Positions 1 through 64,000 of a stretch of 64,000 nucleotides of DNA are shown in pieces. The DNA is from Opitutia bacterium (GTDB taxonomy: Bacteria > Verrucomicrobiota > Verrucomicrobiia > Opitutales > Coraliomargaritaceae). Every line of letters begins with the position of its first letter. Position 1 is the first letter of the stretch. The position numbers were made by a program, and so were the translations under genes. Location: contig JAQWIW010000034.1 in the NCBI GenBank assembly GCA_029248665.1, positions 1-64,000 of the forward strand, read 5' to 3'. Below the pieces are notes generated by a model. It saw nothing but the letters and a program-made list of their open reading frames with translations. It did not search any database and was not told where the DNA came from.

Positions 1-1
1 A

Positions 2-637
2 GCCGATCAAGATAAACAGGCTACAATTAAAATTGGCTATCTACCTTCAATTTTAAATACATTACTTACTAATGCCATTAGAGCTTTAAGTAAAAGTAAC
101 CCCAATCACTGCATTGAGATTTTTGAATTATCTCCAAAGCAACAAGAGGAAGCCTTGAGGAATGGGAAAATTGATTTAGCACTTATCGGAGACTATGGAG
201 ATAATTTTGACAAAAGTTTTAATGTTGAAACTTTGATGCTCTCAGAACAGGCAATACTAGTCCCTTCATCTCACCGACTAGCAAAAAGAAAATCTGTAGA
301 TTTATCTGAATTTTCGAGTGATATTTTTCTTTCGCTGAACGACGAGGTTTTTCCTGGTCGCATACAAATGATGAAAGAGCTATTTAAAGTTTCAGAAATT
401 AATCCAAAAATTTCCCATCATGTTAATAAGCTTTCTGATTTAATTGGACTAGTTAGTAGTGGCATGGGAGTAGCCGTAGCCCCATCTGATCTAAAAAATT
501 TACCTCACCCTAATGTAACTTTCATCAAAATTCGTAAGCCGAACAGAAAAGTTAAGTTCTCTGCAATTTGGAGAAAGGATAATGATATTTCTGAAATAGT
601 CTCTCTCGTAAAATTATTAAAAACCGCCAAACTTTGA
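2..637 (+). CDS. LysR-family regulator, C-terminal part (partial at left edge)
   Basis: The reading frame is open from the left edge, so the start and the DNA-binding domain lie outside the window. The visible part matches a LysR-type effector-binding domain: it opens with a beta strand like IKIGYLPS, has the family pattern RNGKIDLALIGDYG near the first cleft strand, and has the late segment GLVSSGMGVAVAPSDL, which resembles the VAAGLGVALLP segment of LysR proteins. Such regulators bind a small-molecule co-inducer between two alpha/beta subdomains. The effector and targets cannot be read here. An internal ATG at 155 would give only a fragment and is not the true start. A family match is likely; no specific function is assigned. 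Confidence 0.8.
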   Translation, partial: ADQDKQATIKIGYLPSILNTLLTNAIRALSKSNPNHCIEIFELSPKQQEEALRNGKIDLALIGDYGDNFDKSFNVETLMLSEQAILVPSSHRLAKRKSVDLSEFSSDIFLSLNDEVFPGRIQMMKELFKVSEINPKISHHVNKLSDLIGLVSSGMGVAVAPSDLKNLPHPNVTFIKIRKPNRKVKFSAIWRKDNDISEIVSLVKLLKTAKL

Positions 638-1248
638 AAGGACGCTCCCAAAAAATAGTCTCTCCAAAATCCACTGGGAGATATATGCAGCCCTACCCCG
701 TAGCTATGGCTTTTAATTACAATTCGAGATGTAAAACAATCGGGGAGAGTCAATAAGCCTCGAAGTAATCAAGAGATTCTAGCTTACCGCAAAAAAGATT
801 TTATTCGGTCCAAAAAAATCCAAAGTTTTGAGGGCTATTTTTGGAGTTTTATTGGTTTTACCAAATCAAAAATTTGATTCGATGTCTCTTTCAATACTGA
901 TGCGGGTTAGCGAGCAAGGCACCACAAATTAGGAAACTGCGGTTCTATCCATTGAACTATGGGGACAGATGTCAGCATACAAGTGATTAATTCAGAATAT
1001 CGGTGATTAAATGAGTCAAAAGGTAATGGACTATGACTTTATTATAATTACAATATAGAATGCAATACAAAGAGCTTTAAGCAAATAAAGGCTTAAAATT
1101 ACAATTAATGCAAAAAACTGCAAAAAAAAGTCGCTAAGTATTTTTTTCCATACATTATGATAAGAATAACAGTAAATATCATTATACCCTATTTGGTCTA
1201 AATTAGCTCTATTAGAATAATATATTAGCCCTAATCTACAAAATCGAC
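638..1248. other. Intergenic region of about 600 bases with a tRNA remnant
   Basis: No convincing open reading frame is present on either strand. The only recognisable element is the 5' half of a tRNA on the minus strand (921-966). The rest is AT-rich, with long A and T runs near 1120-1150 just before the next gene. The sequence TACATTATGATAA at 1151 resembles dyad-like sequences found upstream of other module-bearing genes in this window. Confidence 0.6.
921..966 (-). pseudogene. tRNA-Arg(CCT) 5' half, truncated
   Basis: Reading the minus strand from 966, the sequence has an acceptor 5' strand (GTCCCCA), a perfect D-stem (GTTC/GAAC) and an anticodon arm with loop TTCCTAA, giving anticodon CCT. 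After the anticodon stem the match stops: there is no GGTTCGA-type T arm and no TGGGGAC to close the acceptor. It is therefore a tRNA fragment and not a working gene. Half-tRNAs of this type can mark an old recombination or integration junction, but no integrase is visible nearby. The anticodon stem has G-T pairs and one T-T mismatch, which also fits decay. Confidence 0.6.
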
Positions 1249-4200
1249 ATGAATTTATCCCTTACTTATCGTCCTTTTGCCTATATTGCAATTGCTAGCT
1301 TATCTCTCTTCTGCCTTCAGCCTGATAGTGAAGCAAGCTTACCTGAATCTTTAGCCATTGAAGTTAAAAATATCATTGATTGGGACACTGCTTCTGGGCA
1401 AACCTACCAATTACAAAAAAGTACTTCTTCAAATATATGGAGCGATGTAGGAACACTCGGACAAGGAAATGGGCAGCCTTTTCAGCACGACTTAGATACA
1501 TTAGAACCTGGTACTGAATATCGCGTAGTAAAAACGCTTAATGGAAATGAGAATCCATTAGCGATCTGGAGTGCCTTTGCTGATGGAGCAGGTACTTTAG
1601 TCAGTGGCACGAATAACGATATCTTCACCTTTCCAAGCAGTGCTCAGTCCTGGGCAGGCTTTGCTAATGATGAAACATCGATGTATCCACTCACATTTTC
1701 TAATGGAGGAACGATTACATTCACCGCATATATGGCAGAAGAAGGCGAAGGAAGCTCAGGCTCAGGACCTAGTGGACCTAGTGGACCTGGTGGCTCTACT
1801 AATCCAATAAGTACAAATTCTGCGAGTATCTATTTTCGTTTTGAAAAAAACCCCTATCCAGATGTAGAACCTTCCTATAATACCGCACAAGTAGTGATTA
1901 ACGGAACAACTCCTAGCGAATATTCCATATCTTTCCCCTCACAAGGAAATAATACCTTTAGTTCATTCATTTTTTACGTTGTTGATCGAGACAACCCAGT
2001 CGTTCTTCAAAATGTACGAGTGACCGATGATTCAACTGTGGTAGGTGAAACAGAAACCATTTCAGTGACTCCAGAAACGGTAACCGAAATTTCATGGCCA
2101 ACACTCGATAATGTTGAATATGATATCATGGAATCCTCAAATTTGGTGGATTGGTCTGATTATGGTACAAATGTGATGGGTAACGGGAATACACAGGCCA
2201 TCACCATGACAATGGAACAAGCGAGCCGTTTTATTCGTGTGGTTGAACCCGAGTTTGAATTGTTTGCACCAAGTGATCCACTTGCTCAACAAAGCATTAT
2301 TGCAAATGCCTTAACTTTATCTTGGAATCCGAGCACCACCCCATCCGTTCTCGGTTACCGTATTTATTATGGAACCGATGCGAGTAATTTAGATCAAACG
2401 ACTGATGTCGCCAATGTAAACTCTGCTACTATTACAGGGTTAACGCCTGAAACGACTTATTACTTTGCGATTGTAGCCTATACCTCTGACGAAGAGACCG
2501 ATCCAAGTGCTACCCTATTTTCAGCGACTCCGGCTCAATCAATCACCTTAGTCCCATTACATGACGCCACTACTACTCTAGAGCCAGTCACTACAATTAA
2601 CGACCCAGATGCTCTTATTACTTATATCGGTGACCGTGGACGAGCACGACATGCGAGAGAAGATTATTCAAATGGGACGCATTTCCGTGCGGACTATGAC
2701 ACCTATAAGACGTTTTATTGGATGGGTCGTACCTATTATCTAGAAATTATTGATCGTGTTGGTAAAAGTCGCTGGGCAGGCACAGACCTTGAAAATACCA
2801 TCACGATTAACTCGACTACGTCTTGGCCTCTAGCCACTAGTGAAACACGTGCGTTCTATCTTGGGCAAACTACCCTCGCCCAATATGCGCATAATGATGA
2901 TGCACCTGATGGTCATCGTGCGATTGACGGTACTTTTTATAACACCAATCAGTCTAAAAAATATACTTCAACCGTTAATTTTAACGCAAAGCTAGGTCGA
3001 GAAATTCGCGTTGGGGATAATATGGAAATTGAATTCAGTCTGTTCATGGCAGGACTTCCTCCAGGAAGTGGCGGTCAGACAAATTATTATGCCACAGGTA
3101 TGCTTTATGTTGTCGGTGAAGGCATTAAACCATGGTATGGAATTGGTGCAAATTTAGATTCTTATCCACTTCCTGAAACTGCTTGGCTCGGCGGAAAAAC
3201 CACTCAGCATCAGCAATATTCCGATGAGCCAACTCATGTGTTTAAACAAATGGCAGGTAACCTTGCTCCAATTAATGCACAAACATTTATGCTTGGTCGT
3301 AGGTTGCACCATACCGATTTTCATGACGGCGCACACTCAGAGCCAGGTAACCCTGTCTTCAGCGAGCACATTGGCGACGGTGGCCCACACTTCATTAATC
3401 GAAGCTGTGTCGCCTGTCATACAAATAATGGACGTGCTGTTCCGAATGCAGTAGGAGATTTAATGACAAAATCGATTGTTCGAGTCGGTATCGATAGTAG
3501 CGGAACAATCCACCCAGAACTTGGAGAAGTCTTGCAAACACAAGCAACCTCAGGAAATACGGTAGAAAAAACTGCCAGCCGCACAGCCTATACAGAAATT
3601 ACGGGTACATACGGAGATGGAACTGCCTACTCTTTGAGAAAACCTAATTATTCATTCGGTGGGACTGCTCCTGACTATTATTCAGTGCGAGTTGCCCCCC
3701 AATTAGTAGGACTTGGTCTCCTTGAAGCAATTGATGAAAGTACCATTCTCAATCTCGCCGACCCAACTGACTTAAACAATGATGGTATATCTGGTCGAAT
3801 CAATGCACTCAATGACCCAGAAACGGGAGATATACGCCTTGGTCGCTTCGGCTATAAAGCATCTAAGGCTAAGGTTAGCCAACACATAGCGAGTGCGTTA
3901 AATACAGATATGGGTGTGACAACGACCATCTACCCAACGATTGATAGTCGATCTGATACGCCTTCTTTAGAAGTGACTGATACTGAACTCGATCAAATGT
4001 ATCGTTATGTAGCGCTTCTTGCACTCAATCCTCAGCGTATTTACAATAAAGGCACTAGTACATTAATGAATGGAATTGTTGAAGGTGAAACTTTATTCAA
4101 TCAAGCACAGTGCGTGTCTTGCCACGTCAGCACTATGACAACAAGTGAATACCATCCCCTAACCGAATTGCGCAACCAAACGATTCGTCCATTCACTGAT

Positions 4201-4470
4201 TTATTACTTCATGATATGGGAGAAGGCTTAGCCGACAATATAGGAGAGCATTTAGCCTCTGGATCTGAATGGCGTACTGCTCCTCTTTGGGGAATAGGAC
4301 TCACTGAAGGTGTCAGTGGCGGTGAATCTTATCTACATGATGGACGTGCTCAAACACTTGAAGAAGCGATTCTTTGGCATGGTGGCGAAGCTGAAGACTC
4401 AAAAGAAGCCTTCAGAACGATGTCCGCATCTGATCGAGGTAAATTAATAGAGTTCCTGAAGTCACTTTAG
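1249..4470 (+). CDS. Secreted di-haem peroxidase-like protein with shared beta module and Fn3 domain
   Basis: The 1073-residue product starts with a signal peptide (about residues 1-30). A beta-rich module also found in three other proteins of this locus spans about residues 106-266; its central loop holds a collagen-like GPSGPSGPGG insert. A fibronectin type III domain follows (about 340-430). The C-terminal half matches the di-haem oxidoreductase family (DUF1111/MauG-like): two c-type haem motifs CVACH (C720, C723, H724) and CVSCH (C955, C958, H959), plus the typical LHDGRAQTLEEAILWHGGEA near the C-terminus. Such enzymes take electrons to peroxide or carry out periplasmic or extracellular redox reactions; the substrate is unknown. 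No Shine-Dalgarno sequence precedes the ATG. A cupredoxin gene converges on it from the other strand. Confidence 0.85.
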   Translation: MNLSLTYRPFAYIAIASLSLFCLQPDSEASLPESLAIEVKNIIDWDTASGQTYQLQKSTSSNIWSDVGTLGQGNGQPFQHDLDTLEPGTEYRVVKTLNGNENPLAIWSAFADGAGTLVSGTNNDIFTFPSSAQSWAGFANDETSMYPLTFSNGGTITFTAYMAEEGEGSSGSGPSGPSGPGGSTNPISTNSASIYFRFEKNPYPDVEPSYNTAQVVINGTTPSEYSISFPSQGNNTFSSFIFYVVDRDNPVVLQNVRVTDDSTVVGETETISVTPETVTEISWPTLDNVEYDIMESSNLVDWSDYGTNVMGNGNTQAITMTMEQASRFIRVVEPEFELFAPSDPLAQQSIIANALTLSWNPSTTPSVLGYRIYYGTDASNLDQTTDVANVNSATITGLTPETTYYFAIVAYTSDEETDPSATLFSATPAQSITLVPLHDATTTLEPVTTINDPDALITYIGDRGRARHAREDYSNGTHFRADYDTYKTFYWMGRTYYLEIIDRVGKSRWAGTDLENTITINSTTSWPLATSETRAFYLGQTTLAQYAHNDDAPDGHRAIDGTFYNTNQSKKYTSTVNFNAKLGREIRVGDNMEIEFSLFMAGLPPGSGGQTNYYATGMLYVVGEGIKPWYGIGANLDSYPLPETAWLGGKTTQHQQYSDEPTHVFKQMAGNLAPINAQTFMLGRRLHHTDFHDGAHSEPGNPVFSEHIGDGGPHFINRSCVACHTNNGRAVPNAVGDLMTKSIVRVGIDSSGTIHPELGEVLQTQATSGNTVEKTASRTAYTEITGTYGDGTAYSLRKPNYSFGGTAPDYYSVRVAPQLVGLGLLEAIDESTILNLADPTDLNNDGISGRINALNDPETGDIRLGRFGYKASKAKVSQHIASALNTDMGVTTTIYPTIDSRSDTPSLEVTDTELDQMYRYVALLALNPQRIYNKGTSTLMNGIVEGETLFNQAQCVSCHVSTMTTSEYHPLTELRNQTIRPFTDLLLHDMGEGLADNIGEHLASGSEWRTAPLWGIGLTEGVSGGESYLHDGRAQTLEEAILWHGGEAEDSKEAFRTMSASDRGKLIEFLKSL

Positions 4471-4491
4471 TCTGACAGAATTACTTTTTAA

Positions 4492-4527
4492 GCAGTTCAG
4501 TATCTTCGGATGCTGGACTGCTTTTTT
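4492..4527 (+). terminator. Rho-independent terminator of the di-haem protein gene
   Basis: A 13-pair hairpin (GCAGTTCAGTATC paired with GATGCTGGACTGC, three G-T pairs) closes on a TTCG tetraloop and is followed directly by six T residues, about 20 bases after the stop codon. Confidence 0.9.
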
Positions 4528-4649
4528 GTCTACCCTCTTTGTCGAGACTTAGACTTAGACTTGAGCTTATGATAGAGCTTCATCGAGACAAAGGATCAGT
4601 ATGGTGGAGGCATTCAACTAACGAAGAAGTCTGCTTGCATAGAGGGCAG

Positions 4650-4705
4650 GCCAGAGACAGGGACGCGACAGAGACAGGGCTGGGAATGGGACTGAGACAG
4701 GGACA
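4650..4705. repeat. Short imperfect GAGACAGGG repeats
   Basis: The motif GAGACAGGG occurs three times within about 55 bases (near 4654, 4671 and 4695), separated by 6 to 15 bases, in a purine-rich non-coding stretch. No function is evident; it lies in a decayed intergenic segment. Confidence 0.5.
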
Positions 4706-4734
4706 AGCCTTTTGATTCTGTTATCTTTGAGATC

Positions 4735-4836
4735 GAGAGGTGAAGCTAAGATAGCTAGAACTCATCCGAATAAAGAAACAACTTCAGCACGATGTCCGCT
4801 CGGATCGTGGTAATCTGAATTAATTCTTCTAGTCGC
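4735..4836 (+). pseudogene. Decayed duplicate of the 3' end of the di-haem protein gene
   Basis: The stretch AAAGAAACAACTTCAGCACG and the following GATGTCCGCTCGGATCG closely resemble AAAGAAGCCTTCAGAACG and GATGTCCGCATCTGATCG near the end of the upstream gene (about 4408-4440). After them, GTGGTAATCTGAATTAATTC and TTCTAGTC parallel AGGTAAATTAATAGAGTTC and CCTGAAGTC. The reading frame is broken, so this is a relic of a second di-haem-type gene or of a partial duplication. Confidence 0.55.
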
Positions 4837-4855
4837 CCTTGTGGCTCTATTCGCT

Positions 4856-5731
4856 CTATTCGCTCAAAGTCGCTTTTAAGAATAAGCTATTTTCAGAGGC
4901 TTCAACTGTTTCAGTTTGAAGTAATTCCCATGTGTTCAAATCAGAGCTTGAATAAATATTAAGTGTCTTAGTTGACGGTGCGGTTAAAGCATACTCTTGC
5001 CCATAAACAAGCATGTTTTGTCCTCCCATGTACCCATGGTACAGGCAAATCAATGAAGCACTTCCAAAATTACCCGATACATAAACCGTGATATCTCCAT
5101 AGTAAAAATCTTTACCATTGGCATCGACTAATTTTTTGTCCACATCACCGATGTAACTTATATTAGATGTATTTGAGAGAGCCATCGGGTGAGAACTAGA
5201 AATATTGGTAAAAGTATAGGTGCCGATGCCCATGCCGTATTCACTGACGTATTCTGTATTACCATTAAGCGTATATTTATTTCCGTTGGAGCTGACAATG
5301 GATACTGGGGTCTGAAATGAGCTGATCTGTTCAGGGTTCGTTGCATTGGCTAAATTAAAACTGCCATTCATACCCCCGTGAATATTACATATATAAGTGA
5401 AGGTATAGGTGGAATAATCTGTATTTGCATCTAAAGTAAATGATTGGCTATCACCTGTAGTTAGCTGGTTCACTAAATTGGTGCTAAGCCCATTGCTATC
5501 CGTAAGATACATCTTAAAGGGATGACCACTAGTATTTAAGCCAATAAAGGTATAAGCCTCACCTGCAACTAAAGTATCTGAGCCAGAATTAACAAAATCA
5601 AAAGGCGTTGTTTTGTCTTCATCTAGATAGAAACTATAATATGGAGAGGCAAAACCGATAGTTTCGACATAAATAGTCGTAGCGGATAAAAGAATTTGAG
5701 CAATAAAGAATAATGGGAGTAATTTGTACAT
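4856..5731 (-). CDS. Secreted tandem cupredoxin-like protein
   Basis: The 291-residue product has a signal peptide (about 1-17) and two successive domains that each end in a C-x-x-H-x-x-M motif, the pattern of a type 1 copper site. In the first, candidate ligands are H70 (SGHPF), C115, H118 and M121 (CNIHGGM). In the second they are H181 (SSHPM), C229, H232 and M235 (CLYHGYM). A short C-terminal segment (about 250-291) with NIYSSSDLNTWELL resembles C-terminal beta modules of other secreted proteins in this phylum. Cupredoxins carry single electrons, so this protein could be the partner of the convergent di-haem protein. That pairing is inferred from position only. Confidence 0.75.
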   Translation of the reverse strand: MYKLLPLFFIAQILLSATTIYVETIGFASPYYSFYLDEDKTTPFDFVNSGSDTLVAGEAYTFIGLNTSGHPFKMYLTDSNGLSTNLVNQLTTGDSQSFTLDANTDYSTYTFTYICNIHGGMNGSFNLANATNPEQISSFQTPVSIVSSNGNKYTLNGNTEYVSEYGMGIGTYTFTNISSSHPMALSNTSNISYIGDVDKKLVDANGKDFYYGDITVYVSGNFGSASLICLYHGYMGGQNMLVYGQEYALTAPSTKTLNIYSSSDLNTWELLQTETVEASENSLFLKATLSE

Positions 5732-5799
5732 AAGTACAAAACAACACCTAGCTTAAAAACTTACGAGCAAAAATAAATAATCCGATGTGTTCCAGCCAA

Positions 5800-7203
5800 T
5801 TAATTTTCCGCTCTGCGAATTTCCAGCTCAGCTTGAATGGTATTCGTTTGCTCTTGAGTTAACGGGAAAAAGAAAAGGATGATTCCGTTAATTAAGGCAA
5901 GTCCACCAGGAATGATTGAATACATCATCAGGATACCACCGAGTGCTTCCGGTGTTTGTGCTTGGTTGGCGACATAGCCAAAGAGCGCTAACATACTAGC
6001 GGCGGCTGAGGCTCCTATTGTATAACCAAATTTTTGTGCAAACATCGTAGCGGAGAAGATTAATCCCGTTGAACGTCGATTAAACTTCCATTCATTGTAA
6101 TCGGCAACATCCGTATATAAAGCCCAAACAATAGCTGGTGTGGGTCCTGCAACTAAACTTGCGAAAATATTCACACAAAAGATTAATTTCACTGACTCAG
6201 GTGGAATCAGATAAAAAGACATAACCGCTACTGCATTAATGAGTGTAAGAGTGATTAATGCATTCCGTTTACCCAATAGCTTGCCGATACGTCCGCTGAA
6301 CGCACAGCCGATAAGGAAGGCAATCGATCCCGTTGTCATAAAGACGGTAATGATATCGAAATTCAGAGGGAATAATCCTAAATTCAGTGAAAATACCGGG
6401 GCATCTCCCACTCCAATCACATATTTAAAGTAATAAACGGTAACTGCATTTCGAATAGCCACATTAGCTAGAGTACAGATACCGGCAATAGCCATGATTA
6501 GGAATGGAATATTGCCCAATAAAAACTTAATGTCATCTTTGACATGAACATTTGTATCTGGTTGTGGCTTAATTCTCTCTTTTGTATTTGAGAAACAGAA
6601 GAAAAACATCAAGACAGACAATACGGCAAATATAGCCATAGTCACTGACCACCCTCTTTGCTCGTCTCCTGCACCGATTAACTGAATGAGAGGAAGGGTT
6701 AAGAGTACTACCAATAATTGCGCACCAAAAGCACCCATGAATCTAAAGGTAGATAAAGAAACTCTGTCATCCGAATTAGGCGACATTACCCCCATCAATG
6801 CTGAGTACGGTACATTAATCGCCGTATAAACCATTTTGATGGAAATATAGGTTATCCAAACAAAGATTAATTTACCGAGTTCGTTTAACTCTGGCCCCGC
6901 GAAAACGGCATAAAATAAAATACCGTAAGGAATCGCAAACCATTTAAGGTAGGGGCGATACTTACCTGACTTCGTACTAGTTCTATCAGCGATGGCCCCC
7001 ATCATTGGGTCGTTAATAGCATCCCAAATTCCTCCGACAAACAACATTAAGCCAACTGCAGCCGCATTTAATCCGAATACATCGGTTAAATAAACCATTA
7101 AGAATACATTGATTACATGAAACGAGAGGTTGGAGGCAAAATCTCCACTAGCGTAAGCAATCTTTTCTTTAACTTTAAGAAGAGGGGTATTGGTTGTTTT
7201 CAT
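5800..7203 (-). CDS. GPH-family sugar:cation symporter
   Basis: This 467-residue membrane protein has about twelve hydrophobic segments and the hallmark of the glycoside-pentoside-hexuronide:cation symporter family near the N-terminus: a conserved Asp-rich stretch (GGIWDAINDPMMGAIADRT) followed by KYRPYL. It would import a small glycoside across the inner membrane using a cation gradient. It is the last gene of a three-gene operon, 24 bases after the phosphorylase gene, so the likely substrate is the oligosaccharide that the phosphorylase cleaves (beta-1,3-gluco-oligosaccharides). The family is secure; the substrate is inferred from neighbours. Confidence 0.88.
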   Translation of the reverse strand: MKTTNTPLLKVKEKIAYASGDFASNLSFHVINVFLMVYLTDVFGLNAAAVGLMLFVGGIWDAINDPMMGAIADRTSTKSGKYRPYLKWFAIPYGILFYAVFAGPELNELGKLIFVWITYISIKMVYTAINVPYSALMGVMSPNSDDRVSLSTFRFMGAFGAQLLVVLLTLPLIQLIGAGDEQRGWSVTMAIFAVLSVLMFFFCFSNTKERIKPQPDTNVHVKDDIKFLLGNIPFLIMAIAGICTLANVAIRNAVTVYYFKYVIGVGDAPVFSLNLGLFPLNFDIITVFMTTGSIAFLIGCAFSGRIGKLLGKRNALITLTLINAVAVMSFYLIPPESVKLIFCVNIFASLVAGPTPAIVWALYTDVADYNEWKFNRRSTGLIFSATMFAQKFGYTIGASAAASMLALFGYVANQAQTPEALGGILMMYSIIPGGLALINGIILFFFPLTQEQTNTIQAELEIRRAEN

Positions 7204-7227
7204 AAAAATTTGAGGTATAAGGATGAG

Positions 7228-10200
7228 CTATTTCAAAAACCTAGCGGATGGTTGAGATACGTAAATAGCAAAAACATTCGAAGTACGAGTCATTAGTGAC
7301 TGAGAAATAGACTTAGGCAAAATATCACCAGCAATCTTCTCGGAAGTGCCATCTAAGAATTCTACGCGAATTTCTGCTAGTTCAGCATCGCTGAGTGCAT
7401 AAATCACAGGTATTTGTGTAATCGTAAATAACAATGCATTTACAGGAACGGTAATCATGCGTTTTGATTTATCTGGATAAATACAAGTCGCCTCTTGTGG
7501 CTCTTTACCGAGTTCTTCTTTTCGCAATAAACGAGGTTTAAACTCTATCGTTTCATTATTGAATTGAACCCCTAATTCTCCAAAACGGCATATAACGCCT
7601 TCTTTCACCATACCGGTTAAACCTGGCTGTTGAGCTCCAGAAAACGATGGCGTATGCGAATAAGCATCTGCAGTAAATGCTCCATATTCAGAAGCTTTTT
7701 TCCTAAATCCTAAGCCTTCTTGCACATCATAATAGGATTCAACAAGCGCTTCGAAATCCTCATTTTGACCTTCCTCAAGAGCAATTTCTTGAACGGATAA
7801 CATTAACTTGGATACCATATGCCAATAAATACTACCCAGTCCTTCGTATGCGAACATAGACCCACTTCGCCCTGTAAATGCTTTATGATTAAAGGTTGCC
7901 TCATAAAGCTCCAGAATAGCTTTCTCATCTTCAACAATCAATGCTTCTAGAGACTTATCTTTAGCCAACTGGTCAATGACTTCCTTCAATTCAAAACGAT
8001 TTCTAATAGATGAATTAAATCGGAAGCAGTCATCGGGTGAAGCTTCCATAATGCGTCTGTCATTTTGTTCAATCATGTGTGCTAGAGCTGGAACAGCTTT
8101 TGCTGCCTCAATATTCACTTTATTGTAGTCTAAAAATGCAGGTAATCGCTTGTCTGCATAAAGAATGTAACTTTTTCTATTTTCACAATATAGGTCACTG
8201 TTTCTAAGAGATTCTAATAATGCTTTAGCTTCTTTTGCTGAAAGTGCCTTAGCACTTAATACGGCCACCTGACCTTCAAGCATCGGCCCTAAGTGTTCAA
8301 TAGAAGCAAGTTTCTCATTAACATCTAAATGTAAAATATTATAGGCGTTATACAAACCATCTGATCTCAAGTTAGCACGAGTCGCTTCCTTAAGATGATT
8401 TTGAACATTGTGGATAAATGTTTTAAGGTCTTTTACTTGGATGCTTTCTTTCTCACCAAAAGCACCTTGATAAACATTTTTACGGTATCGCTCCCCTGCT
8501 TTACCTAGTTTCTCAACTACTTGATAACGAATATGGCTATCTTTATTAACTGCTTGAGGATCTTCGGCAAAGACTTTGGAAAGATCATCCATCAAAGATT
8601 TTAAAGAAGCAAAACACTGTAAATCTTGATCTTCCTCTATCAAAGAATCAAAGAATTCTAAATAACGTAAAATATAATAGGTTGTGACCATGGAAGTGCC
8701 AAAGCCAGCTAATGCATTATTAGCATCATTCCACTCGGGTCTTTGTGTATTCATCCAAATACCACCATTAGGAATATAATTACTCAGTTTGACTAAAAGT
8801 GGAATTAGTAATTTTTCAAAAAGATTGGCTCGAACCATTTGAGCATCTGCATCATGCACTAATTTTCCATCTGCTCCTATTAATTCAAAGCGTTTTGAGA
8901 TTTCTTCATTTCGTTTCTCATTAAAATAAATGGAATGATTTGGATTCACTTCTAAAAAAGAGAAATCTTTGATCTCATAAGGTACATCCGCATAGACAAA
9001 TAAATTTTCATTCATCAATGCATTGAGTGACTTTGGTTTTAGCGACTCGGTAAATTCGAGTAACTTAAGTAAATAGATAATTTGATGATCGCCCCAATAG
9101 CCAATTGAAGCCCATGGATCAGTTGGATCAGGCTCTTCCCATTCGATACCATTATCGGTAATTCGATAAGGGTTGTAGCCATCTGACGTAGTAGCATTTA
9201 AAAACTTATGGATAAAGGCATCATTGTAATATGGAAAACTCCAAGCAAGTGCTTCCCAATTTTGGAAAATATCTCTCCAATTTCCTTGGAATCCAACAAT
9301 AGGATTACCTCCTTCGTCTTTTGTTTTTATATTGAAACGATTCCATGGACGACTTGGATCACCATGGCGGCGACTGAAAACTAAAGGTAAATATTCGTTA
9401 CAAATACGCTGTAAATCAGGACTCCCATTTGCAGATGCTGCCACTAATTCGTTGTAATTGAATTCTTCTGGTAATGCATCAATAATCGCTAAATCAGCCG
9501 CGTTCAATTTCGAGTTATGTTTTACCAAATGAGGTTTTAAAAGGCTTTTTGAAATAAGATAATTATCAGAAAATACGCCACCACGCATTATATTAAATAA
9601 AACATTTGCTCTATGATAGGTAGATACAATTTCCTCAGAACATACCTGCAATCCATCAGATGCTTGAATCAATTCCTCGAGAGCATTGCGCCCTTTTGCA
9701 ATATCTTCAGTTACTGATTCCCATAAAGCATCTTTGTCTTTAAGTGCAATTGCCAAAGTGGCAACTTCACTTTGTGTTTTATCAATATCTACAACAACTG
9801 ACCAAGATTTTGTTTCTTTGGAGCCTAATTGAAATGAACCTGCATTGTAAAAACAGCCTCTAAGTCCGCGAGAAAAATGTGTGCTTTCAAAACTAGGATT
9901 ATCGAGAAATGCTTCTACATCTGCTTCTTGGATTAAAATTGATGATTCATCCCAGCCATGTGACCAAAGTACCGTTGCCTTCAGGCATTCTAATGGAATC
10001 GCCTCATCGACTAGACTAGCAACCATGCGATGAACCAACATCTGCTTGGAGCTTTCCAATTCACTAACCTTATAAGCATCGGTTAAGCAACTGTAGGCCA
10101 AATGCGTACGATCATCTACTCCTGAAGCTAAGAAATCGGATAATCCATCGACTAAACTTATCTCTATACTTCCTGAACCTAAATTGACTAATTTCGATCT

Positions 10201-10659
10201 ACGAATGAATCCATATTTTTCGGAAGTAGACCAAGTATAAGAAAAAGTGAGATTTAAATCGTTATTAATTTCTTCAAAAATCAAAGTATCACCATTAATA
10301 CTCTTATAAATCTTACGGCTAATCGAAAATACTCGCTCACTGGAAGACTTAAATGGCTCCCATACTTTATCCGCAACTTTAACGATGGTTTGTGGTCCAG
10401 TGCAGTTGGAATTGTTGATAATTTTATCAACTGTATAATACGGGAAAAGTGCGTGATCCGGAGATCCTCTACCTGCACTTAAGGCTCCATTTGTAGCGGT
10501 AAAAAACCAATGATCTTGTGCACTAATCATTGACACAAAAAATGTAGGAATTGCCTCTAAAGCATTGATACAAATAAATCGCTCACCCTCAATATCTTGG
10601 AAATTATAATCCATGTTTGCTTGCGATTTGATGTTATGAGATTCTGTCTGTGTAGTCAT
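7228..10659 (-). CDS. Large glycoside phosphorylase, GH94/GH149-like (probable beta-1,3-glucan phosphorylase)
   Basis: The 1143-residue protein has no signal peptide, so it should be cytoplasmic. Early residues (DHWFFTATNGALSAGRGSPD) look like the N-terminal beta-sandwich of clan GH-Q phosphorylases. A central (alpha/alpha) barrel follows, with the segment PEWNDANNALAG, where D645 lines up with the catalytic acid in the GDWND motif of cellobiose-type phosphorylases. The length is near that of GH149 beta-1,3-oligoglucan phosphorylases (about 1100 residues) and longer than GH94 enzymes. It would split imported beta-1,3-oligosaccharides with phosphate to yield glucose-1-phosphate and save ATP. 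The neighbouring GH16, GH17 and symporter genes support this. GH161 or GH94 assignment remains possible. Confidence 0.65.
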   Translation of the reverse strand: MTTQTESHNIKSQANMDYNFQDIEGERFICINALEAIPTFFVSMISAQDHWFFTATNGALSAGRGSPDHALFPYYTVDKIINNSNCTGPQTIVKVADKVWEPFKSSSERVFSISRKIYKSINGDTLIFEEINNDLNLTFSYTWSTSEKYGFIRRSKLVNLGSGSIEISLVDGLSDFLASGVDDRTHLAYSCLTDAYKVSELESSKQMLVHRMVASLVDEAIPLECLKATVLWSHGWDESSILIQEADVEAFLDNPSFESTHFSRGLRGCFYNAGSFQLGSKETKSWSVVVDIDKTQSEVATLAIALKDKDALWESVTEDIAKGRNALEELIQASDGLQVCSEEIVSTYHRANVLFNIMRGGVFSDNYLISKSLLKPHLVKHNSKLNAADLAIIDALPEEFNYNELVAASANGSPDLQRICNEYLPLVFSRRHGDPSRPWNRFNIKTKDEGGNPIVGFQGNWRDIFQNWEALAWSFPYYNDAFIHKFLNATTSDGYNPYRITDNGIEWEEPDPTDPWASIGYWGDHQIIYLLKLLEFTESLKPKSLNALMNENLFVYADVPYEIKDFSFLEVNPNHSIYFNEKRNEEISKRFELIGADGKLVHDADAQMVRANLFEKLLIPLLVKLSNYIPNGGIWMNTQRPEWNDANNALAGFGTSMVTTYYILRYLEFFDSLIEEDQDLQCFASLKSLMDDLSKVFAEDPQAVNKDSHIRYQVVEKLGKAGERYRKNVYQGAFGEKESIQVKDLKTFIHNVQNHLKEATRANLRSDGLYNAYNILHLDVNEKLASIEHLGPMLEGQVAVLSAKALSAKEAKALLESLRNSDLYCENRKSYILYADKRLPAFLDYNKVNIEAAKAVPALAHMIEQNDRRIMEASPDDCFRFNSSIRNRFELKEVIDQLAKDKSLEALIVEDEKAILELYEATFNHKAFTGRSGSMFAYEGLGSIYWHMVSKLMLSVQEIALEEGQNEDFEALVESYYDVQEGLGFRKKASEYGAFTADAYSHTPSFSGAQQPGLTGMVKEGVICRFGELGVQFNNETIEFKPRLLRKEELGKEPQEATCIYPDKSKRMITVPVNALLFTITQIPVIYALSDAELAEIRVEFLDGTSEKIAGDILPKSISQSLMTRTSNVFAIYVSQPSARFLK

Positions 10660-10683
10660 AAATTGAATAAATACGGCGCTGTT

Positions 10684-11946
10684 CTAGTGTACGTAAAAAG
10701 GAAAATTAGCAGTTGCTGCTCCTTGATTATCATCCTCAACATATACAAAGAGTCGATAAGGACCTTTTTTTCTAGGTGCCTTAAATTTAACCTCCGAACC
10801 TTTGTTTTCTAAAATCAAACGTGGATAGGATTTAGGCGTGCGCTCAAAATCACCCCCCACACTTTTAGTCTTACTTTCTTCCATAATCACCCATCGATAC
10901 TTTAAAGTATTATTTTCATGATCAATTGTGCTAATTGAAGCCGTGTGAATCGAGTTTCTTAAAATTTTGTTTAGCTTAGCGGAAGATTCTATAGAATGAA
11001 TTTCTGGCACACGATTCAAAGGATAGTGCCCATTCCAACTATAAGCCATGACATCAACAGCTTCCAAGTGAGACCCATTTTTTAAAAACATGCCAAACCA
11101 AGTTGAAGTTGTCTCTTGCTTACTATCCCAATAAAAAGGAAATGTCCCTAAGCAATAGAGTGGTGATTCATTCTTTGCTGAATTGAAGGCCGTTTGATAA
11201 CGCTTTGCTTTTTCGTGGCTAGTTTCTTCAATGGCAATACCCCAATCACTCTTATCTTTAACTTCCCAAGGTCCCATCGGGCCAAACTCAGTAATCATAT
11301 ACGGTTTCTCCCAACCATATTTCAAAAGTAATCCACCTACTTCTGGAGCAAATCCATAAGCGTTAACACCCAAAATATCAATCGAAGGATAATAGCGCTG
11401 AATATGGTTAATTTTGTCAGCGTCAAAACCAGCTACTGCACTCATTACAGGATGCTCTGAATCCAAAGATTTAACAATCTTGGCTAAAGTCTCCATTTCA
11501 CCCCAGATTGTTTCTAACATATCATCAGGAACATGTAATTCAACTTCATTACCCAGTCCCCAAGCAAGTAATGCCGGATGATCTTTAAATTTCTTAACGA
11601 TAGATTTTACTTTTTTTCTTTGCTTAAGAATAAATCGCTTATCGTTATAATCATAATCATGACGCATGTGCTGCACCCATATTCCCGCAACTACCTTCAA
11701 TCCTAAGCGATGTGCGTTATCTAATGTTTTTTTATCAATGGACCATGTGCGGATAGTATTACCACCAAATTTTTTTAAGGCATCTAGGTGATCTTCTCCA
11801 GCTACCCCTTTTACCTCATACGCCAATCCATCCACTGAAAAATGATAACCCGCTGAGGAATCATAATTAATTACTGTTTGAGAATTTAATAAATTAAAAT
11901 TGCACGAAACGAGTAAGATAGAAAAGTATAAATTAAAACGTAACAT
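10684..11946 (-). CDS. Exported GH2/GH158-like TIM-barrel glycosidase
   Basis: The frame is open up to an ATG at 12039, but the ATG at 11946 is preferred: it places a signal sequence (MLRFNLYFSILLVSC) right at the N-terminus, with LVSC fitting a lipobox, so the protein may be a lipoprotein. The mature part is a TIM barrel. Counting from the upstream ATG, the acid/base candidate is E165 (GLGNEVELH) and the nucleophile candidate is E251 (MITEFGPMG), the retaining-enzyme pattern of clan GH-A. An Ig-like C-terminal domain follows the barrel, as in GH158 endo-beta-1,3-glucanases. It is the first gene of the operon with the phosphorylase and symporter. The family (GH2, GH5 or GH158) cannot be settled by eye. 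Confidence 0.75.
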   Translation of the reverse strand: MLRFNLYFSILLVSCNFNLLNSQTVINYDSSAGYHFSVDGLAYEVKGVAGEDHLDALKKFGGNTIRTWSIDKKTLDNAHRLGLKVVAGIWVQHMRHDYDYNDKRFILKQRKKVKSIVKKFKDHPALLAWGLGNEVELHVPDDMLETIWGEMETLAKIVKSLDSEHPVMSAVAGFDADKINHIQRYYPSIDILGVNAYGFAPEVGGLLLKYGWEKPYMITEFGPMGPWEVKDKSDWGIAIEETSHEKAKRYQTAFNSAKNESPLYCLGTFPFYWDSKQETTSTWFGMFLKNGSHLEAVDVMAYSWNGHYPLNRVPEIHSIESSAKLNKILRNSIHTASISTIDHENNTLKYRWVIMEESKTKSVGGDFERTPKSYPRLILENKGSEVKFKAPRKKGPYRLFVYVEDDNQGAATANFPFYVH

Positions 11947-12157
11947 AAATGACAAAATTGCACCTATTTGCATTATATTTGTCAACTCTCTAAAACTGAA
12001 TAAAGAATAGAAACATATAGATATTTTGTTTGGATACATAATTTAAAAGTTTAAAAATATAAATCAGGTCATTTGCAACAAGTGTCCCTCAATTTTATGA
12101 AAATTATTTTTTTCTTGTCACAAATAATGTCTTGATAACATGTGCATAAAAGTGCAA

Positions 12158-12171
12158 ATGTAAACGCGCAT
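12158..12171. promoter_or_regulatory. Candidate LacI-type operator in divergent promoter region
   Basis: The intergenic region between the glycosidase operon and the LacI-family gene (11947-12415) is AT-rich and holds no gene. Its only GC-rich island is ATGTAAACGCGCAT, whose TGTAAACG half resembles LacI-family half-sites; around the central GC the flanks form AAA-GC/GC-TTT. It is an imperfect dyad, so this is a candidate only. The rest of the region shows long A/T runs and no clear promoter boxes. Confidence 0.3.
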
Positions 12172-12415
12172 TTTTTCAACAAAACTGAAAAACATACAAA
12201 ATTTAAGATAATAATTAAAAATAAAGCAGATTTCAGACGAAAAATAGACAACAAAAGCTAAAAGAGTTTCATCATTGGTTATTTGTTAGGTGAAAATTGC
12301 TGTTTAAAAAAAATGATATTCCTTTAAAATAAAACAAGATTTTCCACCGTATCATCACCCCAATTTGCTTATCTACACACAAGCGAAATTATACCTCACT
12401 CATTAACTTTCCTTC

Positions 12416-13462
12416 ATGAAACAAGTCAAACAACAAGAAATTGCCAAAAAGTTGAACCTCTCTAGAGCAACTGTATCTCGATGTTTCACAAATCACCCTG
12501 GAATCAACCCAGAAACACGCGCATTAGTCTTTGAAACAGCAATTGAAATAGGATATCATCACCTATCGAATAGAACCTCTAAAAATAAAATTGAGCAAAA
12601 AACATTTGGGGTACTTATTTGCACATCTGAGGAAGAATACTATCGAACAGATTATGAAAACTCAGGTAAGAGTATCTTTAAGGGCATATCTGAACTCAGC
12701 CAAATTAAAAAAATTCAATTATCCATTCATTTTCTAGATCCTTCCAATACTCTAATATCATCAAAAAATTTTAAAGATCTCATCAATACCTACGGAAAAT
12801 TATGGGACGGTATTTTAATGATTCACCCATTGCCGAAAGAAATCGTTGATTATCTAGTTCTAAGATATCCTTGTGTTTCTACAGTCGAACAACGTTCCAG
12901 TATTAATTTGAATTGTGTCGATGTCGATCACTATCAAGGCATTAACTATCTGATCAATTACTTATATGGATATGGTCATGAGAGAATAGCCTTTTATTCT
13001 ATTGAGTATAAATTTTTACAAAGTTGGGTGCTTCGTCGAGCTGGGGCTTATTTTGAAAAAATGACTAAATTAGGCTTTAAGATAAAAGAAACAGATATGA
13101 TTAATGTTCATCCCAATAGCATGGGATCATTAGAGGAAAGTTTTGATCAAGCAGCTAAAGCTGTTAAAGACGGAGTGAGTGCCTTTGTTTGTGCTGCAGA
13201 TCATCAAGCTTACGAATTAGTCAAGGGTCTACAAAAAAGAGGCATTCGCGTTCCTGAAGATGTCTCAGTCTGTGGCTTTGATGGTGTTGAAACTCCTGAT
13301 AATGCACTGCAAATTTGCACCGTAAAAATCCCTAATTATGATATCGGCTATTTCGCAGCTGAGCGTCTATTTGAGCATTCGAAAAAACGCTTCAGCTCGA
13401 CACACCATACCCTATTAGGATGTAGCATTATTAAAGGTGATACAGTAAATATTAATCGATAA
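12416..13462 (+). CDS. LacI-family transcriptional regulator
   Basis: This 348-residue protein begins with a LacI-type helix-turn-helix (QQEIAKKLNLSRATVSRCF, residues 6-24) and a hinge helix, then a periplasmic-binding-protein-like sensor domain from about residue 60. The late segment VPEDVSVCGFDGVETPD is the typical LacI/GalR signature near the C-terminal cleft. It probably binds a sugar or sugar phosphate and represses or activates the divergent glycosidase-phosphorylase-symporter operon and perhaps the GH16/GH17 genes downstream. The ATG lacks a Shine-Dalgarno sequence. The class is secure; the effector and targets are inferred from position. Confidence 0.92.
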   Translation: MKQVKQQEIAKKLNLSRATVSRCFTNHPGINPETRALVFETAIEIGYHHLSNRTSKNKIEQKTFGVLICTSEEEYYRTDYENSGKSIFKGISELSQIKKIQLSIHFLDPSNTLISSKNFKDLINTYGKLWDGILMIHPLPKEIVDYLVLRYPCVSTVEQRSSINLNCVDVDHYQGINYLINYLYGYGHERIAFYSIEYKFLQSWVLRRAGAYFEKMTKLGFKIKETDMINVHPNSMGSLEESFDQAAKAVKDGVSAFVCAADHQAYELVKGLQKRGIRVPEDVSVCGFDGVETPDNALQICTVKIPNYDIGYFAAERLFEHSKKRFSSTHHTLLGCSIIKGDTVNINR

Positions 13463-13514
13463 AATTCTTCGTTTTTTATTTCCATCTCACTCTTTTACCA
13501 ATATGATTGCATTA

Positions 13515-13530
13515 AATTACAGATGTAATT
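13515..13530. promoter_or_regulatory. Perfect 7-2-7 inverted repeat upstream of the pilin-like gene
   Basis: AATTACA-GA-TGTAATT is a perfect 7-base inverted repeat with a two-base spacer, about 86 bases before the ATG of the 1462-residue protein. A similar 7-2-7 dyad precedes the 973-residue module protein (25478-25493). It could be a binding site for a dimeric regulator, but AT-rich background makes chance dyads likely. Confidence 0.35.
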
Positions 13531-13615
13531 GACAAGCATTCTTTAACAAACAATTTTAAATAATCTATGTTTGTTAGACAGTGCTTACGATAACAACTAA
13601 TCAACTCGATGCATT

Positions 13616-16600
13616 ATGAATTCCCACTTTTCTGCTAAAAAGAAAGCACATAAAGATCTCCCTTTTTGTACAAAAAATAGGACATCTGGATTTGCTTTAA
13701 TCGTAGCTCTCGGGCTCATGTCATTTGTCCTCTTAATTATGCTGGGACTCAGTACTTTAGTTCAAGTAAACAGCAAGCTCTCATCATCGGAAAAAGATCT
13801 CACATCAGCCAAACAGAATGCACTTTTTGCCCTGAATTTAGCTATAGGAGATTTGCAAAATGAAATGGGGCCCGATCAAAGAATTTCGGCCACTGCTTCC
13901 ATTCTTGATACATTTCCTGAAACAGAAGCGATTGATGGGGTGAATAATCCATATTGGACAGGAGCTTGGAATAGTAGCAATCCCTTAGAAGGTAATTTAG
14001 TAGATCAAGTTATTTCGAGTAAACGCTCTGCTTCAGATGGCAAACCTTCTCATTTCCGTCGTTGGCTTATCTCCACACCTACCAATGACGATAGCATGTC
14101 CCCTGAAGACAAGATCCTGTTTGCTCGAAATTTCAGTAAAGACTCAGAGGGTGCAATTATCATGGTCGGTTCAGGGACTCTAGGCGAAGAGGCAGCCACA
14201 GAACATGGGGTATTTGCCCCACGCCAGATCATAAGCAAGGAGCAAGATAAAGAAAGTGGCTATGCTTATTGGATTGGTGATGAAGGCGTAAAATCAAGAG
14301 TTGCTGGTGCAGCCTCAGAAAAAATAGAGACAAATTTAGAACAAATATTGGATGTCAATAATGCAGGCAGTCCTCGACTGAACGCGATTGAAGGCTTTGA
14401 AAATGCAGAAGATATATCCGATCAATCTGATAAAATACTCACTCTCGGAACTGCCCAGTTCGCCTTCAACGAGGCACTTGAAGGAAATATTGATGCTTTT
14501 AAAAGTAAATTTCACATACTTTCTGCCTTTAGCAGAGGTTTGATGGTCGATGTGAAAAATGGAGGCGTTCGCAAAGATCTAAGCTTACTCTTCGCCACGG
14601 AATCACTCCCTATCGAATATGACGAGGTGCCCATTTTTACTTATGATGCATCCGAGGGACCCTATTGGAATTATGCCCAGCGTTATCATAATATTTATAA
14701 GAAAATACGCAACGATGGGGGTCGGAATTATCTACAAACCTCTGATTTTTGGGATGATGCTAAAGTTGATATTCCTGACTCCGAAACAAAATATACCGAT
14801 TTCCCCATTCCTGTCTTAGCCCGTATGCAAGTCATCTTTTCACTGCACAAACAGCGTAATACATACAACGGGAGGTATAATGAAGCACTGAATATTGAAG
14901 ACGACACTGGAAACCCTGGCACTCCTAGTGACCCTGGCACTCCTGGTGGACCCGGCGGACCCGGCGGACCTGGTGGACCCGGCGGACCTGGAGATTCCGA
15001 TGATACTGATACCAGCACGAACAGAGAAACCACGTTTAGTGACTATGAGCCTTTTGGTGGTGCCACAATCTCTGAAGACGGTAATTTTGAAATTCCAGAC
15101 ACTGCAGAAGAATCAGCTGGCTTTAGAATAGCAGATACTTCTGCTTATCCCTTTTCATTTTTTAATGATGGCAGTTTAAAATTTAATGCTTCTGTGCCTG
15201 ATGGTGATAGCGTAAAAGTTTATTTTACATTTGGACAATCGACTGATGATAATCCAGATAATGATTACAGGACAGATACCATTACTTTGAGTGGAAATTT
15301 GCCTAGTGAATTCACCATAGACATTCCCAAACAACAAGGCTTTGATGAATACACAACCTTCTCCATTTATATTGAGGAAATAAATACCCCATTTATTTTA
15401 GGTCAAACCACTATCATAGATGATAAGGAATCGAGTTCTGGAGGCATCATAATTGATGATAGGGCAAAGTCACAAAGTAATGATCAAGAAATTCTTCAGT
15501 TAATGATGACTCCAATATTCTACCTTTGGAACCCCTATAATATTGAAATTGTCATGGACGCTCATCCGGAAAATCACGGATCTTATGAATATTTTTATGC
15601 CCCACCTGAAATTGAATTCACTTACGATGGCAGAAATTGGATTAATTTAAGAAATTTTGGATCTTTTCAATTTGGTCGAGGTGACGAATTGCTAGCAATG
15701 TGGTCTTCAAATAATCGTTTCAACAGAGCAACTGACGGAGCCCCTTTTGAGATTCCTGCAGGAGAATTTAGATTTAATCGAGTTATTCCTACGATGATAA
15801 ATCAAACTCCTGATTATGAGAAAATGCAATTTTTTGATATTTACAGCTATTCCTATGAAGGGGTGTTTGGAGATCCAGATTTTCCTGATGCTTTGCCTGC
15901 TGGATATACACCAGCAGTAGCCAATTGGGTACAGTCGACTAATCTCATTGATGGCTATGCAGATGGAGCTTTTACAGGATTGTTTTCTCCTATTATAAAT
16001 CATGAAGGAGAAAATAAAACGGATCAAAGAGTTAAAAAAGTAGTGACGAACATCGTCCGCTCAAATGGCGACGATATAAGTGACATTATCAACTATGGTC
16101 CTTATCTATTTAACATACGGCTTAAAAATCAGTTCTTTACTAGTCGCCTATCATTAGGAGCTGGATGGAACAGCTTTAATCCAAACTACGACGTCAATCA
16201 AGTAGGAAGCCACTTACTGCCCAAAAGAATGATTGGAGCACTCAATATTGACTCGGGTGAAGCGATCGATAATAGATCCTACCATCAATCTACTTTACCG
16301 TCTGCGATTACGGTAGGAGACGAACAGCTTTTCAATGTTTACAATCCAACCCAAAATACTTGGGGAGATATACGATATGCACCAAAAATAGCGCTGAATG
16401 TCGATATTCGTGGTTTTACCGAAGAAAACACACCAGGCAAACATGCCTTTTTTGTCGACCCTGCTAATACCTATTATTATGATGATGAATCTGACGATAC
16501 TTCGCTAGCCCTTTCCCCTTTCCGTATTTACGTAAAAGAAATCCCAGGAAGTGATATCATCCAAACGCATCCTACCAATGATGCACAAATAGGCTTCGAA

Positions 16601-18004
16601 ACAATTGCAGGTGATACAGTTTATAAATGTGTTTCCAAAGAATTACCCTTAATTCCCCTGCTATCTTTAACCCAACTAGACCATGCACCACTAGGTCGTG
16701 ATAGTGACCACTTTGCTTATTATTCAGGAAGAAGAAATCCATTTTCTATCTGGCAATACGAGACAGCCTCCTTAAAAGATCCACGCATCATGTTTCGAGG
16801 TAAAGAAGAGCGTCCAATGGCACCCACATTTAATATGGCCGTTGGTAATAGTTGGGCCCACCCTACCATACCACTCAACGATATCATCGATCCCGATGAT
16901 ACTTATAAAGGATATGCTACTGATCGATCCTTCCTTTTAAATGAAACCCTCTTTGATTCCTATTTCTTTAGCGGCTTAGCCTTTCCGAGTGGGCCTTTCC
17001 GCAATGATATGCCTGAGATGGGAGACCTGCTCGGCGATTGGGTTTATCAAAAAAGTAAACTCCCTAACTCAAATTATTTATTTAAGGGACCGAGTAGCAT
17101 GTCTTTCAAGGAAGCTATCAATGTTCTTTCGTTCAGTAATGTAGACCCGGTTGATCTATTTGATAAAATTGCAAATTTCATTGAGATTGAAGGTGCATTT
17201 AATATAAATTCAACCTCAGTTGATAGCTGGGTTGCTCAACTCTCCTCATTGAGAGGGAAATCCGTTCTCTACGATAACTCAGATTATGGAGATTATAATA
17301 TTGATAGCACAAATATCGAAAACACGCCTATCTTAAGCCAAGCTATACCCGCCGAAAAATCACTTGAAAATACAGGAGGCACCATAGATAGCATTATTCA
17401 AAATTCATGGTCTCATTATCGCTCACTTGAAGATTCACAAATTGTGAAACTTGCAGAAGAAATCGTGAAGCAAATCAAAGCAAGAGGGCCTTTCTTATCC
17501 TTGTCTCAATTCTTTAATCGAGAAATCTCTGAACGAAATCCTTATAATATCAAAGGGGCTATTCAAACAGCTATCGATGAATCTTATATAAATTTAGAGT
17601 CACCGAAAAAGAATGTCGCTTCTGCCCTAAGTGGACGCTTTGATGGAAATCCAGGAAGCCAGCAGTGGATAGGCAATACAGATTTTGATGCACCTGAAGC
17701 TTTTGAAGGTGATGCGAATGAAGGTTTATCTGGATATATCACTCAAGCATCCTTAATGCGCCCCTTAACCCCAATCCTTTCGGCAAGATCCGATACTTTT
17801 GTCATACGTGCTTATGGAGACGCCCAACAAAATGGGGAAATCAAATCTAAAGTATGGTGTGAAGCTGTTGTCCAAAGAAGAATTGACCTCGTCGATGAAG
17901 AAAATTCCCTTTTAGATTCCAGCTTTGACAGAAATGATGCCAATGCTTTCAACCGAAAGTTTGAAGTGGTTAGTTTCAGATGGCTGAATGCAGATGAAAT
18001 TTAG
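13616..18004 (+). CDS. Giant pilin-like surface protein with collagen-like linker and shared beta module
   Basis: This 1462-residue protein has a prepilin-like N-terminus: a basic leader ending in G25, then a hydrophobic helix starting FALIVALGLM and continuing amphipathically (about 26-85, with QNALFALNLAIGDLQ). This matches the PilX-like N-termini of very large verrucomicrobial proteins (Verru_Chthon cassette type). Residues about 430-465 form a collagen-like Gly-Pro-Gly repeat, followed by the shared beta module (about 472-605). The C-terminal end (SARSDTFVIRAYG and WCEAVVQRR) is typical of the same family. It probably sits in the envelope or a type IV pilus/type II secretion-like fibre; insertion of the module suggests a glycan-binding role. 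It is followed 17 bases later by a small exported protein gene. Confidence 0.75.
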   Translation: MNSHFSAKKKAHKDLPFCTKNRTSGFALIVALGLMSFVLLIMLGLSTLVQVNSKLSSSEKDLTSAKQNALFALNLAIGDLQNEMGPDQRISATASILDTFPETEAIDGVNNPYWTGAWNSSNPLEGNLVDQVISSKRSASDGKPSHFRRWLISTPTNDDSMSPEDKILFARNFSKDSEGAIIMVGSGTLGEEAATEHGVFAPRQIISKEQDKESGYAYWIGDEGVKSRVAGAASEKIETNLEQILDVNNAGSPRLNAIEGFENAEDISDQSDKILTLGTAQFAFNEALEGNIDAFKSKFHILSAFSRGLMVDVKNGGVRKDLSLLFATESLPIEYDEVPIFTYDASEGPYWNYAQRYHNIYKKIRNDGGRNYLQTSDFWDDAKVDIPDSETKYTDFPIPVLARMQVIFSLHKQRNTYNGRYNEALNIEDDTGNPGTPSDPGTPGGPGGPGGPGGPGGPGDSDDTDTSTNRETTFSDYEPFGGATISEDGNFEIPDTAEESAGFRIADTSAYPFSFFNDGSLKFNASVPDGDSVKVYFTFGQSTDDNPDNDYRTDTITLSGNLPSEFTIDIPKQQGFDEYTTFSIYIEEINTPFILGQTTIIDDKESSSGGIIIDDRAKSQSNDQEILQLMMTPIFYLWNPYNIEIVMDAHPENHGSYEYFYAPPEIEFTYDGRNWINLRNFGSFQFGRGDELLAMWSSNNRFNRATDGAPFEIPAGEFRFNRVIPTMINQTPDYEKMQFFDIYSYSYEGVFGDPDFPDALPAGYTPAVANWVQSTNLIDGYADGAFTGLFSPIINHEGENKTDQRVKKVVTNIVRSNGDDISDIINYGPYLFNIRLKNQFFTSRLSLGAGWNSFNPNYDVNQVGSHLLPKRMIGALNIDSGEAIDNRSYHQSTLPSAITVGDEQLFNVYNPTQNTWGDIRYAPKIALNVDIRGFTEENTPGKHAFFVDPANTYYYDDESDDTSLALSPFRIYVKEIPGSDIIQTHPTNDAQIGFETIAGDTVYKCVSKELPLIPLLSLTQLDHAPLGRDSDHFAYYSGRRNPFSIWQYETASLKDPRIMFRGKEERPMAPTFNMAVGNSWAHPTIPLNDIIDPDDTYKGYATDRSFLLNETLFDSYFFSGLAFPSGPFRNDMPEMGDLLGDWVYQKSKLPNSNYLFKGPSSMSFKEAINVLSFSNVDPVDLFDKIANFIEIEGAFNINSTSVDSWVAQLSSLRGKSVLYDNSDYGDYNIDSTNIENTPILSQAIPAEKSLENTGGTIDSIIQNSWSHYRSLEDSQIVKLAEEIVKQIKARGPFLSLSQFFNREISERNPYNIKGAIQTAIDESYINLESPKKNVASALSGRFDGNPGSQQWIGNTDFDAPEAFEGDANEGLSGYITQASLMRPLTPILSARSDTFVIRAYGDAQQNGEIKSKVWCEAVVQRRIDLVDEENSLLDSSFDRNDANAFNRKFEVVSFRWLNADEI
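14943..14991 (+). repeat. In-frame 9-base tandem repeat coding Gly-Gly-Pro
   Basis: Units of the type GGTGGACCC/GGCGGACCC/GGCGGACCT repeat about five times inside the 1462-residue gene and encode a collagen-like GGP tract. Both strands stay open through it, giving a false antisense frame. Such repeats can change copy number by slippage, which would vary linker length. Confidence 0.85.
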
Positions 18005-18021
18005 GCGACTGCTTATTACAT

Positions 18022-18684
18022 ATGAAAAAATGTGCCCTTATAAGTTTGATCTTACCTCTAGTATGTTTCCTAAGCTGTCATTTATCCGCTAAAGAATTTA
18101 AATTAATCTCACTCGATGATTTTGGAGAGATTGAGCAATTAAAATTTCAAAATCAAAAGGGTCCACAAACATTAAGTATCCAGAAGTATTTTCCTAATAA
18201 AAGCTTCACTGTCCCCAAAGGCGATGTGATTCATTTCTATGGAGTCGATCCAGTCACAGGGATTTCTGCTAAAATACCTTTATTAAGGATCTCATTCGAC
18301 AAGCAAGAAGGTGATACCATTGTTTTGCTTCAAAAAGATGAAAATAATTCAGCGCAGTTAAATTATGAATTTTTAAAGAATAATCCTGAGGCTTTTCCGC
18401 TTCTTTCCACAAATATCCTGAATTTATCAAACAAGCCAGTCATCGCCAAACTGGGTGATCAACTAGTTAAAATATTACCTAAAAACAAAAAACTAGTCCC
18501 CTTGCCTCAAAACAAAAATGGCACTTTTAATGAAAAAGTTGTTTTTGCCGCTCAAAAAGAAAATCAGAGCATCGATTATTTTTACTCCTCTTTTTGGAGG
18601 GTTATCGCTGGGCATAAAACACTCTGCATTATAGAACCCGATGAAGCAGCTGATACGCATAAGCTAGTTGAGTTATTGCTTTAG
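18022..18684 (+). CDS. Exported protein of unknown function, partner of the pilin-like protein
   Basis: I do not recognise this 220-residue protein. It starts with a signal peptide (MKKCALISLILPLVCFLSC followed by HLSAKEF; cleavage after LSA is likely). The rest is mixed alpha/beta, lysine-rich, with no enzyme motif that I can see. It begins 17 bases after the stop of the giant pilin-like gene on the same strand, so the two are probably co-transcribed. Small exported partners of this type often follow large pilin-like genes in this phylum, but the role is not known. Confidence 0.6.
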   Translation: MKKCALISLILPLVCFLSCHLSAKEFKLISLDDFGEIEQLKFQNQKGPQTLSIQKYFPNKSFTVPKGDVIHFYGVDPVTGISAKIPLLRISFDKQEGDTIVLLQKDENNSAQLNYEFLKNNPEAFPLLSTNILNLSNKPVIAKLGDQLVKILPKNKKLVPLPQNKNGTFNEKVVFAAQKENQSIDYFYSSFWRVIAGHKTLCIIEPDEAADTHKLVELLL

Positions 18685-18899
18685 TCCTCTAAACAATAGG
18701 TAATTAATAGATAATTGTTTGAATAAACCATGTAGACACCTTTAGCACTGCCTATAATGCTAATGCTCTAGTCACTAACCTCCTGCAAGAAGGGCGACAT
18801 TCAAAGAGAGGATGCCATACAACAGGGCTTATAGCTCCAATAATAATTGCTACCTCAGTTTTTGGTAAATGAAGGAAAAACTATTGAAATAATTAGTTA

Positions 18900-18919
18900 T
18901 TACATTATGTTAATATAAT
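18900..18919 (+). promoter_or_regulatory. Candidate -10 box and dyad-like motif before the GH16 gene
   Basis: A perfect TATAAT (18914-18919) lies 46 bases before the GH16 ATG. Immediately upstream, TTACATTATGTTAA (18900-18913) is an imperfect dyad resembling sequences at 1151, 13515 and 25478, all before module-bearing genes. No clear -35 box at the right spacing was seen. Confidence 0.35.
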
Positions 18920-18965
18920 ACGCCTTACGATTACACACTCAGACTATCTTCATTCTTCAAATCTT

Positions 18966-21062
18966 ATGCATTCTACAAAATCGACTTCAGTTTTAAGAAA
19001 TATTCTTCTAAGTAAAAATGTAATTCTTTTTGCAATCACTGCATTAGCTTCCCCTAGTTTCCTAAACGGGCTCAGTAAATCATTTGTTGCATCTGATTGG
19101 GGTGAATTTGCAGACAGTGGTGCTACCGTAAATGGTGGCGTATTCGAATTTCCTACAAGTGCGGCATCTTGGGCTGGATTTTGGAATTCAAAAGATTCAT
19201 TATTTCCATTCACCTTTGCATCGGGTGGACAATTAACCTTCACAGCATCTGTTCCAGATGGAGGCACTGCGGATGTAAACTTCAAATTTGAAAGGCTTTC
19301 TTTCAATGCAAATGGCAATGGTGCAGCAGACACTCTTCCTAGCTATAGAACTGAATCTATAACTATAAGCGGCGCCAACGCTACTCAGTATACGGTCGAA
19401 ATACCCTCACAAGGGAGTAGTACTTTTTCATCCTTCTTATTTTATATCGAAGATCGTGACGTGCCTGTTCAATTAAGCACTGTAGTGGTAGAGGATAGTG
19501 TAAGCACAAACAATGAGAATCCCGGATACTATAGCCCTAGTAACGTAACAAGCTATAATGGAAATTTCATCTTTGGGGAAAGTGTTGATACTGAAAACAG
19601 CATCCTATGGAAACAAGAAGTAGATCCAATTATTCACAATAATGAAATTCAAAATTATAAAGGCGGCTATGTCGGTCTCGATGATAATGATAATTTAGTC
19701 CTAAAACTAGAAAGAACTGGATCGAATACTTACTACTCTTCTAGAATTAATACTACGATAAATGATGGCATAAAAGTAGGATCCGGGGAAAAACTTACGG
19801 TTGAGTTTGAAGCACAATTACCGATGGCTAAAGATAGTAACGGAAATTATGTACCAGACGTACCTCTTTGGCCTGCATTATGGCTAATGGGCAATGATCA
19901 ATTAAATAATAATTGGGTAGGCTGGCCGTATTGTGCCGAAATTGACGTTATGGAATGGTCTCCAACCAAGGCCCCAAATTATCAAACTCAAGCCAATGTA
20001 GCCTATCATTGGAATGGGCAAGACGCAGGAAGCTATACGCATTGGTACGACTCTCAATATTACACCGATTCTGAAATCCATACCAAATTTCACAAATGGC
20101 GGGTGGATATCTACCGCTATGATGATGGGATTAATACGAATAAGATAGAAATCTTCATGGATGATGCTTACATTTCCGGGTCAAGATTCGAGGAAAGTAC
20201 AAGCTCCTACAATCAAGAATTCTGGTATCCAACAACAAGTAAAAACCCACAAACATTTGGTTCAGGAGATAAAGAATATTTTCTCATTATGAATATTGCA
20301 TTAGGAGGAGACTACCCTCAAACAAGCAGCGTCCCTTCAGATTTTCAATATGCAGAAATGGTTGTTAAAAGTGTAAACTATGAAATTACATCACTGACAA
20401 AGTATACCTTAGATTTGAATTATGATTTGGCTAAAATTGCGGTAACCAAGACTCCAGATAGTGCAGATTACAGTAGTGGTGAATCAGTATTGGTTGAAGC
20501 GAGTGCTAACCCTGGATATGTCTTAGGCAATTCTGATTGGATCACTAATACAATTATAATGGATGCAAATAAGTCATTCAGTATCTCTGCTTATCCAGAC
20601 TTTAGTGATAGCGATGGAGATGGTTTAAATAATTACAATGAAGCTGTAATTTATAATTCAAATTTGAACAATCCTGACTCTGATAACGATAACTCAAGTG
20701 ATTACTTTGAATCTATTGCGGGTACATCTTTAACTGATGCTAGTGACTATTTTTATCTGCAAGGCTCTATGGATACTTCTGGTCTCTATAATATAGAATA
20801 TAATACCAAATCGAATCGCGAATATTCACTAAGCGTTAGTGATGATTTAACAAACTGGTATAATTGGAAAACAGAAAGTGGTGATGGCAGCACTTATTCA
20901 AATATTTTTGATCCAACCCTTGAGAGTATCAACGGTTTAAATAATAATTCCCAAAACTTCTTTTTTAAAGTTAATATAGAAGAAGAACAAGATTCATCCG
21001 GACCAGGTGAACCAAGTGGACCAGGTGAACCAAGTGGACCAGGTGGACCAGGTGGACCATAG
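18966..21062 (+). CDS. Secreted GH16 endo-beta-1,3-glucanase (laminarinase) with shared beta module
   Basis: This 698-residue protein has an N-terminal signal segment (about 1-40), the shared beta module (about 43-178) and a GH16 catalytic domain (about 185-475). The catalytic core is EIDVME, with nucleophile E325, D327 and acid/base E330, preceded by WPALWLMG, a laminarinase-like substrate strand. A domain with calcium-type repeats (DSDGDGLNNYNE and PDSDNDNSSDYFE, about 545-580) follows. The protein ends in a collagen-like tail, GPGEPSGPGEPSGPGGPGGP, right at the C-terminus. It should cut internal bonds of beta-1,3-glucans outside the cell. The GH17 gene starts 14 bases downstream, so the pair is an operon. 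Confidence 0.9.
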   Translation: MHSTKSTSVLRNILLSKNVILFAITALASPSFLNGLSKSFVASDWGEFADSGATVNGGVFEFPTSAASWAGFWNSKDSLFPFTFASGGQLTFTASVPDGGTADVNFKFERLSFNANGNGAADTLPSYRTESITISGANATQYTVEIPSQGSSTFSSFLFYIEDRDVPVQLSTVVVEDSVSTNNENPGYYSPSNVTSYNGNFIFGESVDTENSILWKQEVDPIIHNNEIQNYKGGYVGLDDNDNLVLKLERTGSNTYYSSRINTTINDGIKVGSGEKLTVEFEAQLPMAKDSNGNYVPDVPLWPALWLMGNDQLNNNWVGWPYCAEIDVMEWSPTKAPNYQTQANVAYHWNGQDAGSYTHWYDSQYYTDSEIHTKFHKWRVDIYRYDDGINTNKIEIFMDDAYISGSRFEESTSSYNQEFWYPTTSKNPQTFGSGDKEYFLIMNIALGGDYPQTSSVPSDFQYAEMVVKSVNYEITSLTKYTLDLNYDLAKIAVTKTPDSADYSSGESVLVEASANPGYVLGNSDWITNTIIMDANKSFSISAYPDFSDSDGDGLNNYNEAVIYNSNLNNPDSDNDNSSDYFESIAGTSLTDASDYFYLQGSMDTSGLYNIEYNTKSNREYSLSVSDDLTNWYNWKTESGDGSTYSNIFDPTLESINGLNNNSQNFFFKVNIEEEQDSSGPGEPSGPGEPSGPGGPGGP
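21000..21060 (+). repeat. C-terminal collagen-like coding repeat of the GH16 enzyme
   Basis: Units of GGACCAGGTGAACCAAGT repeat in frame and run to the stop codon, encoding Gly-Pro-Gly-Glu/Gly-Pro-Ser repeats. The nature of the repeat is the same as in the di-haem and pilin-like proteins, but the position (extreme C-terminus) differs. Confidence 0.85.
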
Positions 21063-21076
21063 CCTCACTTACACCT

Positions 21077-22066
21077 ATGATTCGTTTAACTTTATTGTCT
21101 TTTTGCTTTTCTATTTTGTGTGCATCATTGCCTCAATTACCTACTGATCTCATTAATGGAGAACATTGGGCGCTTTCTTACTCAGGCTTCAGGATAGGAC
21201 AACATCCAGATCGAGGTGATGGGGCTAAGAATCCTAGTGAAGCTCAAATTATTGAGGATCTAAACATATTACTTGATGAAGGCTTTAAGCTTGTTCGGAT
21301 GTATGATTGCGACACCAATACCCAAATGACACTTGAAGTTATAAGAAAACATAACTTTCCCATGAAAGTGTTATTAGGCATTTGGTTGGATGCAGAAATA
21401 AGTAATCATGATGGATGTGGCTGGCTGACAGAGCCAATACCCGAATCGCAACTAGCAGAAAACCGAGTTAACAATCAATTAGAGGTTAAAACTGCAATAG
21501 AATTAGCGAATAAGTATAAGGATATCGTTGTTGCGATCAATGTCGGCAATGAAGCACTTGTCAGTTGGAATGATCACATGATGTCTGAAGAACGTGTCAT
21601 TCAATTTGTGCGAGAGGTAAAAGCTAATATTGAACAGCCTGTGACTGTTGCAGAAACCCATTATTGGTGGAGAGATTATGGAGCCAATCTGGCTAAAGAA
21701 CTTGATTTTCTAGGGGTGCACATCTATCCCCTATGGGAAGGTGAAGGTATTGAAAAAGGAATGTCTTTTACAATCGAAGGTATTGAGAAAGTGGCTAAAG
21801 CACTACCAAATGCAAAAATTGCGGTGCTGGAAGCTGGTTGGGCTACTGTAGCCAATGAATTTGGAGAAAGAGCGAATGAAGCCAATCAAAAGCTATATTA
21901 TAATGAATTTAAACAGTGGTCAAAAGCCAACAATGTCACTGTATTCTTCTTCGAAGCGTTTGATGAGCCTTGGAAAGGAAATGATGATGCCCCAAAGGCT
22001 GCAGAGAAAAATTGGGGTGTGTTCTTTGAGGACAGAACGCCAAAATTGGTCTTACAAAAAGATTAG
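21077..22066 (+). CDS. Exported GH17 beta-1,3-glucanase
   Basis: This 329-residue protein has a signal peptide (about 1-17) and a single TIM barrel. The GH17 catalytic pattern is present: acid/base E159 in NVGNEALVSW and nucleophile E252 in VLEAGWAT. GH17 enzymes hydrolyse beta-1,3-glucan chains, or transfer glucan segments. It lies 14 bases after the GH16 gene, so both are probably made together to reduce laminarin to short oligosaccharides. The length is normal for a bacterial single-domain GH17. No shared module or collagen-like linker is attached. Confidence 0.88.
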   Translation: MIRLTLLSFCFSILCASLPQLPTDLINGEHWALSYSGFRIGQHPDRGDGAKNPSEAQIIEDLNILLDEGFKLVRMYDCDTNTQMTLEVIRKHNFPMKVLLGIWLDAEISNHDGCGWLTEPIPESQLAENRVNNQLEVKTAIELANKYKDIVVAINVGNEALVSWNDHMMSEERVIQFVREVKANIEQPVTVAETHYWWRDYGANLAKELDFLGVHIYPLWEGEGIEKGMSFTIEGIEKVAKALPNAKIAVLEAGWATVANEFGERANEANQKLYYNEFKQWSKANNVTVFFFEAFDEPWKGNDDAPKAAEKNWGVFFEDRTPKLVLQKD

Positions 22067-22416
22067 GATTAAGTTTATCGAATGCGAAGCATACAGATTA
22101 GGCTACTAATCTCTAATCAATATAAGACACGCTTACCCTAAATATTAAAGAATTACTACTTACTTTGTTCAATTGCGGTCACAGGCAGCTTAGAGACTAC
22201 TATAGCAGGTAGCTGAGAGCCATTCGGCAGATATAATAGTCACATAGGCAAGCCATTGATGAAAAAGCAAGACGACATTTAAGCATAAGTTTGTTTGGGC
22301 ATTCGCCTTATTCCATAAAGAATAGTTAAGTATCTAGCTTATACCGTTTTCGACTCAATTAAGAGAAAGTCATTCAATCATTTTTCACTTATTTCTCGAC
22401 TCCATATCTTAACAAA
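22067..22416. other. Intergenic stretch without a recognisable gene
   Basis: About 350 bases between GH17 and the terminator of the opposing gene. A short hairpin (AGATTA-GGCTAC-TAATCT, near 22093) follows the GH17 stop but has no T tail. Otherwise I see no gene, RNA or mobile element. Confidence 0.5.
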
Positions 22417-22452
22417 AAAAATGCGATGACCCTCTCGAGCCATCGCATTTTG
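22417..22452 (-). terminator. Terminator of the 973-residue module protein gene
   Basis: The inverted repeat AAAATGCGATG / CATCGCATTTT encloses a 12-base loop. On the minus strand it is followed by a run of T residues, as expected for a Rho-independent terminator 30 bases after the stop at 22482. Confidence 0.85.
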
Positions 22453-22481
22453 AAATTTATAAGTATACTTATTTAAAGGTA

Positions 22482-25403
22482 TTACTCGTTAGTAACCGAT
22501 ACTCTAATAAACACTGTATCTGAATCTGTGCCGCTTACAGTAGCAGTCGCAGTAGTAGTGCCTTCAGAGGGGCTATTATCTTCTGCTGCAATAGTTACAG
22601 TAGTACCATCGACTGTATCTCCACTGTTGCTCCAAGTAGTAAGATCCTTAGACCATAGATAGCTGGCGCTGACGTCATCAGACAAATCACTATTCTTAGA
22701 GTGTTGCATACTCACACCATTACTTGTTTTAGCAATACTTGACATGCCTCCTGAGCGGCTACCAGGTAAAGTACCTAAGAAGCTCTCTAATCCATTTGGA
22801 ATACCATCATTATCAGGATCCGCTGAGAATCCAGCATTGGCTCCAGATAAACCATTATCAGATGCCCAATTTTCAAAGGTATTCGCTACAACAGCTTCGG
22901 AAACCGAAATCTGATCAAATGCAATAACGGATTCCGCACCAGATATTAGATAAAGCAATGCAAAAGTAGTACCTACAGGAACTTCAATCGATTGAGTGTA
23001 TTGTACCCATTCGCCATTAGTTGGATTTGCATCCGCATGTATAACTGCACTAGTGTCTGCTGGTACGTAAACCCAAGTTTGTGTATCAGCGACGTAGAAA
23101 GCAAATTGGACTAGACCTAAGTCAGTGCCAGAAATACGATTCATGTAGTAAGAGACATCATATGTTGTACCCGCTTCCATGCCTAATTGATCGATGGTTT
23201 CATAATTGCCTTGATTAGAAGCGATATAAACGCTGTTTCTATCCGTTCCAGCATTTGTCATGACAACTTGGCCAGGGATAGGACCATTGCCTCCGTTTGT
23301 ATTAAAATCGACTCCAGCAACAAATCCCCAATATGCATTGGAACCATTGGTGAAATTACCTTCTTTAATCGAAGTTGTCTCATCATATGTACCCACAAGA
23401 TTGCTGACTTGAATGTTACCCCAATCGGTAGCTGGGTTAGCATTTCTTCCTTCCAATAGAAGTCCTAATTGAGGAATATAATCGCCAGTTGGGATGTCTA
23501 AAGATACAGCAAAATCACCTGCAGCAGACAAAGTTACTTGATCAATGCCTACTGTAACGTAGTTATTGTTAGGATCAGTATATTTGATGAATGCTGTTAC
23601 TGTGTATCTTGGGTCTAAGGTGTAACTGTCAACAGTACCACTGAAGTTCACTGTCTTCCCAAGAATTTCACTCGTATTTTGCGTACCCTCTATTTTTAAG
23701 GTTTGTTCAAGGTAATGAATTCCATCATCAGAGCCTTCTTCGCTCCATGTATCATAAGAAGCAGTATTAGGCATTAAAGTAATAACTCCATTTTCCCAAG
23801 TAGCAGGAAGGTCTGATAATTGACTCCAACTATCTTGACCTGCAAAAGTACCCTTTGTATCACCAGCTTCTAATGTGAACCAAGATACATAAGCGGACCA
23901 TTTGTAAGCAGGGTCATCATCACGGCCTGTACCAACATCCTCATCTGTATCAATTATACCATTCGAAAATGCGGTTTCACCGTTGTATACTGGCGGCAAT
24001 GTTACGGTTGTATCCGCCCAATTAGCCGTAAATGTTAAGGTAGCTTCCTGATCAAATACTAATCCATTTGTTGGAAATTCAGCAACTTGATCATTTGATA
24101 AAGCAAATCCACCCCATGACTGAGAGGTTGATAAAAATGTGTACGTTTTAGTTGCGTCATCTATACTTACTCCACCAAAGCTATTAGAAAATACTAGTGA
24201 GTCTTCTCCGGAACCACCATAAGTAACGCCTCCAACATTTAAAGTAACATCTGTTACTGTAATTGGCTGATCTGCACCTATTGCGTAAAGCAACATATTT
24301 TCAAATGTAGCAGCTGGATCCGAATAGGCTGGGATAGTAATAGAATATGATTGAGGGTCAGTGTTAGTAATTTCAACTGTTTCTGTGTTATGAGTATAAG
24401 CAGCACTACCACCAGATATTTCTTCAAATACAAAGCGGACTCCATTAGATATAACGGTCGCTGCACCTTCGTCATCAAAGACAGTTACATCACCTAATAT
24501 AACGGGGCTATCTCTTTCAATAATATAGAATAAAAAAGATGAGAATGTTTGATCTCCTTGCGCAGGGAGTGCGACTGTGTACTCAGTAGGAGTGCTTCCA
24601 GAGACAATTACCTGTTCAGTTGAGAAATTAGGATTAACGTCTGGATATGGGTTTTTCTCAAATTTAAAGTAAACAGTAGTATCCGAGCCACCTTCTGGTA
24701 CTGATGCGGTAAATGTAATCTGCCCCGCCTCGCTAAACGTGAATGGATAAGCAGAAGCATCATCATTTGCAAATCCAGCATAAGATTGAGCAGCTGCTGG
24801 GAAATTGAAAACTCCTTCTTCATTGCTCGCACCTTCAAAAGCACCCCAAGCAGTGATAGTTGTTTCACCTGAAGCACCAGGCGTTGGAGCATTCGGATCA
24901 ATTACTGGATCATCATAAACAACTTGAATGTCTTGGATCTGAACAGGAGTGTCCGCTTCTGTAATGTAAAAAACAAAATTTGAGAAAGTCTGATCGCCTT
25001 GCGCAGGAAGTGTCGCGGTGTAAGTTTGAATTGTGCTACCAGAAATTGGAATACTAACTTCAAAATTTGGTGTGTTATTTGGATGTGGTGCATTCTCAAA
25101 TACAAATCGCAAGGTTGCGCTTTCTCCACTTTCCACTGCTGCGTTCACAGTAAGTTGACCGTCAGCCGAAAATATAAATGGGAGGTATGCTTCACCGCCA
25201 CCATCATTAGTCGCAGCAAATCCGCCCCAGGATTGATAGCCGCTGGCAGTACTTGACCAATTAAATGTATCACCATCAACAGAAGCGCCACCGAAAGTAC
25301 CGTAGGAAGGAATAGTGATCTCAGCCGCTTGAGCGGTACTGATGGAGAAAAACATCGTTATAAATAAAAATAACGAAGCATAAAGAGAACGTAAATGTTT
25401 CAT
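22482..25403 (-). CDS. Secreted multi-module protein, probable polysaccharide-binding protein
   Basis: This 973-residue protein has a signal peptide (1-26, ending TAQAA). Two full copies of the shared beta module follow (about 28-165 and 182-322), then a second-half copy (about 327-395) and a first-half copy (about 410-470). Two CBM4/9-like beta-sandwich regions lie at about 535-670 and 678-840. A DPDNDGIPNGLE calcium-type motif (about 865) leads to a C-terminal module. No catalytic motif is visible, so it is probably a binding or surface-layer protein. It is monocistronic on the minus strand with its own terminator, and it faces the GH16-GH17 pair. Its ligand is inferred from context. Confidence 0.7.
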   Translation of the reverse strand: MKHLRSLYASLFLFITMFFSISTAQAAEITIPSYGTFGGASVDGDTFNWSSTASGYQSWGGFAATNDGGGEAYLPFIFSADGQLTVNAAVESGESATLRFVFENAPHPNNTPNFEVSIPISGSTIQTYTATLPAQGDQTFSNFVFYITEADTPVQIQDIQVVYDDPVIDPNAPTPGASGETTITAWGAFEGASNEEGVFNFPAAAQSYAGFANDDASAYPFTFSEAGQITFTASVPEGGSDTTVYFKFEKNPYPDVNPNFSTEQVIVSGSTPTEYTVALPAQGDQTFSSFLFYIIERDSPVILGDVTVFDDEGAATVISNGVRFVFEEISGGSAAYTHNTETVEITNTDPQSYSITIPAYSDPAATFENMLLYAIGADQPITVTDVTLNVGGVTYGGSGEDSLVFSNSFGGVSIDDATKTYTFLSTSQSWGGFALSNDQVAEFPTNGLVFDQEATLTFTANWADTTVTLPPVYNGETAFSNGIIDTDEDVGTGRDDDPAYKWSAYVSWFTLEAGDTKGTFAGQDSWSQLSDLPATWENGVITLMPNTASYDTWSEEGSDDGIHYLEQTLKIEGTQNTSEILGKTVNFSGTVDSYTLDPRYTVTAFIKYTDPNNNYVTVGIDQVTLSAAGDFAVSLDIPTGDYIPQLGLLLEGRNANPATDWGNIQVSNLVGTYDETTSIKEGNFTNGSNAYWGFVAGVDFNTNGGNGPIPGQVVMTNAGTDRNSVYIASNQGNYETIDQLGMEAGTTYDVSYYMNRISGTDLGLVQFAFYVADTQTWVYVPADTSAVIHADANPTNGEWVQYTQSIEVPVGTTFALLYLISGAESVIAFDQISVSEAVVANTFENWASDNGLSGANAGFSADPDNDGIPNGLESFLGTLPGSRSGGMSSIAKTSNGVSMQHSKNSDLSDDVSASYLWSKDLTTWSNSGDTVDGTTVTIAAEDNSPSEGTTTATATVSGTDSDTVFIRVSVTNE

Positions 25404-25477
25404 TGAGTTTAGGGGTTAATAGTAAAATAAGTTGTATTTAGAGTTAATTTAAAGTGATTTAAAAAATTAACAAGAAA

Positions 25478-25493
25478 AAATTACATAATTTTG
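25478..25493. promoter_or_regulatory. Perfect 7-2-7 inverted repeat upstream of the 973-residue protein gene
   Basis: AAAATTA-CA-TAATTTT is a perfect dyad 75 bases before the ATG at 25403 (minus strand). It has the same geometry as the dyad at 13515 before the pilin-like gene and shares its TTACA core. The AT-rich setting makes chance possible. Confidence 0.3.
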
Positions 25494-25589
25494 CAAGAAA
25501 GCCTTGGGGTTAACAAAAAACGATTGGTATCTCAATTTATAGCTATTTTGTACTTGCATAAAAACTGTAATCATCATTTTTTAGAGGAA

Positions 25590-25787
25590 ATGCCTAAGAA
25601 AAATTCAAATTTAAATCGCTCAAGAAATCCAATGGATTTCCAATACAACGATGTAGACCCTTTATCTCGCTTCATTACTGAGACTGGAAAAATCTTACCT
25701 CGAAATGAAACTGGCTTGTCAGCAAAGCACCAAAGACGCATCACTAATTTAATCAAGCAAGGGCGGAATATGCTGACTATGAAATAA
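25590..25787 (+). CDS. rpsR: Ribosomal protein bS18
   Basis: The segment [20 protein letters not shown] followed by [19 protein letters not shown] is the bS18 signature. The ATG at 25590 gives a 65-residue protein beginning MPKKNSNLN. The longer open frame from 25491 adds a segment without bS18 similarity and is not used. An AGAGG sits two bases before this ATG, one of the few purine-rich sites seen before any start here. bS18 binds bS6 in the platform of the small subunit. The usual partners rpsF, ssb and rplI are not adjacent, so the gene stands alone, with its own terminator. Confidence 0.9.
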
Positions 25788-25820
25788 GCTTCCTTATTTC
25801 TCAATCAAAATTACTAGAAG

Positions 25821-25843
25821 CCCATTTATGAATGGGTTTTTTT
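25821..25843 (+). terminator. Terminator after rpsR
   Basis: CCCATT-TATG-AATGGG forms a 6-pair hairpin with a four-base loop, followed directly by seven T residues. Confidence 0.88.
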
Positions 25844-25874
25844 ATGCACAGTCGATAAGACTAATAACACTCAA

Positions 25875-26867
25875 ATGGCACAAATATTAAAGGCAACTGA
25901 CGATTCTCTTGAACTTTGCAAGCAAGCTTTAGAAAGCTCAAAGGTCATTGCTGTGCCTACCGAGACAGTTTATGGTCTAGCCGGAAATGCTTTAGATGAT
26001 GTTGCACTATCAAGTATTTTTAAAATTAAGGGACGCCCTTTATTTAATCCGCTGATCATTCATATTGATTGTGTCGAAAGTGCCGAAAAATATGCTACTT
26101 TTAATTCACTCGCTAGTCAATTGGTTGATGAATTTTGGCCTGGGCCTTTGACTATCATACTTCCTAAGAAAGGCATTATCCCTGATTTAGTGACCGCAAA
26201 TTTAGATAGCGTTGCTATCCGTTGCCCTCAAAACCCCACTTTTCTTAAATTGTTGAAGGCACTCTCCTTTCCTCTTGCAGCACCCAGTGCAAATCCCTTC
26301 GGCTATGTTAGCCCAACTACGGCACAACACGTTAAAACATCTCTAGGTGATAAGATAGATATTATTCTTGATGGTGCTGATTGTACAATAGGTATAGAAT
26401 CTACAATAGTTGATTTAAGAGATCCAAATAAGCCAAAAATTTTAAGACCAGGGCCTATCTCAAAAGAAGCTTTAGAAGGTTTAACGAACGTTAAATTCGA
26501 ACAGAAGCGTGCTAGTGATGAAAAAAAATTAAGAGGACCAGGCATGCTGAAATCTCATTATAGCCCGAAATCGCCACTTGAAATAATACCCTTAAATTCG
26601 CTAAAAGATTTAATTAGCTCAGGCAATAAACTTAAATTTGCCTTTATTTTTCAAAAACGTCCTAAAGAAACTACTTTAGAAGAACAACCCAACATTTATT
26701 GGCTGTCTAAAGAAGGCTCTACATTAGAGATAGCCCATAATCTCTATCAATTATTAAGGACAGTCGATACTTTGAATTACCAAAAGATTTACATTGAAGC
26801 TATCAATGAAAATGAAGGGCTGAAGGCTGCGTTAAAAGATCGATTGTCTAAAGCGGCTTCAAAATAA
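25875..26867 (+). CDS. Threonylcarbamoyl-AMP synthase (Sua5 type)
   Basis: This 330-residue protein has the YrdC/Sua5 core: VPTETVYGLAGNA (near residue 28), KGRPLFNPLIIHI and PLAAPSANPFGYVSPTTAQHV, with GIESTIVDL and ILRPGPIS. It makes threonylcarbamoyl-AMP from threonine, bicarbonate and ATP for the t6A modification of tRNAs reading ANN codons. The extra C-terminal domain after about residue 215 makes it the Sua5 form, not the short TsaC form. It converges on the Wzc-like gene with only 15 bases between the stops. Confidence 0.93.
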   Translation: MAQILKATDDSLELCKQALESSKVIAVPTETVYGLAGNALDDVALSSIFKIKGRPLFNPLIIHIDCVESAEKYATFNSLASQLVDEFWPGPLTIILPKKGIIPDLVTANLDSVAIRCPQNPTFLKLLKALSFPLAAPSANPFGYVSPTTAQHVKTSLGDKIDIILDGADCTIGIESTIVDLRDPNKPKILRPGPISKEALEGLTNVKFEQKRASDEKKLRGPGMLKSHYSPKSPLEIIPLNSLKDLISSGNKLKFAFIFQKRPKETTLEEQPNIYWLSKEGSTLEIAHNLYQLLRTVDTLNYQKIYIEAINENEGLKAALKDRLSKAASK

Positions 26868-26882
26868 AAAAGTATCTGAGTA

Positions 26883-29261
26883 TTAAGAGTCTACTTTCTT
26901 TGATTCAGTATCAACATCTGTTTCAGTCAATGTCTGAGCTAGATTGCTGTCATCAGTTTCTTCTGATGCTTCCGACTCATCTGCTAGATCATCTCCCAGG
27001 TAACTATCCTGCATATAGTATGCGCTATATTTTTTGTTAGCTGCATATTGAGAATAATAATAAGTTGAAAGCCCTAGAGAAACATTATTTAGAATAGCAC
27101 CTAGTACAGGAGTTTTAGATTCCCATAAGCGCCTAATGCATGAATTCGCTACACTCTTTTTAACTGCATCGTATTTGATCACATAAATAACAGCATCCAC
27201 TAACGGAACAATATTCAAAGAATCACTTACCGCTGCTAATGGGGGCGAATCAATAATAATCTTATCATAATTATCTCTTAATTTGAGTAACATGGATTGA
27301 AATTTACTATTATTTAATATTGCTGTTGGATTTTTCGATTTACCTCCTGAAGGCAAGACATCTAAATTCGGATACACGTCATTAACTATATAAGTTTCAA
27401 TTGCCTCCTCACCTGAAATAAAATCTAGTACCCCACTATCATTTTCAAGTTGTAATGATTTAGCGACATTAGGTAATCGCAAGTCACCATCTAACAACAA
27501 CACTTTCTCTCCATTCGCCGCAAATGAAAGCCCTAAATTACTACTAATGAAAGACTTACCTTCACTCGGAATAGAACTTGTGATAAGGAATACATTTGAA
27601 TTTTTAGACTGATCATTGATTTTAAGATAAGAAAGCATAGATCTAAAATTCTCCGTTACATGGCGATCTGTCAAAGATGCAACTATATGAGATTTTGATA
27701 CTGAATCTAGTTTTTTCACCTTAGGAATTATTCCTAACATCGGGAGTCCTAACGAAGCTTCAATATCGAATACACTTTTCACTTTGTCATCCAGTAATGC
27801 CACAACAAAAATTAAGCCCAAGCCAAAGATAATTCCTCCAAAGAAACCACCTGCCAAGTTTAGAAATATATTTGGTGAAGAAGGTCTGTCTTCACGGGGC
27901 GGGTAAGCTTTATCGATAATTCTAGCATTTGCATTCTTGATATTAACTTGAATCTTTTCCTCAGCCATTAGAGCGGTTAACTTTTGATACGTCATTTGCT
28001 CGACCTCCAAATCACGATATAAAGAATTAAATTCTACACGTGTTTTACTTAATTGGATCATATCACGCTCTTTTTCCAATAATCGCTTAGAAGCTTGCTG
28101 ATAATTATCCTTTGATTCCGTGAAAGCTGCTTGCACATTATCCACAGTATTTTGTATAGCATATCCAAGCTCCGACTGAGATTCTTGCAATTGTTGCAAT
28201 AATAATTTCATTTCCGGATGCTTTTCTCGGTAGCGTTTGCTTTTTGTAGAAATAGCAATTCGTATCGATGATATTTGCTCGATCAAAGAAGCAACGCGAA
28301 TTTGATCGGATATGAAAGGCAATTCCCATAACTCCTTACCTTGCTTTAAATAATTTTGTATCAAGTTCCAGCGAATCTCAGCCTGATCTAAACTCATTTT
28401 TGTTGAGGTTTTAATTTGATTTAGGCTTTCTAACTGTGATGCTGCGATATTTTCTTGTTTGTCTAAAGAAACCGCATTTTTAAGCTCTCTATATTCTGCT
28501 AACTTTAATTCTAATTCCTCTACTCGATTTTTCTTCTGCTCGGCACGCTTGCGTAAATCTTCTACCGCTTTCATTGATGCGTCAATATTTTGACTGAGCA
28601 TTATATTGATATATTCATCGCCAAATAAATTGGCAATTTTTGCAGCCATAATCGGGTTTGGATGAGTGTATCCTATATTGATCATTAAGCTCATCCGCCT
28701 AGGAATAATTTTTCTATTTAATGATAAAATTTCAAAAGCTGTCAGGGGACCTGAAAAGCTAAAGGTCCCTTTGTAAGGGGCCATAAATTGAGCAAGATCA
28801 TCTTCTTGAAAACGTTTTTCAACTCCTTGAACAATTGAAGCACTCTCCAATTTACTAATTTGTGTATTTAAATCTTCCGCTGTTCTAATTTCATTTTGCT
28901 CGAGATTATTTGTTGTACGCATGACTGAGGGGTCATCTCTCAATAACTCGATAGTCGCATAAGCAGTATAAAGTTTTGTTTTGTTGAAAGTATACAGAAT
29001 TGATCCCAAAAATATGATAAAAAATACTATAATTAGATACCAAATTCTCTCGCGAATAATGAAGAGATAATCTCTTAAAGTCCTCTGAGGTCCCTGTTCT
29101 TCACTTATATTCCCATATGATCCATAGCCGTAATTACCAGGGTTACCACCTCCGTATCGATAGCTACCATTGCTGTTATATTGAGGATTACTGTAGTTAT
29201 TGTAACCACCGTAGTGGTTGCCATTGATATCAGATTCTCTGCCAGTGTAGTCGTTTTTCAT
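26883..29261 (-). CDS. Wzc-like polysaccharide co-polymerase and BY-kinase
   Basis: This 792-residue protein fuses a chain-length-determinant domain with a bacterial tyrosine kinase. A first membrane helix (about 74-93) follows a Wzz-type start (RTLRDYLFIIRERIW). A long coiled-coil region spans about 220-440, and a second helix (about 470-490) leads to the kinase with Walker A (SIPSEGKSF), Walker A' (VLLLDGDLR) and Walker B (IIIDSPP). The C-terminus has a Tyr cluster (STYYYSQYAANKKYSAYY), typical autophosphorylation sites. Unusually, the first 60 residues are rich in Tyr, Gly and Asn and also carry many tyrosines. It would control length and export of a surface polysaccharide with the Wza-like protein 3 bases upstream. 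Confidence 0.92.
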   Translation of the reverse strand: MKNDYTGRESDINGNHYGGYNNYSNPQYNSNGSYRYGGGNPGNYGYGSYGNISEEQGPQRTLRDYLFIIRERIWYLIIVFFIIFLGSILYTFNKTKLYTAYATIELLRDDPSVMRTTNNLEQNEIRTAEDLNTQISKLESASIVQGVEKRFQEDDLAQFMAPYKGTFSFSGPLTAFEILSLNRKIIPRRMSLMINIGYTHPNPIMAAKIANLFGDEYINIMLSQNIDASMKAVEDLRKRAEQKKNRVEELELKLAEYRELKNAVSLDKQENIAASQLESLNQIKTSTKMSLDQAEIRWNLIQNYLKQGKELWELPFISDQIRVASLIEQISSIRIAISTKSKRYREKHPEMKLLLQQLQESQSELGYAIQNTVDNVQAAFTESKDNYQQASKRLLEKERDMIQLSKTRVEFNSLYRDLEVEQMTYQKLTALMAEEKIQVNIKNANARIIDKAYPPREDRPSSPNIFLNLAGGFFGGIIFGLGLIFVVALLDDKVKSVFDIEASLGLPMLGIIPKVKKLDSVSKSHIVASLTDRHVTENFRSMLSYLKINDQSKNSNVFLITSSIPSEGKSFISSNLGLSFAANGEKVLLLDGDLRLPNVAKSLQLENDSGVLDFISGEEAIETYIVNDVYPNLDVLPSGGKSKNPTAILNNSKFQSMLLKLRDNYDKIIIDSPPLAAVSDSLNIVPLVDAVIYVIKYDAVKKSVANSCIRRLWESKTPVLGAILNNVSLGLSTYYYSQYAANKKYSAYYMQDSYLGDDLADESEASEETDDSNLAQTLTETDVDTESKKVDS

Positions 29262-29264
29262 TCT

Positions 29265-29927
29265 TTAAATTATTCTTTCTGGAACCCAAATTGTATCGCC
29301 TTCTTTTAAAATCATATCCTTTGCATTTGCGTTCATTAAAATTCGATTAAAATTAACTTCAAATTGTTCGGTCTTCCCTGATTCATCCACTCGCTTAATT
29401 GTAATAGATTTAGGGTTCCCTAAACGGCTAACTCCGTTGGCGCTTGCTATTGCCTCTGTTAAGGTCATTTCTCTATCTGGTGGCATTTCGACTACTCCTG
29501 GGCGATTAACCGATCCTAAAATACGTACTATTTTAGGTGAAAAAGATACCACTAAAAGCGAAATTTGGGGGTCTACCAAGTAATCTCGATTATACAACTG
29601 TGTGATTAAATCCTGAGCATCAGAAATTGATAAATTTGCCACTTTAACTTTTTTTATCAAGGGAAGTGTTACTGTACCATCTGCTTCAATCCTAACGCTT
29701 TTCTCAAGGTCAGGTTCTAGAAAAACAGATATTCGAATCACATCTGATGGCTTTAAAACATAATTCTCATCGACAACAATGCCAAAATTTGAAGATATAT
29801 TCCCTCCATTTGTATTGTTACTTCCACCACTCTCGGAAGAGCCATATGAAAAGTTACCATTTGAGCTTTCTTGCCCATAAGCTAGCAAACATACCAAAAA
29901 GAGGGAAAAAGAGTATATATATTTCAT
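29265..29927 (-). CDS. Wza-like polysaccharide export protein
   Basis: The 220-residue product has a signal peptide (about 1-18, ending LLAYG) and a poly-export domain starting YVLKPSDVIRISVFLEPDLE, followed by an SLBB-type domain (ILGSVNRPGVVEMP) and the ending EGDTIWVPERII. It is shorter than E. coli Wza and lacks a lipobox, so it resembles the small export proteins of exosortase-type polysaccharide systems. It would form the periplasmic or outer-membrane part of the export path together with the kinase gene located 3 bases downstream. Confidence 0.9.
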   Translation of the reverse strand: MKYIYSFSLFLVCLLAYGQESSNGNFSYGSSESGGSNNTNGGNISSNFGIVVDENYVLKPSDVIRISVFLEPDLEKSVRIEADGTVTLPLIKKVKVANLSISDAQDLITQLYNRDYLVDPQISLLVVSFSPKIVRILGSVNRPGVVEMPPDREMTLTEAIASANGVSRLGNPKSITIKRVDESGKTEQFEVNFNRILMNANAKDMILKEGDTIWVPERII

Positions 29928-30021
29928 CCGAACTATAAAAAGAATTTAAGGCTACTATAGAGGCACACTGCCAAAAGACTTATTTATTAGATCTGAATTG
30001 AAAGATATATCAATAGTTAAA

Positions 30022-31197
30022 TTAATACTTAACTCTAGCAGTAATATTATATTCTTTAAGAATATAATCACTTTGAGCATCACTTTCAATGTATCGATAA
30101 CCTGCACTTAAACTATAATTTACAGACGGAATATAATGTAATTTCAGAGCGACACTATCCAATGTCTCGTATCTACTTTGAGTGCCTCTGAATGCATCAG
30201 CTCTAAAAAATTTTAATGTGCGTCCATAATTAAGAGATAATTTATAATCTGAATTGATGGTATAAATAGAAAATATATTACCATTAGTAGATCTATACGT
30301 ACTTCCACTACCTGCTGCATCAAAATCTCTTGAAGCTCTAAGGGATGTTTTAAATTTCGGAGTCACTTGCCATGTTAGATTTGATGTAGCACCGAATGAA
30401 TTGAAATCTTTATTGGTGTAAGAAAAGCTTAAAGTGCGATAACCAAGATCAAAGCTACCAGTAAGTTTAGGCAAGATTTCACCATTTAGACCGATATTGT
30501 AGTAGCTTGAATCTGTGTCATATTTTGGATAATTTAGGGATAACCTTTCCCCAACCTTTGTATCAGTTATAGAAACACCATAAACAATATTCAATTTTTC
30601 TGAATAACGATAGATTAATTTAATCGGTATATTAAAAGTTTCTTTAGCAGCTAATCTATCAGCATGTGTATCGTAAGATAAATCTACTAAATTTGCTCCG
30701 AGAGATAATGATAATTTAGGTGAGTAATTATATTGTGTTAAAAAAGAAGCCCTTTCAGTAACCGTTTCGACTAAAACATCCTGAGCTCCAGTACTGAACT
30801 CCGATATAGCGTTTTCTCCTTCATTATATGAATAACTAAAAATATTATTTAAAATTGGATTTGGGTCGTAAGAACCGTTCAATGTAACTTTCAATAATTC
30901 AGTATCTAAATCACTGTATTTATTATACTCAAGAAAATCATAAATCACTTTTAGACTCATATCTAGTGAGGTATCTCTTGCACCAAAAGTAATAAGCGCA
31001 CCCGGGGAAAATCTGTAAATCCCATCGGACAGTTCATTACTTTGCGTCCTTATGACATTAGAAGAATTCTTGTAACTGACTGAAGAGTCAATATTAACGG
31101 AAATAGCATCACCAATTTGCACAAAACTAGATCCAGCTAATGTTAAATGTAATAATATATAATAAATATACAATAAGTTTAATCTCAAAAAATTCAT
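30022..31197 (-). CDS. Outer-membrane beta-barrel protein of the polysaccharide cluster
   Basis: The 391-residue product has an N-terminal signal sequence and a long series of alternating polar/hydrophobic strands (for example LSLSLGANLVDLSYDTH, KTSLRASRDFDAAGSGS and SLNYGRTLKFFRAD). It ends in an aromatic residue after YNITARVKY, a feature of outer-membrane barrels. Barrels of this type (EpsL/BBP2-like) lie beside Wza and Wzc genes in exopolysaccharide clusters and may form the exit pore. It heads the minus-strand group of barrel, Wza-like and Wzc-like genes. The family assignment rests on composition and context. Confidence 0.7.
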   Translation of the reverse strand: MNFLRLNLLYIYYILLHLTLAGSSFVQIGDAISVNIDSSVSYKNSSNVIRTQSNELSDGIYRFSPGALITFGARDTSLDMSLKVIYDFLEYNKYSDLDTELLKVTLNGSYDPNPILNNIFSYSYNEGENAISEFSTGAQDVLVETVTERASFLTQYNYSPKLSLSLGANLVDLSYDTHADRLAAKETFNIPIKLIYRYSEKLNIVYGVSITDTKVGERLSLNYPKYDTDSSYYNIGLNGEILPKLTGSFDLGYRTLSFSYTNKDFNSFGATSNLTWQVTPKFKTSLRASRDFDAAGSGSTYRSTNGNIFSIYTINSDYKLSLNYGRTLKFFRADAFRGTQSRYETLDSVALKLHYIPSVNYSLSAGYRYIESDAQSDYILKEYNITARVKY

Positions 31198-31281
31198 GAG
31201 GTTATATAAGTTATTAATTGTGATTGTGTAAAGAAAAAATTGTACAATTGACGATTAGTTATTTTACATCACATTAGATAT

Positions 31282-32916
31282 ATGAATAAGAATGAGCTAT
31301 CTAAAAAAGATACCCCTCTATTACTGGGGCTATTAGTTAAAAAATTCACCGATAATGGCACCCCATATATTCATTTTAATTGGGGCAAAATTTCACTTTT
31401 ATTTGTTCTATTAATGACATTTCTCTGGTTGTCACTGGCGACTTTGTTATTCGCATATTTTAAATATGTGAAGGATTTTGATACGGTTAAATTTTCGAAT
31501 ATGATCTTGCTTCCGATTAAATATGGTGAGCACAAGATTGAAATGGGTGATCGGCATGTTGAGCGAGGACTAGATGCAGTCAAAGAAAGTAATTATTCCG
31601 ATGGAATTCGCTTGTTAAGACTTGGATTAGCTCGTTCTCCAGGAAATTTAGAAGGGCTAGTATCCTTAGCTCAAATTTATGAATATGGTATCGATAGAAA
31701 AGATATTGCTATTGAAATGTATTTAAGTGGATTTGAATATAATGGAATTAATGATACAGATTTCTGTGTAGCTGCTTTACAGTCACTGCTCAAAAATAAA
31801 ATGGATACTGAGATAATATCTATAGCAAATGAATATTTACCTAAACAATTCAAGAGAGGAGATAACCCAAATTTTCAAACTTTAGCATACGCAGCTGCAA
31901 GTTCCTCTTTTTATCGTGGTAATTTTGATAAATCTGAAGACTACATTAATACTTTTTTACTGAATGAATCCATTGAAGGCATAATATTATCTGCCAAAAT
32001 TAGTTGGGATCGGGGTAATAAATATTCTTCGATCAAAAAATTAGAGTCTTCGCTTTATAAATTTCCAAATTCTGACGTATTATTTACCCAACTCAGCTTC
32101 TTTTACCGAGAAATTGATGACTATGACTCAGCTAGGCGTTATACCAAATTAAGAAATATAAAGTCTCCTTCAGATCCAAATCCAATTATCGAATTAATTT
32201 ATCTATACGATAAACAGCAAAAAGAGGACAAGGTCATTGAATATAGTAAACAAATCATCAATAATTTTAGTGATAGTGAAACAGCTATCTTTCAATTAGC
32301 AAACTTCGCAGCATCAAGTGGAAAAATAAACATTGCACAATTTTGCTATGAATTAGCCTTAGAAAAAGACTATGAGTTAGAAAATTTTGCACTTTCCTTA
32401 ATAGAGGCCCATATTTCAACGAAAGATTATGAAGGAGCCGTAAATTTTTCTGAAGAATTGTTATTAGAAAATCCCAAATGGCTAAAAAAACAATGGTATA
32501 TCTTTAGCAGCTTAAGGGCGCTCGCATCTTTTGGCTTGAATAGACCAGATCTTGGAGAAATTTATCTTGGGGAATTTCTCAGTAACCCCAACATCACCTC
32601 TTCTTCTTATGTAGCTGTAGCTGAACGCTTTATTGATAATAAAATGTATTCTAGGGCACAGGAAATTTTAAATTTAGCCTATAATAATGACGAAAACAAT
32701 CAGCGGATTCTAAAAAGTTTAATTAGAGTGAACCTTGAACTAGGGATGACTCAAGATTTAGGAGATCAAATTAAAAAATTACTTCAAACAAGACGTCCTG
32801 AAAAAGAGTTACTTAAAGATGCTTATAATCGATTAGGAAGTGATTTATTTATTTTTACAAAAAACCGATCCGCTATTTTAATGGAACTAGGGGCAATCCT
32901 TAGAGAGCAATTCTAA
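31282..32916 (+). CDS. Membrane-anchored TPR protein
   Basis: The 544-residue protein has one membrane helix (about 35-60) and then repeated helical pairs of TPR type, for example SNYSDGIRLLRLGLARSPGN, ASSGKINIAQFCYELALEKD and NKMYSRAQEILNLAYNNDEN. No enzyme motif is seen. It is divergent from the polysaccharide export genes, with 84 bases between the starts, so a shared promoter region is likely. TPR proteins are frequent partners in exosortase-type polysaccharide clusters. Its exact role is unknown. Confidence 0.75.
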   Translation: MNKNELSKKDTPLLLGLLVKKFTDNGTPYIHFNWGKISLLFVLLMTFLWLSLATLLFAYFKYVKDFDTVKFSNMILLPIKYGEHKIEMGDRHVERGLDAVKESNYSDGIRLLRLGLARSPGNLEGLVSLAQIYEYGIDRKDIAIEMYLSGFEYNGINDTDFCVAALQSLLKNKMDTEIISIANEYLPKQFKRGDNPNFQTLAYAAASSSFYRGNFDKSEDYINTFLLNESIEGIILSAKISWDRGNKYSSIKKLESSLYKFPNSDVLFTQLSFFYREIDDYDSARRYTKLRNIKSPSDPNPIIELIYLYDKQQKEDKVIEYSKQIINNFSDSETAIFQLANFAASSGKINIAQFCYELALEKDYELENFALSLIEAHISTKDYEGAVNFSEELLLENPKWLKKQWYIFSSLRALASFGLNRPDLGEIYLGEFLSNPNITSSSYVAVAERFIDNKMYSRAQEILNLAYNNDENNQRILKSLIRVNLELGMTQDLGDQIKKLLQTRRPEKELLKDAYNRLGSDLFIFTKNRSAILMELGAILREQF

Positions 32917-32965
32917 AAAAAGCTCTTCAGTTAAAATAAAAGGTAATTTAGTGAAATAAATTAGG

Positions 32966-34054
32966 TCAGAATTCTTGCTCAAGAGCCGTTAAAATTCGTT
33001 CATTTTGGGATTCAGTCCCAATGGTAATTCGAATATATTCAGGCAACTTATAACTATCTAATGGGCGAATTATAATACCCTTAGCTTGAAGCTTTTTAAA
33101 AAGCGCTTGCCCCTGGCCCACTTGTACAAAGACAAAATTAGCAGAACCACCATAGACCTTTAAGCCTAGATCACTTAAGCCTTCAACTAAACGCTTTCTA
33201 CCTAAATTATTTGCTTTTTTACATTGGTTTAGAAAATCGAAATCGCTTAAAGCACCAATAGCTGCGACTTGAGATAGGCTGTTCACATTAAATGGCTGCC
33301 TCACACGATTCAATAAAGCAATTAATTTGGGATTACCATATCCATATCCTATACGAAGACCACCTAGTCCGTAAATCTTCGAAAAAGTCCTCAAACAAAT
33401 AATATTTCTACCTTCTAAAATGAAAGGAACAAGGTCGGGTAGTTCCTCAAGGTATTCAGCATACGCCTCGTCAAAGCAAAGAATTACATGCTCAGGCATA
33501 GATTCAATAAATTCAATAATTTCGGATCGATGATTAGCCATGCCCGTTGGATTGTTTGGACTCGCAATAAAAACCAAACGCGTATTAGAGGTAATGGCTT
33601 TACGCATAGCTTTTAAATCATGCTTAAAATCATCCATTGGTACATCAATGACATTAGCTCCAAATAAACGAGCCACTAAACGATAAACGATAAAGGAATA
33701 TGAGCCGACAACAACGTCCAAACCAGGCCTCAAAAAAACATGCCCTAGCAACTCGATGACTTCATTGGAACCATTTCCAACAATAATATTTTCAGAGCTC
33801 AAAGAAAGATGATTTGCGATTACCTCTTTTAATTCAGTGCAACTCCCATCTGGGTATAGATGAACTGAATCTAAAGCATTAGCCATACTACGAAGTGCTT
33901 TAGGCGATGGGCCAAAAGGATTCTCATTTGAGGCTAATTTATCAATAGCATCAATTTTTAATCCATATTCCTTGGCGACAGCGTATAATGGCTTGCCGGG
34001 AATATACATTGGCTGATCGAAAACTCCAGGATTTGCTAAATCGAGATAATTCAT
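32966..34054 (-). CDS. hisC: Histidinol-phosphate aminotransferase
   Basis: This 362-residue, fold-type I PLP enzyme shows KLASNENPFGPSP near the N-terminus, SPNNPTG, the CFDEAYAEY strand and the PLP lysine in RTFSKIYGLGGLRIGYG, followed by RQPFNVNSLSQ. The length and motifs are those of HisC, which transfers an amino group from glutamate to imidazole acetol phosphate in histidine synthesis. Related HisC-like enzymes can also use aromatic 2-oxo acids. It stands alone here, not in a his operon, and is divergent from the RmlD-like gene. Confidence 0.9.
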   Translation of the reverse strand: MNYLDLANPGVFDQPMYIPGKPLYAVAKEYGLKIDAIDKLASNENPFGPSPKALRSMANALDSVHLYPDGSCTELKEVIANHLSLSSENIIVGNGSNEVIELLGHVFLRPGLDVVVGSYSFIVYRLVARLFGANVIDVPMDDFKHDLKAMRKAITSNTRLVFIASPNNPTGMANHRSEIIEFIESMPEHVILCFDEAYAEYLEELPDLVPFILEGRNIICLRTFSKIYGLGGLRIGYGYGNPKLIALLNRVRQPFNVNSLSQVAAIGALSDFDFLNQCKKANNLGRKRLVEGLSDLGLKVYGGSANFVFVQVGQGQALFKKLQAKGIIIRPLDSYKLPEYIRITIGTESQNERILTALEQEF

Positions 34055-34108
34055 AATGGAATATATTTGAAATAAGCTTAAATAATTGCAATTAAGGTAA
34101 AGTCTATA

Positions 34109-34990
34109 ATGAAAACCCTACTCATCGGCATATCAAGTCCTATCGGACAATCTTTTTTAAAAGCATCATCCAATCGAGGTCTTAATGTCATCGGAATTTC
34201 TGATTCTGATACTACATTTACAGGTACTCCGTTCCACAAGGTGATAGAATGTGATTTAAAAGATCAACAAAAGCTTCAAGCAATTTGCTTTCAAGAATGG
34301 CCTGATGTTTTAATTAATTGCCTAGAGGAAGACGAAGACGAAGGGAAAATGGCTGATTTGAATACAAATTTACCTAAATTCTTATCGCAATTAACTCACC
34401 ACTTAGGCACTCGGCTGATTCACCTTTCAAGCAATGCTATTTTTGATGGTTCCCAATCTGATTTTTATAGATCAACAGACAAGCCAAACCCACAGACATT
34501 TTATGGACAGACTAAGCTCTTAGGCGAAAAAGAAATTCTCAAAAATAGCATCTCGAATCCTCTAATATTAAGAATACCTAAAATCTTATCTCCTGAACTA
34601 GAAACTGAAAATAATAACTTTAACCAGTTAGTTAAACAAACAGCACAAAAGTTAGAAGTGATTCAATTAAGTAAACATACCCAATTACAGCCAACAAGCT
34701 CAATAAATATTGCAGATGTTATCTTAGAACTATGTGAAAGAAAAGACCTCCATGGGATTTTCCATTGGGCAGGTAGCGAATCGATTAGTGAATATGATCT
34801 CGCCTTACATATTTTACGACGAGCAAATATAAAAAACCCCGAAAAATTCATCAATCTCAGCGATGATTCAATAAAGAGAAACTTTTGTATGGAATTACAT
34901 CCATTAAATAATAAGCTCAAAACTAAAGCTTTAAGCATACAAGAACTTTTTGAAGAATTAGACTATAAAGAACCGCTAAAATTTAACTAA
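34109..34990 (+). CDS. RmlD-like NAD(P)-dependent sugar reductase
   Basis: This 293-residue short-chain dehydrogenase of the extended type has a nucleotide-binding start, LLIGISSPIGQSF, which is a modified GxxGxxG. It has the RmlD pattern of an early Asn followed by HLSSNAIFDGSQSDFY, and YGQTKLLGE supplies the catalytic Tyr-x-x-x-Lys. The family reduces dTDP-4-keto-rhamnose and similar sugars for surface glycans. The second glycine of the fingerprint is replaced (GISSPIG), so cofactor use is uncertain. It ends 16 bases before dnaE on the same strand, but a functional link is not evident. Confidence 0.75.
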   Translation: MKTLLIGISSPIGQSFLKASSNRGLNVIGISDSDTTFTGTPFHKVIECDLKDQQKLQAICFQEWPDVLINCLEEDEDEGKMADLNTNLPKFLSQLTHHLGTRLIHLSSNAIFDGSQSDFYRSTDKPNPQTFYGQTKLLGEKEILKNSISNPLILRIPKILSPELETENNNFNQLVKQTAQKLEVIQLSKHTQLQPTSSINIADVILELCERKDLHGIFHWAGSESISEYDLALHILRRANIKNPEKFINLSDDSIKRNFCMELHPLNNKLKTKALSIQELFEELDYKEPLKFN

Positions 34991-35006
34991 TTCATAACTT
35001 ACACTA

Positions 35007-37001
35007 ATGCCTCCTAAAGATAAAGAATTCGTACACCTTCATGTACATACTGACCATAGTCTACTCGATGGTTGTGCTAAAATAGACCGGCTGTGTGAGC
35101 GCGCTGAAGAGTTAGGCATGAAAGCGCTCTCGATAACTGATCATGGAGTACTTTATGGATTAACTTCTTTTTTTAAAAAAGCTAAAAGCCACGGAATTAA
35201 GCCACTTCTTGGATGTGAGATCTACTTAGTTTATGAAAATGAATTAGGGATCGATAACGAGGCACGATCTAAACAAAAAGCCTACCACATGGGTCTCTTA
35301 GCCAAAAGCTTCAAAGGCTACCAAAACCTGTGTAAAATCATCTCTAAAGCACACACCAAAGGCTTCTACAAAAGACCTCGTACCGATCTAGATACTTTAG
35401 CGAAATACAGTGAAGACTTAATTGGATTTTCAGGCTGTTTAGCTGCAGTTATTCCAAGATTATTATCTGAAAATAATTATGAAGCGGCACGTGAAGCCGC
35501 GGCCAAATTTATTGATATATTTGGCAAAGAAAACTTTATTATTGAGCTAATGGATCATGGCTTAAGTGATCAAAAAAAAATCATTCCCGACCTTATTCGC
35601 CTAGCTACTGAATTTAAATTAAAGATCGTAGCAACTAACGATGTACACTACGTGAATGAAACAGATTGGATGCCACACGATTCTTTACTGTGCATACAGA
35701 CTGGAGCCAAATTAACCGATGAAAAGCGAATGCGGTATGACGCACAGCAATTTTTCTTAAAGTCTAGAGAGGAAATGGAATTAATTTTCAAAGAATGCCC
35801 TGAATCAATCACCAACACGACTGCAGTCGCTGAAATGTGTGATGTTGCCTTACCTTTTGGCGAAAACCACTACCCTGTTTTTGAAACACCCAAAACCCTC
35901 AAATATTCTAAAGATGATTCAAACTTTGATCGAATTACCGATATTTATGTCGAAAAGAAAAATGAAGTATTAAAGAGAGATGATAAGCCCCCTATTACTC
36001 TATCCTCTTCAGAGAAATCAAAATTAAAAAATAACGGGCTCTACCTCTTTGATTTATGCAAAAAAGGTTTATTAGAGCGTTACGGCATTAATTATGATAC
36101 CACGGATGAAAAATCAAAAGATCTCGATGAGAAAGCCCTGAGTATTTGCCGTCAATTAGACTATGAATTAGCCATCATATCGGGGACTGGATTTGTTGAC
36201 TACTTTTTGATTGTTTGGGACTTTATTCGTTGGGCTAGAGAAAAAGGCATTCCTGTTGGCCCTGGAAGAGGATCAGGCGCAGGTTGCTTAGTATCCTATA
36301 TTTTAAAAATAACCGATATCGATCCGTTAAAATTCGGCTTACTCTTTGAACGCATGCTCAACTTGGAGCGAATTTCTCCACCTGATTTTGACGTAGATTT
36401 TTGCATGCGACGCCGAGACGAAGTAGTGGAATATGTTCGAGAAAAATATGGCGAAGATCGAGTAGCCAATATTATAACCTTTGGCACCTTTGGAGCAAAA
36501 ATGATTGTTCGAGATTTAGCTCGAGTGAATAATATTGAGTATTCTGTCGCGGATAAGATCGCAAAAATGATCCCTGATGAACTCAATATCACTTTAAGTG
36601 ATTCAGTCAAAAAATCCCAAGAATTAGCCAAGGAGGTCAAAAGTAACCCATTAGCTAAGAAAATTATTGAAGAAGGAAAAATTATTGAAGGAATGATCCG
36701 AAATACTGGAAAGCATGCCTGTGGAATTATCATTGCTGACCAAGATATCACCGATCTCATTCCTGTTACGATGCAAGAAGGAGCTTTGACTACTCAATAT
36801 CCTAAGGGTCCCTCCGAAGATTTAGGACTCTTAAAAATGGATTTTCTCGGTCTCAAAACACTCACTATCATTAGTGATGCTGAAGCTTATATTTCAAAAA
36901 ATAATCAAACTGAACCATTTAATATTGAAAAAATATCGTTAAGGGATGAGGCCACATTTAAATTATTAAATAGCGGTAAAACAACAGGTGTTTTCAGCTA
37001 G
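35007..37001 (+). CDS. dnaE: DNA polymerase III alpha subunit, N-terminal part (frameshifted)
   Basis: The 664-residue frame carries the PHP domain ([15 protein letters not shown] and [11 protein letters not shown]) and the polymerase palm. The palm has [16 protein letters not shown] and the catalytic Asp pair in [14 protein letters not shown], and the frame continues with [11 protein letters not shown] near residue 575. It stops at TAG (36999-37001) right after TTGVFS, where DnaE proteins read [14 protein letters not shown]. The missing residues continue in the next frame from 36995, so a single base is missing in a TTTTC run. Together both parts give about 1227 residues, a normal DnaE length. 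Confidence 0.93.
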
Positions 37002-38686
37002 AATCTTCTGGAATGCAAAAACTGTGCCGTCAAATTGGACTCAGTACATTTGAAGAAATCATTGCTTTAATTGCATTGTACAGGCCTGGCCCAATGCAAT
37101 TTATCCCTCAATTTATCGAAGGGAAAAAAGACCCTGAATCGATCCATATTCCACATCCACTTTTGGAGGAACTCGTGCAAGAAACTTATGGCGTACTTGT
37201 TTACCAAGAACAAGTCATGAAGGCTGCACAAATTATTGCTGGTTATACATTGGGAGATGCCGACATCCTCAGGCGTGCTATGGGCAAAAAAATCAAATCG
37301 GTAATGGATCAGCAGAAACAAGTTTTTTTAGACGGAGCAAAAAATACCAATGATATCGATGCTAAAACTGCGACATCCATTTTCCTTCTATTGGAGAAAT
37401 TTGCAGAATACGGTTTTAATAAATCTCATTCAGCGGCCTACGCGATGCTCAGTTATCGAACTGCTTATTTAAAAGCGAATTTTCCGATTGAATTCATGGC
37501 AGCGATTTTAACTTCTGAGCAAGGCAACTCCTCTAAGATTGCACATATTTTAGAGGAATGTCACTCTATGAAAATTCCTGTACTCAGCCCGGACATTAAT
37601 CAATCAGGAATTAACTTCACTCCTATCACCAAGAAAGATGAGGAATCCATTCGCTTTGGCTTATCTGCAATTAAAGGCGTCGGTGAAAGTGCTGCTCATC
37701 TGATTATAAATGAGCGAGAAAACAATGGCCCCTACTTAAATTTTTATGACATCATCTATCGACTGAATGATACAAAAATCAATAAACGTGCTTATGAAGC
37801 TTTAATTAAAACAGGTAGCTTCGATTCATTTAAAATAGATCGCAATCAACTTTTACATTTTTTGCCCGCATCTATTGCCGATGCCCAATCGCAGCAAAAC
37901 AATGAAAGCGGAGGACAGATGGATATATTTGGAGGTGATCAAGCTAGTGGCTTGGAATACGGAAAATCCACATCTGAGCCCAATACTAATATTTCAACTA
38001 TGACTAAAACGGATAAGTTGAATTATGAAAAAGAATTACTTGGAATCTATCTCTCTGGGCACCCTCTCGACACTTTTAAAGGCTTAATTTATCCACTAGA
38101 TTCATTCCATAATGAAGCAGAGCTGGAATCAATTACCGATCGTAAATCCTTCCGAATAGCTGGGATCATCAATGGAATAAATACTTTATATACTCGAAAA
38201 AATAATAAGAAGATGGCGACCTTCAGCTTAAATAAAAAAGCTGTGAACTATAAAATGATTGTATTTTCAGATACTTATAACAAGTACAATGAATTTCTTG
38301 AAGAAGGTAGAGCCGTAATTGTTGAAGGCATTATCCAAAAAAAAGATGATGAAACCCAATTTTATGTCTATGAATTATATGACTTAAATAATAACATAAC
38401 TAATTTTGTAGAAAAAATTAATTTCATTCTACATCCAAGTGATGAAGCCGCAGGCTTTATTGAGAAATTAAGATTACTCGCTGATGAAGCACATGGAAAT
38501 ACCAAAATAGGCATACAATTTTTAGTAAATAAGCAAATTGTTGAAACTCAAACAGCACAATCATTGTCCTTTGCTTTGTCTGAAAGCCGCTATAATAAAA
38601 TCAAAAATGATTCAGTATTAGCAGGAATTAATGCGGAGACCATACAACTAAAAGATTTCAGCAAACCCTCCTGGAAGAAATATTAA
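36995..38686 (+). CDS. dnaE: DNA polymerase III alpha subunit, C-terminal part
   Basis: This frame supplies [20 protein letters not shown] and the rest of Dna[21 protein letters not shown] and [20 protein letters not shown] of the fingers, then the [16 protein letters not shown] motif and the helix-hairpin-helix region. A QMDIFGG segment (near 37918) resembles a beta-clamp-binding motif, and an OB fold lies near the C-terminus ([10 protein letters not shown]). The first ATG in this frame is 37013, but by itself it would lack the polymerase core, so it is probably not a separate gene. A -1 slip on TTC at 36993-36995, or a corrected base, restores the full protein. Confidence 0.9.
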
Positions 38687-38757
38687 GACTCTAGATTAAT
38701 ACTTCTTAATTTGTAAAATGAGATAAATCCTACTCATTTTATATTAGAAACATTATT

Positions 38758-39177
38758 TTGAACCTAAAAATAAACAGACAGATTATTTTCAACCGTTGCT
38801 TAAAAGCATTATGTCCAAATTGTGGTCTAGCTAAAATTGGACACTCTTGGATCATTATCCATGAAAAATGCCCGGAATGCAATATGCCGATCAAGAGAGG
38901 CAATGGATTTTATATTGGTCCTATATGTCTCAATTATGGAGTAATCGCTTTTGGAATAATCAGCCCACTTCTTATTTTAGGATTTTCGAATACAATACCA
39001 ATTGTATGGACACTTTCTCTAAGTATTCTTTTTTCATTCTCATTGCCTATTCTTTTTTATCCGGTCACTTGGAGCTTATGGCTAATGATTTATTATTCAT
39101 GTTTGCCCAAAGAGCTTCATGGAAATCGCCCTGAAAATTCTGATGATCTATTATTTGATGAAGATGAGCGGCTATAA
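38758..39177 (+). CDS. DUF983 family zinc-ribbon membrane protein
   Basis: The 139-residue protein has two Cys pairs, CPNCG and CPECN, at residues about 19-41, as in DUF983 zinc-ribbon proteins. Two or more membrane helices follow (about 57-105). The frame begins with TTG at 38758, because no ATG lies before the zinc ribbon. It is 72 bases after dnaE on the same strand. DUF983 has no established function. The two-part layout (zinc ribbon plus helices) is the entire evidence. Confidence 0.75.
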   Translation: MNLKINRQIIFNRCLKALCPNCGLAKIGHSWIIIHEKCPECNMPIKRGNGFYIGPICLNYGVIAFGIISPLLILGFSNTIPIVWTLSLSILFSFSLPILFYPVTWSLWLMIYYSCLPKELHGNRPENSDDLLFDEDERL

Positions 39178-39190
39178 AACCTCAAAAAGC

Positions 39191-39955
39191 TTATTTAGCG
39201 ATCTCCTGTGATCTTTGCTGTAGGTAAGCAGAGCGTAGTGCCGTATAAGGGTCAATTGAAGCCTTTCGAACACTTTTATACCTAGGTAGTATTTCTTCAT
39301 TCATAGATAATATTTCTGCGGTATTTAGCAGAGCAATCCATTCAGATTCGACGGTGTCCCAATTATCTGAGTTAACATCAATAAAATTAATTTCTCGGGC
39401 AATAATTCTAGCGGGCAGATCTCTCAATGTCGAAGGACCTAAGATTGGTACCATGATAAAAGGACCTTCTGGTATTCCCCAACTAGCAAATACTTGCCCA
39501 AGATCCTCATCGGGTATCCCATTAAGAAAGCTAAATTTATCGGAAGGGGTATTAATGCCCAAAATGCCGACAGTTGAATTGATGCCAAATTTCAATGATT
39601 CATAATAGGATTCTTTTATTTTAGCTTGAAATGCATTGCTGATAAAGCGGATCGGATATTTCAAATTAACAAAAAAATTCTTAAATGAGTTACGCACACT
39701 CTTGGGCGTATGGTTGACATAAACATTTGTTATGGGATCAAAAATACGAATATAGAAAAAATCATTAAATTGATAGACTAGACGATTAATTGACTCTAAA
39801 GGATCACTGTTTACAGCTGTATCATCTGACCAATTTTCCTCTTCACTGAATTCATAGTCTAGGTTGAAATTATCAGCAAAAATACCGCTAGAAAATAAAA
39901 GCATCGTGGATAAAATAAACTTCTTATAATGGGAGTGATTGATCAAGGTTTTCAT
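39191..39955 (-). CDS. mlaA: MlaA/VacJ-family outer-membrane phospholipid transport protein
   Basis: This 254-residue protein has the MlaA core: DPLESINRLVYQFNDFF, then RDLPARI, GILGINTPSDKF and EDLGQVFASWGIPEGPFIM followed by VPILGPSTLRD. MlaA pulls surface phospholipids from the outer leaflet and hands them to MlaC. The signal peptide has no lipobox cysteine (MLLFSSGIFA, then DN), so unlike E. coli MlaA it is probably not lipidated. It overlaps the mlaC stop by 32 bases and is the last gene of the mla operon. Confidence 0.93.
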   Translation of the reverse strand: MKTLINHSHYKKFILSTMLLFSSGIFADNFNLDYEFSEEENWSDDTAVNSDPLESINRLVYQFNDFFYIRIFDPITNVYVNHTPKSVRNSFKNFFVNLKYPIRFISNAFQAKIKESYYESLKFGINSTVGILGINTPSDKFSFLNGIPDEDLGQVFASWGIPEGPFIMVPILGPSTLRDLPARIIAREINFIDVNSDNWDTVESEWIALLNTAEILSMNEEILPRYKSVRKASIDPYTALRSAYLQQRSQEIAK

Positions 39956-40520
39956 CTGTTAACAAGGTTTCTAATTTTTTAACTAAATCTTTACTAGAAT
40001 TATTAGTAAAGAAAGCATCAAATTGTTTTCGGTATGTAATGACAATACTGATGTTTTCTATAACAATATCTAGAATTTCCCATTTTCCCTGAACCAAACC
40101 CAAGCGATAAACTAAGACTATAGGTTTATTGTCTATATATAATGTTGTAGGTACTTCAGCTCGTTTAGAAGAAATGTAACGTGTATTAGAAAATTCAATT
40201 TCAGGTTTTGATTTCCCGCTCATCCCATCAAGGTATGCTAATAACACTAATTGCTTAATTAATTTAACAATTTTAGCTCTATGCCCTTCTTCAATCTTAT
40301 TCCAATTTCTACCTAGTGTTCTTCGAATAATGATATCTAAGTTATACTCTTTACTCAAATATTCTATGATCTCCTTTTCTGTATCTTGTGAATTGGAATA
40401 AAGTATATTTAAAACATTTTCTGATGTTTCTTTTAATTGAATAGACGGATCTATTGTTGCAAAAAGATTATTAGACAAGCAGAAGAAAAACGCCAAAAAA
40501 GATAATTTTAGGATATTCAT
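39924..40520 (-). CDS. mlaC: MlaC-family periplasmic phospholipid-binding protein
   Basis: The 198-residue protein has a signal peptide (MNILKLSFLAFFFCLSNNLF, then A) and the Tol_Tol_Ttg2 fold segments: SKEYNLDIIIRRTLGRNW and QGKWEILDIVIENISIVITY. These match the late MlaC strands, where the usual segment reads WKIYDVxIEGVSL. MlaC ferries a phospholipid between MlaA and the inner-membrane complex. The gene lies 17 bases after mlaD and overlaps mlaA. Confidence 0.9.
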   Translation of the reverse strand: MNILKLSFLAFFFCLSNNLFATIDPSIQLKETSENVLNILYSNSQDTEKEIIEYLSKEYNLDIIIRRTLGRNWNKIEEGHRAKIVKLIKQLVLLAYLDGMSGKSKPEIEFSNTRYISSKRAEVPTTLYIDNKPIVLVYRLGLVQGKWEILDIVIENISIVITYRKQFDAFFTNNSSKDLVKKLETLLTDENLDQSLPL

Positions 40521-40537
40521 TAACTATTTAATTCAAT

Positions 40538-40990
40538 TTATTGGCCAATATTTCCTAAATCCCCAAAGCCAAATTTGCTGATTAATGATTCTAAATCAAT
40601 TGCTGATTGTGTATCTATAATTAAATCCCCTGACTCTAATTGAATACCAGAACCACCTGGTAACAATTCTATAAAGCGATCCCCGATTAGGCCAGACGTT
40701 TTAACAGCTGCTATGGTATCATCATCTAATTTCAAATACACTGGTAATGTTAAAATGACTATTGCCTGAAAATTCTCATCCAATTCGATGTTTTTAATCG
40801 AACCAACACGCACGCCTGCTATTTCGACCCTACCATTTTCACTGACTCCACTTAAATTATTAAAAATAGCGGTTAATTCATAGGTCTTTTCTCCTATAAA
40901 TTCACTCTTACCTACTCTAAATGCCAGAAAGAAAAGCCCAACCAAGCCCGATAAAACGAAAAGACCTACAATAATTTCAACTTTTTTCAT
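40538..40990 (-). CDS. mlaD: MlaD-family MCE-domain protein
   Basis: This 150-residue protein has one N-terminal membrane helix (IIVGLFVLSGLVGLFFLAF) and one MCE domain: LTAIFNNLSGVSENGRVEIA followed by GVRVGSIKNIEL. A typical C-terminal GDRFIELLPGG comes before the last helix. MlaD forms a hexameric ring that channels lipid above the MlaFE transporter. The length is close to that of E. coli MlaD (about 180). It is 18 bases from mlaF. Confidence 0.93.
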   Translation of the reverse strand: MKKVEIIVGLFVLSGLVGLFFLAFRVGKSEFIGEKTYELTAIFNNLSGVSENGRVEIAGVRVGSIKNIELDENFQAIVILTLPVYLKLDDDTIAAVKTSGLIGDRFIELLPGGSGIQLESGDLIIDTQSAIDLESLISKFGFGDLGNIGQ

Positions 40991-41008
40991 TATATAATAT
41001 TTACTAAA

Positions 41009-41761
41009 TTATAGATTATTTGGACTAATACGACCCGTTTTTAAGTATTTTTTTATAGAAATTTCTGAAATAAGATCAATCTTTTCTGGTTTTCCAAAGA
41101 ATTGGATTTTTCCTTCGTTTAACCAAGCAATTGAATCAACTATCTCGTAAACATCTGGAATGTCATGGCTTACCAATAAAGCAGAAAATCCAAATTGATT
41201 CCTATATTTTTTAATCATATCAAATACAGTAAACTTCCTCTCTGGATCTAGCCCTGTAGTCGGCTCATCAAATAACACTACTTTAGGCTCAGTAACAAGT
41301 GCCCGTGCAAAAGCAATTCGTTTATTCATTCCTCCAGAAAGCTCTCCTGGATATCGATTTCTGGAAGAAGTTAAATCTAGCTGCTCTAATAAATGATCCA
41401 CCTTTTCTTTAACTTTTGATTTAGATAAAGGATGATTTCCCTCAACTAAAGGCAAGGCAACATTTTCAAAAGCAGTCAGAGAATCAAATAAAGCATTATT
41501 TTGAAACATGTAACTAAATCCTATTTCATCTAAGCTTGTCGGCTTTATTTCACCATTCTCTAATATTTGAACACACTCAATTGTACCTGAAGTTTGCTTA
41601 ATAATCCCCGCAATCAATTTCATTAAAACTGATTTTCCTGTTCCGCTCTTTCCTATAATTGCAGTAATTGTTTCTGAATTGATCTGTAAATCTACTCCAT
41701 CCAAGACAACATTTTGACCAAAATGTTTACTTAATCCGTGTATGTTAATTTTGAAATTCAT
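41009..41761 (-). CDS. mlaF: MlaF-family ABC transporter ATPase
   Basis: This 250-residue ATPase shows Walker A (IGKSGTGKSVLMKLI), the Q-loop (FSYMFQNNALFDSLTAFENV), the signature LSGGMNKRIAFARALV and Walker B (VVLFDEPTTGLDP). These are the motifs of the Mla retrograde lipid transporter ATPase. It lies one base away from mlaE and would power the MlaE permease. E. coli also uses a STAS-domain regulator (MlaB), which is not encoded here. Confidence 0.95.
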   Translation of the reverse strand: MNFKINIHGLSKHFGQNVVLDGVDLQINSETITAIIGKSGTGKSVLMKLIAGIIKQTSGTIECVQILENGEIKPTSLDEIGFSYMFQNNALFDSLTAFENVALPLVEGNHPLSKSKVKEKVDHLLEQLDLTSSRNRYPGELSGGMNKRIAFARALVTEPKVVLFDEPTTGLDPERKFTVFDMIKKYRNQFGFSALLVSHDIPDVYEIVDSIAWLNEGKIQFFGKPEKIDLISEISIKKYLKTGRISPNNL

Positions 41762-41762
41762 T

Positions 41763-42536
41763 TTAGAGTAAAAAAGAAGTAATTAGGTAATCAAAAACTA
41801 ACACAAAAACACTTGATTTAACAACTGCCTTTGTTGCTGCTTGAGTGACACCTCGTATGCCTTTGTAAGAAGAGTTTAAGTGGCAGTGATATCCTTCATA
41901 AGTACAGATCCCTATGGTGAAAACTCCGAAACATAGAGATTTAATAAACCCTCCATAAACATCTACAAAATGAACACTATCAAAAATCTTTTTCCAATAA
42001 ATATCTCCATCCAGCCCCATTATTACACACCCCGAAAAGTAACCACCATATAAGCCAATTAGATCAAAAAAAGCAGTTAAAATAGGAAAACTAATCAAGC
42101 CTGCATACAGGCGTGGTCCTGATAAAAATCCAATAGAATTAATGCCCATTGTTTCTAATGCATCCACTTGTTCATCATTCCTTTGAATGCCGATTTCCGA
42201 GCTTAAGGCAGATCCAGATTGCCCAACGATCATCAATGCTGTTAATACTGGACCTAGTTCACGAATCAAAGATAATGATACTGCAGTACCAAGGGCAGCA
42301 TCTGCTCCAAATTTAATTAAAGTATAGTACATTTGTAGCCCCATTACCATACCAGTAAACAGTCCGATAATTAAAACAATAAAGACACAACGACAACCGA
42401 TCTCTAGAGTGCTTTGTATGATTTTATTTAAGCAATTTTTACAAGTCCAAAAAGCGATTAAGGACTGAGCTATAAATAGTAAAATAGCACCTAGCTCACG
42501 GACAAAATTAGCAATAATTGTTAGCAAGCTATTCAT
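41763..42536 (-). CDS. mlaE: MlaE-family ABC transporter permease
   Basis: This 257-residue permease has the MlaE core segments: GMVMGLQMYYTLIKFGADAA followed by a Leu/Ser-rich helix, then RELGPVLTALMIVGQSGSAL and SSEIGIQRNDEQVDALETMG. Five or so membrane helices are visible. It is the first gene of the mla operon, 44 bases downstream of tRNA-Gly on the minus strand, so it may share a transcript that starts further up. The permease moves phospholipids between the inner membrane and MlaD. Confidence 0.93.
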   Translation of the reverse strand: MNSLLTIIANFVRELGAILLFIAQSLIAFWTCKNCLNKIIQSTLEIGCRCVFIVLIIGLFTGMVMGLQMYYTLIKFGADAALGTAVSLSLIRELGPVLTALMIVGQSGSALSSEIGIQRNDEQVDALETMGINSIGFLSGPRLYAGLISFPILTAFFDLIGLYGGYFSGCVIMGLDGDIYWKKIFDSVHFVDVYGGFIKSLCFGVFTIGICTYEGYHCHLNSSYKGIRGVTQAATKAVVKSSVFVLVFDYLITSFLL

Positions 42537-42579
42537 AAATTAAGTAAAAGATACTTCATGTAATGGCTACTCAAAAAAA

Positions 42580-42654
<75 letters not shown>

Positions 42655-42705
42655 TCGAAAGTATACTTAATCGCACCCAAAAGAGATACGGTCAAGCAAG
42701 GAATT

Positions 42706-43128
42706 TTAAGAAATTTGCAAATCTCCAGAAAATCCCAAGAAATCCTTTAGAATAATACAGGCTGCACTTGAATCAATCGCACCACTCTTAGGATCAATTT
42801 TCTTTTTACCACCTTTGTAATCTTCTTCAACTAAGTGGCTTGTAAGTCGCTCATCAATCCGTGTGATTGGTAAATGAAATCTTTTTTCTAATTTTTCAAT
42901 AAAGACATCTACTTCTTTCGCTTTAAAACCAACAGTACCATCCATATTCAAAGGATAGCCAATGGCAATAGCCTGTACCTTTCTTTGCTTTATTTCCTTT
43001 TCTATATGAGCTAAACGCTCTTTAAGCTTTTTTTGTACCGCTGGTTCAATCGGCACAGCAATGGCAAGCGAATCAGCAAAGGCTAACCCTATTCTTTTCT
43101 CTCCCCAATCTATGCCTAAAACATTCAA
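42706..43128 (-). CDS. ruvX: RuvX/YqgF pre-16S rRNA nuclease family
   Basis: The 140-residue protein has the RNase H-like YqgF motifs: GIDWGEKRIGLAFAD, IAIGYPLNMDGTVG, DERLTSHLVEE and the terminal IDSSAACIIL, with Asp residues at the active-site strands. This family trims the 5' end of 16S rRNA. The start overlaps the stop of the guanylyltransferase gene by four bases, so translation of the two may be coupled. The length is normal for the family. Confidence 0.92.
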   Translation of the reverse strand: MNVLGIDWGEKRIGLAFADSLAIAVPIEPAVQKKLKERLAHIEKEIKQRKVQAIAIGYPLNMDGTVGFKAKEVDVFIEKLEKRFHLPITRIDERLTSHLVEEDYKGGKKKIDPKSGAIDSSAACIILKDFLGFSGDLQIS

Positions 43129-44216
43129 ACAAAATCAGTTAAATTATCACTGGCTGAAATTTTCTTAACTAAGTTTTTCACCTCTTGAGATTTCTCTTTT
43201 TTACAAATCAAAGTGGCATCTTTCGTATGCACTACAATCAAGTCTTCTACACCGAGCAAAGTAACGAGATGGCTTTTCTCTCTATTATAGACAATGTTAC
43301 TTTGTGCTTCTAGTCCTGAAATTTGCCCCTGAAAACAATTTCCTTCGGCATCTAATTTGTTATGGCGTTCAATAGCTGACCATTCGCCAACATCATCCCA
43401 ATCAAAGGTCGATTCTATCATAGCTACATTATCTGCCTTTTCAATAATCGCATAATCCACTGAAATCTTTTCAATCGTTGGATATTCACGAGCTAAAATA
43501 TCACTTAATGATTCTCCATTATCCAAAGCCTCATTAACTGAAATCAGAGATTTCCATAAACTCGAACAATTTTTTTCAAATTCCGCTCGTATTGAATTAA
43601 CCGACCAAATAAACATTCCAGCATTCCAATAATAATCCCCTGAAGCGAGATACTCTTTTGCTTTCTCTAAACTAGGTTTCTCAACAAATCGGCTAACACT
43701 ATAAGACTGTAGTCCTGCATAAATTCCCTCTGCATTGGACTTTTGAATATAACCATAACCTGTAGCGGGAAATGTTGGCTTTATCCCAATTGTCACAAGG
43801 ACAGATTGCGCTTCAGCCAAAATAAATGCTGATTCTAAAACCGAACAAAAATTTTTCGCGTCATGGATCACCGCATCAGCAGGCAACATAGCGAATATAG
43901 CATTGGGATTTTCTCTTGATACAAGAGTTGTCGCAAGAGCAACAGCTGGTGCAGTATCTCTGCCTACGGGCTCACCTATGATTTTAGCAGGATCCAAATC
44001 AGGGCAAATATCCATAATGACTGAACGATGCGGTTCGCCTGCAATCACAAAAATATTTTTGGGATCAACCATCCCTTTCAGTCTATTAATTGTTTGAGTT
44101 AGCATTGGAGCGTCGCCTACAATCGGTAAAAATTGCTTTGGCAAAGCTTTGCGACTTTCTGGCCAAAAACGTTCCCCGTTTCCACCAGCCATTATAACTA
44201 CAAATCGATTATCCAT
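43125..44216 (-). CDS. Mannose-1-phosphate guanylyltransferase
   Basis: The 363-residue protein starts with VVIMAGGNGERFWPESRKAL followed by PKQFLPI, the nucleotide-binding signature of GDP-mannose pyrophosphorylases. YYWNAGMFIW and FDWDDVGEWSAIERHNK follow later, both typical of the ManC/GMP family. It makes GDP-mannose from GTP and mannose-1-phosphate for surface glycans. The extra isomerase domain of fused ManC proteins is absent, so it is the single-function form. It may supply the polysaccharide export system found at 26.9-31.2 kb. Confidence 0.92.
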   Translation of the reverse strand: MDNRFVVIMAGGNGERFWPESRKALPKQFLPIVGDAPMLTQTINRLKGMVDPKNIFVIAGEPHRSVIMDICPDLDPAKIIGEPVGRDTAPAVALATTLVSRENPNAIFAMLPADAVIHDAKNFCSVLESAFILAEAQSVLVTIGIKPTFPATGYGYIQKSNAEGIYAGLQSYSVSRFVEKPSLEKAKEYLASGDYYWNAGMFIWSVNSIRAEFEKNCSSLWKSLISVNEALDNGESLSDILAREYPTIEKISVDYAIIEKADNVAMIESTFDWDDVGEWSAIERHNKLDAEGNCFQGQISGLEAQSNIVYNREKSHLVTLLGVEDLIVVHTKDATLICKKEKSQEVKNLVKKISASDNLTDFV

Positions 44217-44269
44217 GACTCAAATTTGATAATGCTTTTAAACTTAGACAAGAGAGAAAATTTTAAGAA

Positions 44270-45079
44270 TCACCTTTTCAATGAATTTGCTTCAAGCAGT
44301 GATCCCATTTTGTCTTTCAATGCAGATTCTATTGCTTTTTGATTACCGAGATTTTCTGCAATGCAATTAACAATTGCACTGCCCACTACCACTCCGTCAG
44401 CCACTTGAGCAATTGAGCGAACATGATCCGAACTAGAAACACCAAATCCAACCACCACAGGCAAATCTGTATAGCGTTTGATTAAATCGACACGAGATTG
44501 TATCCCTTGAGATAAGTCTGCTTGCTCACCAGTCACCCCTTCACGAGATACATAATAAATAAATCCCGTGGTCGCTTCACAGATTTTCACTAAGCGTTCT
44601 TCAGGTGTTGTAGGAGCAACAATAAATACTGTTTCTATATTTTGTGCTTCACACGAATTTAAATGCTCTTCGGCTTCTTCTGGTGGCAGATCTAAAGTTA
44701 GCAATGCATCCACGCCTGCCTTTTTTGCTCGCTCAGCATAAGTCTCACTTCCCATAGAGAAAACAAGGTTATAATAAGTATAAAAAACAATTGGAATGGA
44801 ACTAAAACTACGAATCTCTTCAACCAGCTGAAATACTTTCTCACTTGTCATACCCGATTCTAGAGCACGCTGGGCTGCGAGTTGATTGGTCTGACCATCC
44901 GCCAGAGGATCTGAAAACGGAACGCCTAATTCCAATATATCAATTCCAGAATTAATTAAACTACGACAGGCTTCAATTGAACTTTCAAAATTAGGGTCGC
45001 CCGCACAAAGATAGGCGACAAAACAAGCACGCTTTTCTTTTTTACACTGAGCAAATATATTTTGGATTCTAGAGTTCAT
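44270..45079 (-). CDS. trpA: Tryptophan synthase alpha subunit
   Basis: The 269-residue TIM barrel shows ELGVPFSDPLADGQTNQLAA with the catalytic Glu, followed by LTLDLPPEEAEEH with the catalytic Asp. YYVSREGVTGEQ and VVVGFGVSSSDHVRSIAQVA complete the set. TrpA cleaves indole-3-glycerol phosphate and passes indole to TrpB. No trpB or other trp gene is in the window, so this gene is detached from the usual operon. The gene ends 53 bases before the guanylyltransferase start. Confidence 0.95.
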   Translation of the reverse strand: MNSRIQNIFAQCKKEKRACFVAYLCAGDPNFESSIEACRSLINSGIDILELGVPFSDPLADGQTNQLAAQRALESGMTSEKVFQLVEEIRSFSSIPIVFYTYYNLVFSMGSETYAERAKKAGVDALLTLDLPPEEAEEHLNSCEAQNIETVFIVAPTTPEERLVKICEATTGFIYYVSREGVTGEQADLSQGIQSRVDLIKRYTDLPVVVGFGVSSSDHVRSIAQVADGVVVGSAIVNCIAENLGNQKAIESALKDKMGSLLEANSLKR

Positions 45080-45139
45080 AACAAAGATTCATTTTTTTAA
45101 TACCGTATTTTGGCAACCATAAACTGCATTCAAGTAAAA

Positions 45140-46495
45140 TCAGCCTTGGACAAAACTTTTCTCAATCAAAGGTAGCATCTCACCTTTGCGAAATAAGGAA
45201 ACTTGACCCGTACTGCTTGAAACCACAACACAAAGACAATCAACCACACTAGTTATTGCCGCAGCTGCCGCATGACGACTACCGTAGCCACTGGGTAAGC
45301 GATGATTGTAATCGGGAGCATGAATCAATGATCCAGCTGACAACAAAACGCCATCCCCTCGTATTACAAAGGCCCCATCAATTGTCGAAAGCTCCTTAAC
45401 GGTTTCATCCATAAACGGATTTAAAATATTTCGATCCTCTTCTTTGTATCCATGAAAAGGGTTAAGAATTAAAGGCTTTGTGTATTGACTGATTTTTTCT
45501 CCACTACCGATCGTAAACAAACAACCAACCGAATGTCCTTCACGTCCTTCCATAGCCAACTCTGTAGCGATCCCTAGTACACGCTCTACTACTTCAGGCA
45601 ACACATTGGAAGGTAGCACATCGGAACGATCAATGAGCAAGGATCTAAATTCTCGATCGATATCGACCACAATCACACTATCAAATTGATTACTCTGCGG
45701 AATACCTCCTATACAGCATAAGCGATCGGTGCTCTTAAATACTCCTCGTGCTAATCCAATAAGAACTGCACTCCTTAACTGAGAAAAACGCTGTTGATTA
45801 TAGGCACGTACCGGCAACACCGCATCAATCTTATCTTTCAGCTTAATTGTTTCTGAACTACCGTGCGCAATGAGTACGGTCTGAAAACCATTGAAAAAAT
45901 CACCAATCTCTATTCCTCCGCCAAAGGTATCACCAAAGACCACAACCGAAGAGCAATTTGAACCTTTAGCAATTTTTGCAGCCTCTTTAAGCATTAAGAA
46001 ATTAAACCGATTATGCCCGTGAATAGTTGTTCTTCCCTGTCCTCCAAAAACTGATTTCAATTCACGCTTGAATTCCGGCAATGATTGAGCACTGGCTAAA
46101 CGAGCCATTTGAGTATTGTCTTGAAATACTCTTGCCAGTGCAGCCAAACCGTACAGGTAACTCCGTGCGTTTTCCGCTGCTAATAATAAAAATAAGTACC
46201 GAATCTCAGGATAATCTCTCTGACCTTTAAACTCTAAACCTTTTGGGCAACGACCTACCGCAATCATATACGGGCGCTTCATTTTTACACGAGCATGAGG
46301 CAAGCAGACCCCATTGCCTAAATATGTCGTCATCTGATTTTCTCGATCCAACAACTCTTCCATCAAATCTGATTTTTTAATGCGAGTGGCCTTAGACAAT
46401 TCACAAACGTCCAGCAACTCTTCCAAGGCACCTTTGAAATCATGACTCTCAATGTCGATGACCCTGTTTTGTGCTATGTAACGATCGATTCGCAT
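45140..46495 (-). CDS. Fused EIIA-like / DisA_N diadenylate cyclase
   Basis: The 451-residue protein has an N-terminal PTS EIIA type 2-like domain (about 1-150) with the phospho-acceptor-type motif NGVCLPHARV (H67). A middle region resembles the segment before the cyclase in DacZ-type enzymes (VVERVLGIATELAMEGREGH and LILNPFHGYKEEDRNILNPF). The C-terminal diadenylate-cyclase domain has DGA (373-375), GSRH (405-408) and SSSTGQVSLF (426-435). The usual RHR motif reads RHA here (407-409), which could change ATP binding or only reflect a subfamily. If active, it makes c-di-AMP from two ATP, perhaps under control of a phosphorylated EIIA domain. Confidence 0.8.
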   Translation of the reverse strand: MRIDRYIAQNRVIDIESHDFKGALEELLDVCELSKATRIKKSDLMEELLDRENQMTTYLGNGVCLPHARVKMKRPYMIAVGRCPKGLEFKGQRDYPEIRYLFLLLAAENARSYLYGLAALARVFQDNTQMARLASAQSLPEFKRELKSVFGGQGRTTIHGHNRFNFLMLKEAAKIAKGSNCSSVVVFGDTFGGGIEIGDFFNGFQTVLIAHGSSETIKLKDKIDAVLPVRAYNQQRFSQLRSAVLIGLARGVFKSTDRLCCIGGIPQSNQFDSVIVVDIDREFRSLLIDRSDVLPSNVLPEVVERVLGIATELAMEGREGHSVGCLFTIGSGEKISQYTKPLILNPFHGYKEEDRNILNPFMDETVKELSTIDGAFVIRGDGVLLSAGSLIHAPDYNHRLPSGYGSRHAAAAAITSVVDCLCVVVSSSTGQVSLFRKGEMLPLIEKSFVQG

Positions 46496-46642
46496 GCCCT
46501 TATAAAAAATTTTATACGCTTACTGTCAACGAGTTAGTCTGACTATCCATAGATAAAGAACTATATTTTAAAAAGAATTATTCATTGCAGTTAAATTGAA
46601 TTTTAAAATACTCTTCATACTAATCTCGGTAAAATTTCATTC

Positions 46643-47362
46643 ATGCAGAAAAAGAATACTATATTGATTTATTCAGGAGGGATGGACTCAACCGTCCTAC
46701 TCTATCAATTATTGAAAGACAATTATGCAGTCCGTTGTCTTTCGATTGACTATGGTCAAAAACATAAAAGAGAGCTCCAGTATGCGAAAACCCTCTGTGG
46801 GAATTTATCTGTAGAACATAAAATTATTGATCTCACTTCGGTAGCCCAATTGTTATCCAACAGTAGTTTAGTCAACCAAGGGCAACCAATTCCCGAAGGA
46901 CATTACGAGAAAGAATCAATGAAAGCAACGGTTGTTCCAAATCGAAATATGATTCTCCTTTCGCTCGCTACCGCTTGGGCGATTAATTGCAAAGCTAGCT
47001 CGGTAAGCTATGCGGCCCACTCCGGAGATCACGCCATCTACCCTGATTGCCGAGAGTCCTTTGCTCAAGGAATGAACGATGTTATGCAATTATGTGATTG
47101 GCACTCTGTGACACTCAACCGACCCTTTGTTGACCTAACTAAGACGGACATCTGTCAGCTAGGCGCTAAGCTTCAGGTGCCTTATGAAGAAACTTGGTCT
47201 TGTTATCTAGGTAAAGATCTTCATTGTGGGCGCTGTGGCACTTGCATAGAAAGACGAGAGGCCTTTCACTTGGCCGGTGTTGAAGATCCTACAGAATATG
47301 CCCCTGAAGCACCTACTATTCAACAAATGCTTGAAACTAATTGGAAATTAAATGAGGAATAA
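46643..47362 (+). CDS. queC: 7-cyano-7-deazaguanine synthase
   Basis: The 239-residue protein has the PP-loop ATPase motif SGGMDSTVLLYQLL near the start. NRNMILLSLATAWA and the HSGDHAIYPDCRESF motif follow, with the C-terminal zinc ligands in ETWSCYLGKDLHCGRCGTC. QueC turns carboxy-deazaguanine into preQ0 in queuosine synthesis. The queD and queE genes follow directly, with a further queuosine gene (queA) at 54.9 kb. No preQ1 riboswitch was recognised upstream. Confidence 0.96.
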   Translation: MQKKNTILIYSGGMDSTVLLYQLLKDNYAVRCLSIDYGQKHKRELQYAKTLCGNLSVEHKIIDLTSVAQLLSNSSLVNQGQPIPEGHYEKESMKATVVPNRNMILLSLATAWAINCKASSVSYAAHSGDHAIYPDCRESFAQGMNDVMQLCDWHSVTLNRPFVDLTKTDICQLGAKLQVPYEETWSCYLGKDLHCGRCGTCIERREAFHLAGVEDPTEYAPEAPTIQQMLETNWKLNEE

Positions 47363-47368
47363 TTGACT

Positions 47369-47806
47369 ATGCTTACTTGCTCAAAAATCTATAAAGATAT
47401 CCCCTTTGCTCACAGACAACCTTTGCACAAAGGCCATTGTTCAAAGATACACGGTCATAATTGGTCAATCATTATTGAGTTTGAAGCGACCGAGCTAGAC
47501 GCAAATGGTTTTGTTGTTGATTTTGGAAATTTGAAATACTTCAAAGCATTTATCGATGAACATCTAGATCACGCTTGTCTGTTTTCAAAAGGCGATAGTC
47601 ATGTTCAAGACTTAGCACAGAGTGAATTTAAAGATTTATTCAAAATTTTATGGGTCGAAAATGCATCCTGTGAAGGGATCGCTCTGTTCCTCTATCAAGA
47701 GTTTTCACAATTACTGAAAGCACAGGAAGGAGACCGTGTATCCATTCGCTCTCTTAAATTATATGAAGATGAAAAAAACTTTGTCAGCTATACGCCCAAG
47801 ATCTAA
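47369..47806 (+). CDS. queD: 6-carboxytetrahydropterin synthase
   Basis: The ATG at 47369 gives MLTCSKIYKDIPFAHRQPLH, which contains the metal-binding HR region, followed by KGHCSKIHGHNWSIII. This is the QueD/PTPS fold with its Cys and His ligands, and HLDHACLF supplies further conserved residues. A TTG at 47363 lies in the same frame but is a weaker start. QueD makes the pterin precursor for QueE from dihydroneopterin triphosphate. It starts 7 bases after the queC stop, indicating one operon. Confidence 0.92.
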   Translation: MLTCSKIYKDIPFAHRQPLHKGHCSKIHGHNWSIIIEFEATELDANGFVVDFGNLKYFKAFIDEHLDHACLFSKGDSHVQDLAQSEFKDLFKILWVENASCEGIALFLYQEFSQLLKAQEGDRVSIRSLKLYEDEKNFVSYTPKI

Positions 47807-47841
47807 TTGTGCTCAAGACAGAAACGAAATGCCTTTAAACT

Positions 47842-48534
47842 ATGAGTGAAAACGGAAAGCTTCTTCCTATCTATGAACAATTTTTCACCTGGCAAGGGGA
47901 AGGAATTCATCAAGGGCGTTCGGCTTATTTCATTCGCACCTTTGGCTGCCCTGTTCATTGTCCTTGGTGCGATAGTGCTGGTACTTGGCATCCTGACTTT
48001 GTTCCAAAGACAATAGAAAAAATCCATCCAAAAGATTTGGTCGCTAATGCCAAAAAAAATAAAGCCAGCATTGTTGTCGTCACTGGAGGTGAGCCAACTA
48101 TCCATAATTTGAATGAGCTCTGTACACTTTGTTCGGAAGCAAACTTACCCGTTCACCTAGAAACTTCAGGTGCTTTTGAGATCAAAGGACAGTTTGATTG
48201 GATCACCCTTTCTCCGAAAGAATGGAAGTTCCCACTGCAGGAAAATATCCAGTCTGCTCATGAAATTAAACTCATTGTTGATTCCCACACTGCGATCGAT
48301 CAATGGCTTAAACGCTTTCCCAATATTGCTCAGGCACAAACTGTTTGGCTCCACCCAGAATGGTCAAAAAGAAATGACGCAAAGATTTTAGATATGATCA
48401 CACAATGGGTCAAAGATCATGGAGATCCATACCGAGCAGGCTATCAGATGCATAAACTTTTTTCCGCTGATAACAAAGATAATAACTCTAAGCCCAATGT
48501 TCCCTTAGGTGGAGATAAAAACTTAGGCTATTAA
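47842..48534 (+). CDS. queE: 7-carboxy-7-deazaguanine synthase (radical SAM)
   Basis: The 230-residue protein has the QueE substrate segment FTWQGEGIHQGRSAYFIRTF followed by GCPVHCPWCDS, the radical-SAM CxxxCxxC. VVTGGEPTIH and the LETSGAF motif complete the pattern. It converts carboxytetrahydropterin into carboxy-deazaguanine. It lies 35 bases after queD in the same direction, so queC-queD-queE forms an operon. The C-terminal part (residues 195-230) is variable. Confidence 0.95.
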   Translation: MSENGKLLPIYEQFFTWQGEGIHQGRSAYFIRTFGCPVHCPWCDSAGTWHPDFVPKTIEKIHPKDLVANAKKNKASIVVVTGGEPTIHNLNELCTLCSEANLPVHLETSGAFEIKGQFDWITLSPKEWKFPLQENIQSAHEIKLIVDSHTAIDQWLKRFPNIAQAQTVWLHPEWSKRNDAKILDMITQWVKDHGDPYRAGYQMHKLFSADNKDNNSKPNVPLGGDKNLGY

Positions 48535-48548
48535 AACACTTCCCTACC

Positions 48549-49085
48549 ATGACTTTAGAAGAACGCTTAAATCATTATTTAAATACACCTCCAAAAATTG
48601 ACCCGTCAGCCTATATTGCTAAAGGGGCAATTGTAATAGGATCCATCACTTTAAAGAAAAATGTCAGTATTTGGCACAGTGCAGTTTTGCGAGGTGATAT
48701 AAATAACATTACTATCGATGAAGGCTCAAATATTCAAGATGGCTCCGTTGTGCACTTAGCAGATGACTATGGTGTCACTGTTGGAAAATTTGTCACTGTG
48801 GGTCATTCAGCAGTTATCCACGCCTGTACAATTCAAGATGAATGCCTCATTGGCATGAACGCAACGATCCTTGATGGTGCCGTTATTGGCAAACAGTCCA
48901 TCATTGGTGCTGGTGCCCTCGTCACTAAAGGCAGCCAAATTCCTGAAGGCTCATTAGTTTTAGGGGCTCCCGCTAAAGTCATTCGTCCATTGACTAAAGA
49001 AGAACGCTTATCGATAAAGCCTTGGGCCGATAAATATGTGCTCACTGCGCAATTCCATAAGTCAAAATTTTCCACAAAAAGTTAA
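48549..49085 (+). CDS. Gamma-carbonic anhydrase-like hexapeptide-repeat protein
   Basis: This 178-residue left-handed beta-helix protein has a start resembling the YrdA family (PPKIDPSAYIAKGAIVIG), then NVSIWHSAVLRGDINNITID and NIQDGSVVHLADDYG, followed by VGHSAVIHACTI, with the three His-type zinc ligands of gamma-class carbonic anhydrases. Closely related proteins (YrdA, PaaY) have this pattern with and without proven carbonic anhydrase activity, so the activity is not certain. It follows queE by 14 bases and may share its transcript. Confidence 0.88.
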   Translation: MTLEERLNHYLNTPPKIDPSAYIAKGAIVIGSITLKKNVSIWHSAVLRGDINNITIDEGSNIQDGSVVHLADDYGVTVGKFVTVGHSAVIHACTIQDECLIGMNATILDGAVIGKQSIIGAGALVTKGSQIPEGSLVLGAPAKVIRPLTKEERLSIKPWADKYVLTAQFHKSKFSTKS

Positions 49086-49131
49086 GCTCAAAGCTTGCAA
49101 TCGTTAAAATTAACATTGAGATTAATATTAT

Positions 49132-49146
49132 TGAGACTAATTCTCA
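49132..49146 (+). promoter_or_regulatory. Fur-type box overlapping the feoA start region
   Basis: TGAGACT-A-ATTCTCA is a 7-1-7 inverted repeat with one mismatch (TGAGAAT would be perfect) that matches the Fur/PerR family layout. It ends 8 bases before the feoA ATG at 49155, so a bound repressor could block transcription or early elongation of an iron-uptake operon. Confidence 0.6.
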
Positions 49147-49154
49147 TTCAAGCT

Positions 49155-49391
49155 ATGCAACTGAATCAAATTAAAGACAAAGGGCACTACAAAGTGCTTA
49201 AAATGGATGAATCGCAACACTGTATCAGTCGATTAATGGACATGGGATTACTTCCTGGAGAGTTGATTCGAGTCCGTCATGAAGCTCCTTTAGGAGATCC
49301 TATTTCAATTGAATTCAGAGATTGCCATGTATCTATTCGCTTAAAAGACGCAGCCTTTTTAGAAGTGGATCACTTAACTCAATCCAAATAA
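49155..49391 (+). CDS. feoA: Ferrous iron transport protein A
   Basis: The ATG at 49155 gives a 78-residue SH3-like protein beginning MQLNQIKDKGHYKVLKMDES, with SRLMDMGLLPGELIRVRHEA and ISIRLKDAAFLEV-like strands, as in FeoA. The extra segment from the TTG at 49095 has no FeoA similarity. FeoA is a small cytoplasmic partner of FeoB. The gene is 3 bases before feoB and lies behind a Fur-type palindrome, so iron repression is expected. Confidence 0.9.
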   Translation: MQLNQIKDKGHYKVLKMDESQHCISRLMDMGLLPGELIRVRHEAPLGDPISIEFRDCHVSIRLKDAAFLEVDHLTQSK

Positions 49392-49394
49392 ATA

Positions 49395-51554
49395 ATGAAT
49401 AACGGCTTATCAACAATTGCTTTGATTGGTAATCCCAATACTGGCAAAACCTCTCTTTTTAATGCTTTAACTGGGCAAAAACAACGTGTGGGTAATTACC
49501 CAGGTGTCACAGTAGAAAAGAAATCAGGTCTTTGGAAACTCAATCAAAGCGAATCGGTAACTGTGATTGATCTTCCGGGCACCTATAGTTTAAGTGCGCA
49601 AACTATTGATGAACGCATCACCGTTGATGTCTTATCAGGAAATATTCCTGACCTCAGCCCAAGTCTAATGGTCATCGTTATTGATGCAGAAAATCTTCAG
49701 CGAAATCTCTTTTTAGCTTCTCAAGCATCCGAATTAGGACTCCCTATTGTTATAGCACTAAACTGCTGGGATATTGCCGAAAGGAAAGGCATACAAATCG
49801 ACTCCAAGCTACTTGAAAAGCGCCTAGGTGTTCCCGTTGTACCAACTGTAGCCAATCAAGCAAAAGGTATTGAAAGCCTTGCCTCGGCAGTTAAAACAGC
49901 CCTCAATAATCAGTCGATTATGGTCCGTCCCAAGTGGCCTGAGCCAGTACAAAAGGCCATTGAAACACTCAAAGAAGATTTAAGTCAAATTGATGAAGCG
50001 TCCCAAGCACTCTCTAACGGTGAAGTGCAGAGATTGATATTTGATGCTTCAAGTGCGGTTACGGAAAGAATCAAAGGCGATAAATTAGAAATTTCTGGTG
50101 CGATAAATAAGGCCAAAGAAACAATTCATAAGGGTGGCTTCCATCCCAATGCCGTAGAGTCAATTATACGATTTCGGTTTTTAAAACCGATACTTGCAGA
50201 TATCATTGCACGGCAAGCGACTCTCAAAAAAGCGAGTCATTCAGAAAGCATTGATCAACTTCTCTTACATCGCTTTTGGGGCTTAGTTATTTTTGTTGGG
50301 ATGATGTATTTTGTCTTCCAATCTGTTTATTCCTGGTCGGGGCCGTTGATGCAATTGATTGAAGGAGGCATCGCCCAAGTACAATCGGTAGCTGCTTCAG
50401 CCTTAGAAGCTACTCCGATGCTACAAAGTTTAATCGTGGACGGGATACTCAGTGGCGTAGGTGCTTTTGTTATATTTTTACCACAGATTTTAGTCTTATT
50501 TTTATTCATCTCCTTATTAGAGGAAACTGGATACATGGCACGCGCCGCCTTCTTAATGGATAAACTCTTTCAGTGGTGTGGCCTCAATGGAAAAAGCTTT
50601 GTGCCACTCTTGTCTAGTTATGCTTGTGCCATTCCTGGTATTTTAGCAACAAGAACGATCAATGATAAAAAGATACGCATTATCACCATCATGATCGCTC
50701 CATTGATGAGTTGTTCAGCTCGCTTACCCATTTATATATTGATGATTGGTATCTTTGTCGAGCCGACCTACGGACCTGCAATTTCTGGAATCACTCTTTT
50801 CTTCATGCACTTCATCGGAGTATTAGTGGCTGCCCCTGCTGCCTATCTATTGAATAAATGTATCCAAAGAAAAACGATCTCCACGCCCTTCGTGATGGAA
50901 TTACCACGCTATCGCGTCCCAAATCTCAAAAGTATCTATGAGCGAATTTATGAAAGTGGCTATGCTTTTATTACTAGTGCGGGCACTTTAATCTTTGCTT
51001 TCACGATTATAATTTGGGCACTCTTTTACTTTCCTCGACCTGCAGCATTAGAAACTGAGATTCGCAATCAAAATACAGTTGAATTATTTGAAGAAGCCAA
51101 TCTTCAAGCCAAAATAGATAGTGCTTATTTAGAACAAAGCTACGGAGGACAGCTAGGGAAAACACTCCAACCCATTTTCAATTCCTCAGGCTATGATTGG
51201 AAAATAACTGTTGCCGTCATTGCCAGCTTCCCCGCTAGAGAGGTTATAATTGCTACCTTAGGTATATTATATTCATTGGGTGGCGAAATGGATGAAAATT
51301 CTAGAGACCTGAGGGCCTCTTTGAAAAATGCAACATGGGAAGATGGTAAACGTAAAGGTATGCCTGTCCTTAATATAGCCGTAGCCTTTTCTATAATGAT
51401 ATTTTTTGCGCTCTGTATGCAATGCGGAGCCACAGTAGCGATAATCGCACAGGAGCTGAATTGGCTATGGGCAATAGGATCATTTGTAACGCTTAGCTTT
51501 ATTGCTTGGATAGCAAGTATCCTGACGTATCAATCCATAAACTTTTTTCTATGA
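49395..51554 (+). CDS. feoB: Ferrous iron transporter B
   Basis: The 719-residue protein has a G domain with GNPNTGKTSLFNALTG (G1), VIDLPGTYSL (G3) and NCWD (G4), then a helical linker and a multi-helix membrane part containing LLEETGYMARAAFLMDKLFQ and CAIPGILATRTI, plus ASFPAREVIIATLG near the end. FeoB imports Fe(II) across the inner membrane driven by GTP-dependent gating. The ATG of the next small gene overlaps its stop as ATGA. Confidence 0.97.
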   Translation: MNNGLSTIALIGNPNTGKTSLFNALTGQKQRVGNYPGVTVEKKSGLWKLNQSESVTVIDLPGTYSLSAQTIDERITVDVLSGNIPDLSPSLMVIVIDAENLQRNLFLASQASELGLPIVIALNCWDIAERKGIQIDSKLLEKRLGVPVVPTVANQAKGIESLASAVKTALNNQSIMVRPKWPEPVQKAIETLKEDLSQIDEASQALSNGEVQRLIFDASSAVTERIKGDKLEISGAINKAKETIHKGGFHPNAVESIIRFRFLKPILADIIARQATLKKASHSESIDQLLLHRFWGLVIFVGMMYFVFQSVYSWSGPLMQLIEGGIAQVQSVAASALEATPMLQSLIVDGILSGVGAFVIFLPQILVLFLFISLLEETGYMARAAFLMDKLFQWCGLNGKSFVPLLSSYACAIPGILATRTINDKKIRIITIMIAPLMSCSARLPIYILMIGIFVEPTYGPAISGITLFFMHFIGVLVAAPAAYLLNKCIQRKTISTPFVMELPRYRVPNLKSIYERIYESGYAFITSAGTLIFAFTIIIWALFYFPRPAALETEIRNQNTVELFEEANLQAKIDSAYLEQSYGGQLGKTLQPIFNSSGYDWKITVAVIASFPAREVIIATLGILYSLGGEMDENSRDLRASLKNATWEDGKRKGMPVLNIAVAFSIMIFFALCMQCGATVAIIAQELNWLWAIGSFVTLSFIAWIASILTYQSINFFL

Positions 51555-51706
51555 ACCTTTTGGATACCCTACTCGTAATATTACTTTGTAGCTTAGCCTC
51601 ATACATACTAATTTGCAAATTCACTCCCATAGGTAAAAGGAGCAAAAATAAGAAGACTTGCTCATGCAGCTCCAAATGCTCAGATAAACTGAATAAGAAA
51701 TCTTAA
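51551..51706 (+). CDS. Small FeoB-associated Cys-rich membrane protein
   Basis: The ATG at 51551 overlaps the feoB stop (ATGA). It gives a 51-residue protein: an N-terminal membrane helix (LLDTLLVILLCSLASYILIC) followed by a basic stretch and a cysteine cluster CSCSSKC (near residue 39). Small Cys-rich single-helix proteins after feoB are known as FeoB-associated proteins, sometimes grouped with FeoC-like functions, but the role is not settled. It ends 3 bases from the ftsH stop on the other strand. Confidence 0.75.
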   Translation: MNLLDTLLVILLCSLASYILICKFTPIGKRSKNKKTCSCSSKCSDKLNKKS

Positions 51707-51709
51707 ATA

Positions 51710-53764
51710 TTAAGCAGGTGCTTGAATTGGAGACTCATCGCCCTCTAAACCATCATCCTCTTTGTTAGCCGGCTCTTCAGTTTTCAAATCATTTGAATCA
51801 CTTTCTTCAGATGCTTCTTCTGTAATCGAACGTGTTTCAACAATCGGTGATCGAATTTCACCAAACTCTAGGATTTCATAGACATGCTTTCCTTCAATTG
51901 TTTCATGCTCAAGAAGTGCTTGAGCACAAACCTCTAAAGCTTCTCGATTCTCTTTTAGAATGTCTAAAGCACGATGATGTTGGATATCCACTATTTCGCT
52001 GATCTTGTTATCAATTTTAATAGCGGTTGATTCACTATAATTCTGTGAACGCTGGATCTCCTGTCCGAGAAAAACATGGTCTTTATTCTCACCTAGGGCA
52101 ACCGTTCCAAGTTCTGTCATACCCCAATCACATACCATGTGACGTGCTGTCTTAGTCACCATTTTAATATCACCAGAAGCTCCACTAGTGATGTCGTCAA
52201 AAACAATCTCTTCTGCACATCGACCACCCATACCGCAGCAGATTTGGTTCAACAGTCGCTTTTTAGAATAATTTAAAAGATCCTTCTTAGGCATAAACAT
52301 TGTAGATCCTAAGCTTTGTCCACGAGGAATAATAGTCACCTTATAAACTGGCATTGTACCATCATCCACTACCGCTTGAACAACAGCATGTCCTGCTTCA
52401 TGATAAGCCGTAATTTTACGATCCTCTTCGTCCATTAATTTTCTCCGTTCACGACCATAAGAAATTTTATCACGAGCTTCATCAAGATCATGTGATTCGA
52501 CAAATTTTTTGTTATGTCGTGCCGCAATTAGAGCACCTTCGTTCAATAGGTTTGCTAAATCTGCCCCAGAAAATCCAGGTGTGTTGCGAGCTACGTTTTC
52601 TAAATTTACTTCTTCTGATAAAACTATCTTTTTGGCATGCACTTTTAAAATTTCATGGCGACCATTAAGATCCGGTAAATCAATGGTAACTTGACGGTCA
52701 AAACGCCCTGGACGTAATAAAGCACTATCTAAAACGTCAGGCCTATTCGTCGCTGCAATAATGATAACACCTTCGTGTCCATCAAATCCATCCATTTCAA
52801 CTAAGAGCGAATTCAATGTTTGCTCACGTTCATCATTGCCTCCTCCAACACCTGCTCCTCGTTGGCGACCGACTGCATCAATCTCATCTATAAAAACAAT
52901 ACAAGGTGCATTTTTTCTACCTTGCTCAAACATATCTCTCACACGTGCTGCTCCAACTCCTACAAACATTTCTACAAAGTCAGAACCACTAATTGAAAAG
53001 AAAGGCACATCTGCTTCTCCAGCAACCGCCTTAGCCAATAAAGTTTTACCAGTACCTGGAGACCCCACCATCAGCACTCCTTTAGGAATCTTACCACCAA
53101 TTTTTTGGAATTTCTTAGGATCTTTTAGAAAATCAACCACCTCTCCTACTTCTTCCTTTGCTTCATCACAGCCAGCAACATCTTTAAAAGTAATTGAGTC
53201 CTTATCTCGAGTCAGCATTTTGGCTTTGCTCTTCCCGAAGCTCATAGCCCCTTTGCCCGCACTCTTAAGTTGACGAACAAAAAGAAAATACAATAAGGCG
53301 ACAATTAAAATAAAAGGCAGAAAACTGACTAATACATCTTGGAGCATTGTACTTGATTGACGCTCGTTAAAATAATTTCTCATTAACAAGAAATCCTCCT
53401 CCGTTAGGCGACCTTCTGCAAAAAAACGTACTTCTTCCTGACTATCCTCAGTGAGCGTTAAATCAGAGTTATCACTATTTGATCTAAAGATTCCAGAAAT
53501 TGAATAGCCTTCACGCCCGAATGACAAATTCGGCTTCATCGTACCTTCCCAAGGGGTAATCTCGTTCGCCTGCACTTTTTCGATAACTTCACTAATAGTA
53601 AGAGTTTTGACCGATAATCCAGAATTCGGATTAGCGAAAAACAAAGCCATAATGACGCCTAATATAATCAGATAAATGTACAAAACACGTGGCTGAAACC
53701 TTCTAGGCTTACGTGTATTATTATTACCTGAATTAGAATCTTTGAAATTTTGATTATTGAACAT
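51710..53764 (-). CDS. ftsH: ATP-dependent zinc metalloprotease FtsH
   Basis: The 684-residue protein has a helix (about 28-43), a periplasmic domain and a second helix (about 143-164). The AAA domain shows Walker A GSPGTGKT (234-241), Walker B in [16 protein letters not shown] and a second-region Arg in [19 protein letters not shown]. The protease domain has HEAGH (455-459), the zinc site. FtsH degrades misfolded and regulatory membrane proteins. The N-terminal 25 residues are rich in Asn and charged residues, and the C-terminus is acidic. The gene converges on the feo operon. Confidence 0.97.
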
Positions 53765-53841
53765 TTTTTTTAGTAAGTAGTTTTTCCTCTTTAGTATGTC
53801 AAACTATGTACCTATTATTTAAATAAATTAAAATAAATACT

Positions 53842-54834
53842 TCAATCCTTTTCTATCCATATTTGACGCTTATTCATCACGATGAATTCGCTCCCAAGCG
53901 AAAATTTTTCTCGAAAACGATCCCCGTAAATAGCACTTAACAATTGTTCTTGAAAAGCAGTACTAGCGACAAAATTTCTATTCATTCTGTGCAACCAATA
54001 AAAAAATGCCCTTCTGGTAAGTGATCGATTTTCAGATCTAAGTAACAATCGGTCTAATTTTTCTTCTAACCTATAACATGCAGGCAATCGCTCTTTAGAT
54101 AATTCATCCAAATAATCAGCATCTTCTTCTAATAATTTCCTACTGCGCCAAGCGCCTTCAGAAACATCTCTTTGCATCCTCTCAGATAATTCTGGGATTA
54201 TGCTCTTACGAAGTTTATTTCGAAGAATTCTCTCGTCATGATTACTAGAGTCTTCGCACCAATCTACTTCATGCTCATTAAGAATATCCTTAATTGTATC
54301 TGATTTATAATTAAAAACTGGGCGAATATGCGTTGGGTAATCTTCAAATAAATGCACCGGTTTGGGAGCAATTAAACCTTCTATATTTGACCCACGCCCT
54401 AAACGCTGAATCTGCGTTTCTAAAATATCATCCATTTGATGCCCAAAAGCAATGACCTCTGCCCCTACATCGTTCGCCGTTTTTCTCAAAAATTTGATGC
54501 GAGCCTCTCGAGCATTCGTTTCTGTTTTTTTCAGCTGATTTGGCCCAGCTGTAGCGCAGTAATAAGGGAGGCTTAGTTTTTTCGCCAAACCTTCAACATA
54601 CCTAGCATCTTCAATAGAATCCTCACCCCTCCATTCATGATTAAAATGGGCTACACTTAACTCTAAATTCATATCTTTTTGATGCGCCGTTAATAATAAT
54701 AACGCAAAAACTGAATCTGCTCCACCTGAACAAGCAATTAGAATTTTTTGCCCATTTTTGGACAAAAGGTACTGATAAACTTTAGACTCAAAAAGATAGT
54801 CCTTAGATTTAAAACTGTCTAAAATAGTTTGCAT
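53842..54834 (-). CDS. tilS: tRNA(Ile)-lysidine synthase
   Basis: The 330-residue protein has the PP-loop IACSGGADSVFALLLL and the VAHFNHEWRGEDSIEDARYV segment typical of TilS, then GHQMDDILETQIQRLGRGSN. A C-terminal substrate-binding part is present but short compared with E. coli TilS (about 430). TilS attaches lysine to C34 of tRNA-Ile(CAU), which makes it read AUA. It lies 77 bases upstream of ftsH on the same strand, and the two are often neighbours in other bacteria. Confidence 0.9.
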   Translation of the reverse strand: MQTILDSFKSKDYLFESKVYQYLLSKNGQKILIACSGGADSVFALLLLTAHQKDMNLELSVAHFNHEWRGEDSIEDARYVEGLAKKLSLPYYCATAGPNQLKKTETNAREARIKFLRKTANDVGAEVIAFGHQMDDILETQIQRLGRGSNIEGLIAPKPVHLFEDYPTHIRPVFNYKSDTIKDILNEHEVDWCEDSSNHDERILRNKLRKSIIPELSERMQRDVSEGAWRSRKLLEEDADYLDELSKERLPACYRLEEKLDRLLLRSENRSLTRRAFFYWLHRMNRNFVASTAFQEQLLSAIYGDRFREKFSLGSEFIVMNKRQIWIEKD

Positions 54835-54893
54835 ACTAATTATTAATAAAATTAAAAAGTAATTCGTTTAAGAAATAAAACTGAAATATAACA

Positions 54894-55985
54894 ATGGATT
54901 TATCCTTATTTGATTACACATTACCGAAATCGCTTATTGCTCAAGAACCAAGCAAAAAAAGAAGTGATGCACGATTATTGGTTTATAACCGAAAAAATGA
55001 AACGATAAACCATGCCCAATTTAAAGATATTGATGATTTTTTGCCTGAAAATGTACAATTTTTCAGAAATCAAGTCTCTGTGCTTAAAGCTAGATTATTT
55101 GGACAAAGGAAAACAGGTGGCTCTGTTGAATGCTTATTACTCAATCCTGCCGAAGATTCAAACACCTGGTGGTGCTTAATCAAGCCAGGCAAAAAAACTT
55201 TTAGTGCTAAATACTTTTTTGATGAAAATCATTACGAAGCAGAGGTTTTAGAAACCAATACACACGGCGAATACAAAGTTCGCTTTAGGTTATTCCACGA
55301 AAAGAATGTGTATAACCTAGCTAATGCTCTAGGTAAGATGCCCTTACCGCCGTATATTCAAAGAGAAAAAGTAGATATACGAGATAACTTAGATGCCGAA
55401 CGTTACCAAACTGTTTACGCTAACTCAAACAAGCCATTTGCTGCTGCTGCACCCACTGCAGGACTTCATTTCACAAATGAACTCATCCAAGATCTAAAAG
55501 CCAAAGGGCATGATTTTTTTGACCTAAGCTTAAATGTAGGCATTGGTACTTTTCAGCCGATACAAGTCGATGCGATAGAGAATCATAAAATTCATACTGA
55601 ATCTTTTGAAATTCATCCCGATACGGTTAAAGCCTTATATCCCAAAGGAACAAAACTACGAGTCGCTGTTGGGACAACTAGTGTGCGAGCCATAGAATCG
55701 TTTTATCATCAACTGTTAAAAAATCCTGAAAACAAACCACATATTACAAATAAGCCCTATTTTGCCGACACCGACTTATACCTATATCCACCAGCAAAGT
55801 TTCATGGTATTGATGCGATGATTACCAATTTTCATTTACCTCGCTCCTCTTTACTTTGTCTGGTCTCAGCTTTTTTATCTCCAGACCAAAAAAATGGCGT
55901 AGACCTATTGAAAAAACTTTACAATCTTGCGATAAAAAATAAATATAAATTCTATTCCTATGGTGATGCGATGTTAATACTTTAA
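54894..55985 (+). CDS. queA: tRNA preQ1(34) S-adenosylmethionine ribosyltransferase-isomerase
   Basis: The 363-residue protein starts with LFDYTLPKSLIAQEPSKKRS and has GKMPLPPYI, YQTVYA, AAPTAGLHFTNELI and VAVGTTSVRAIESF, plus ITNFHLPRSSLLCLVSAF near the C-terminus. These are the conserved QueA segments. QueA adds the ribosyl part of SAM to preQ1 in tRNA, the step after queC/queD/queE products are inserted. It is divergent from tilS and separate from the queCDE operon by about 6 kb. Confidence 0.95.
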   Translation: MDLSLFDYTLPKSLIAQEPSKKRSDARLLVYNRKNETINHAQFKDIDDFLPENVQFFRNQVSVLKARLFGQRKTGGSVECLLLNPAEDSNTWWCLIKPGKKTFSAKYFFDENHYEAEVLETNTHGEYKVRFRLFHEKNVYNLANALGKMPLPPYIQREKVDIRDNLDAERYQTVYANSNKPFAAAAPTAGLHFTNELIQDLKAKGHDFFDLSLNVGIGTFQPIQVDAIENHKIHTESFEIHPDTVKALYPKGTKLRVAVGTTSVRAIESFYHQLLKNPENKPHITNKPYFADTDLYLYPPAKFHGIDAMITNFHLPRSSLLCLVSAFLSPDQKNGVDLLKKLYNLAIKNKYKFYSYGDAMLIL

Positions 55986-56027
55986 AGCATTTCAATACAC
56001 CATTATCTGACTTCAATCATTCCCAAA

Positions 56028-56616
56028 ATGAGTAAAGAAAAAAATAGTTCTGACACACCTATTCAAACTACTTAAGCAAATCGAAGCAATTGTTGAAGCT
56101 TACTATCAGGAATTATATCGATTTGCCTATAGTTTAACTAAAAATCAGCACGAAGCCTCTGACCTCACTCAACAAACTTTTTTAATTTACAGTACTAAAG
56201 GTCACACAATCAAAAATAGTGCAAAAATTAAGTCTTGGCTCTTCACCACATTATACAGAGAATTTTTGGGGCAAAGGAGAAAAATGTCACGGTTAGAAGG
56301 TTTTGACGCTTTAAATATTGAGATTGAAGATCTGAATAACAAAAACCAAAATATTATCCATAAAGAAGAAAAGACTAATATTTTAAATGCACTCGATGTA
56401 ATTGATCCAATTTATAAAGAAGTCATTGTACTCTTTTACCTAAAAGACCTCTCTTAAAAGGAAGTAGCCGACATTCTAACTATCCCAATTGGCATTGTAA
56501 TGTCGAGATTATCTAGAGGCAAAAAACAGTTAAAATCTGTCTTAAAATTTAAAGATTTATCGAACGATAACACTCAAGATAATGAACCCTCATCATCCAA
56601 AAAAAACAAATCCTAA
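56028..56616 (+). pseudogene. Broken ECF-type RNA polymerase sigma factor
   Basis: The frame around 56070-56616 reads a sigma-70 region 2 (YQELYRFAYSLTKNQHEASD followed by LTQQTFLIYS) and KIKSWLFTTLYREFL, then a region 4: ALDVIDPIYKEVIVLFYLKDL before the stop TAA (56455-56457), with KEVADILTIPIGIVMSRLSR downstream in the same frame. In intact members a Tyr codon would sit at the stop position. The likely true start ATG (56028, MSKEKNSSDTP) is in another frame, so a frameshift lies near 56070-56080. Two lesions mean a non-functional gene, unless it is misassembled. Confidence 0.8.
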
Positions 56617-56825
56617 ACCAAACAAAGAACAAAAAGATAATTAATAATGATGCTATTTTAGATTTAATTAAAGACGAAACTCAATTCAAAAAAATAATAG
56701 AAGATCTTTCTGATGACTATAATTTAGAAGAAAAATTGCAGAATGCATTGCAATCCATTGAGGTGCCCAAAGATTTAAAAAGTAGTATATTAGAAGCAAT
56801 CCGCTCACAAAATAAAATTAAATAA
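56582..56825 (+). pseudogene. Broken small gene after the sigma factor (possible anti-sigma factor)
   Basis: An ATG at 56582, overlapping the sigma-factor end, gives MNPHHPKKTNPKPNKEQKDN and then stops. After a frame change, an open frame from about 56646 encodes NDAILDLIKDETQFKKIIED and a helical, charged rest ending SILEAIRSQNKIK. This is consistent with one small protein split by an indel. Genes in this place often encode the anti-sigma factor, but no motif proves it. A 19-residue hydrophobic ORF (56862-56921, MLFYKSIFGFILILLMTFY) follows and may be the stub of a further exported protein. Confidence 0.5.
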
Positions 56826-56965
56826 ACATCTTTAAGTTTAATGTTAAATTAGGAAATAAAAATGCTTTTCTATAAATCTATTTTTGGATTTATTTTGATT
56901 CTGCTAATGACCTTTTATTGAACCTATTTGAATACCATAAGCTAAACCATTCTTTACAAATAAGC

Positions 56966-57724
56966 TTAACGGGATTTTAAAAATTGATCAATAACACTCA
57001 GCCCATAAGTAACAGCTGTCTCTGATCTCAAGACATGAGCTCCTAATCGTGAGCCTGTAAAACCTATGTCATTAAAAGCCTTATACTCATTTTTTGAAAA
57101 ATCTCCCTCAGGACCGACTGCATAAATAACTTTTTTTTGACCTTCATAACGATTGCTTAAATCGTTCCATAATAATTCTGCCTCATTTTCTAAGCTTGCC
57201 ACTACTCCAAGTGATTCATGCTTCCAATCAGATGCATACTCTAAAAAAAACTGCTCCAGAGAGCCAATCATATTCAATGTGGGCAAAAAAGGGCATGAGC
57301 TTTGTTTACATGATTCAATTAAGACAACCTGCCATTTATTTAATTTGGCCTCCATTTGTTCAGGACTTAATACAAAGGCACTGTGCTCACTAAAAACTGG
57401 TATAATTTTTTGAATTCCAATCTCTACCGCACGTTTTAAAATCTGATCCATTGCTTTTGGCTTAGGAATACTCATCAACAAAACCAATTCAGTTTTCGGC
57501 AAAAGGTAACTCTCTATTCCATTAACCAATAATTCTGCATTTCTGGGGTTTGCTTCGATAAGCTTTGCCTGATAAACCTTTCCTTTCCCGTCAAGTACTT
57601 CGACCACGCTATCGACAGAAGCTCTAAGCACTCGACACAGGTGATGGCTTTCTTGTGGATCAAGAATTAATCGATCCTCTTGAAATTTAGAAGTCTCTGA
57701 TAAAAATGCCTTATACCCTGCCAT
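56966..57724 (-). CDS. rsmE: 16S rRNA (uracil(1498)-N(3))-methyltransferase
   Basis: The 252-residue SPOUT-family protein has an N-terminal PUA-like part with HHLCRVLRASVDSVVEVLDG. SIPKPKAMDQILKRAVEIGI follows, then the knot segment YAVGPEGDFSKNEYKAFNDI and LGAHVLRSETAVTYGLSVID. These are the RsmE motifs. It methylates U1498 of 16S rRNA. It diverges from the Fur-family gene, and the 112-base gap between them holds a perfect palindrome. Confidence 0.95.
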   Translation of the reverse strand: MAGYKAFLSETSKFQEDRLILDPQESHHLCRVLRASVDSVVEVLDGKGKVYQAKLIEANPRNAELLVNGIESYLLPKTELVLLMSIPKPKAMDQILKRAVEIGIQKIIPVFSEHSAFVLSPEQMEAKLNKWQVVLIESCKQSSCPFLPTLNMIGSLEQFFLEYASDWKHESLGVVASLENEAELLWNDLSNRYEGQKKVIYAVGPEGDFSKNEYKAFNDIGFTGSRLGAHVLRSETAVTYGLSVIDQFLKSR

Positions 57725-57779
57725 AGTATTTTTGATTAGTGCCCAAGTTTCTCTAAATGTCGAGTTTTCAAAAATTAAT

Positions 57780-57794
57780 TTAGAATTATTCTAA
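57780..57794 (+). promoter_or_regulatory. Perfect 7-1-7 palindrome (PerR/Fur-type box) before the suf operon
   Basis: TTAGAAT-T-ATTCTAA is a perfect 15-base inverted repeat 42 bases before the ATG of the Fur-family gene. It has the 7-1-7 layout of PerR boxes (TTATAATNATTATAA) with one symmetric difference per arm. It is a likely autoregulatory site of the regulator and controls the suf genes behind it. Confidence 0.7.
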
Positions 57795-57836
57795 TTACAC
57801 TTGCTTTTTTGCTTTTTTCAATAACCTTTGATTTAG

Positions 57837-58262
57837 ATGCAGTTATCTCCAGCATACAAAACTATCTTCAATAAGGCCTTAGAAAAAAGTTCGTTAAAGC
57901 CGACCAAACAGCGTGAACATATTTTTTCTCTAATTCTTGATAAGAAAGATCACCCTACTGCGGATGAAATTTTCACTCGCTCACGAGATACCATGCCCAC
58001 AATTTCGCTTGCAACTGTTTATAATTGTTTAGAAACCCTTGTTGAAAGTGGACTGATTCGCCAAGTAAATTTCGAAAGAGAATCCACACGTTATTGTCCA
58101 AATTTAAAACCCCACGCACATTTTCTATGTAAAAACACTGGTAACATTTACGATGTTGACTTACCAGATTCAATTTTTAGCGCTTTAAAAAAAAACTTAC
58201 CTGAAAATTTTCAAACTGAACAAATTGATATTAACTTCAATGGTTCTATCAAAAAAAACTAA
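57837..58262 (+). CDS. Fur/PerR-family regulator of the suf operon
   Basis: The 141-residue protein has the Fur-family winged helix ([17 protein letters not shown] and [12 protein letters not shown], then [17 protein letters not shown]) and the dimer domain with [19 protein letters not shown]39, H93 and H95 are in place for the regulatory metal site. The structural CxxC is broken (C98-K-N-T101), no second CxxC follows, and STRYC (C87) stands where PerR has an Asp. It is 19 bases before sufC, so it likely controls the Fe-S assembly operon in response to iron or peroxide. The length is near normal for the family. Confidence 0.88.
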
Positions 58263-58281
58263 CAACAATTGATAATTGTAT

Positions 58282-59046
58282 ATGCAATCCTTAGAAATTA
58301 CTAATTTAAACGTAAGTATTGGTGGGCAACCTATACTCAAAGACTTCAGCCTCAACATTCCCAAAGGCGAAATTCATGCATTGATGGGACCAAATGGCAC
58401 AGGGAAAAGCACCCTAGCCAAAGTTATAGCAGGTCATGAAGATTATGAAGTGACCTCAGGAGAAATTTTACTCAATGGCGAATCCATTCTCGGGGACGAA
58501 CCTGATGAAATAAGCCTAGCTGGTTTGTTCTTAGCTTTCCAATACCCATTAGAAATCCCCGGTGTGAGTATTGCTAATTTTATTCGTGCAGCAAAACAAG
58601 CACGCTTACCAGAAAATGAAAGTATCAACGCTGTCGAATATTATAAAGAGCTTTACGACAAAATGGACGCTCTCAAAATAGATCGAAAGTTCACTGCAAG
58701 ATCCCTTAATGAAGGCTTCTCTGGCGGAGAAAAAAAGCGCTGTGAAGTTTTACAAATGTCTATGCTTGAGCCCGAATATTGCTTAATGGACGAAACCGAT
58801 TCAGGCTTGGATATTGATGCACTCAGAATTGTTGCCGATGGCGTTAATTTAATGCGTAGTCCAGAGAGAGGCTTTCTTATTATCACTCACTACCAAAGAC
58901 TCTTAGATTACATCGTCCCTGATGTAGTTCATGTCATGTATGACGGTAAAATCGTTCATAGCGGTGATGCCGAACTAGCAAAAGAACTTGAAACCAAAGG
59001 TTACGACTGGGTTAAAGATTCTTTTGTCTCATCCACAGCTCAATAA
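58282..59046 (+). CDS. sufC: Fe-S assembly ATPase SufC
   Basis: The ATG at 58282 is preferred over the TTG at 58276. The 254-residue ATPase shows Walker A ([19 protein letters not shown]), the SufC-specific [20 protein letters not shown], the signature [15 protein letters not shown] and Walker B ([16 protein letters not shown]). It binds SufB-SufD and drives Fe-S cluster assembly. It is the second gene in the operon with the Fur-family regulator, 19 bases upstream, and sufB, 19 bases downstream. Confidence 0.97.
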
Positions 59047-59065
59047 CTTTTCAATATATCATACA

Positions 59066-60490
59066 ATGAGCGAATCAATCATCAACGAACAAGAAGAAGC
59101 GATCAAAGTTGACTACGAAAAAGGGAACTTCAGCTTCCCTGAAGACTATACCTATGATGCCGGCACTGGACTAAGCGAAGAAACGGTAGCTTATATTTCC
59201 AAAGTTAAAAATGAAGACGAATGGATCAAAGAATTTAGACTCAAGGCTTTAGAAATATTCAACAAAAAACCGATGCCAACGCATTGGGCCAGTAAAGATT
59301 TAGAAAACATCATTTTTGAAAACATTCGTTATTATCTTTCAAAAGGGCAAAAACCCAGTCGCACTTGGGACGAAGTTCCTGATGATGTTAAAGAAACCTT
59401 TGAGCGATTAGGCATTCCTGAACAAGAGCGAAAATTTTTAGCAGGAGTTGAAGCACAATTTGATTCGGAAGCTGCATATTCTAGGATGAAAGAAGATCTA
59501 GAAAAAGAAGGTGTTATTTTTGTAGGTTCCTCGGAGGGCTTAGAAAAATATCCGGAAATATTTCGCCCCTACTTTGGGAAAGTCATTCCTTCAGCAGACA
59601 ATAAATTTTCTGCACTCAACAGTGCGGTATTTTCTGGTGGTAGTTTTATTTATGTGCCTAAAGGCGTAAAATTAAAACAACCCCTTCAAGCCTATTTCAG
59701 AATTAATGCTGAAAACTTTGGTCAATTTGAAAGAACTCTCATCATTGCAGATGAAGGAGCTGAAATCACTTACATGGAAGGCTGTACCGCTCCTAAATTT
59801 GAAACCGCTACTCTTCATAGTGCAGTAGTTGAGCTCGTCGCTCTAAAGAATGCCAAGATTCAGTACATCACCGTGCAAAATTGGTCGAATAACGTCTTTA
59901 ACTTAGTCACGAAGCGAGCTCACGCTGAAGAAAATGCCGAAGTCAAATGGATCGATTGTAATATCGGCTCTCGTTTAACGATGAAATATCCTGGTGTAGT
60001 GCTTAAAGGACGTAAAGCCCGAGGTGAAGTATTATCAATCGCCCTTGCCAACGATGGGCAACACCAAGATACCGGAGCTAAGATGATACACCTTGCTGAC
60101 GAAACCACCAGTAATATTATTTCAAAATCTATCTCTATTGGTAAAGGACGCTCGACTTATCGAGGTCAAGTTCACATGCCTAAGCATTTAAAAAATTGTA
60201 AAAACAATACAGAGTGCGATGCCCTTCTTATTAACACAAACAGTCGTACAGACACTTATCCGGCAATCACCACTAGGGGTGAAGGTAATACAGTTCAACA
60301 CGAAGCCAGTGTTTCAAAAGTGAGTGCCGAACAAATTTTCTACATGATGCAACGTGGTCTCTCCGAAGGAGAAGCTATGAGTCTAGCTGTTAATGGTTTC
60401 GTCAATGATCTACTCAAAGCATTCCCAATGGAATACTCTGTAGAATTAAAACGACTCATCGACATGGAAATGGAAGGATCTGTCGGTTAA
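59066..60490 (+). CDS. sufB: Fe-S scaffold subunit SufB
   Basis: The ATG at 59066 gives 474 residues beginning [14 protein letters not shown]; the longer frame from 58988 overlaps sufC and is rejected. SufB features include [58 protein letters not shown] and TRTDTYPAI-like [20 protein letters not shown] followed by HEASVSKVS. SufB is the scaffold that builds clusters with SufC and SufD. A typical C-terminal [20 protein letters not shown] motif is present. Confidence 0.97.
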
Positions 60491-60523
60491 TCCCAGTATT
60501 AATAATTTCAGCTTTATCATTTA

Positions 60524-61828
60524 ATGAATACTACACTTAATCAACCTACCGTCATCTCTAGTGCTAACGAACCACAATGGTTGCTCGATAGACGAACCTC
60601 CGGTAGCCAAAATTATTCAAACTTGCCAGTGCCTGCTGCAAAAGATGAAAACTGGCGTTTCGCCTCTGTTTTGTCTCAAGACATTCATGCGTTTAAACCA
60701 GCACCAATGCCTAATGATGATGCCATACAGCATGCATTATCTCATTCCACACTTGTTGAAGACCCAATTGCAGAATTTATTTTTGTCGACGACCATTTAG
60801 TTCAATCAAAGCCACTTTCTAAAGAATTAGTGGATAAAGGTGTTTGCTTTGTATCAATCGATGAAGCGATTCAGAAGCATTCTGATCTTTTGGAGCCCCA
60901 TTTCTTAAAGGAATCCACTCGCCTAGGTTCTCAGAAATACTTTGGATTGCACGCCTCCGCGGTTAAAGCTGGTGCATTGCTCTACGTTCCTAAAGGCGTT
61001 GAAATCGACAAACCAATTGCAGTGTACCATTGGTCTAATCAAGACAAAGGATTGATCTGCCCGCATACACTTATCATTGCCGAAGCTCAAACAAAGGTCT
61101 CTTTAATCGATGTCTTGGCTTCAACCACCGAGGAAAACCAAGGATGTAATATTTCTGTCAGTAATATTGAAGCTCACCCTTCAGCAAATGTTTATAGGAA
61201 AGTTATACAAAATTTCAACTCTAGCACTCTTTCCTTCCAATTAGATTCTGCCACTGCAGATAGAGACACCCAACTAGAAAACATTGCGATCAATTTAGGT
61301 GCAGCAAAAGCTCGCTATGAGAACCAAATTAAAATCAATGGTTCAGGTGCTCATGTCACCATGTACTCCTTGTCAGTTGCTGAAGGCACTCAGGAATTTG
61401 ATCAAAGAACTTTACAGACTCATAATGCTCCAAATTCAGTCTCCGACTTACTTTACAAGAATGCATTATTTGACACCAGCAGAACCATTTTTTCAGGGCT
61501 AATTCAAGTTGAAGAAGGCGCACAACAAACCGATGCTTACCAAACCAACCGAAATTTATTACTGGATCAACGAGCTGATGCCAATGCACTACCAGGATTA
61601 GAAATCCTCGCCAATGATGTTAAATGCTCTCATGGTGCTACCACAGGAAACATCGACAATGATGAGTTATTCTATATGCTGAGTCGAGGAATACCGCATA
61701 GAGTTGCGATGCAATTAATAGTGCTTGGATTCTTTGAAGAAATTATTGAAAAACTAGGGTCAGACTCATTGGCAGAAAATATCCGAAAGCTCTTAGAACA
61801 AAAATTTGCCTCTAAAATTAAGCCATAA
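60524..61828 (+). CDS. sufD: Fe-S assembly subunit SufD
   Basis: The 434-residue protein shows the SufD pattern: [60 protein letters not shown] followed by [20 protein letters not shown], and [20 protein letters not shown]. It pairs with SufB in the SufBC2D complex. It begins 33 bases after sufB. Sequence and length are ordinary for the family. Confidence 0.96.
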
Positions 61829-61833
61829 TCATC

Positions 61834-62376
61834 ATGGAAGACGATAAACGTATACTTACCCGAGCTGTAGAAGCCACATTAATTCCACAAGGTACGCCAA
61901 TGGAATTAGCTGAAGGTGAAAATGTTGTGATTACTCATCGTTTAGGTGGAAATTTCACCATCATGACAGAGAATGGAATGTTTCGAATAAAAGGTAGTGA
62001 TGCCGATGCATTGGGCGAAGAAATAGTCATAAATGAAAAAAATGAAGCACAAGTCAATCAGGGTCCCCCAGAAATGGACGCTCTATGGACAGTGCTAAAA
62101 AAAGTTTTTGATCCAGAAATTCCAGTTAATATAGTTGATTTAGGATTAGTATATTCATTAGAGGTCATAGAAGAAGAAGGAAAACATATTGTAGAAATGC
62201 AAATGACACTCACCGCTCCAGGATGTGGGATGGGGCCAGCGATTGCAGAAGATGCTCAAAATCATCTAGAAACTGTGTCAGGAGTTGGTGAGGCTAAAGT
62301 TGTCATTGTATGGGATCCACCATGGGATCAAGAAATGATCACCGAAGAAGGAAAAATGATTCTAGGGCTCATCTAG
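61834..62376 (+). CDS. sufT: Fe-S cluster assembly protein SufT (DUF59)
   Basis: The 180-residue protein has an N-terminal part with [20 protein letters not shown] and a DUF59/MIP18 domain with [20 protein letters not shown] and [20 protein letters not shown], then [14 protein letters not shown]. This is the SufT form found at the end of suf operons, needed for cluster maturation. It starts 5 bases after sufD. The cysteine desulfurase SufS and a SufE or SufU protein are not in the window. Confidence 0.93.
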
Positions 62377-62465
62377 GTCGTTTTTTTTGTTTGCATAATA
62401 ACGATAAATAGATTAGTAATTATGAATGAAATCATTAATATCTCCCCTCATCATCCCACACATAA

Positions 62466-63095
62466 TGACAAAGATATCTTTAATATTTTTATTTCAAACT
62501 GTCATTATTAGCTCATTACTTGGACAAAGCATAAGGTTTTCTTTGCATGATGGTACACAGCTTACAGACGCTGGTACTTTTTTTTGATAATGAAAATTCC
62601 ATAGCTTCCTTTACCGAAAACAATATCACTTTATCAATGCAAGCGATGCTAGATGGTAACTCTGCAAATGCTGAATTAAACGGTGGTGCCGAAGGATTTG
62701 GCGTCAATGGTAATGGACCGAGTGATCATACCCAAAGGATTGACAATAGTAATGGAATAGAGGCGATTGTTTTTTCATTTAATACTTCAGGCATACTCAA
62801 TACAATTGATCTACGCTATATTGAAGAGTCCACAAATGAAGCCGTATTATCATTCGATGGTGGAGGCCAATTTAACCTTAATACAGAAACTGCACTTAGT
62901 GGTAGGGACGATTTTACAATCAACGAAGCATTTAGAGCAGGTCAACTAATATCACTCTATATAAGTTCTGAAGCAGACCTTAATGAGAATTTTGCCCTCG
63001 AATCTATTATCGTACAAATTCCCGAAAACAATGCGGCTATTTTAGGCATGAATTTCTTGATCTTGTTATTTGTATCCTTTAGGAAATTTTTCTAA
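62466..63095 (+). pseudogene. PEP-CTERM-like exported protein, frameshifted in a T tract
   Basis: An ATG at 62466 gives a signal peptide (MTKISLIFLFQTVIISSLLG) and then the frame stops at TGA inside a run of eight T residues (62578-62585). Removing one T joins GTFF to DNENSIASFTENNITLSMQA and restores about 209 residues. The C-terminus (IPENNAAILGMNFLILLFVS, then FRKFF) looks like a PEP-CTERM-type sorting signal: a Pro-Glu-rich start, a hydrophobic helix and a basic end. The middle is beta-rich with no motif known to me. Exosortase itself is not in the window. Confidence 0.65.
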
Positions 63096-63170
63096 TTTCG
63101 ATTTTTTTAGAATTTCCTGCGATTCATTTTTCCATTTGCATCTCTGGAAATATAAATAATACTCGTACTT

Positions 63171-64000
63171 GTGACTGATTATTTAACGATAAAACAACTC
63201 CAAGCTTTAGATCAATCTTCTGAATTAGCCTTCTCTGGGATTTATTTCATCAAGCGTAAGCTGACCAAAACAACCAAAAACGGAAATCCCTATTTACTGC
63301 TGGAATTCTCTGATGCCAGCGGATCGTTTGTCACAAATATTTTTAACAACAGTAATGCTTATGTTACATTTGAAGACATTTCTGAAGGTAGCTTAATCAA
63401 AATTCAAGGAACTACTCGATTTTATAATAATCAAATCTCCCCTGATATTTACTCAGTGGCACTTTTTTCATTGGAAGAAGCAACTGAACTAGGGATTGCT
63501 CAACAATTAATTGAAGTACCACCAGAAAGTGAGTCGTATCTTTGGGATGAATTAACCCAAGGCATTGAACAAATTAAACACCCTGCTTTAAATGCAACTG
63601 TAAAGTACGTTATCCAAAATCATGAATCTGCATTCCGAGGTGCCTCTGCGGCCATTGCGATGCACCATGCCTATCGACATGGATTACTGGAACATACTGT
63701 ACACATGATGCAAATCGGATTGTCTTTATTACCCATTTATAAAGAGGTTGATTTTGATCTAGCGATTGCCGGTATCATTCTACACGACATCGGAAAATTA
63801 GAAGAATATGAGGGTGAAATTGTGACAAAAACCACACGAGTCGGTGTTTTGCAAGGACATGTTGTTTTAGGCTATAAAATCGTGAGAAAAGCAGCCATTA
63901 TATCTAAACTAAGCGAAGACTTAACGGAGCGCTTAGAACATATTGTACTCAGCCACCAAGGCGAAAAAGAATGGGGGGCAGCTGCTATGGCCGCTACTCC
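63171..64000 (+). CDS. YhaM-like HD-domain 3'-5' exoribonuclease (partial at right edge)
   Basis: The frame opens at a GTG (63171; MTDYLTIKQLQALD) and runs past the right edge. It has an OB-fold start (FSGIYFIKRKLTKTTKNGNP, then YLLLEFSDASGSF) and an HD domain with YRHGLLEHTVHMM, then ILHDIGKLEEYEGEIV, where HD is the metal motif, and HIVLSHQGEKEWG. This order is typical of YhaM-type RNases and related HD phosphohydrolases. The visible part is about 277 residues, close to the full family length (about 310). No ATG lies in frame upstream. Confidence 0.88.
   Translation, partial: MTDYLTIKQLQALDQSSELAFSGIYFIKRKLTKTTKNGNPYLLLEFSDASGSFVTNIFNNSNAYVTFEDISEGSLIKIQGTTRFYNNQISPDIYSVALFSLEEATELGIAQQLIEVPPESESYLWDELTQGIEQIKHPALNATVKYVIQNHESAFRGASAAIAMHHAYRHGLLEHTVHMMQIGLSLLPIYKEVDFDLAIAGIILHDIGKLEEYEGEIVTKTTRVGVLQGHVVLGYKIVRKAAIISKLSEDLTERLEHIVLSHQGEKEWGAAAMAAT

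Follow-up and report, generated by a model that had tools for sequence, protein, structure and literature searches.

We asked why four otherwise very different exported proteins, encoded within a single stretch of DNA of 64,000 nucleotides (hereafter the window), should carry one common module of about 130 residues. The four are a di-haem oxidoreductase (DHOR) of 1073 aa (1249-4470, +), which bears an fn3 domain and the module near its N-terminus; a pilin-like protein of 1462 aa (13616-18004, +); a laminarinase-type GH16 protein of 698 aa (18966-21062, +), in which the module lies N-terminal of the enzyme; and a 973-aa protein (22482-25403, -), in which no Pfam domain scored over its cut-off. 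The di-haem protein matched the DHOR profile PF06537 with 226.3 bits (cut-off 22) and contains two haem c motifs (CxxCH), at aa 720 and 955. The N-terminus of the pilin-like protein weakly resembled Verru_Chthon cassette protein A and GspK, with scores far short of the cut-off of either. The GH16 protein did not reach Pfam GH16 and was assigned through PDB sequences, i.e., 5nbo (E 3.8e-10) and 17 others, many of them named endo-1,3-beta-glucanase or laminarinase.

The same locus encodes a GH17-type protein of 329 aa (21077-22066, +), whose match to PF00332 is confined to aa 244-324 and lies just over the cut-off (29.7 bits against 28.2), a beta-1,3-oligosaccharide phosphorylase of 1143 aa (7228-10659, -; 6hq6, E 9.6e-280), which we take to belong to family GH149, and a GH158-type protein of 451 aa (10684-12039, -; 9oro, E 2.4e-83). 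An MFS_2 sugar transporter (5800-7203, -; PF13347, 294.5 bits) and a LacI-type regulator (12416-13462, +; PF13377 and PF00356 over cut-off) complete the set. With beta-1,3-glucan hydrolases, a phosphorylase, a sugar transporter and a regulator clustered in this way, the predicted gene content is that of a beta-1,3-glucan locus; the GH16, GH17, GH158, phosphorylase, transporter and LacI genes bear out the 'laminarin locus' of an earlier sequence-only reading of this DNA. A 291-aa protein encoded convergently with the DHOR (4856-5731, -) contains two HP...CxxHxxM stretches that by eye resemble the copper site of cupredoxins; Pfam and PDB searches lent this no support.

Five full copies of the module were located by profile searching. 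They lie in the di-haem protein (1549-2034, +), where a long G/P/S-rich insert occupies the loop between the two halves of the module, behind a G/P-rich linker in the pilin-like protein (15023-15427, +), in the GH16 protein (19080-19499, +), and twice in the 973-aa protein (24909-25322 and 24468-24866, both -). A profile built from these same five copies recovered all of them from the source genome with E-values of 1.8e-64 to 5.0e-56. In an independent check, each protein was left out in turn and scored with a profile made from the copies of the other proteins. The 973-aa, GH16, di-haem and pilin-like proteins then scored 250.1, 134.5, 120.3 and 90.7 bits, as against 15.6, 8.4, 9.1 and 11.8 bits for the best of 999 shuffles of each, thereby ruling out chance resemblance of the full copies. 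These leave-one-out profiles confirm one module in four different exported proteins, as had been read from the sequence, and the copy positions agree with those given earlier to within about 20 bases. When 856 frames of at least 30 aa in the window were scored, no good match was found beyond the four proteins (next best domain E 0.92). Elsewhere in the source genome, an additional copy was present in an 864-aa protein on contig C18, in a stretch that also holds a GH1 and a sodium:solute symporter.

Recent duplication inside the window was rejected as the origin of the copies, since in a tree the di-haem, pilin-like, GH16, first 973-aa and permuted (see below) copies of the source genome each paired with the corresponding copy of a same-genus genome (G004); the second 973-aa copies of the two genomes did not pair, in a tree of few columns. 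Three of the window proteins, the di-haem, pilin-like and GH16 ones, also have recurring collagen-like stretches rich in G, P and S, as do the relatives of these proteins in G004.

The 973-aa protein had been described as having two full and two half copies of the module. The full copies stood; the halves fit a single permuted copy better than two separate fragments. Directly after the second full copy comes a C-half (24240-24446, -; profile positions 63-129), followed by an N-half (24009-24197, -; positions 9-60). The leave-one-out test gave 18.2 bits for the C-half and 11.9 bits for the N-half, both weak beside the 15.6 bits of the best shuffle. With a 32-row profile that does not contain the two halves, scores rose to 38.1 bits (E 5.6e-11) and 28.5 bits (E 5e-8), respectively. 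The order is kept in G004, where identity over 153 residues is 59.5%, the corresponding figures for the full copies being 71.0% and 53.4%. The cut point coincides with the loop that bears the long insert in the di-haem copy. Given the order of the halves, and that there is no space for the missing parts, one permuted copy is likelier than two fragments, and 24009-24446 (-) is probably one circularly permuted module. A structure prediction of this stretch, from two rows only, reached a pLDDT of 62.8 and a pTM of 0.67, and a fold search with this low-confidence model gave a best Z of 6.3.

Rearranged copies were also observed elsewhere. A sensor-like membrane protein of a gammaproteobacterial MAG (L050:654-2654, +) carries a permuted module (profile positions 95-131, then 9-100) and by eye adjoins a histidine kinase and HD-GYP-type and NtrC-type regulators; the protein may be a sensor of glucan, or the permuted order may reflect misassembly. 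In another genome (G013; L028:613-2520, -), the module is split by about 180 residues within a protein that has an FSH1 serine hydrolase domain, and the first profile gives the second piece a weak score of 4.4 bits.

What kind of domain is this? Scanning 32 copies against Pfam, which includes CBM_6 (PF03422) and CBM_35 (PF16990), gave no consistent match: seven families were each hit by one copy only, the best E-value was 0.0024 (PKD), and no carbohydrate-binding module (CBM) family was among them. No NCBIfam match was located on the module, PDB sequences yielded none either (best E 0.35, for one copy), no CBM was listed when the 32-row profile was compared with PDB sequences, and PHROGs provided no lead. 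An Ig or fn3 identity was rejected; in the di-haem protein, fn3 lies apart from the module, at aa 341-421. We found no description of the module in the open-licence literature. The earlier statement that the landmarks fit no named family accordingly stands for Pfam, NCBIfam and PDB sequences.

An AlphaFold2 model of the second full copy of the 973-aa protein, made from 32 rows, was an all-beta beta-sandwich (pLDDT 96.7, pTM 0.90), in keeping with the beta-rich module expected from the sequence. Residues conserved in the module include W/Y30, Y41, E71, Q104 and D120, numbered as in row 1 of alignment A4. Foldseek matched this model to 11 PDB chains at E <=0.001, led by a CBM22 (E 2.7e-5) and including a GH51 enzyme, a gingipain adhesin domain and a sugar isomerase. 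VIA-align placed it closest to CBM29 (Z 11.6, 2.4 A over 115 residues), CBM36 (11.2), CBM22 (10.6), the CBM6 of laminarinase LamC (10.6), CBM11 (10.2) and CBM4 (10.1), in a list that also holds an ephrin receptor. The nearest solved folds of the model are mostly carbohydrate-binding modules, and the three methods agree on a compact, non-catalytic predicted fold of a known CBM type. The module resembles these CBMs in its predicted beta-sandwich, its length and its attachment to polysaccharide-active enzymes, with Z scores of 10 to 11.6, but shares only 6-16% sequence identity with them in structure alignments and has no profile match to CBMs in the PDB-sequence and Pfam searches. Because the fold resembles many CBM families alike, the ligand cannot be told from it. 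As modelled, the module has a fold of the CBM type and belongs to a sequence family unnamed in the Pfam, NCBIfam and PDB libraries searched. A further candidate relative was Uk-C, the C-terminal region of the Vibrio vulnificus GH17 laminarinase, which is reported to bind laminarin through tryptophans and, like the module, is a beta-sandwich attached to a marine beta-1,3-glucanase (PMC9026390). Four GH17 C-terminal domains of similar build, presumed relatives that stood in for the V. vulnificus protein, gave no match to the module (best HMM E 0.069, hhalign probability 2.8%).

Contrary to the sequence-only reading as it stood, the module turned out not to be peculiar to the window locus. It was present in five of 38 relatives, the source genome included, and up to 17 matches occurred in one gammaproteobacterial genome. 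Within the class, the source genome was the one positive among 286, and in the order of the L034 genome that genome was likewise the one positive among 295; the frequency was 12/140 in the family of the L032 genome (Halieaceae) and 25/112 in that of the L048 genome (Porticoccaceae). A scan of species genomes with one peptide pattern, which for that reason undersamples the family, returned 20 loci, 19 of them outside the genus. The 20 loci belong to Halieaceae, Glaciecola, Opacimonas, Porticoccaceae, SAR86, other Gammaproteobacteria, Flavobacteriales, a Cryomorphaceae MAG and one Verrucomicrobium (L038, the G004 contig). In the tree, Bacteroidota copies form one side of a branch, and the position of the Verrucomicrobial copies is not resolved. 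This patchy, marine spread over three phyla suggests horizontal transfer of the module. There was no sign of phage or plasmid carriage: tblastn with one Halieaceae copy (E up to 0.01) found nothing among 50,697 records of phages and 72,556 of plasmids, and IMG/VR, scanned twice with patterns each taken from one protein, gave no module match.

We examined which proteins carry the module in these genomes. The 19 loci outside the genus were found by the module alone, and their neighbourhoods were annotated partly by eye; in 11 of them, GH16 or GH158 is part of the module protein or encoded close to it. GH16 is within the module protein in eight (L033, L034, L036, L039, L043, L046, L048, L049) and nearby in two (L035, L040), and GH158 with GH16 pieces lies nearby in L045. 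No glucanase was seen in the fetched DNA of the other eight (L032, L037, L041, L042, L044, L047, L050, L051), which include fasciclin, lamin-tail and RTX proteins. At L040, the order is GH3, module protein, SusC, SusD, lipoprotein and GH16 (by eye; GH16 by Pfam); at L033 and L034, a GH16 with four modules, a TonB receptor, GH3, MFS and GH1 stand in a row (by eye). The related Opacimonas immobilis is described as having a laminarin-induced locus of that kind, with a 1599-aa GH16 protein that the description labels GH16 only (PMC12844025). Among 49 distinct module-bearing frames (52 rows less three duplicates, fragments included), 13 contain GH16, four GH81 (two of these being fragments) and one GH5 with CBM6, so that in 18 of 49 the module is a contiguous part of a carbohydrate-active enzyme. 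DHOR accounts for two and fasciclin for four, and single cases were a glucose/sorbosone dehydrogenase type (G004, 1564 aa), FSH1 (G013), lamin-tail (L047) and RTX (L051); other partners may be missed, as Pfam was run on 30 of the 49. In Halieaceae, Pfam GH16 was present in all 12 module-bearing genomes, compared with 52 of 140 overall (Fisher test, p 2.8e-6, relatedness not corrected). The module precedes GH16 in the window and follows it in the same-genus genome G005, as exchangeable binding modules do. G005 also has a pilin-like protein without a module match (L026:14944-18924, -), at a locus with GH16 and GH17-type genes; the module is thus optional on the pilin-like protein, and docking through a pilin need not belong to the system.

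The reading that we favour, and regard as probable, is that the module represents an unnamed family of the CBM kind, a beta-sandwich of about 130 residues whose most likely ligands are chains of laminarin or other beta-1,3-glucans and which keeps its fused partners on the substrate. As a substrate-targeting domain it would hold hydrolases on laminarin, the 973-aa protein would capture laminarin with avidity from its tandem copies, and the DHOR would be held on the same polymer as the hydrolases. The four window proteins would then share the module because hydrolysis, capture and a redox step are brought to one polymer. The module is found among beta-1,3-glucan genes in three phyla, and the type of DHOR seen in the window locus occurs beside module-bearing GH16 genes in Gammaproteobacteria. 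A common ligand is the simplest reason for the sharing, and, of the earlier proposal of a common ligand or docking partner in a coordinated surface system, it is the ligand that is sustained by the GH16, GH81 and GH5 partners in other phyla; the docking partner and surface system, based on co-location, found no such support. That the module is instead an already numbered CAZy family lacking a Pfam or NCBIfam model, with the same function but not new, seems to us unlikely. CBM families without a Pfam model exist, and our comparison covered Pfam, NCBIfam and PDB. The 32-row profile, however, is without a PDB sequence match (best E 0.5, to antibody chains); six recent CBM family names gave one review in the open-licence literature, which says little either way.

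Two further explanations do without glucan binding altogether or direct it elsewhere. A structural or adhesive beta-sandwich, serving as spacer or for cohesion or attachment and travelling with exported marine proteins, would account for the module being in tandem with fasciclin domains and in RTX-repeat, lamin-tail and Pfam-domain-free proteins, and adhesin domains are among the top structural matches; the strong preference for partners of the GH16 and GH81 families and for beta-1,3-glucan loci, together with the CBM type of the nearest folds, nevertheless makes this quite improbable. We give still less credence to the idea that the ligand is a different algal polymer, or a partner on bacterial surfaces, so that laminarin enzymes are placed near cells or on particles instead of on laminarin. 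The presence of the module on the pilin-like protein and, in one MAG, on the sensor-like membrane protein of L050 would fit, but the GH16 and GH81 partners in three phyla would presumably need the same partner in all.

Within the favoured reading of a glucan-binding module, a link between DHOR and glucanases was an unforeseen result that bears on the redox part. The window DHOR is 46-47% identical to long DHORs of the Porticoccaceae family over about 600 residues, which include an N-terminal extension of roughly 250 residues, versus 32-34% for two short DHORs (450-458 aa) without this extension. PF06537 was found in 16 of the 112 genomes of that family, and 13 loci (12 plus L165) were examined. 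In five of these (L186, L187, L188, L193, L194), the next gene is a module-bearing GH16 that starts 99-136 bp downstream of the DHOR on the same strand; the L188 DHOR is cut by the contig end. Three more link DHOR to GH3, in one frame with GH3 and CBM6 (L165, L191) or in frames overlapping a GH3 frame (L195). The DHORs of L189 (with CBM6) and L190 stand alone, L192 lies at a contig edge, and the two short DHORs (L196, L197) are unlinked. None of the DHOR frames examined in this family bears the module itself. Of 11 genomes with a long DHOR, 10 contain the module, compared with 25 of all 112 (p 5.5e-7), a count that excludes the partial hits in G762, G808 and G853 and the short DHORs of G846 and G849 and includes G811, which has only the C-terminal part on its contig. 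With all PF06537 genomes the figure was 10 of 16 (p 1.9e-4; Fisher tests, relatedness uncorrected in both). G005 has a DHOR fragment as well, with an MFS-type transporter and, by eye, the phosphorylase as neighbours. A DHOR was found in only four of 18 genomes searched, so most of these module-bearing genomes do without one.

Several of these genes have unusual architectures. The frames at L165 (2743-11100, -; 2785 aa) and L191 (8648-14983, -; 2112 aa) each combine a GH3 beta-glucosidase with CBM6, Lipoprotein_15 repeats and a C-terminal DHOR, and the L165 gene adjoins a module-bearing GH81 fragment. At L186, the GH16-module protein that follows the DHOR (3102-8417, -) also contains CBM6 and a CotH kinase domain (PF08757, 142.7 bits). 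A Cryomorphaceae module protein (L045:8881-10569, +) has a predicted plastocyanin-type copper-binding domain (PF00127, E 6.4e-11), another putative redox-type partner of the module.

These arrangements lead us to propose, tentatively and with more doubt than belief, that the module marks an unrecognized oxidative branch of laminarin use. A long DHOR subfamily would be tethered to beta-1,3-glucan by the module in Verrucomicrobiota; in the Porticoccaceae family, its gene lies about 100 bp upstream of that for a module-bearing GH16, or the DHOR is joined to GH3. Alongside the hydrolases, these DHORs might act on the glucan or on products derived from it. Such a role would be akin to that of CBM-bearing redox proteins, which are thought to assist cellulose oxidation. 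The nearest published parallel is Xyn65 of Gilvimarinus xylanilyticus, a 1,3-xylanase with the architecture GH26-CBM31-CBM6-Big-DHOR, for which the authors suggest a possible oxidoreductase activity of the DHOR on 1,3-xylan and state that they knew of no other DHOR domain in glycoside hydrolases (PMC9638140). The likeness lies in a DHOR domain coupled to a secreted enzyme for a beta-1,3-linked marine polysaccharide; Xyn65 differs in its substrate, 1,3-xylan, and its glycosidase, GH26 (PMC9638140).

The module connects glucan-cutting enzymes with a haem redox enzyme in marine bacteria that carry genes for laminarin use. Since it occurs on laminarin hydrolases in three phyla and is absent from the libraries searched, the binders, surface arrays and redox partners of such systems will probably have been annotated as 'hypothetical', and a profile of the module would flag these proteins. 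With DHOR and glucanase paired repeatedly, whether beta-1,3-glucan degradation includes a redox step can be put directly to the test. Some proteins that hold the module also have another stretch in common, by eye around GxGAxxVGPxxGDxSWW/F, which occurs in tandem in L041 (3393-7145, +) and once in the GH81 fragment of L165 (1-2397, -).

Follow-up and report, generated by a model that had tools for sequence, protein, structure and literature searches.

A giant pilin-like protein and its small exported partner recur in sugar-polymer gene clusters of Verrucomicrobiota and may do the surface-capture job of SusC/SusD

Much of the degradation of algal polysaccharides is due to Verrucomicrobiota. The way in which they hold glycans and take them up is known only in part; one recent answer is the type IV-like pilus for glycan attachment encoded by the MUL2 locus of Akkermansiaceae, which ties verrucomicrobial type 4 filament parts to glycan use (PMC13174399). 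Moreover, Verruconatronum alginivorum carries an alginate-induced operon with a pulG-like pseudopilin that has 67 homologues in the genome (PMC13274419). According to a review, the subunit that caps the tip complex in type 4 filaments is the one without the glutamate at position +5 (Glu5), and pilins have received adhesive domains by grafting (PMC10191384); PilC of S. sanguinis, for instance, is a glycan-binding modular tip pilin (PMC9934059). The tip-capping minor pseudopilin of the type II secretion system (T2SS) is GspK (NF037980; PDB 3CI0, chain K), and Verrucomicrobiota also encode a giant pilin-like protein of about 1300 positions, the Verru_Chthon cassette protein A (TIGR02600). As for the enzymes, GH149, GH17, GH16, GH158, and GH30 characterize the variant-1 beta-glucan loci of bloom-associated Bacteroidota (PMC10877868), and no laminarin PULs were detected in the Verrucomicrobiota MAGs of an earlier study (PMC8857213). 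The gene pair described here travels with individual polysaccharide loci, which makes it a testable candidate for glycan holding or uptake and a marker with which such loci can be found and assigned.

The window is a stretch of 64,000 nucleotides from an Opitutia bacterium whose assembled genome (1.42 Mb, 35 contigs, 97.8% complete) contains a single copy of the giant gene. The original prediction gave positions 13616-18684 for a giant pilin-like protein with a small exported partner; the start at 13616 holds, but the interval consists of two plus-strand ORFs 18 bp apart, namely the giant, which ends at 18004 (1462 aa), and a separate partner gene (18022-18684, 220 aa). The predicted setting is correct, as the pair lies between the gene of a LacI-family regulator (12416-13462, +) and that of a GH16 laminarinase (18966-21062, +). 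The proposed prepilin-type start is likewise borne out by the sequence and by weak N-terminal matches to TIGR02600 and GspK. Specifically, a charged, Gly-terminated leader of 25 residues (13616-13690) is followed by the hydrophobic stretch FALIVALGLMSFVLLIMLGL; prepilin cleavage would fall after G25 (G25|FALIV), leaving valine instead of glutamate at +5. The spine helix that follows (aa 26-83; 13691-13864) is the part with homology to GspK detectable by NCBIfam match and hhalign. The predicted collagen-like (GGP)n linker, GTPSDPGTPGGPGGPGGPGGPGGPG, occupies about aa 432-460 (14909-14995) and precedes a CBM-type beta-sandwich module at aa 466-607 (15011-15436), while the family search and the A1 alignment define a C-terminal region conserved throughout the giant family (aa 1066-1462; 16811-18001). 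The closest named relative by the giant protein is the uncultured Puniceicoccaceae MAG ERR599095_bin.3 (L158, 54% identity). The AlphaFold model of the Cerasicoccus frondis orthologue (pLDDT 78, pTM 0.86) has a helix at residues 2-58 and a disordered loop to which the linker maps. Pfam returned no family for the giant, the partner, or the module, and PDB sequence searches with their profiles gave nothing usable; the antibody light chains matched by the module were discarded as chance.

The giant resembles GspK in its prepilin-type start, the absence of Glu at +5, the homologous spine, and the large body, although it is four times larger, is located in polysaccharide loci rather than in a T2SS operon, and has a dedicated exported partner. 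The NF037980 (GspK) model matches residues 24-91 with E 0.0065 (16 bits versus a cut-off of 130), and TIGR02600 matches residues 25-83 with E 0.0015 (16.5 versus 332.3 bits); across the family, GspK is matched by 23 of 29 giants and TIGR02600, weakly, by 18 of 29. By hhalign, the N-terminus aligns with GspK over 84 columns (E 1.4e-5), while the C-terminal comparison scores 14.6, inside the range of 200 column shuffles (maximum 18.8). Foldseek with the C. frondis orthologue model ranks GspK (3ci0_K) first, but with E 0.31, so that homology to GspK could be shown for the N-terminal 85 residues or so and, by profile comparison and Foldseek, not outside them. The cleavage context is conserved: all 65 giants checked keep the glycine followed by a hydrophobic stretch, with phenylalanine at +1 in 64 and serine in one, and none has Glu at +5. 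Glu5 is present in each of the ten other pilins annotated in the genome and absent from its housekeeping GspK. The likeness to the Verru_Chthon cassette protein A is one of size, lineage, and a match over 59 N-terminal positions; conversely, the score falls far below the cut-off, the cassette B, C, and D genes do not adjoin the giant anywhere in the searched window, and a different partner and glycan genes are found instead. In its detectable features the giant appears GspK-cap-like, and it is assigned neither to GspK nor to Verru_Chthon_A, the cut-off of the latter being widely missed. Searches of the non-subscription literature on Verru_Chthon and on Verrucomicrobia with GspK retrieved no paper on the giant family.

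The filament or secretion machinery that the original prediction presupposed is encoded elsewhere in the genome, which has one prepilin peptidase, two secretins, three T2SSE-type ATPases with one weak further match, ten N_methyl pilins, and a T2SS operon (GspG, H, I, J, K, L, M, and D; L114). This operon includes its own GspK of 360 aa, and the giant is therefore an addition to the system and not its only cap. In the window, no pilin gene is found near the giant, and the locus is without an H, I, or J pilin of its own. A cassette of five small pilins on contig C16 (L115, 5540-9021) weakly resembles Verru_Chthon C and D, GspH, and GspG, with no cassette A gene in it, and might supply the giant with its filament partners.

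The genes around the giant form a clear candidate for a Verrucomicrobiota laminarin PUL, as judged from the predicted enzymes. Upstream, on the minus strand, lie an MFS-type sugar transporter recognized by eye from its sequence (5800-7203), a GH149 1,3-beta-glucan phosphorylase (7228-10659; NF058639, 1383 bits versus a cut-off of 1150), and a GH158 endo-beta-1,3-glucanase (10684-12039; E 2.4e-83 to a solved GH158). Downstream, on the plus strand, are the GH16 beta-1,3-glucanase, with an N-terminal copy of the module (19071-19511) and a GPG-rich C-terminal tail and a GH17 glucanase (21077-22066), followed on the minus strand by an exported protein that carries the module in two full and two partial copies (22482-25403). 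The enzyme families are those of the Bacteroidota variant-1 locus, with GH30 present at the C. frondis locus; the difference is that the order is without SusD, which is absent from all 52 genomes searched (Bacteroides control positive), and that the giant and its partner are found at the locus instead. Five TonB-dependent receptor matches are present in the genome, all on other contigs. The LacI-family regulator may co-regulate the giant with the enzymes; the LacI-type palindromes common to the intergenic regions are AT-rich matches only, of a kind that occurs 44 times in the whole window.

The giant is linked to the laminarin locus by synteny and phylogeny, as the original prediction had supposed. 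The block comprising MFS, GH149, GH158, LacI, giant, and partner is kept in C. frondis (G104; strain NBRC 105381, locus L041/L159) and in four other genomes (G069, G039, G117, and G083), is found without a recognised LacI in a sixth (G138), is present in pieces in two genomes of the same genus (G216 and G243), and is reduced to LacI, giant, and partner in G129. Moreover, in a FastTree phylogeny of 45 giants, those of beta-glucan loci form one clade with a support of 100, and none of 500 shuffles scored as low. The six genomes outside the genus that keep the block and G129 share an extra gene of 160 aa just before the giant, which is missing in the source genus; it encodes a conserved exported protein (L041, 8859-9347, with equivalents in L042-L047) with the pattern SKAWDALGQKNYDLAIDY and no NCBIfam match.

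The partner has a signal-peptide-like N-terminus, and the partner genes form a family of their own (profile A3). Among the giants of the order with a readable downstream side, 35 of 41 have the partner directly downstream and four more have it nearby; in named genomes it stands at most two genes away in 67 of 83 cases. Loci that contributed no partner to the profile are recovered as well (L050, L062, L064, and L095, for example), and two loci (L166 and L167) contain tandem arrays of three to four giant-partner pairs over about 23 kb. The conserved feature is therefore the pair of giant and small partner, not the module. Genomes of a single, putatively Akkermansia-like genus (L240-L246) have one to three giants beside housekeeping genes, without partner or glycan genes, which indicates another role or setting of the family there.

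Beyond the beta-glucan loci, a relative of the giant occurs in 218 of 273 genomes of the order, a liberal count since the query includes the module and the pilin start, and in a sample of the phylum the profile matches at E 1e-20 or better in 53 of 195 genomes. Some genomes yielded 20 to 70 first-look candidates, numbers to be read as upper guides since scoring covered only two or three candidates in each genome. Named carriers include C. frondis, Haloferula, Luteolibacter, many Akkermansiaceae MAGs, and Kiritimatiellaeota bacterium B1221. To characterize the neighbourhoods, the four nearest other genes were taken at each of 29 loci of other giants, chosen by similarity score and not by context, and control genes were drawn from random regions of partly the same genomes. 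Sulfatases make up 15 of 113 neighbours against 3 of 114 control genes (one-sided Fisher p 0.003), a contrast in which genes within one locus are not independent and which is conservative because glycan genes also abound in the control genomes. LacI-type sensor domains number seven against two in the control, and GH78 catalytic domains number four. The idea that a place beside polysaccharide enzymes would be a new use of this protein type is thus not supported, since the wider relatives also adjoin sulfatases and sugar regulators, nearly always with the partner.

The module was predicted to be shared with the GH16 enzyme and to bind glycans. The sharing is well founded: the 142 residues of the giant's copy have 40% identity to the GH16 N-terminus (E 2e-16) and 39% to the protein at 22482-25403 (E 5e-22), values that, judged on the sequences, place the likeness beyond chance. 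The 11-copy profile A2 scores the giant's copy at E 1.5e-54, although this copy is itself a row of the profile, and the independent evidence is hence the pairwise E-values. All six copies detected in the genome are sited either within the beta-glucan region or next to a GH1 gene. In addition to the giant, GH16, and the protein at 22482-25403, the carriers include a DHOR-type di-haem oxidoreductase (PF06537; 1249-4470, +), with an fn3 domain and one module copy (1552-2040), which is an unexpected carrier for a domain of a glycan-binding type. Another is an exported protein of 864 aa on contig C18 (L235, 1-12000), which adjoins a GH1 beta-glucosidase and an SSF-like transporter; farther along, this contig also has a match to a TonB-dependent receptor. 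Strong matches among 246 genomes of the order are confined to four genomes of this genus, with two doubtful matches elsewhere. Only the giants of the source window and G216 carry the module, and not giants regardless of locus; the orthologues in G243, G162, and other families are without it. The insertion point corresponds to the disordered loop of the C. frondis model (pLDDT below 50 at 417-430) and, in the G243 giant, to a glycine-rich linker. Because it is confined to the genus, missing from orthologues, and sited at such a position, the module must have been grafted recently onto a disordered linker of the giant; the idea that giant and module share one origin was rejected, the module being an insertion. 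The proposal that the module defines the link to the polysaccharide is not supported, since orthologues in C. frondis and five other genomes keep the locus without it, the module is limited to this genus, and the giant's copies have lost an aromatic residue.

As for glycan binding, the prediction stands in its fold and weakens at one residue. The module is modelled as a beta-sandwich (pLDDT 86.6, pTM 0.80) whose best PDB fold matches are CBM22, CBM30, CBM11, CBM4, CBM16, and CBM6 (E 8e-5), with TM-scores of about 0.5 that indicate a match at the level of fold and not of family; Pfam and PDB sequence searches assign it to no described CBM family. A conserved aromatic residue, which is a putative sugar contact, is Trp or Tyr in nine of nine other copies and Ser in both giant copies. 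A carbohydrate-binding-type module grafted on a tip pilin recalls PilC of S. sanguinis, and the giant's module has the property by which modular pilins are recognized, as it is not restricted to type 4 filaments and occurs also in GH16 and other exported proteins. The differences are the diderm host, the far larger body, the position of the module in a mid-protein loop, and a glycan binding that is predicted.

Taken together, these data are best explained, with what we consider an even chance of being right, by the giant capping a type 4 filament as the tip subunit dedicated to the beta-glucan locus and handling glucan outside the cell with its partner. The filament would be a T2SS pseudopilus or a type IV pilus. 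Cleavage of the giant by the prepilin peptidase would fall behind G25, the N-terminal helix without Glu5 would set the giant atop a minor-pilin complex built by the shared housekeeping machinery, and the body of roughly 1,100 residues would be pushed outside the outer membrane with the small exported partner, to bind or position glucan beside the secreted GH16 and GH17. In the source genus, a CBM-like module would have been added to a flexible loop of this body. In function, the giant would then correspond to the glycan-binding proteins of the SusD type, which the order lacks. Counting against this reading are the C-terminal homology to GspK that could not be shown, the GspK already present in the T2SS operon, the absence of H, I, and J pilins from the locus, the Akkermansia-like giants without partner or glycan genes, the lost aromatic residue of the giant's module, and the TonB-dependent receptors encoded elsewhere in the genome. 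Some of the same observations would suit a cap that serves secretion instead, recognizing GH16, GH17, and the module proteins and ejecting them through the T2SS without catching polysaccharide: the closest detectable relative of the giant is a T2SS component, the operon is present, the HIJK tip complex contacts secreted effectors (PMC10191384), giants adjoin genes for exported enzymes, and the module that the giant has in common with GH16 could serve for docking. However, most giants and neighbouring enzymes are without the module, whose fold is CBM-like rather than docking-domain-like, and a secretion plug would hardly need a body as large as about 1100 residues, whereas PilY1 gives a precedent for large adhesins at the tip. 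This locus-specific secretion adaptor is hence considered unlikely, though still a serious competitor, and is ranked behind the glucan-handling tip subunit.

A periplasmic location is improbable. The N-terminal helix would in that case be an inner-membrane anchor only, and the body would handle oligosaccharides or enzymes in the periplasm, which would suit a locus without obligatory pilin partners, a pilin fold that is unproven outside the N-terminus (the hhalign score within shuffles and the Foldseek E-value), and a partner that could stay periplasmic given its ordinary signal-peptide-like start; yet an anchor has no need of the prepilin cleavage context kept in 65 giants, and the genome does encode a prepilin peptidase. 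The chance appears slimmer still that the giant is an ordinary pilus adhesin for attachment to cells or particles whose gene is merely located in a glucan locus: PilY1 and modular pilins do serve general adhesion (PMC10191384, PMC9934059) and the giants of Akkermansia-like genomes lie apart from glycan genes, but long-lived synteny and single-clade inheritance with beta-glucan enzymes across families, together with the many paralogues beside sulfatases and sugar regulators, argue otherwise. Compatible with any of these readings of the giant, the module itself could be a protein-protein or structural beta-sandwich of the genus's exported proteins and not bind carbohydrate. This is possible but doubtful: copies on the DHOR protein and on a GSDH-like protein of G216, the lack of a Pfam match, and the serine of both giant copies suggest it, while the predominance of CBMs among the best fold matches and the genomic placement of all six copies speak against it.

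With regard to the wider phylum, the preferred tip-subunit reading may be tentatively extended. Giant and partner recur in Verrucomicrobiota sugar-polymer clusters and may do there the surface-capture job of Bacteroidota SusC/SusD. A more specific proposal, which we regard as rather speculative, is that Verrucomicrobiota have, instead of SusC/SusD, multiplied giant Glu5-less tip pilins, each with an exported partner and one polysaccharide locus, on a shared type 4 filament machine with interchangeable substrate-specific tips. If true, type 4 filament tips would here be used in an unusual way, with one machine and many dedicated giant caps. MUL2 differs in being one conserved pilus-biogenesis locus, whereas the giants are multicopy and attached to individual polysaccharide loci. 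By analogy, the V. alginivorum and Akkermansiaceae reports appear to point in the same direction as the glucan-handling reading, without settling it.

Lastly, two further features of the window are worth recording. The DNA polymerase III alpha subunit (35007-38686, +) appears to be split into two ORFs in different frames (35007-37001 and 37013-38686), and an exported protein encoded at 4856-5731 on the minus strand seems, by eye, to have a duplicated cupredoxin-like domain, with a similar protein start at position 10363 of L235 on contig C18.
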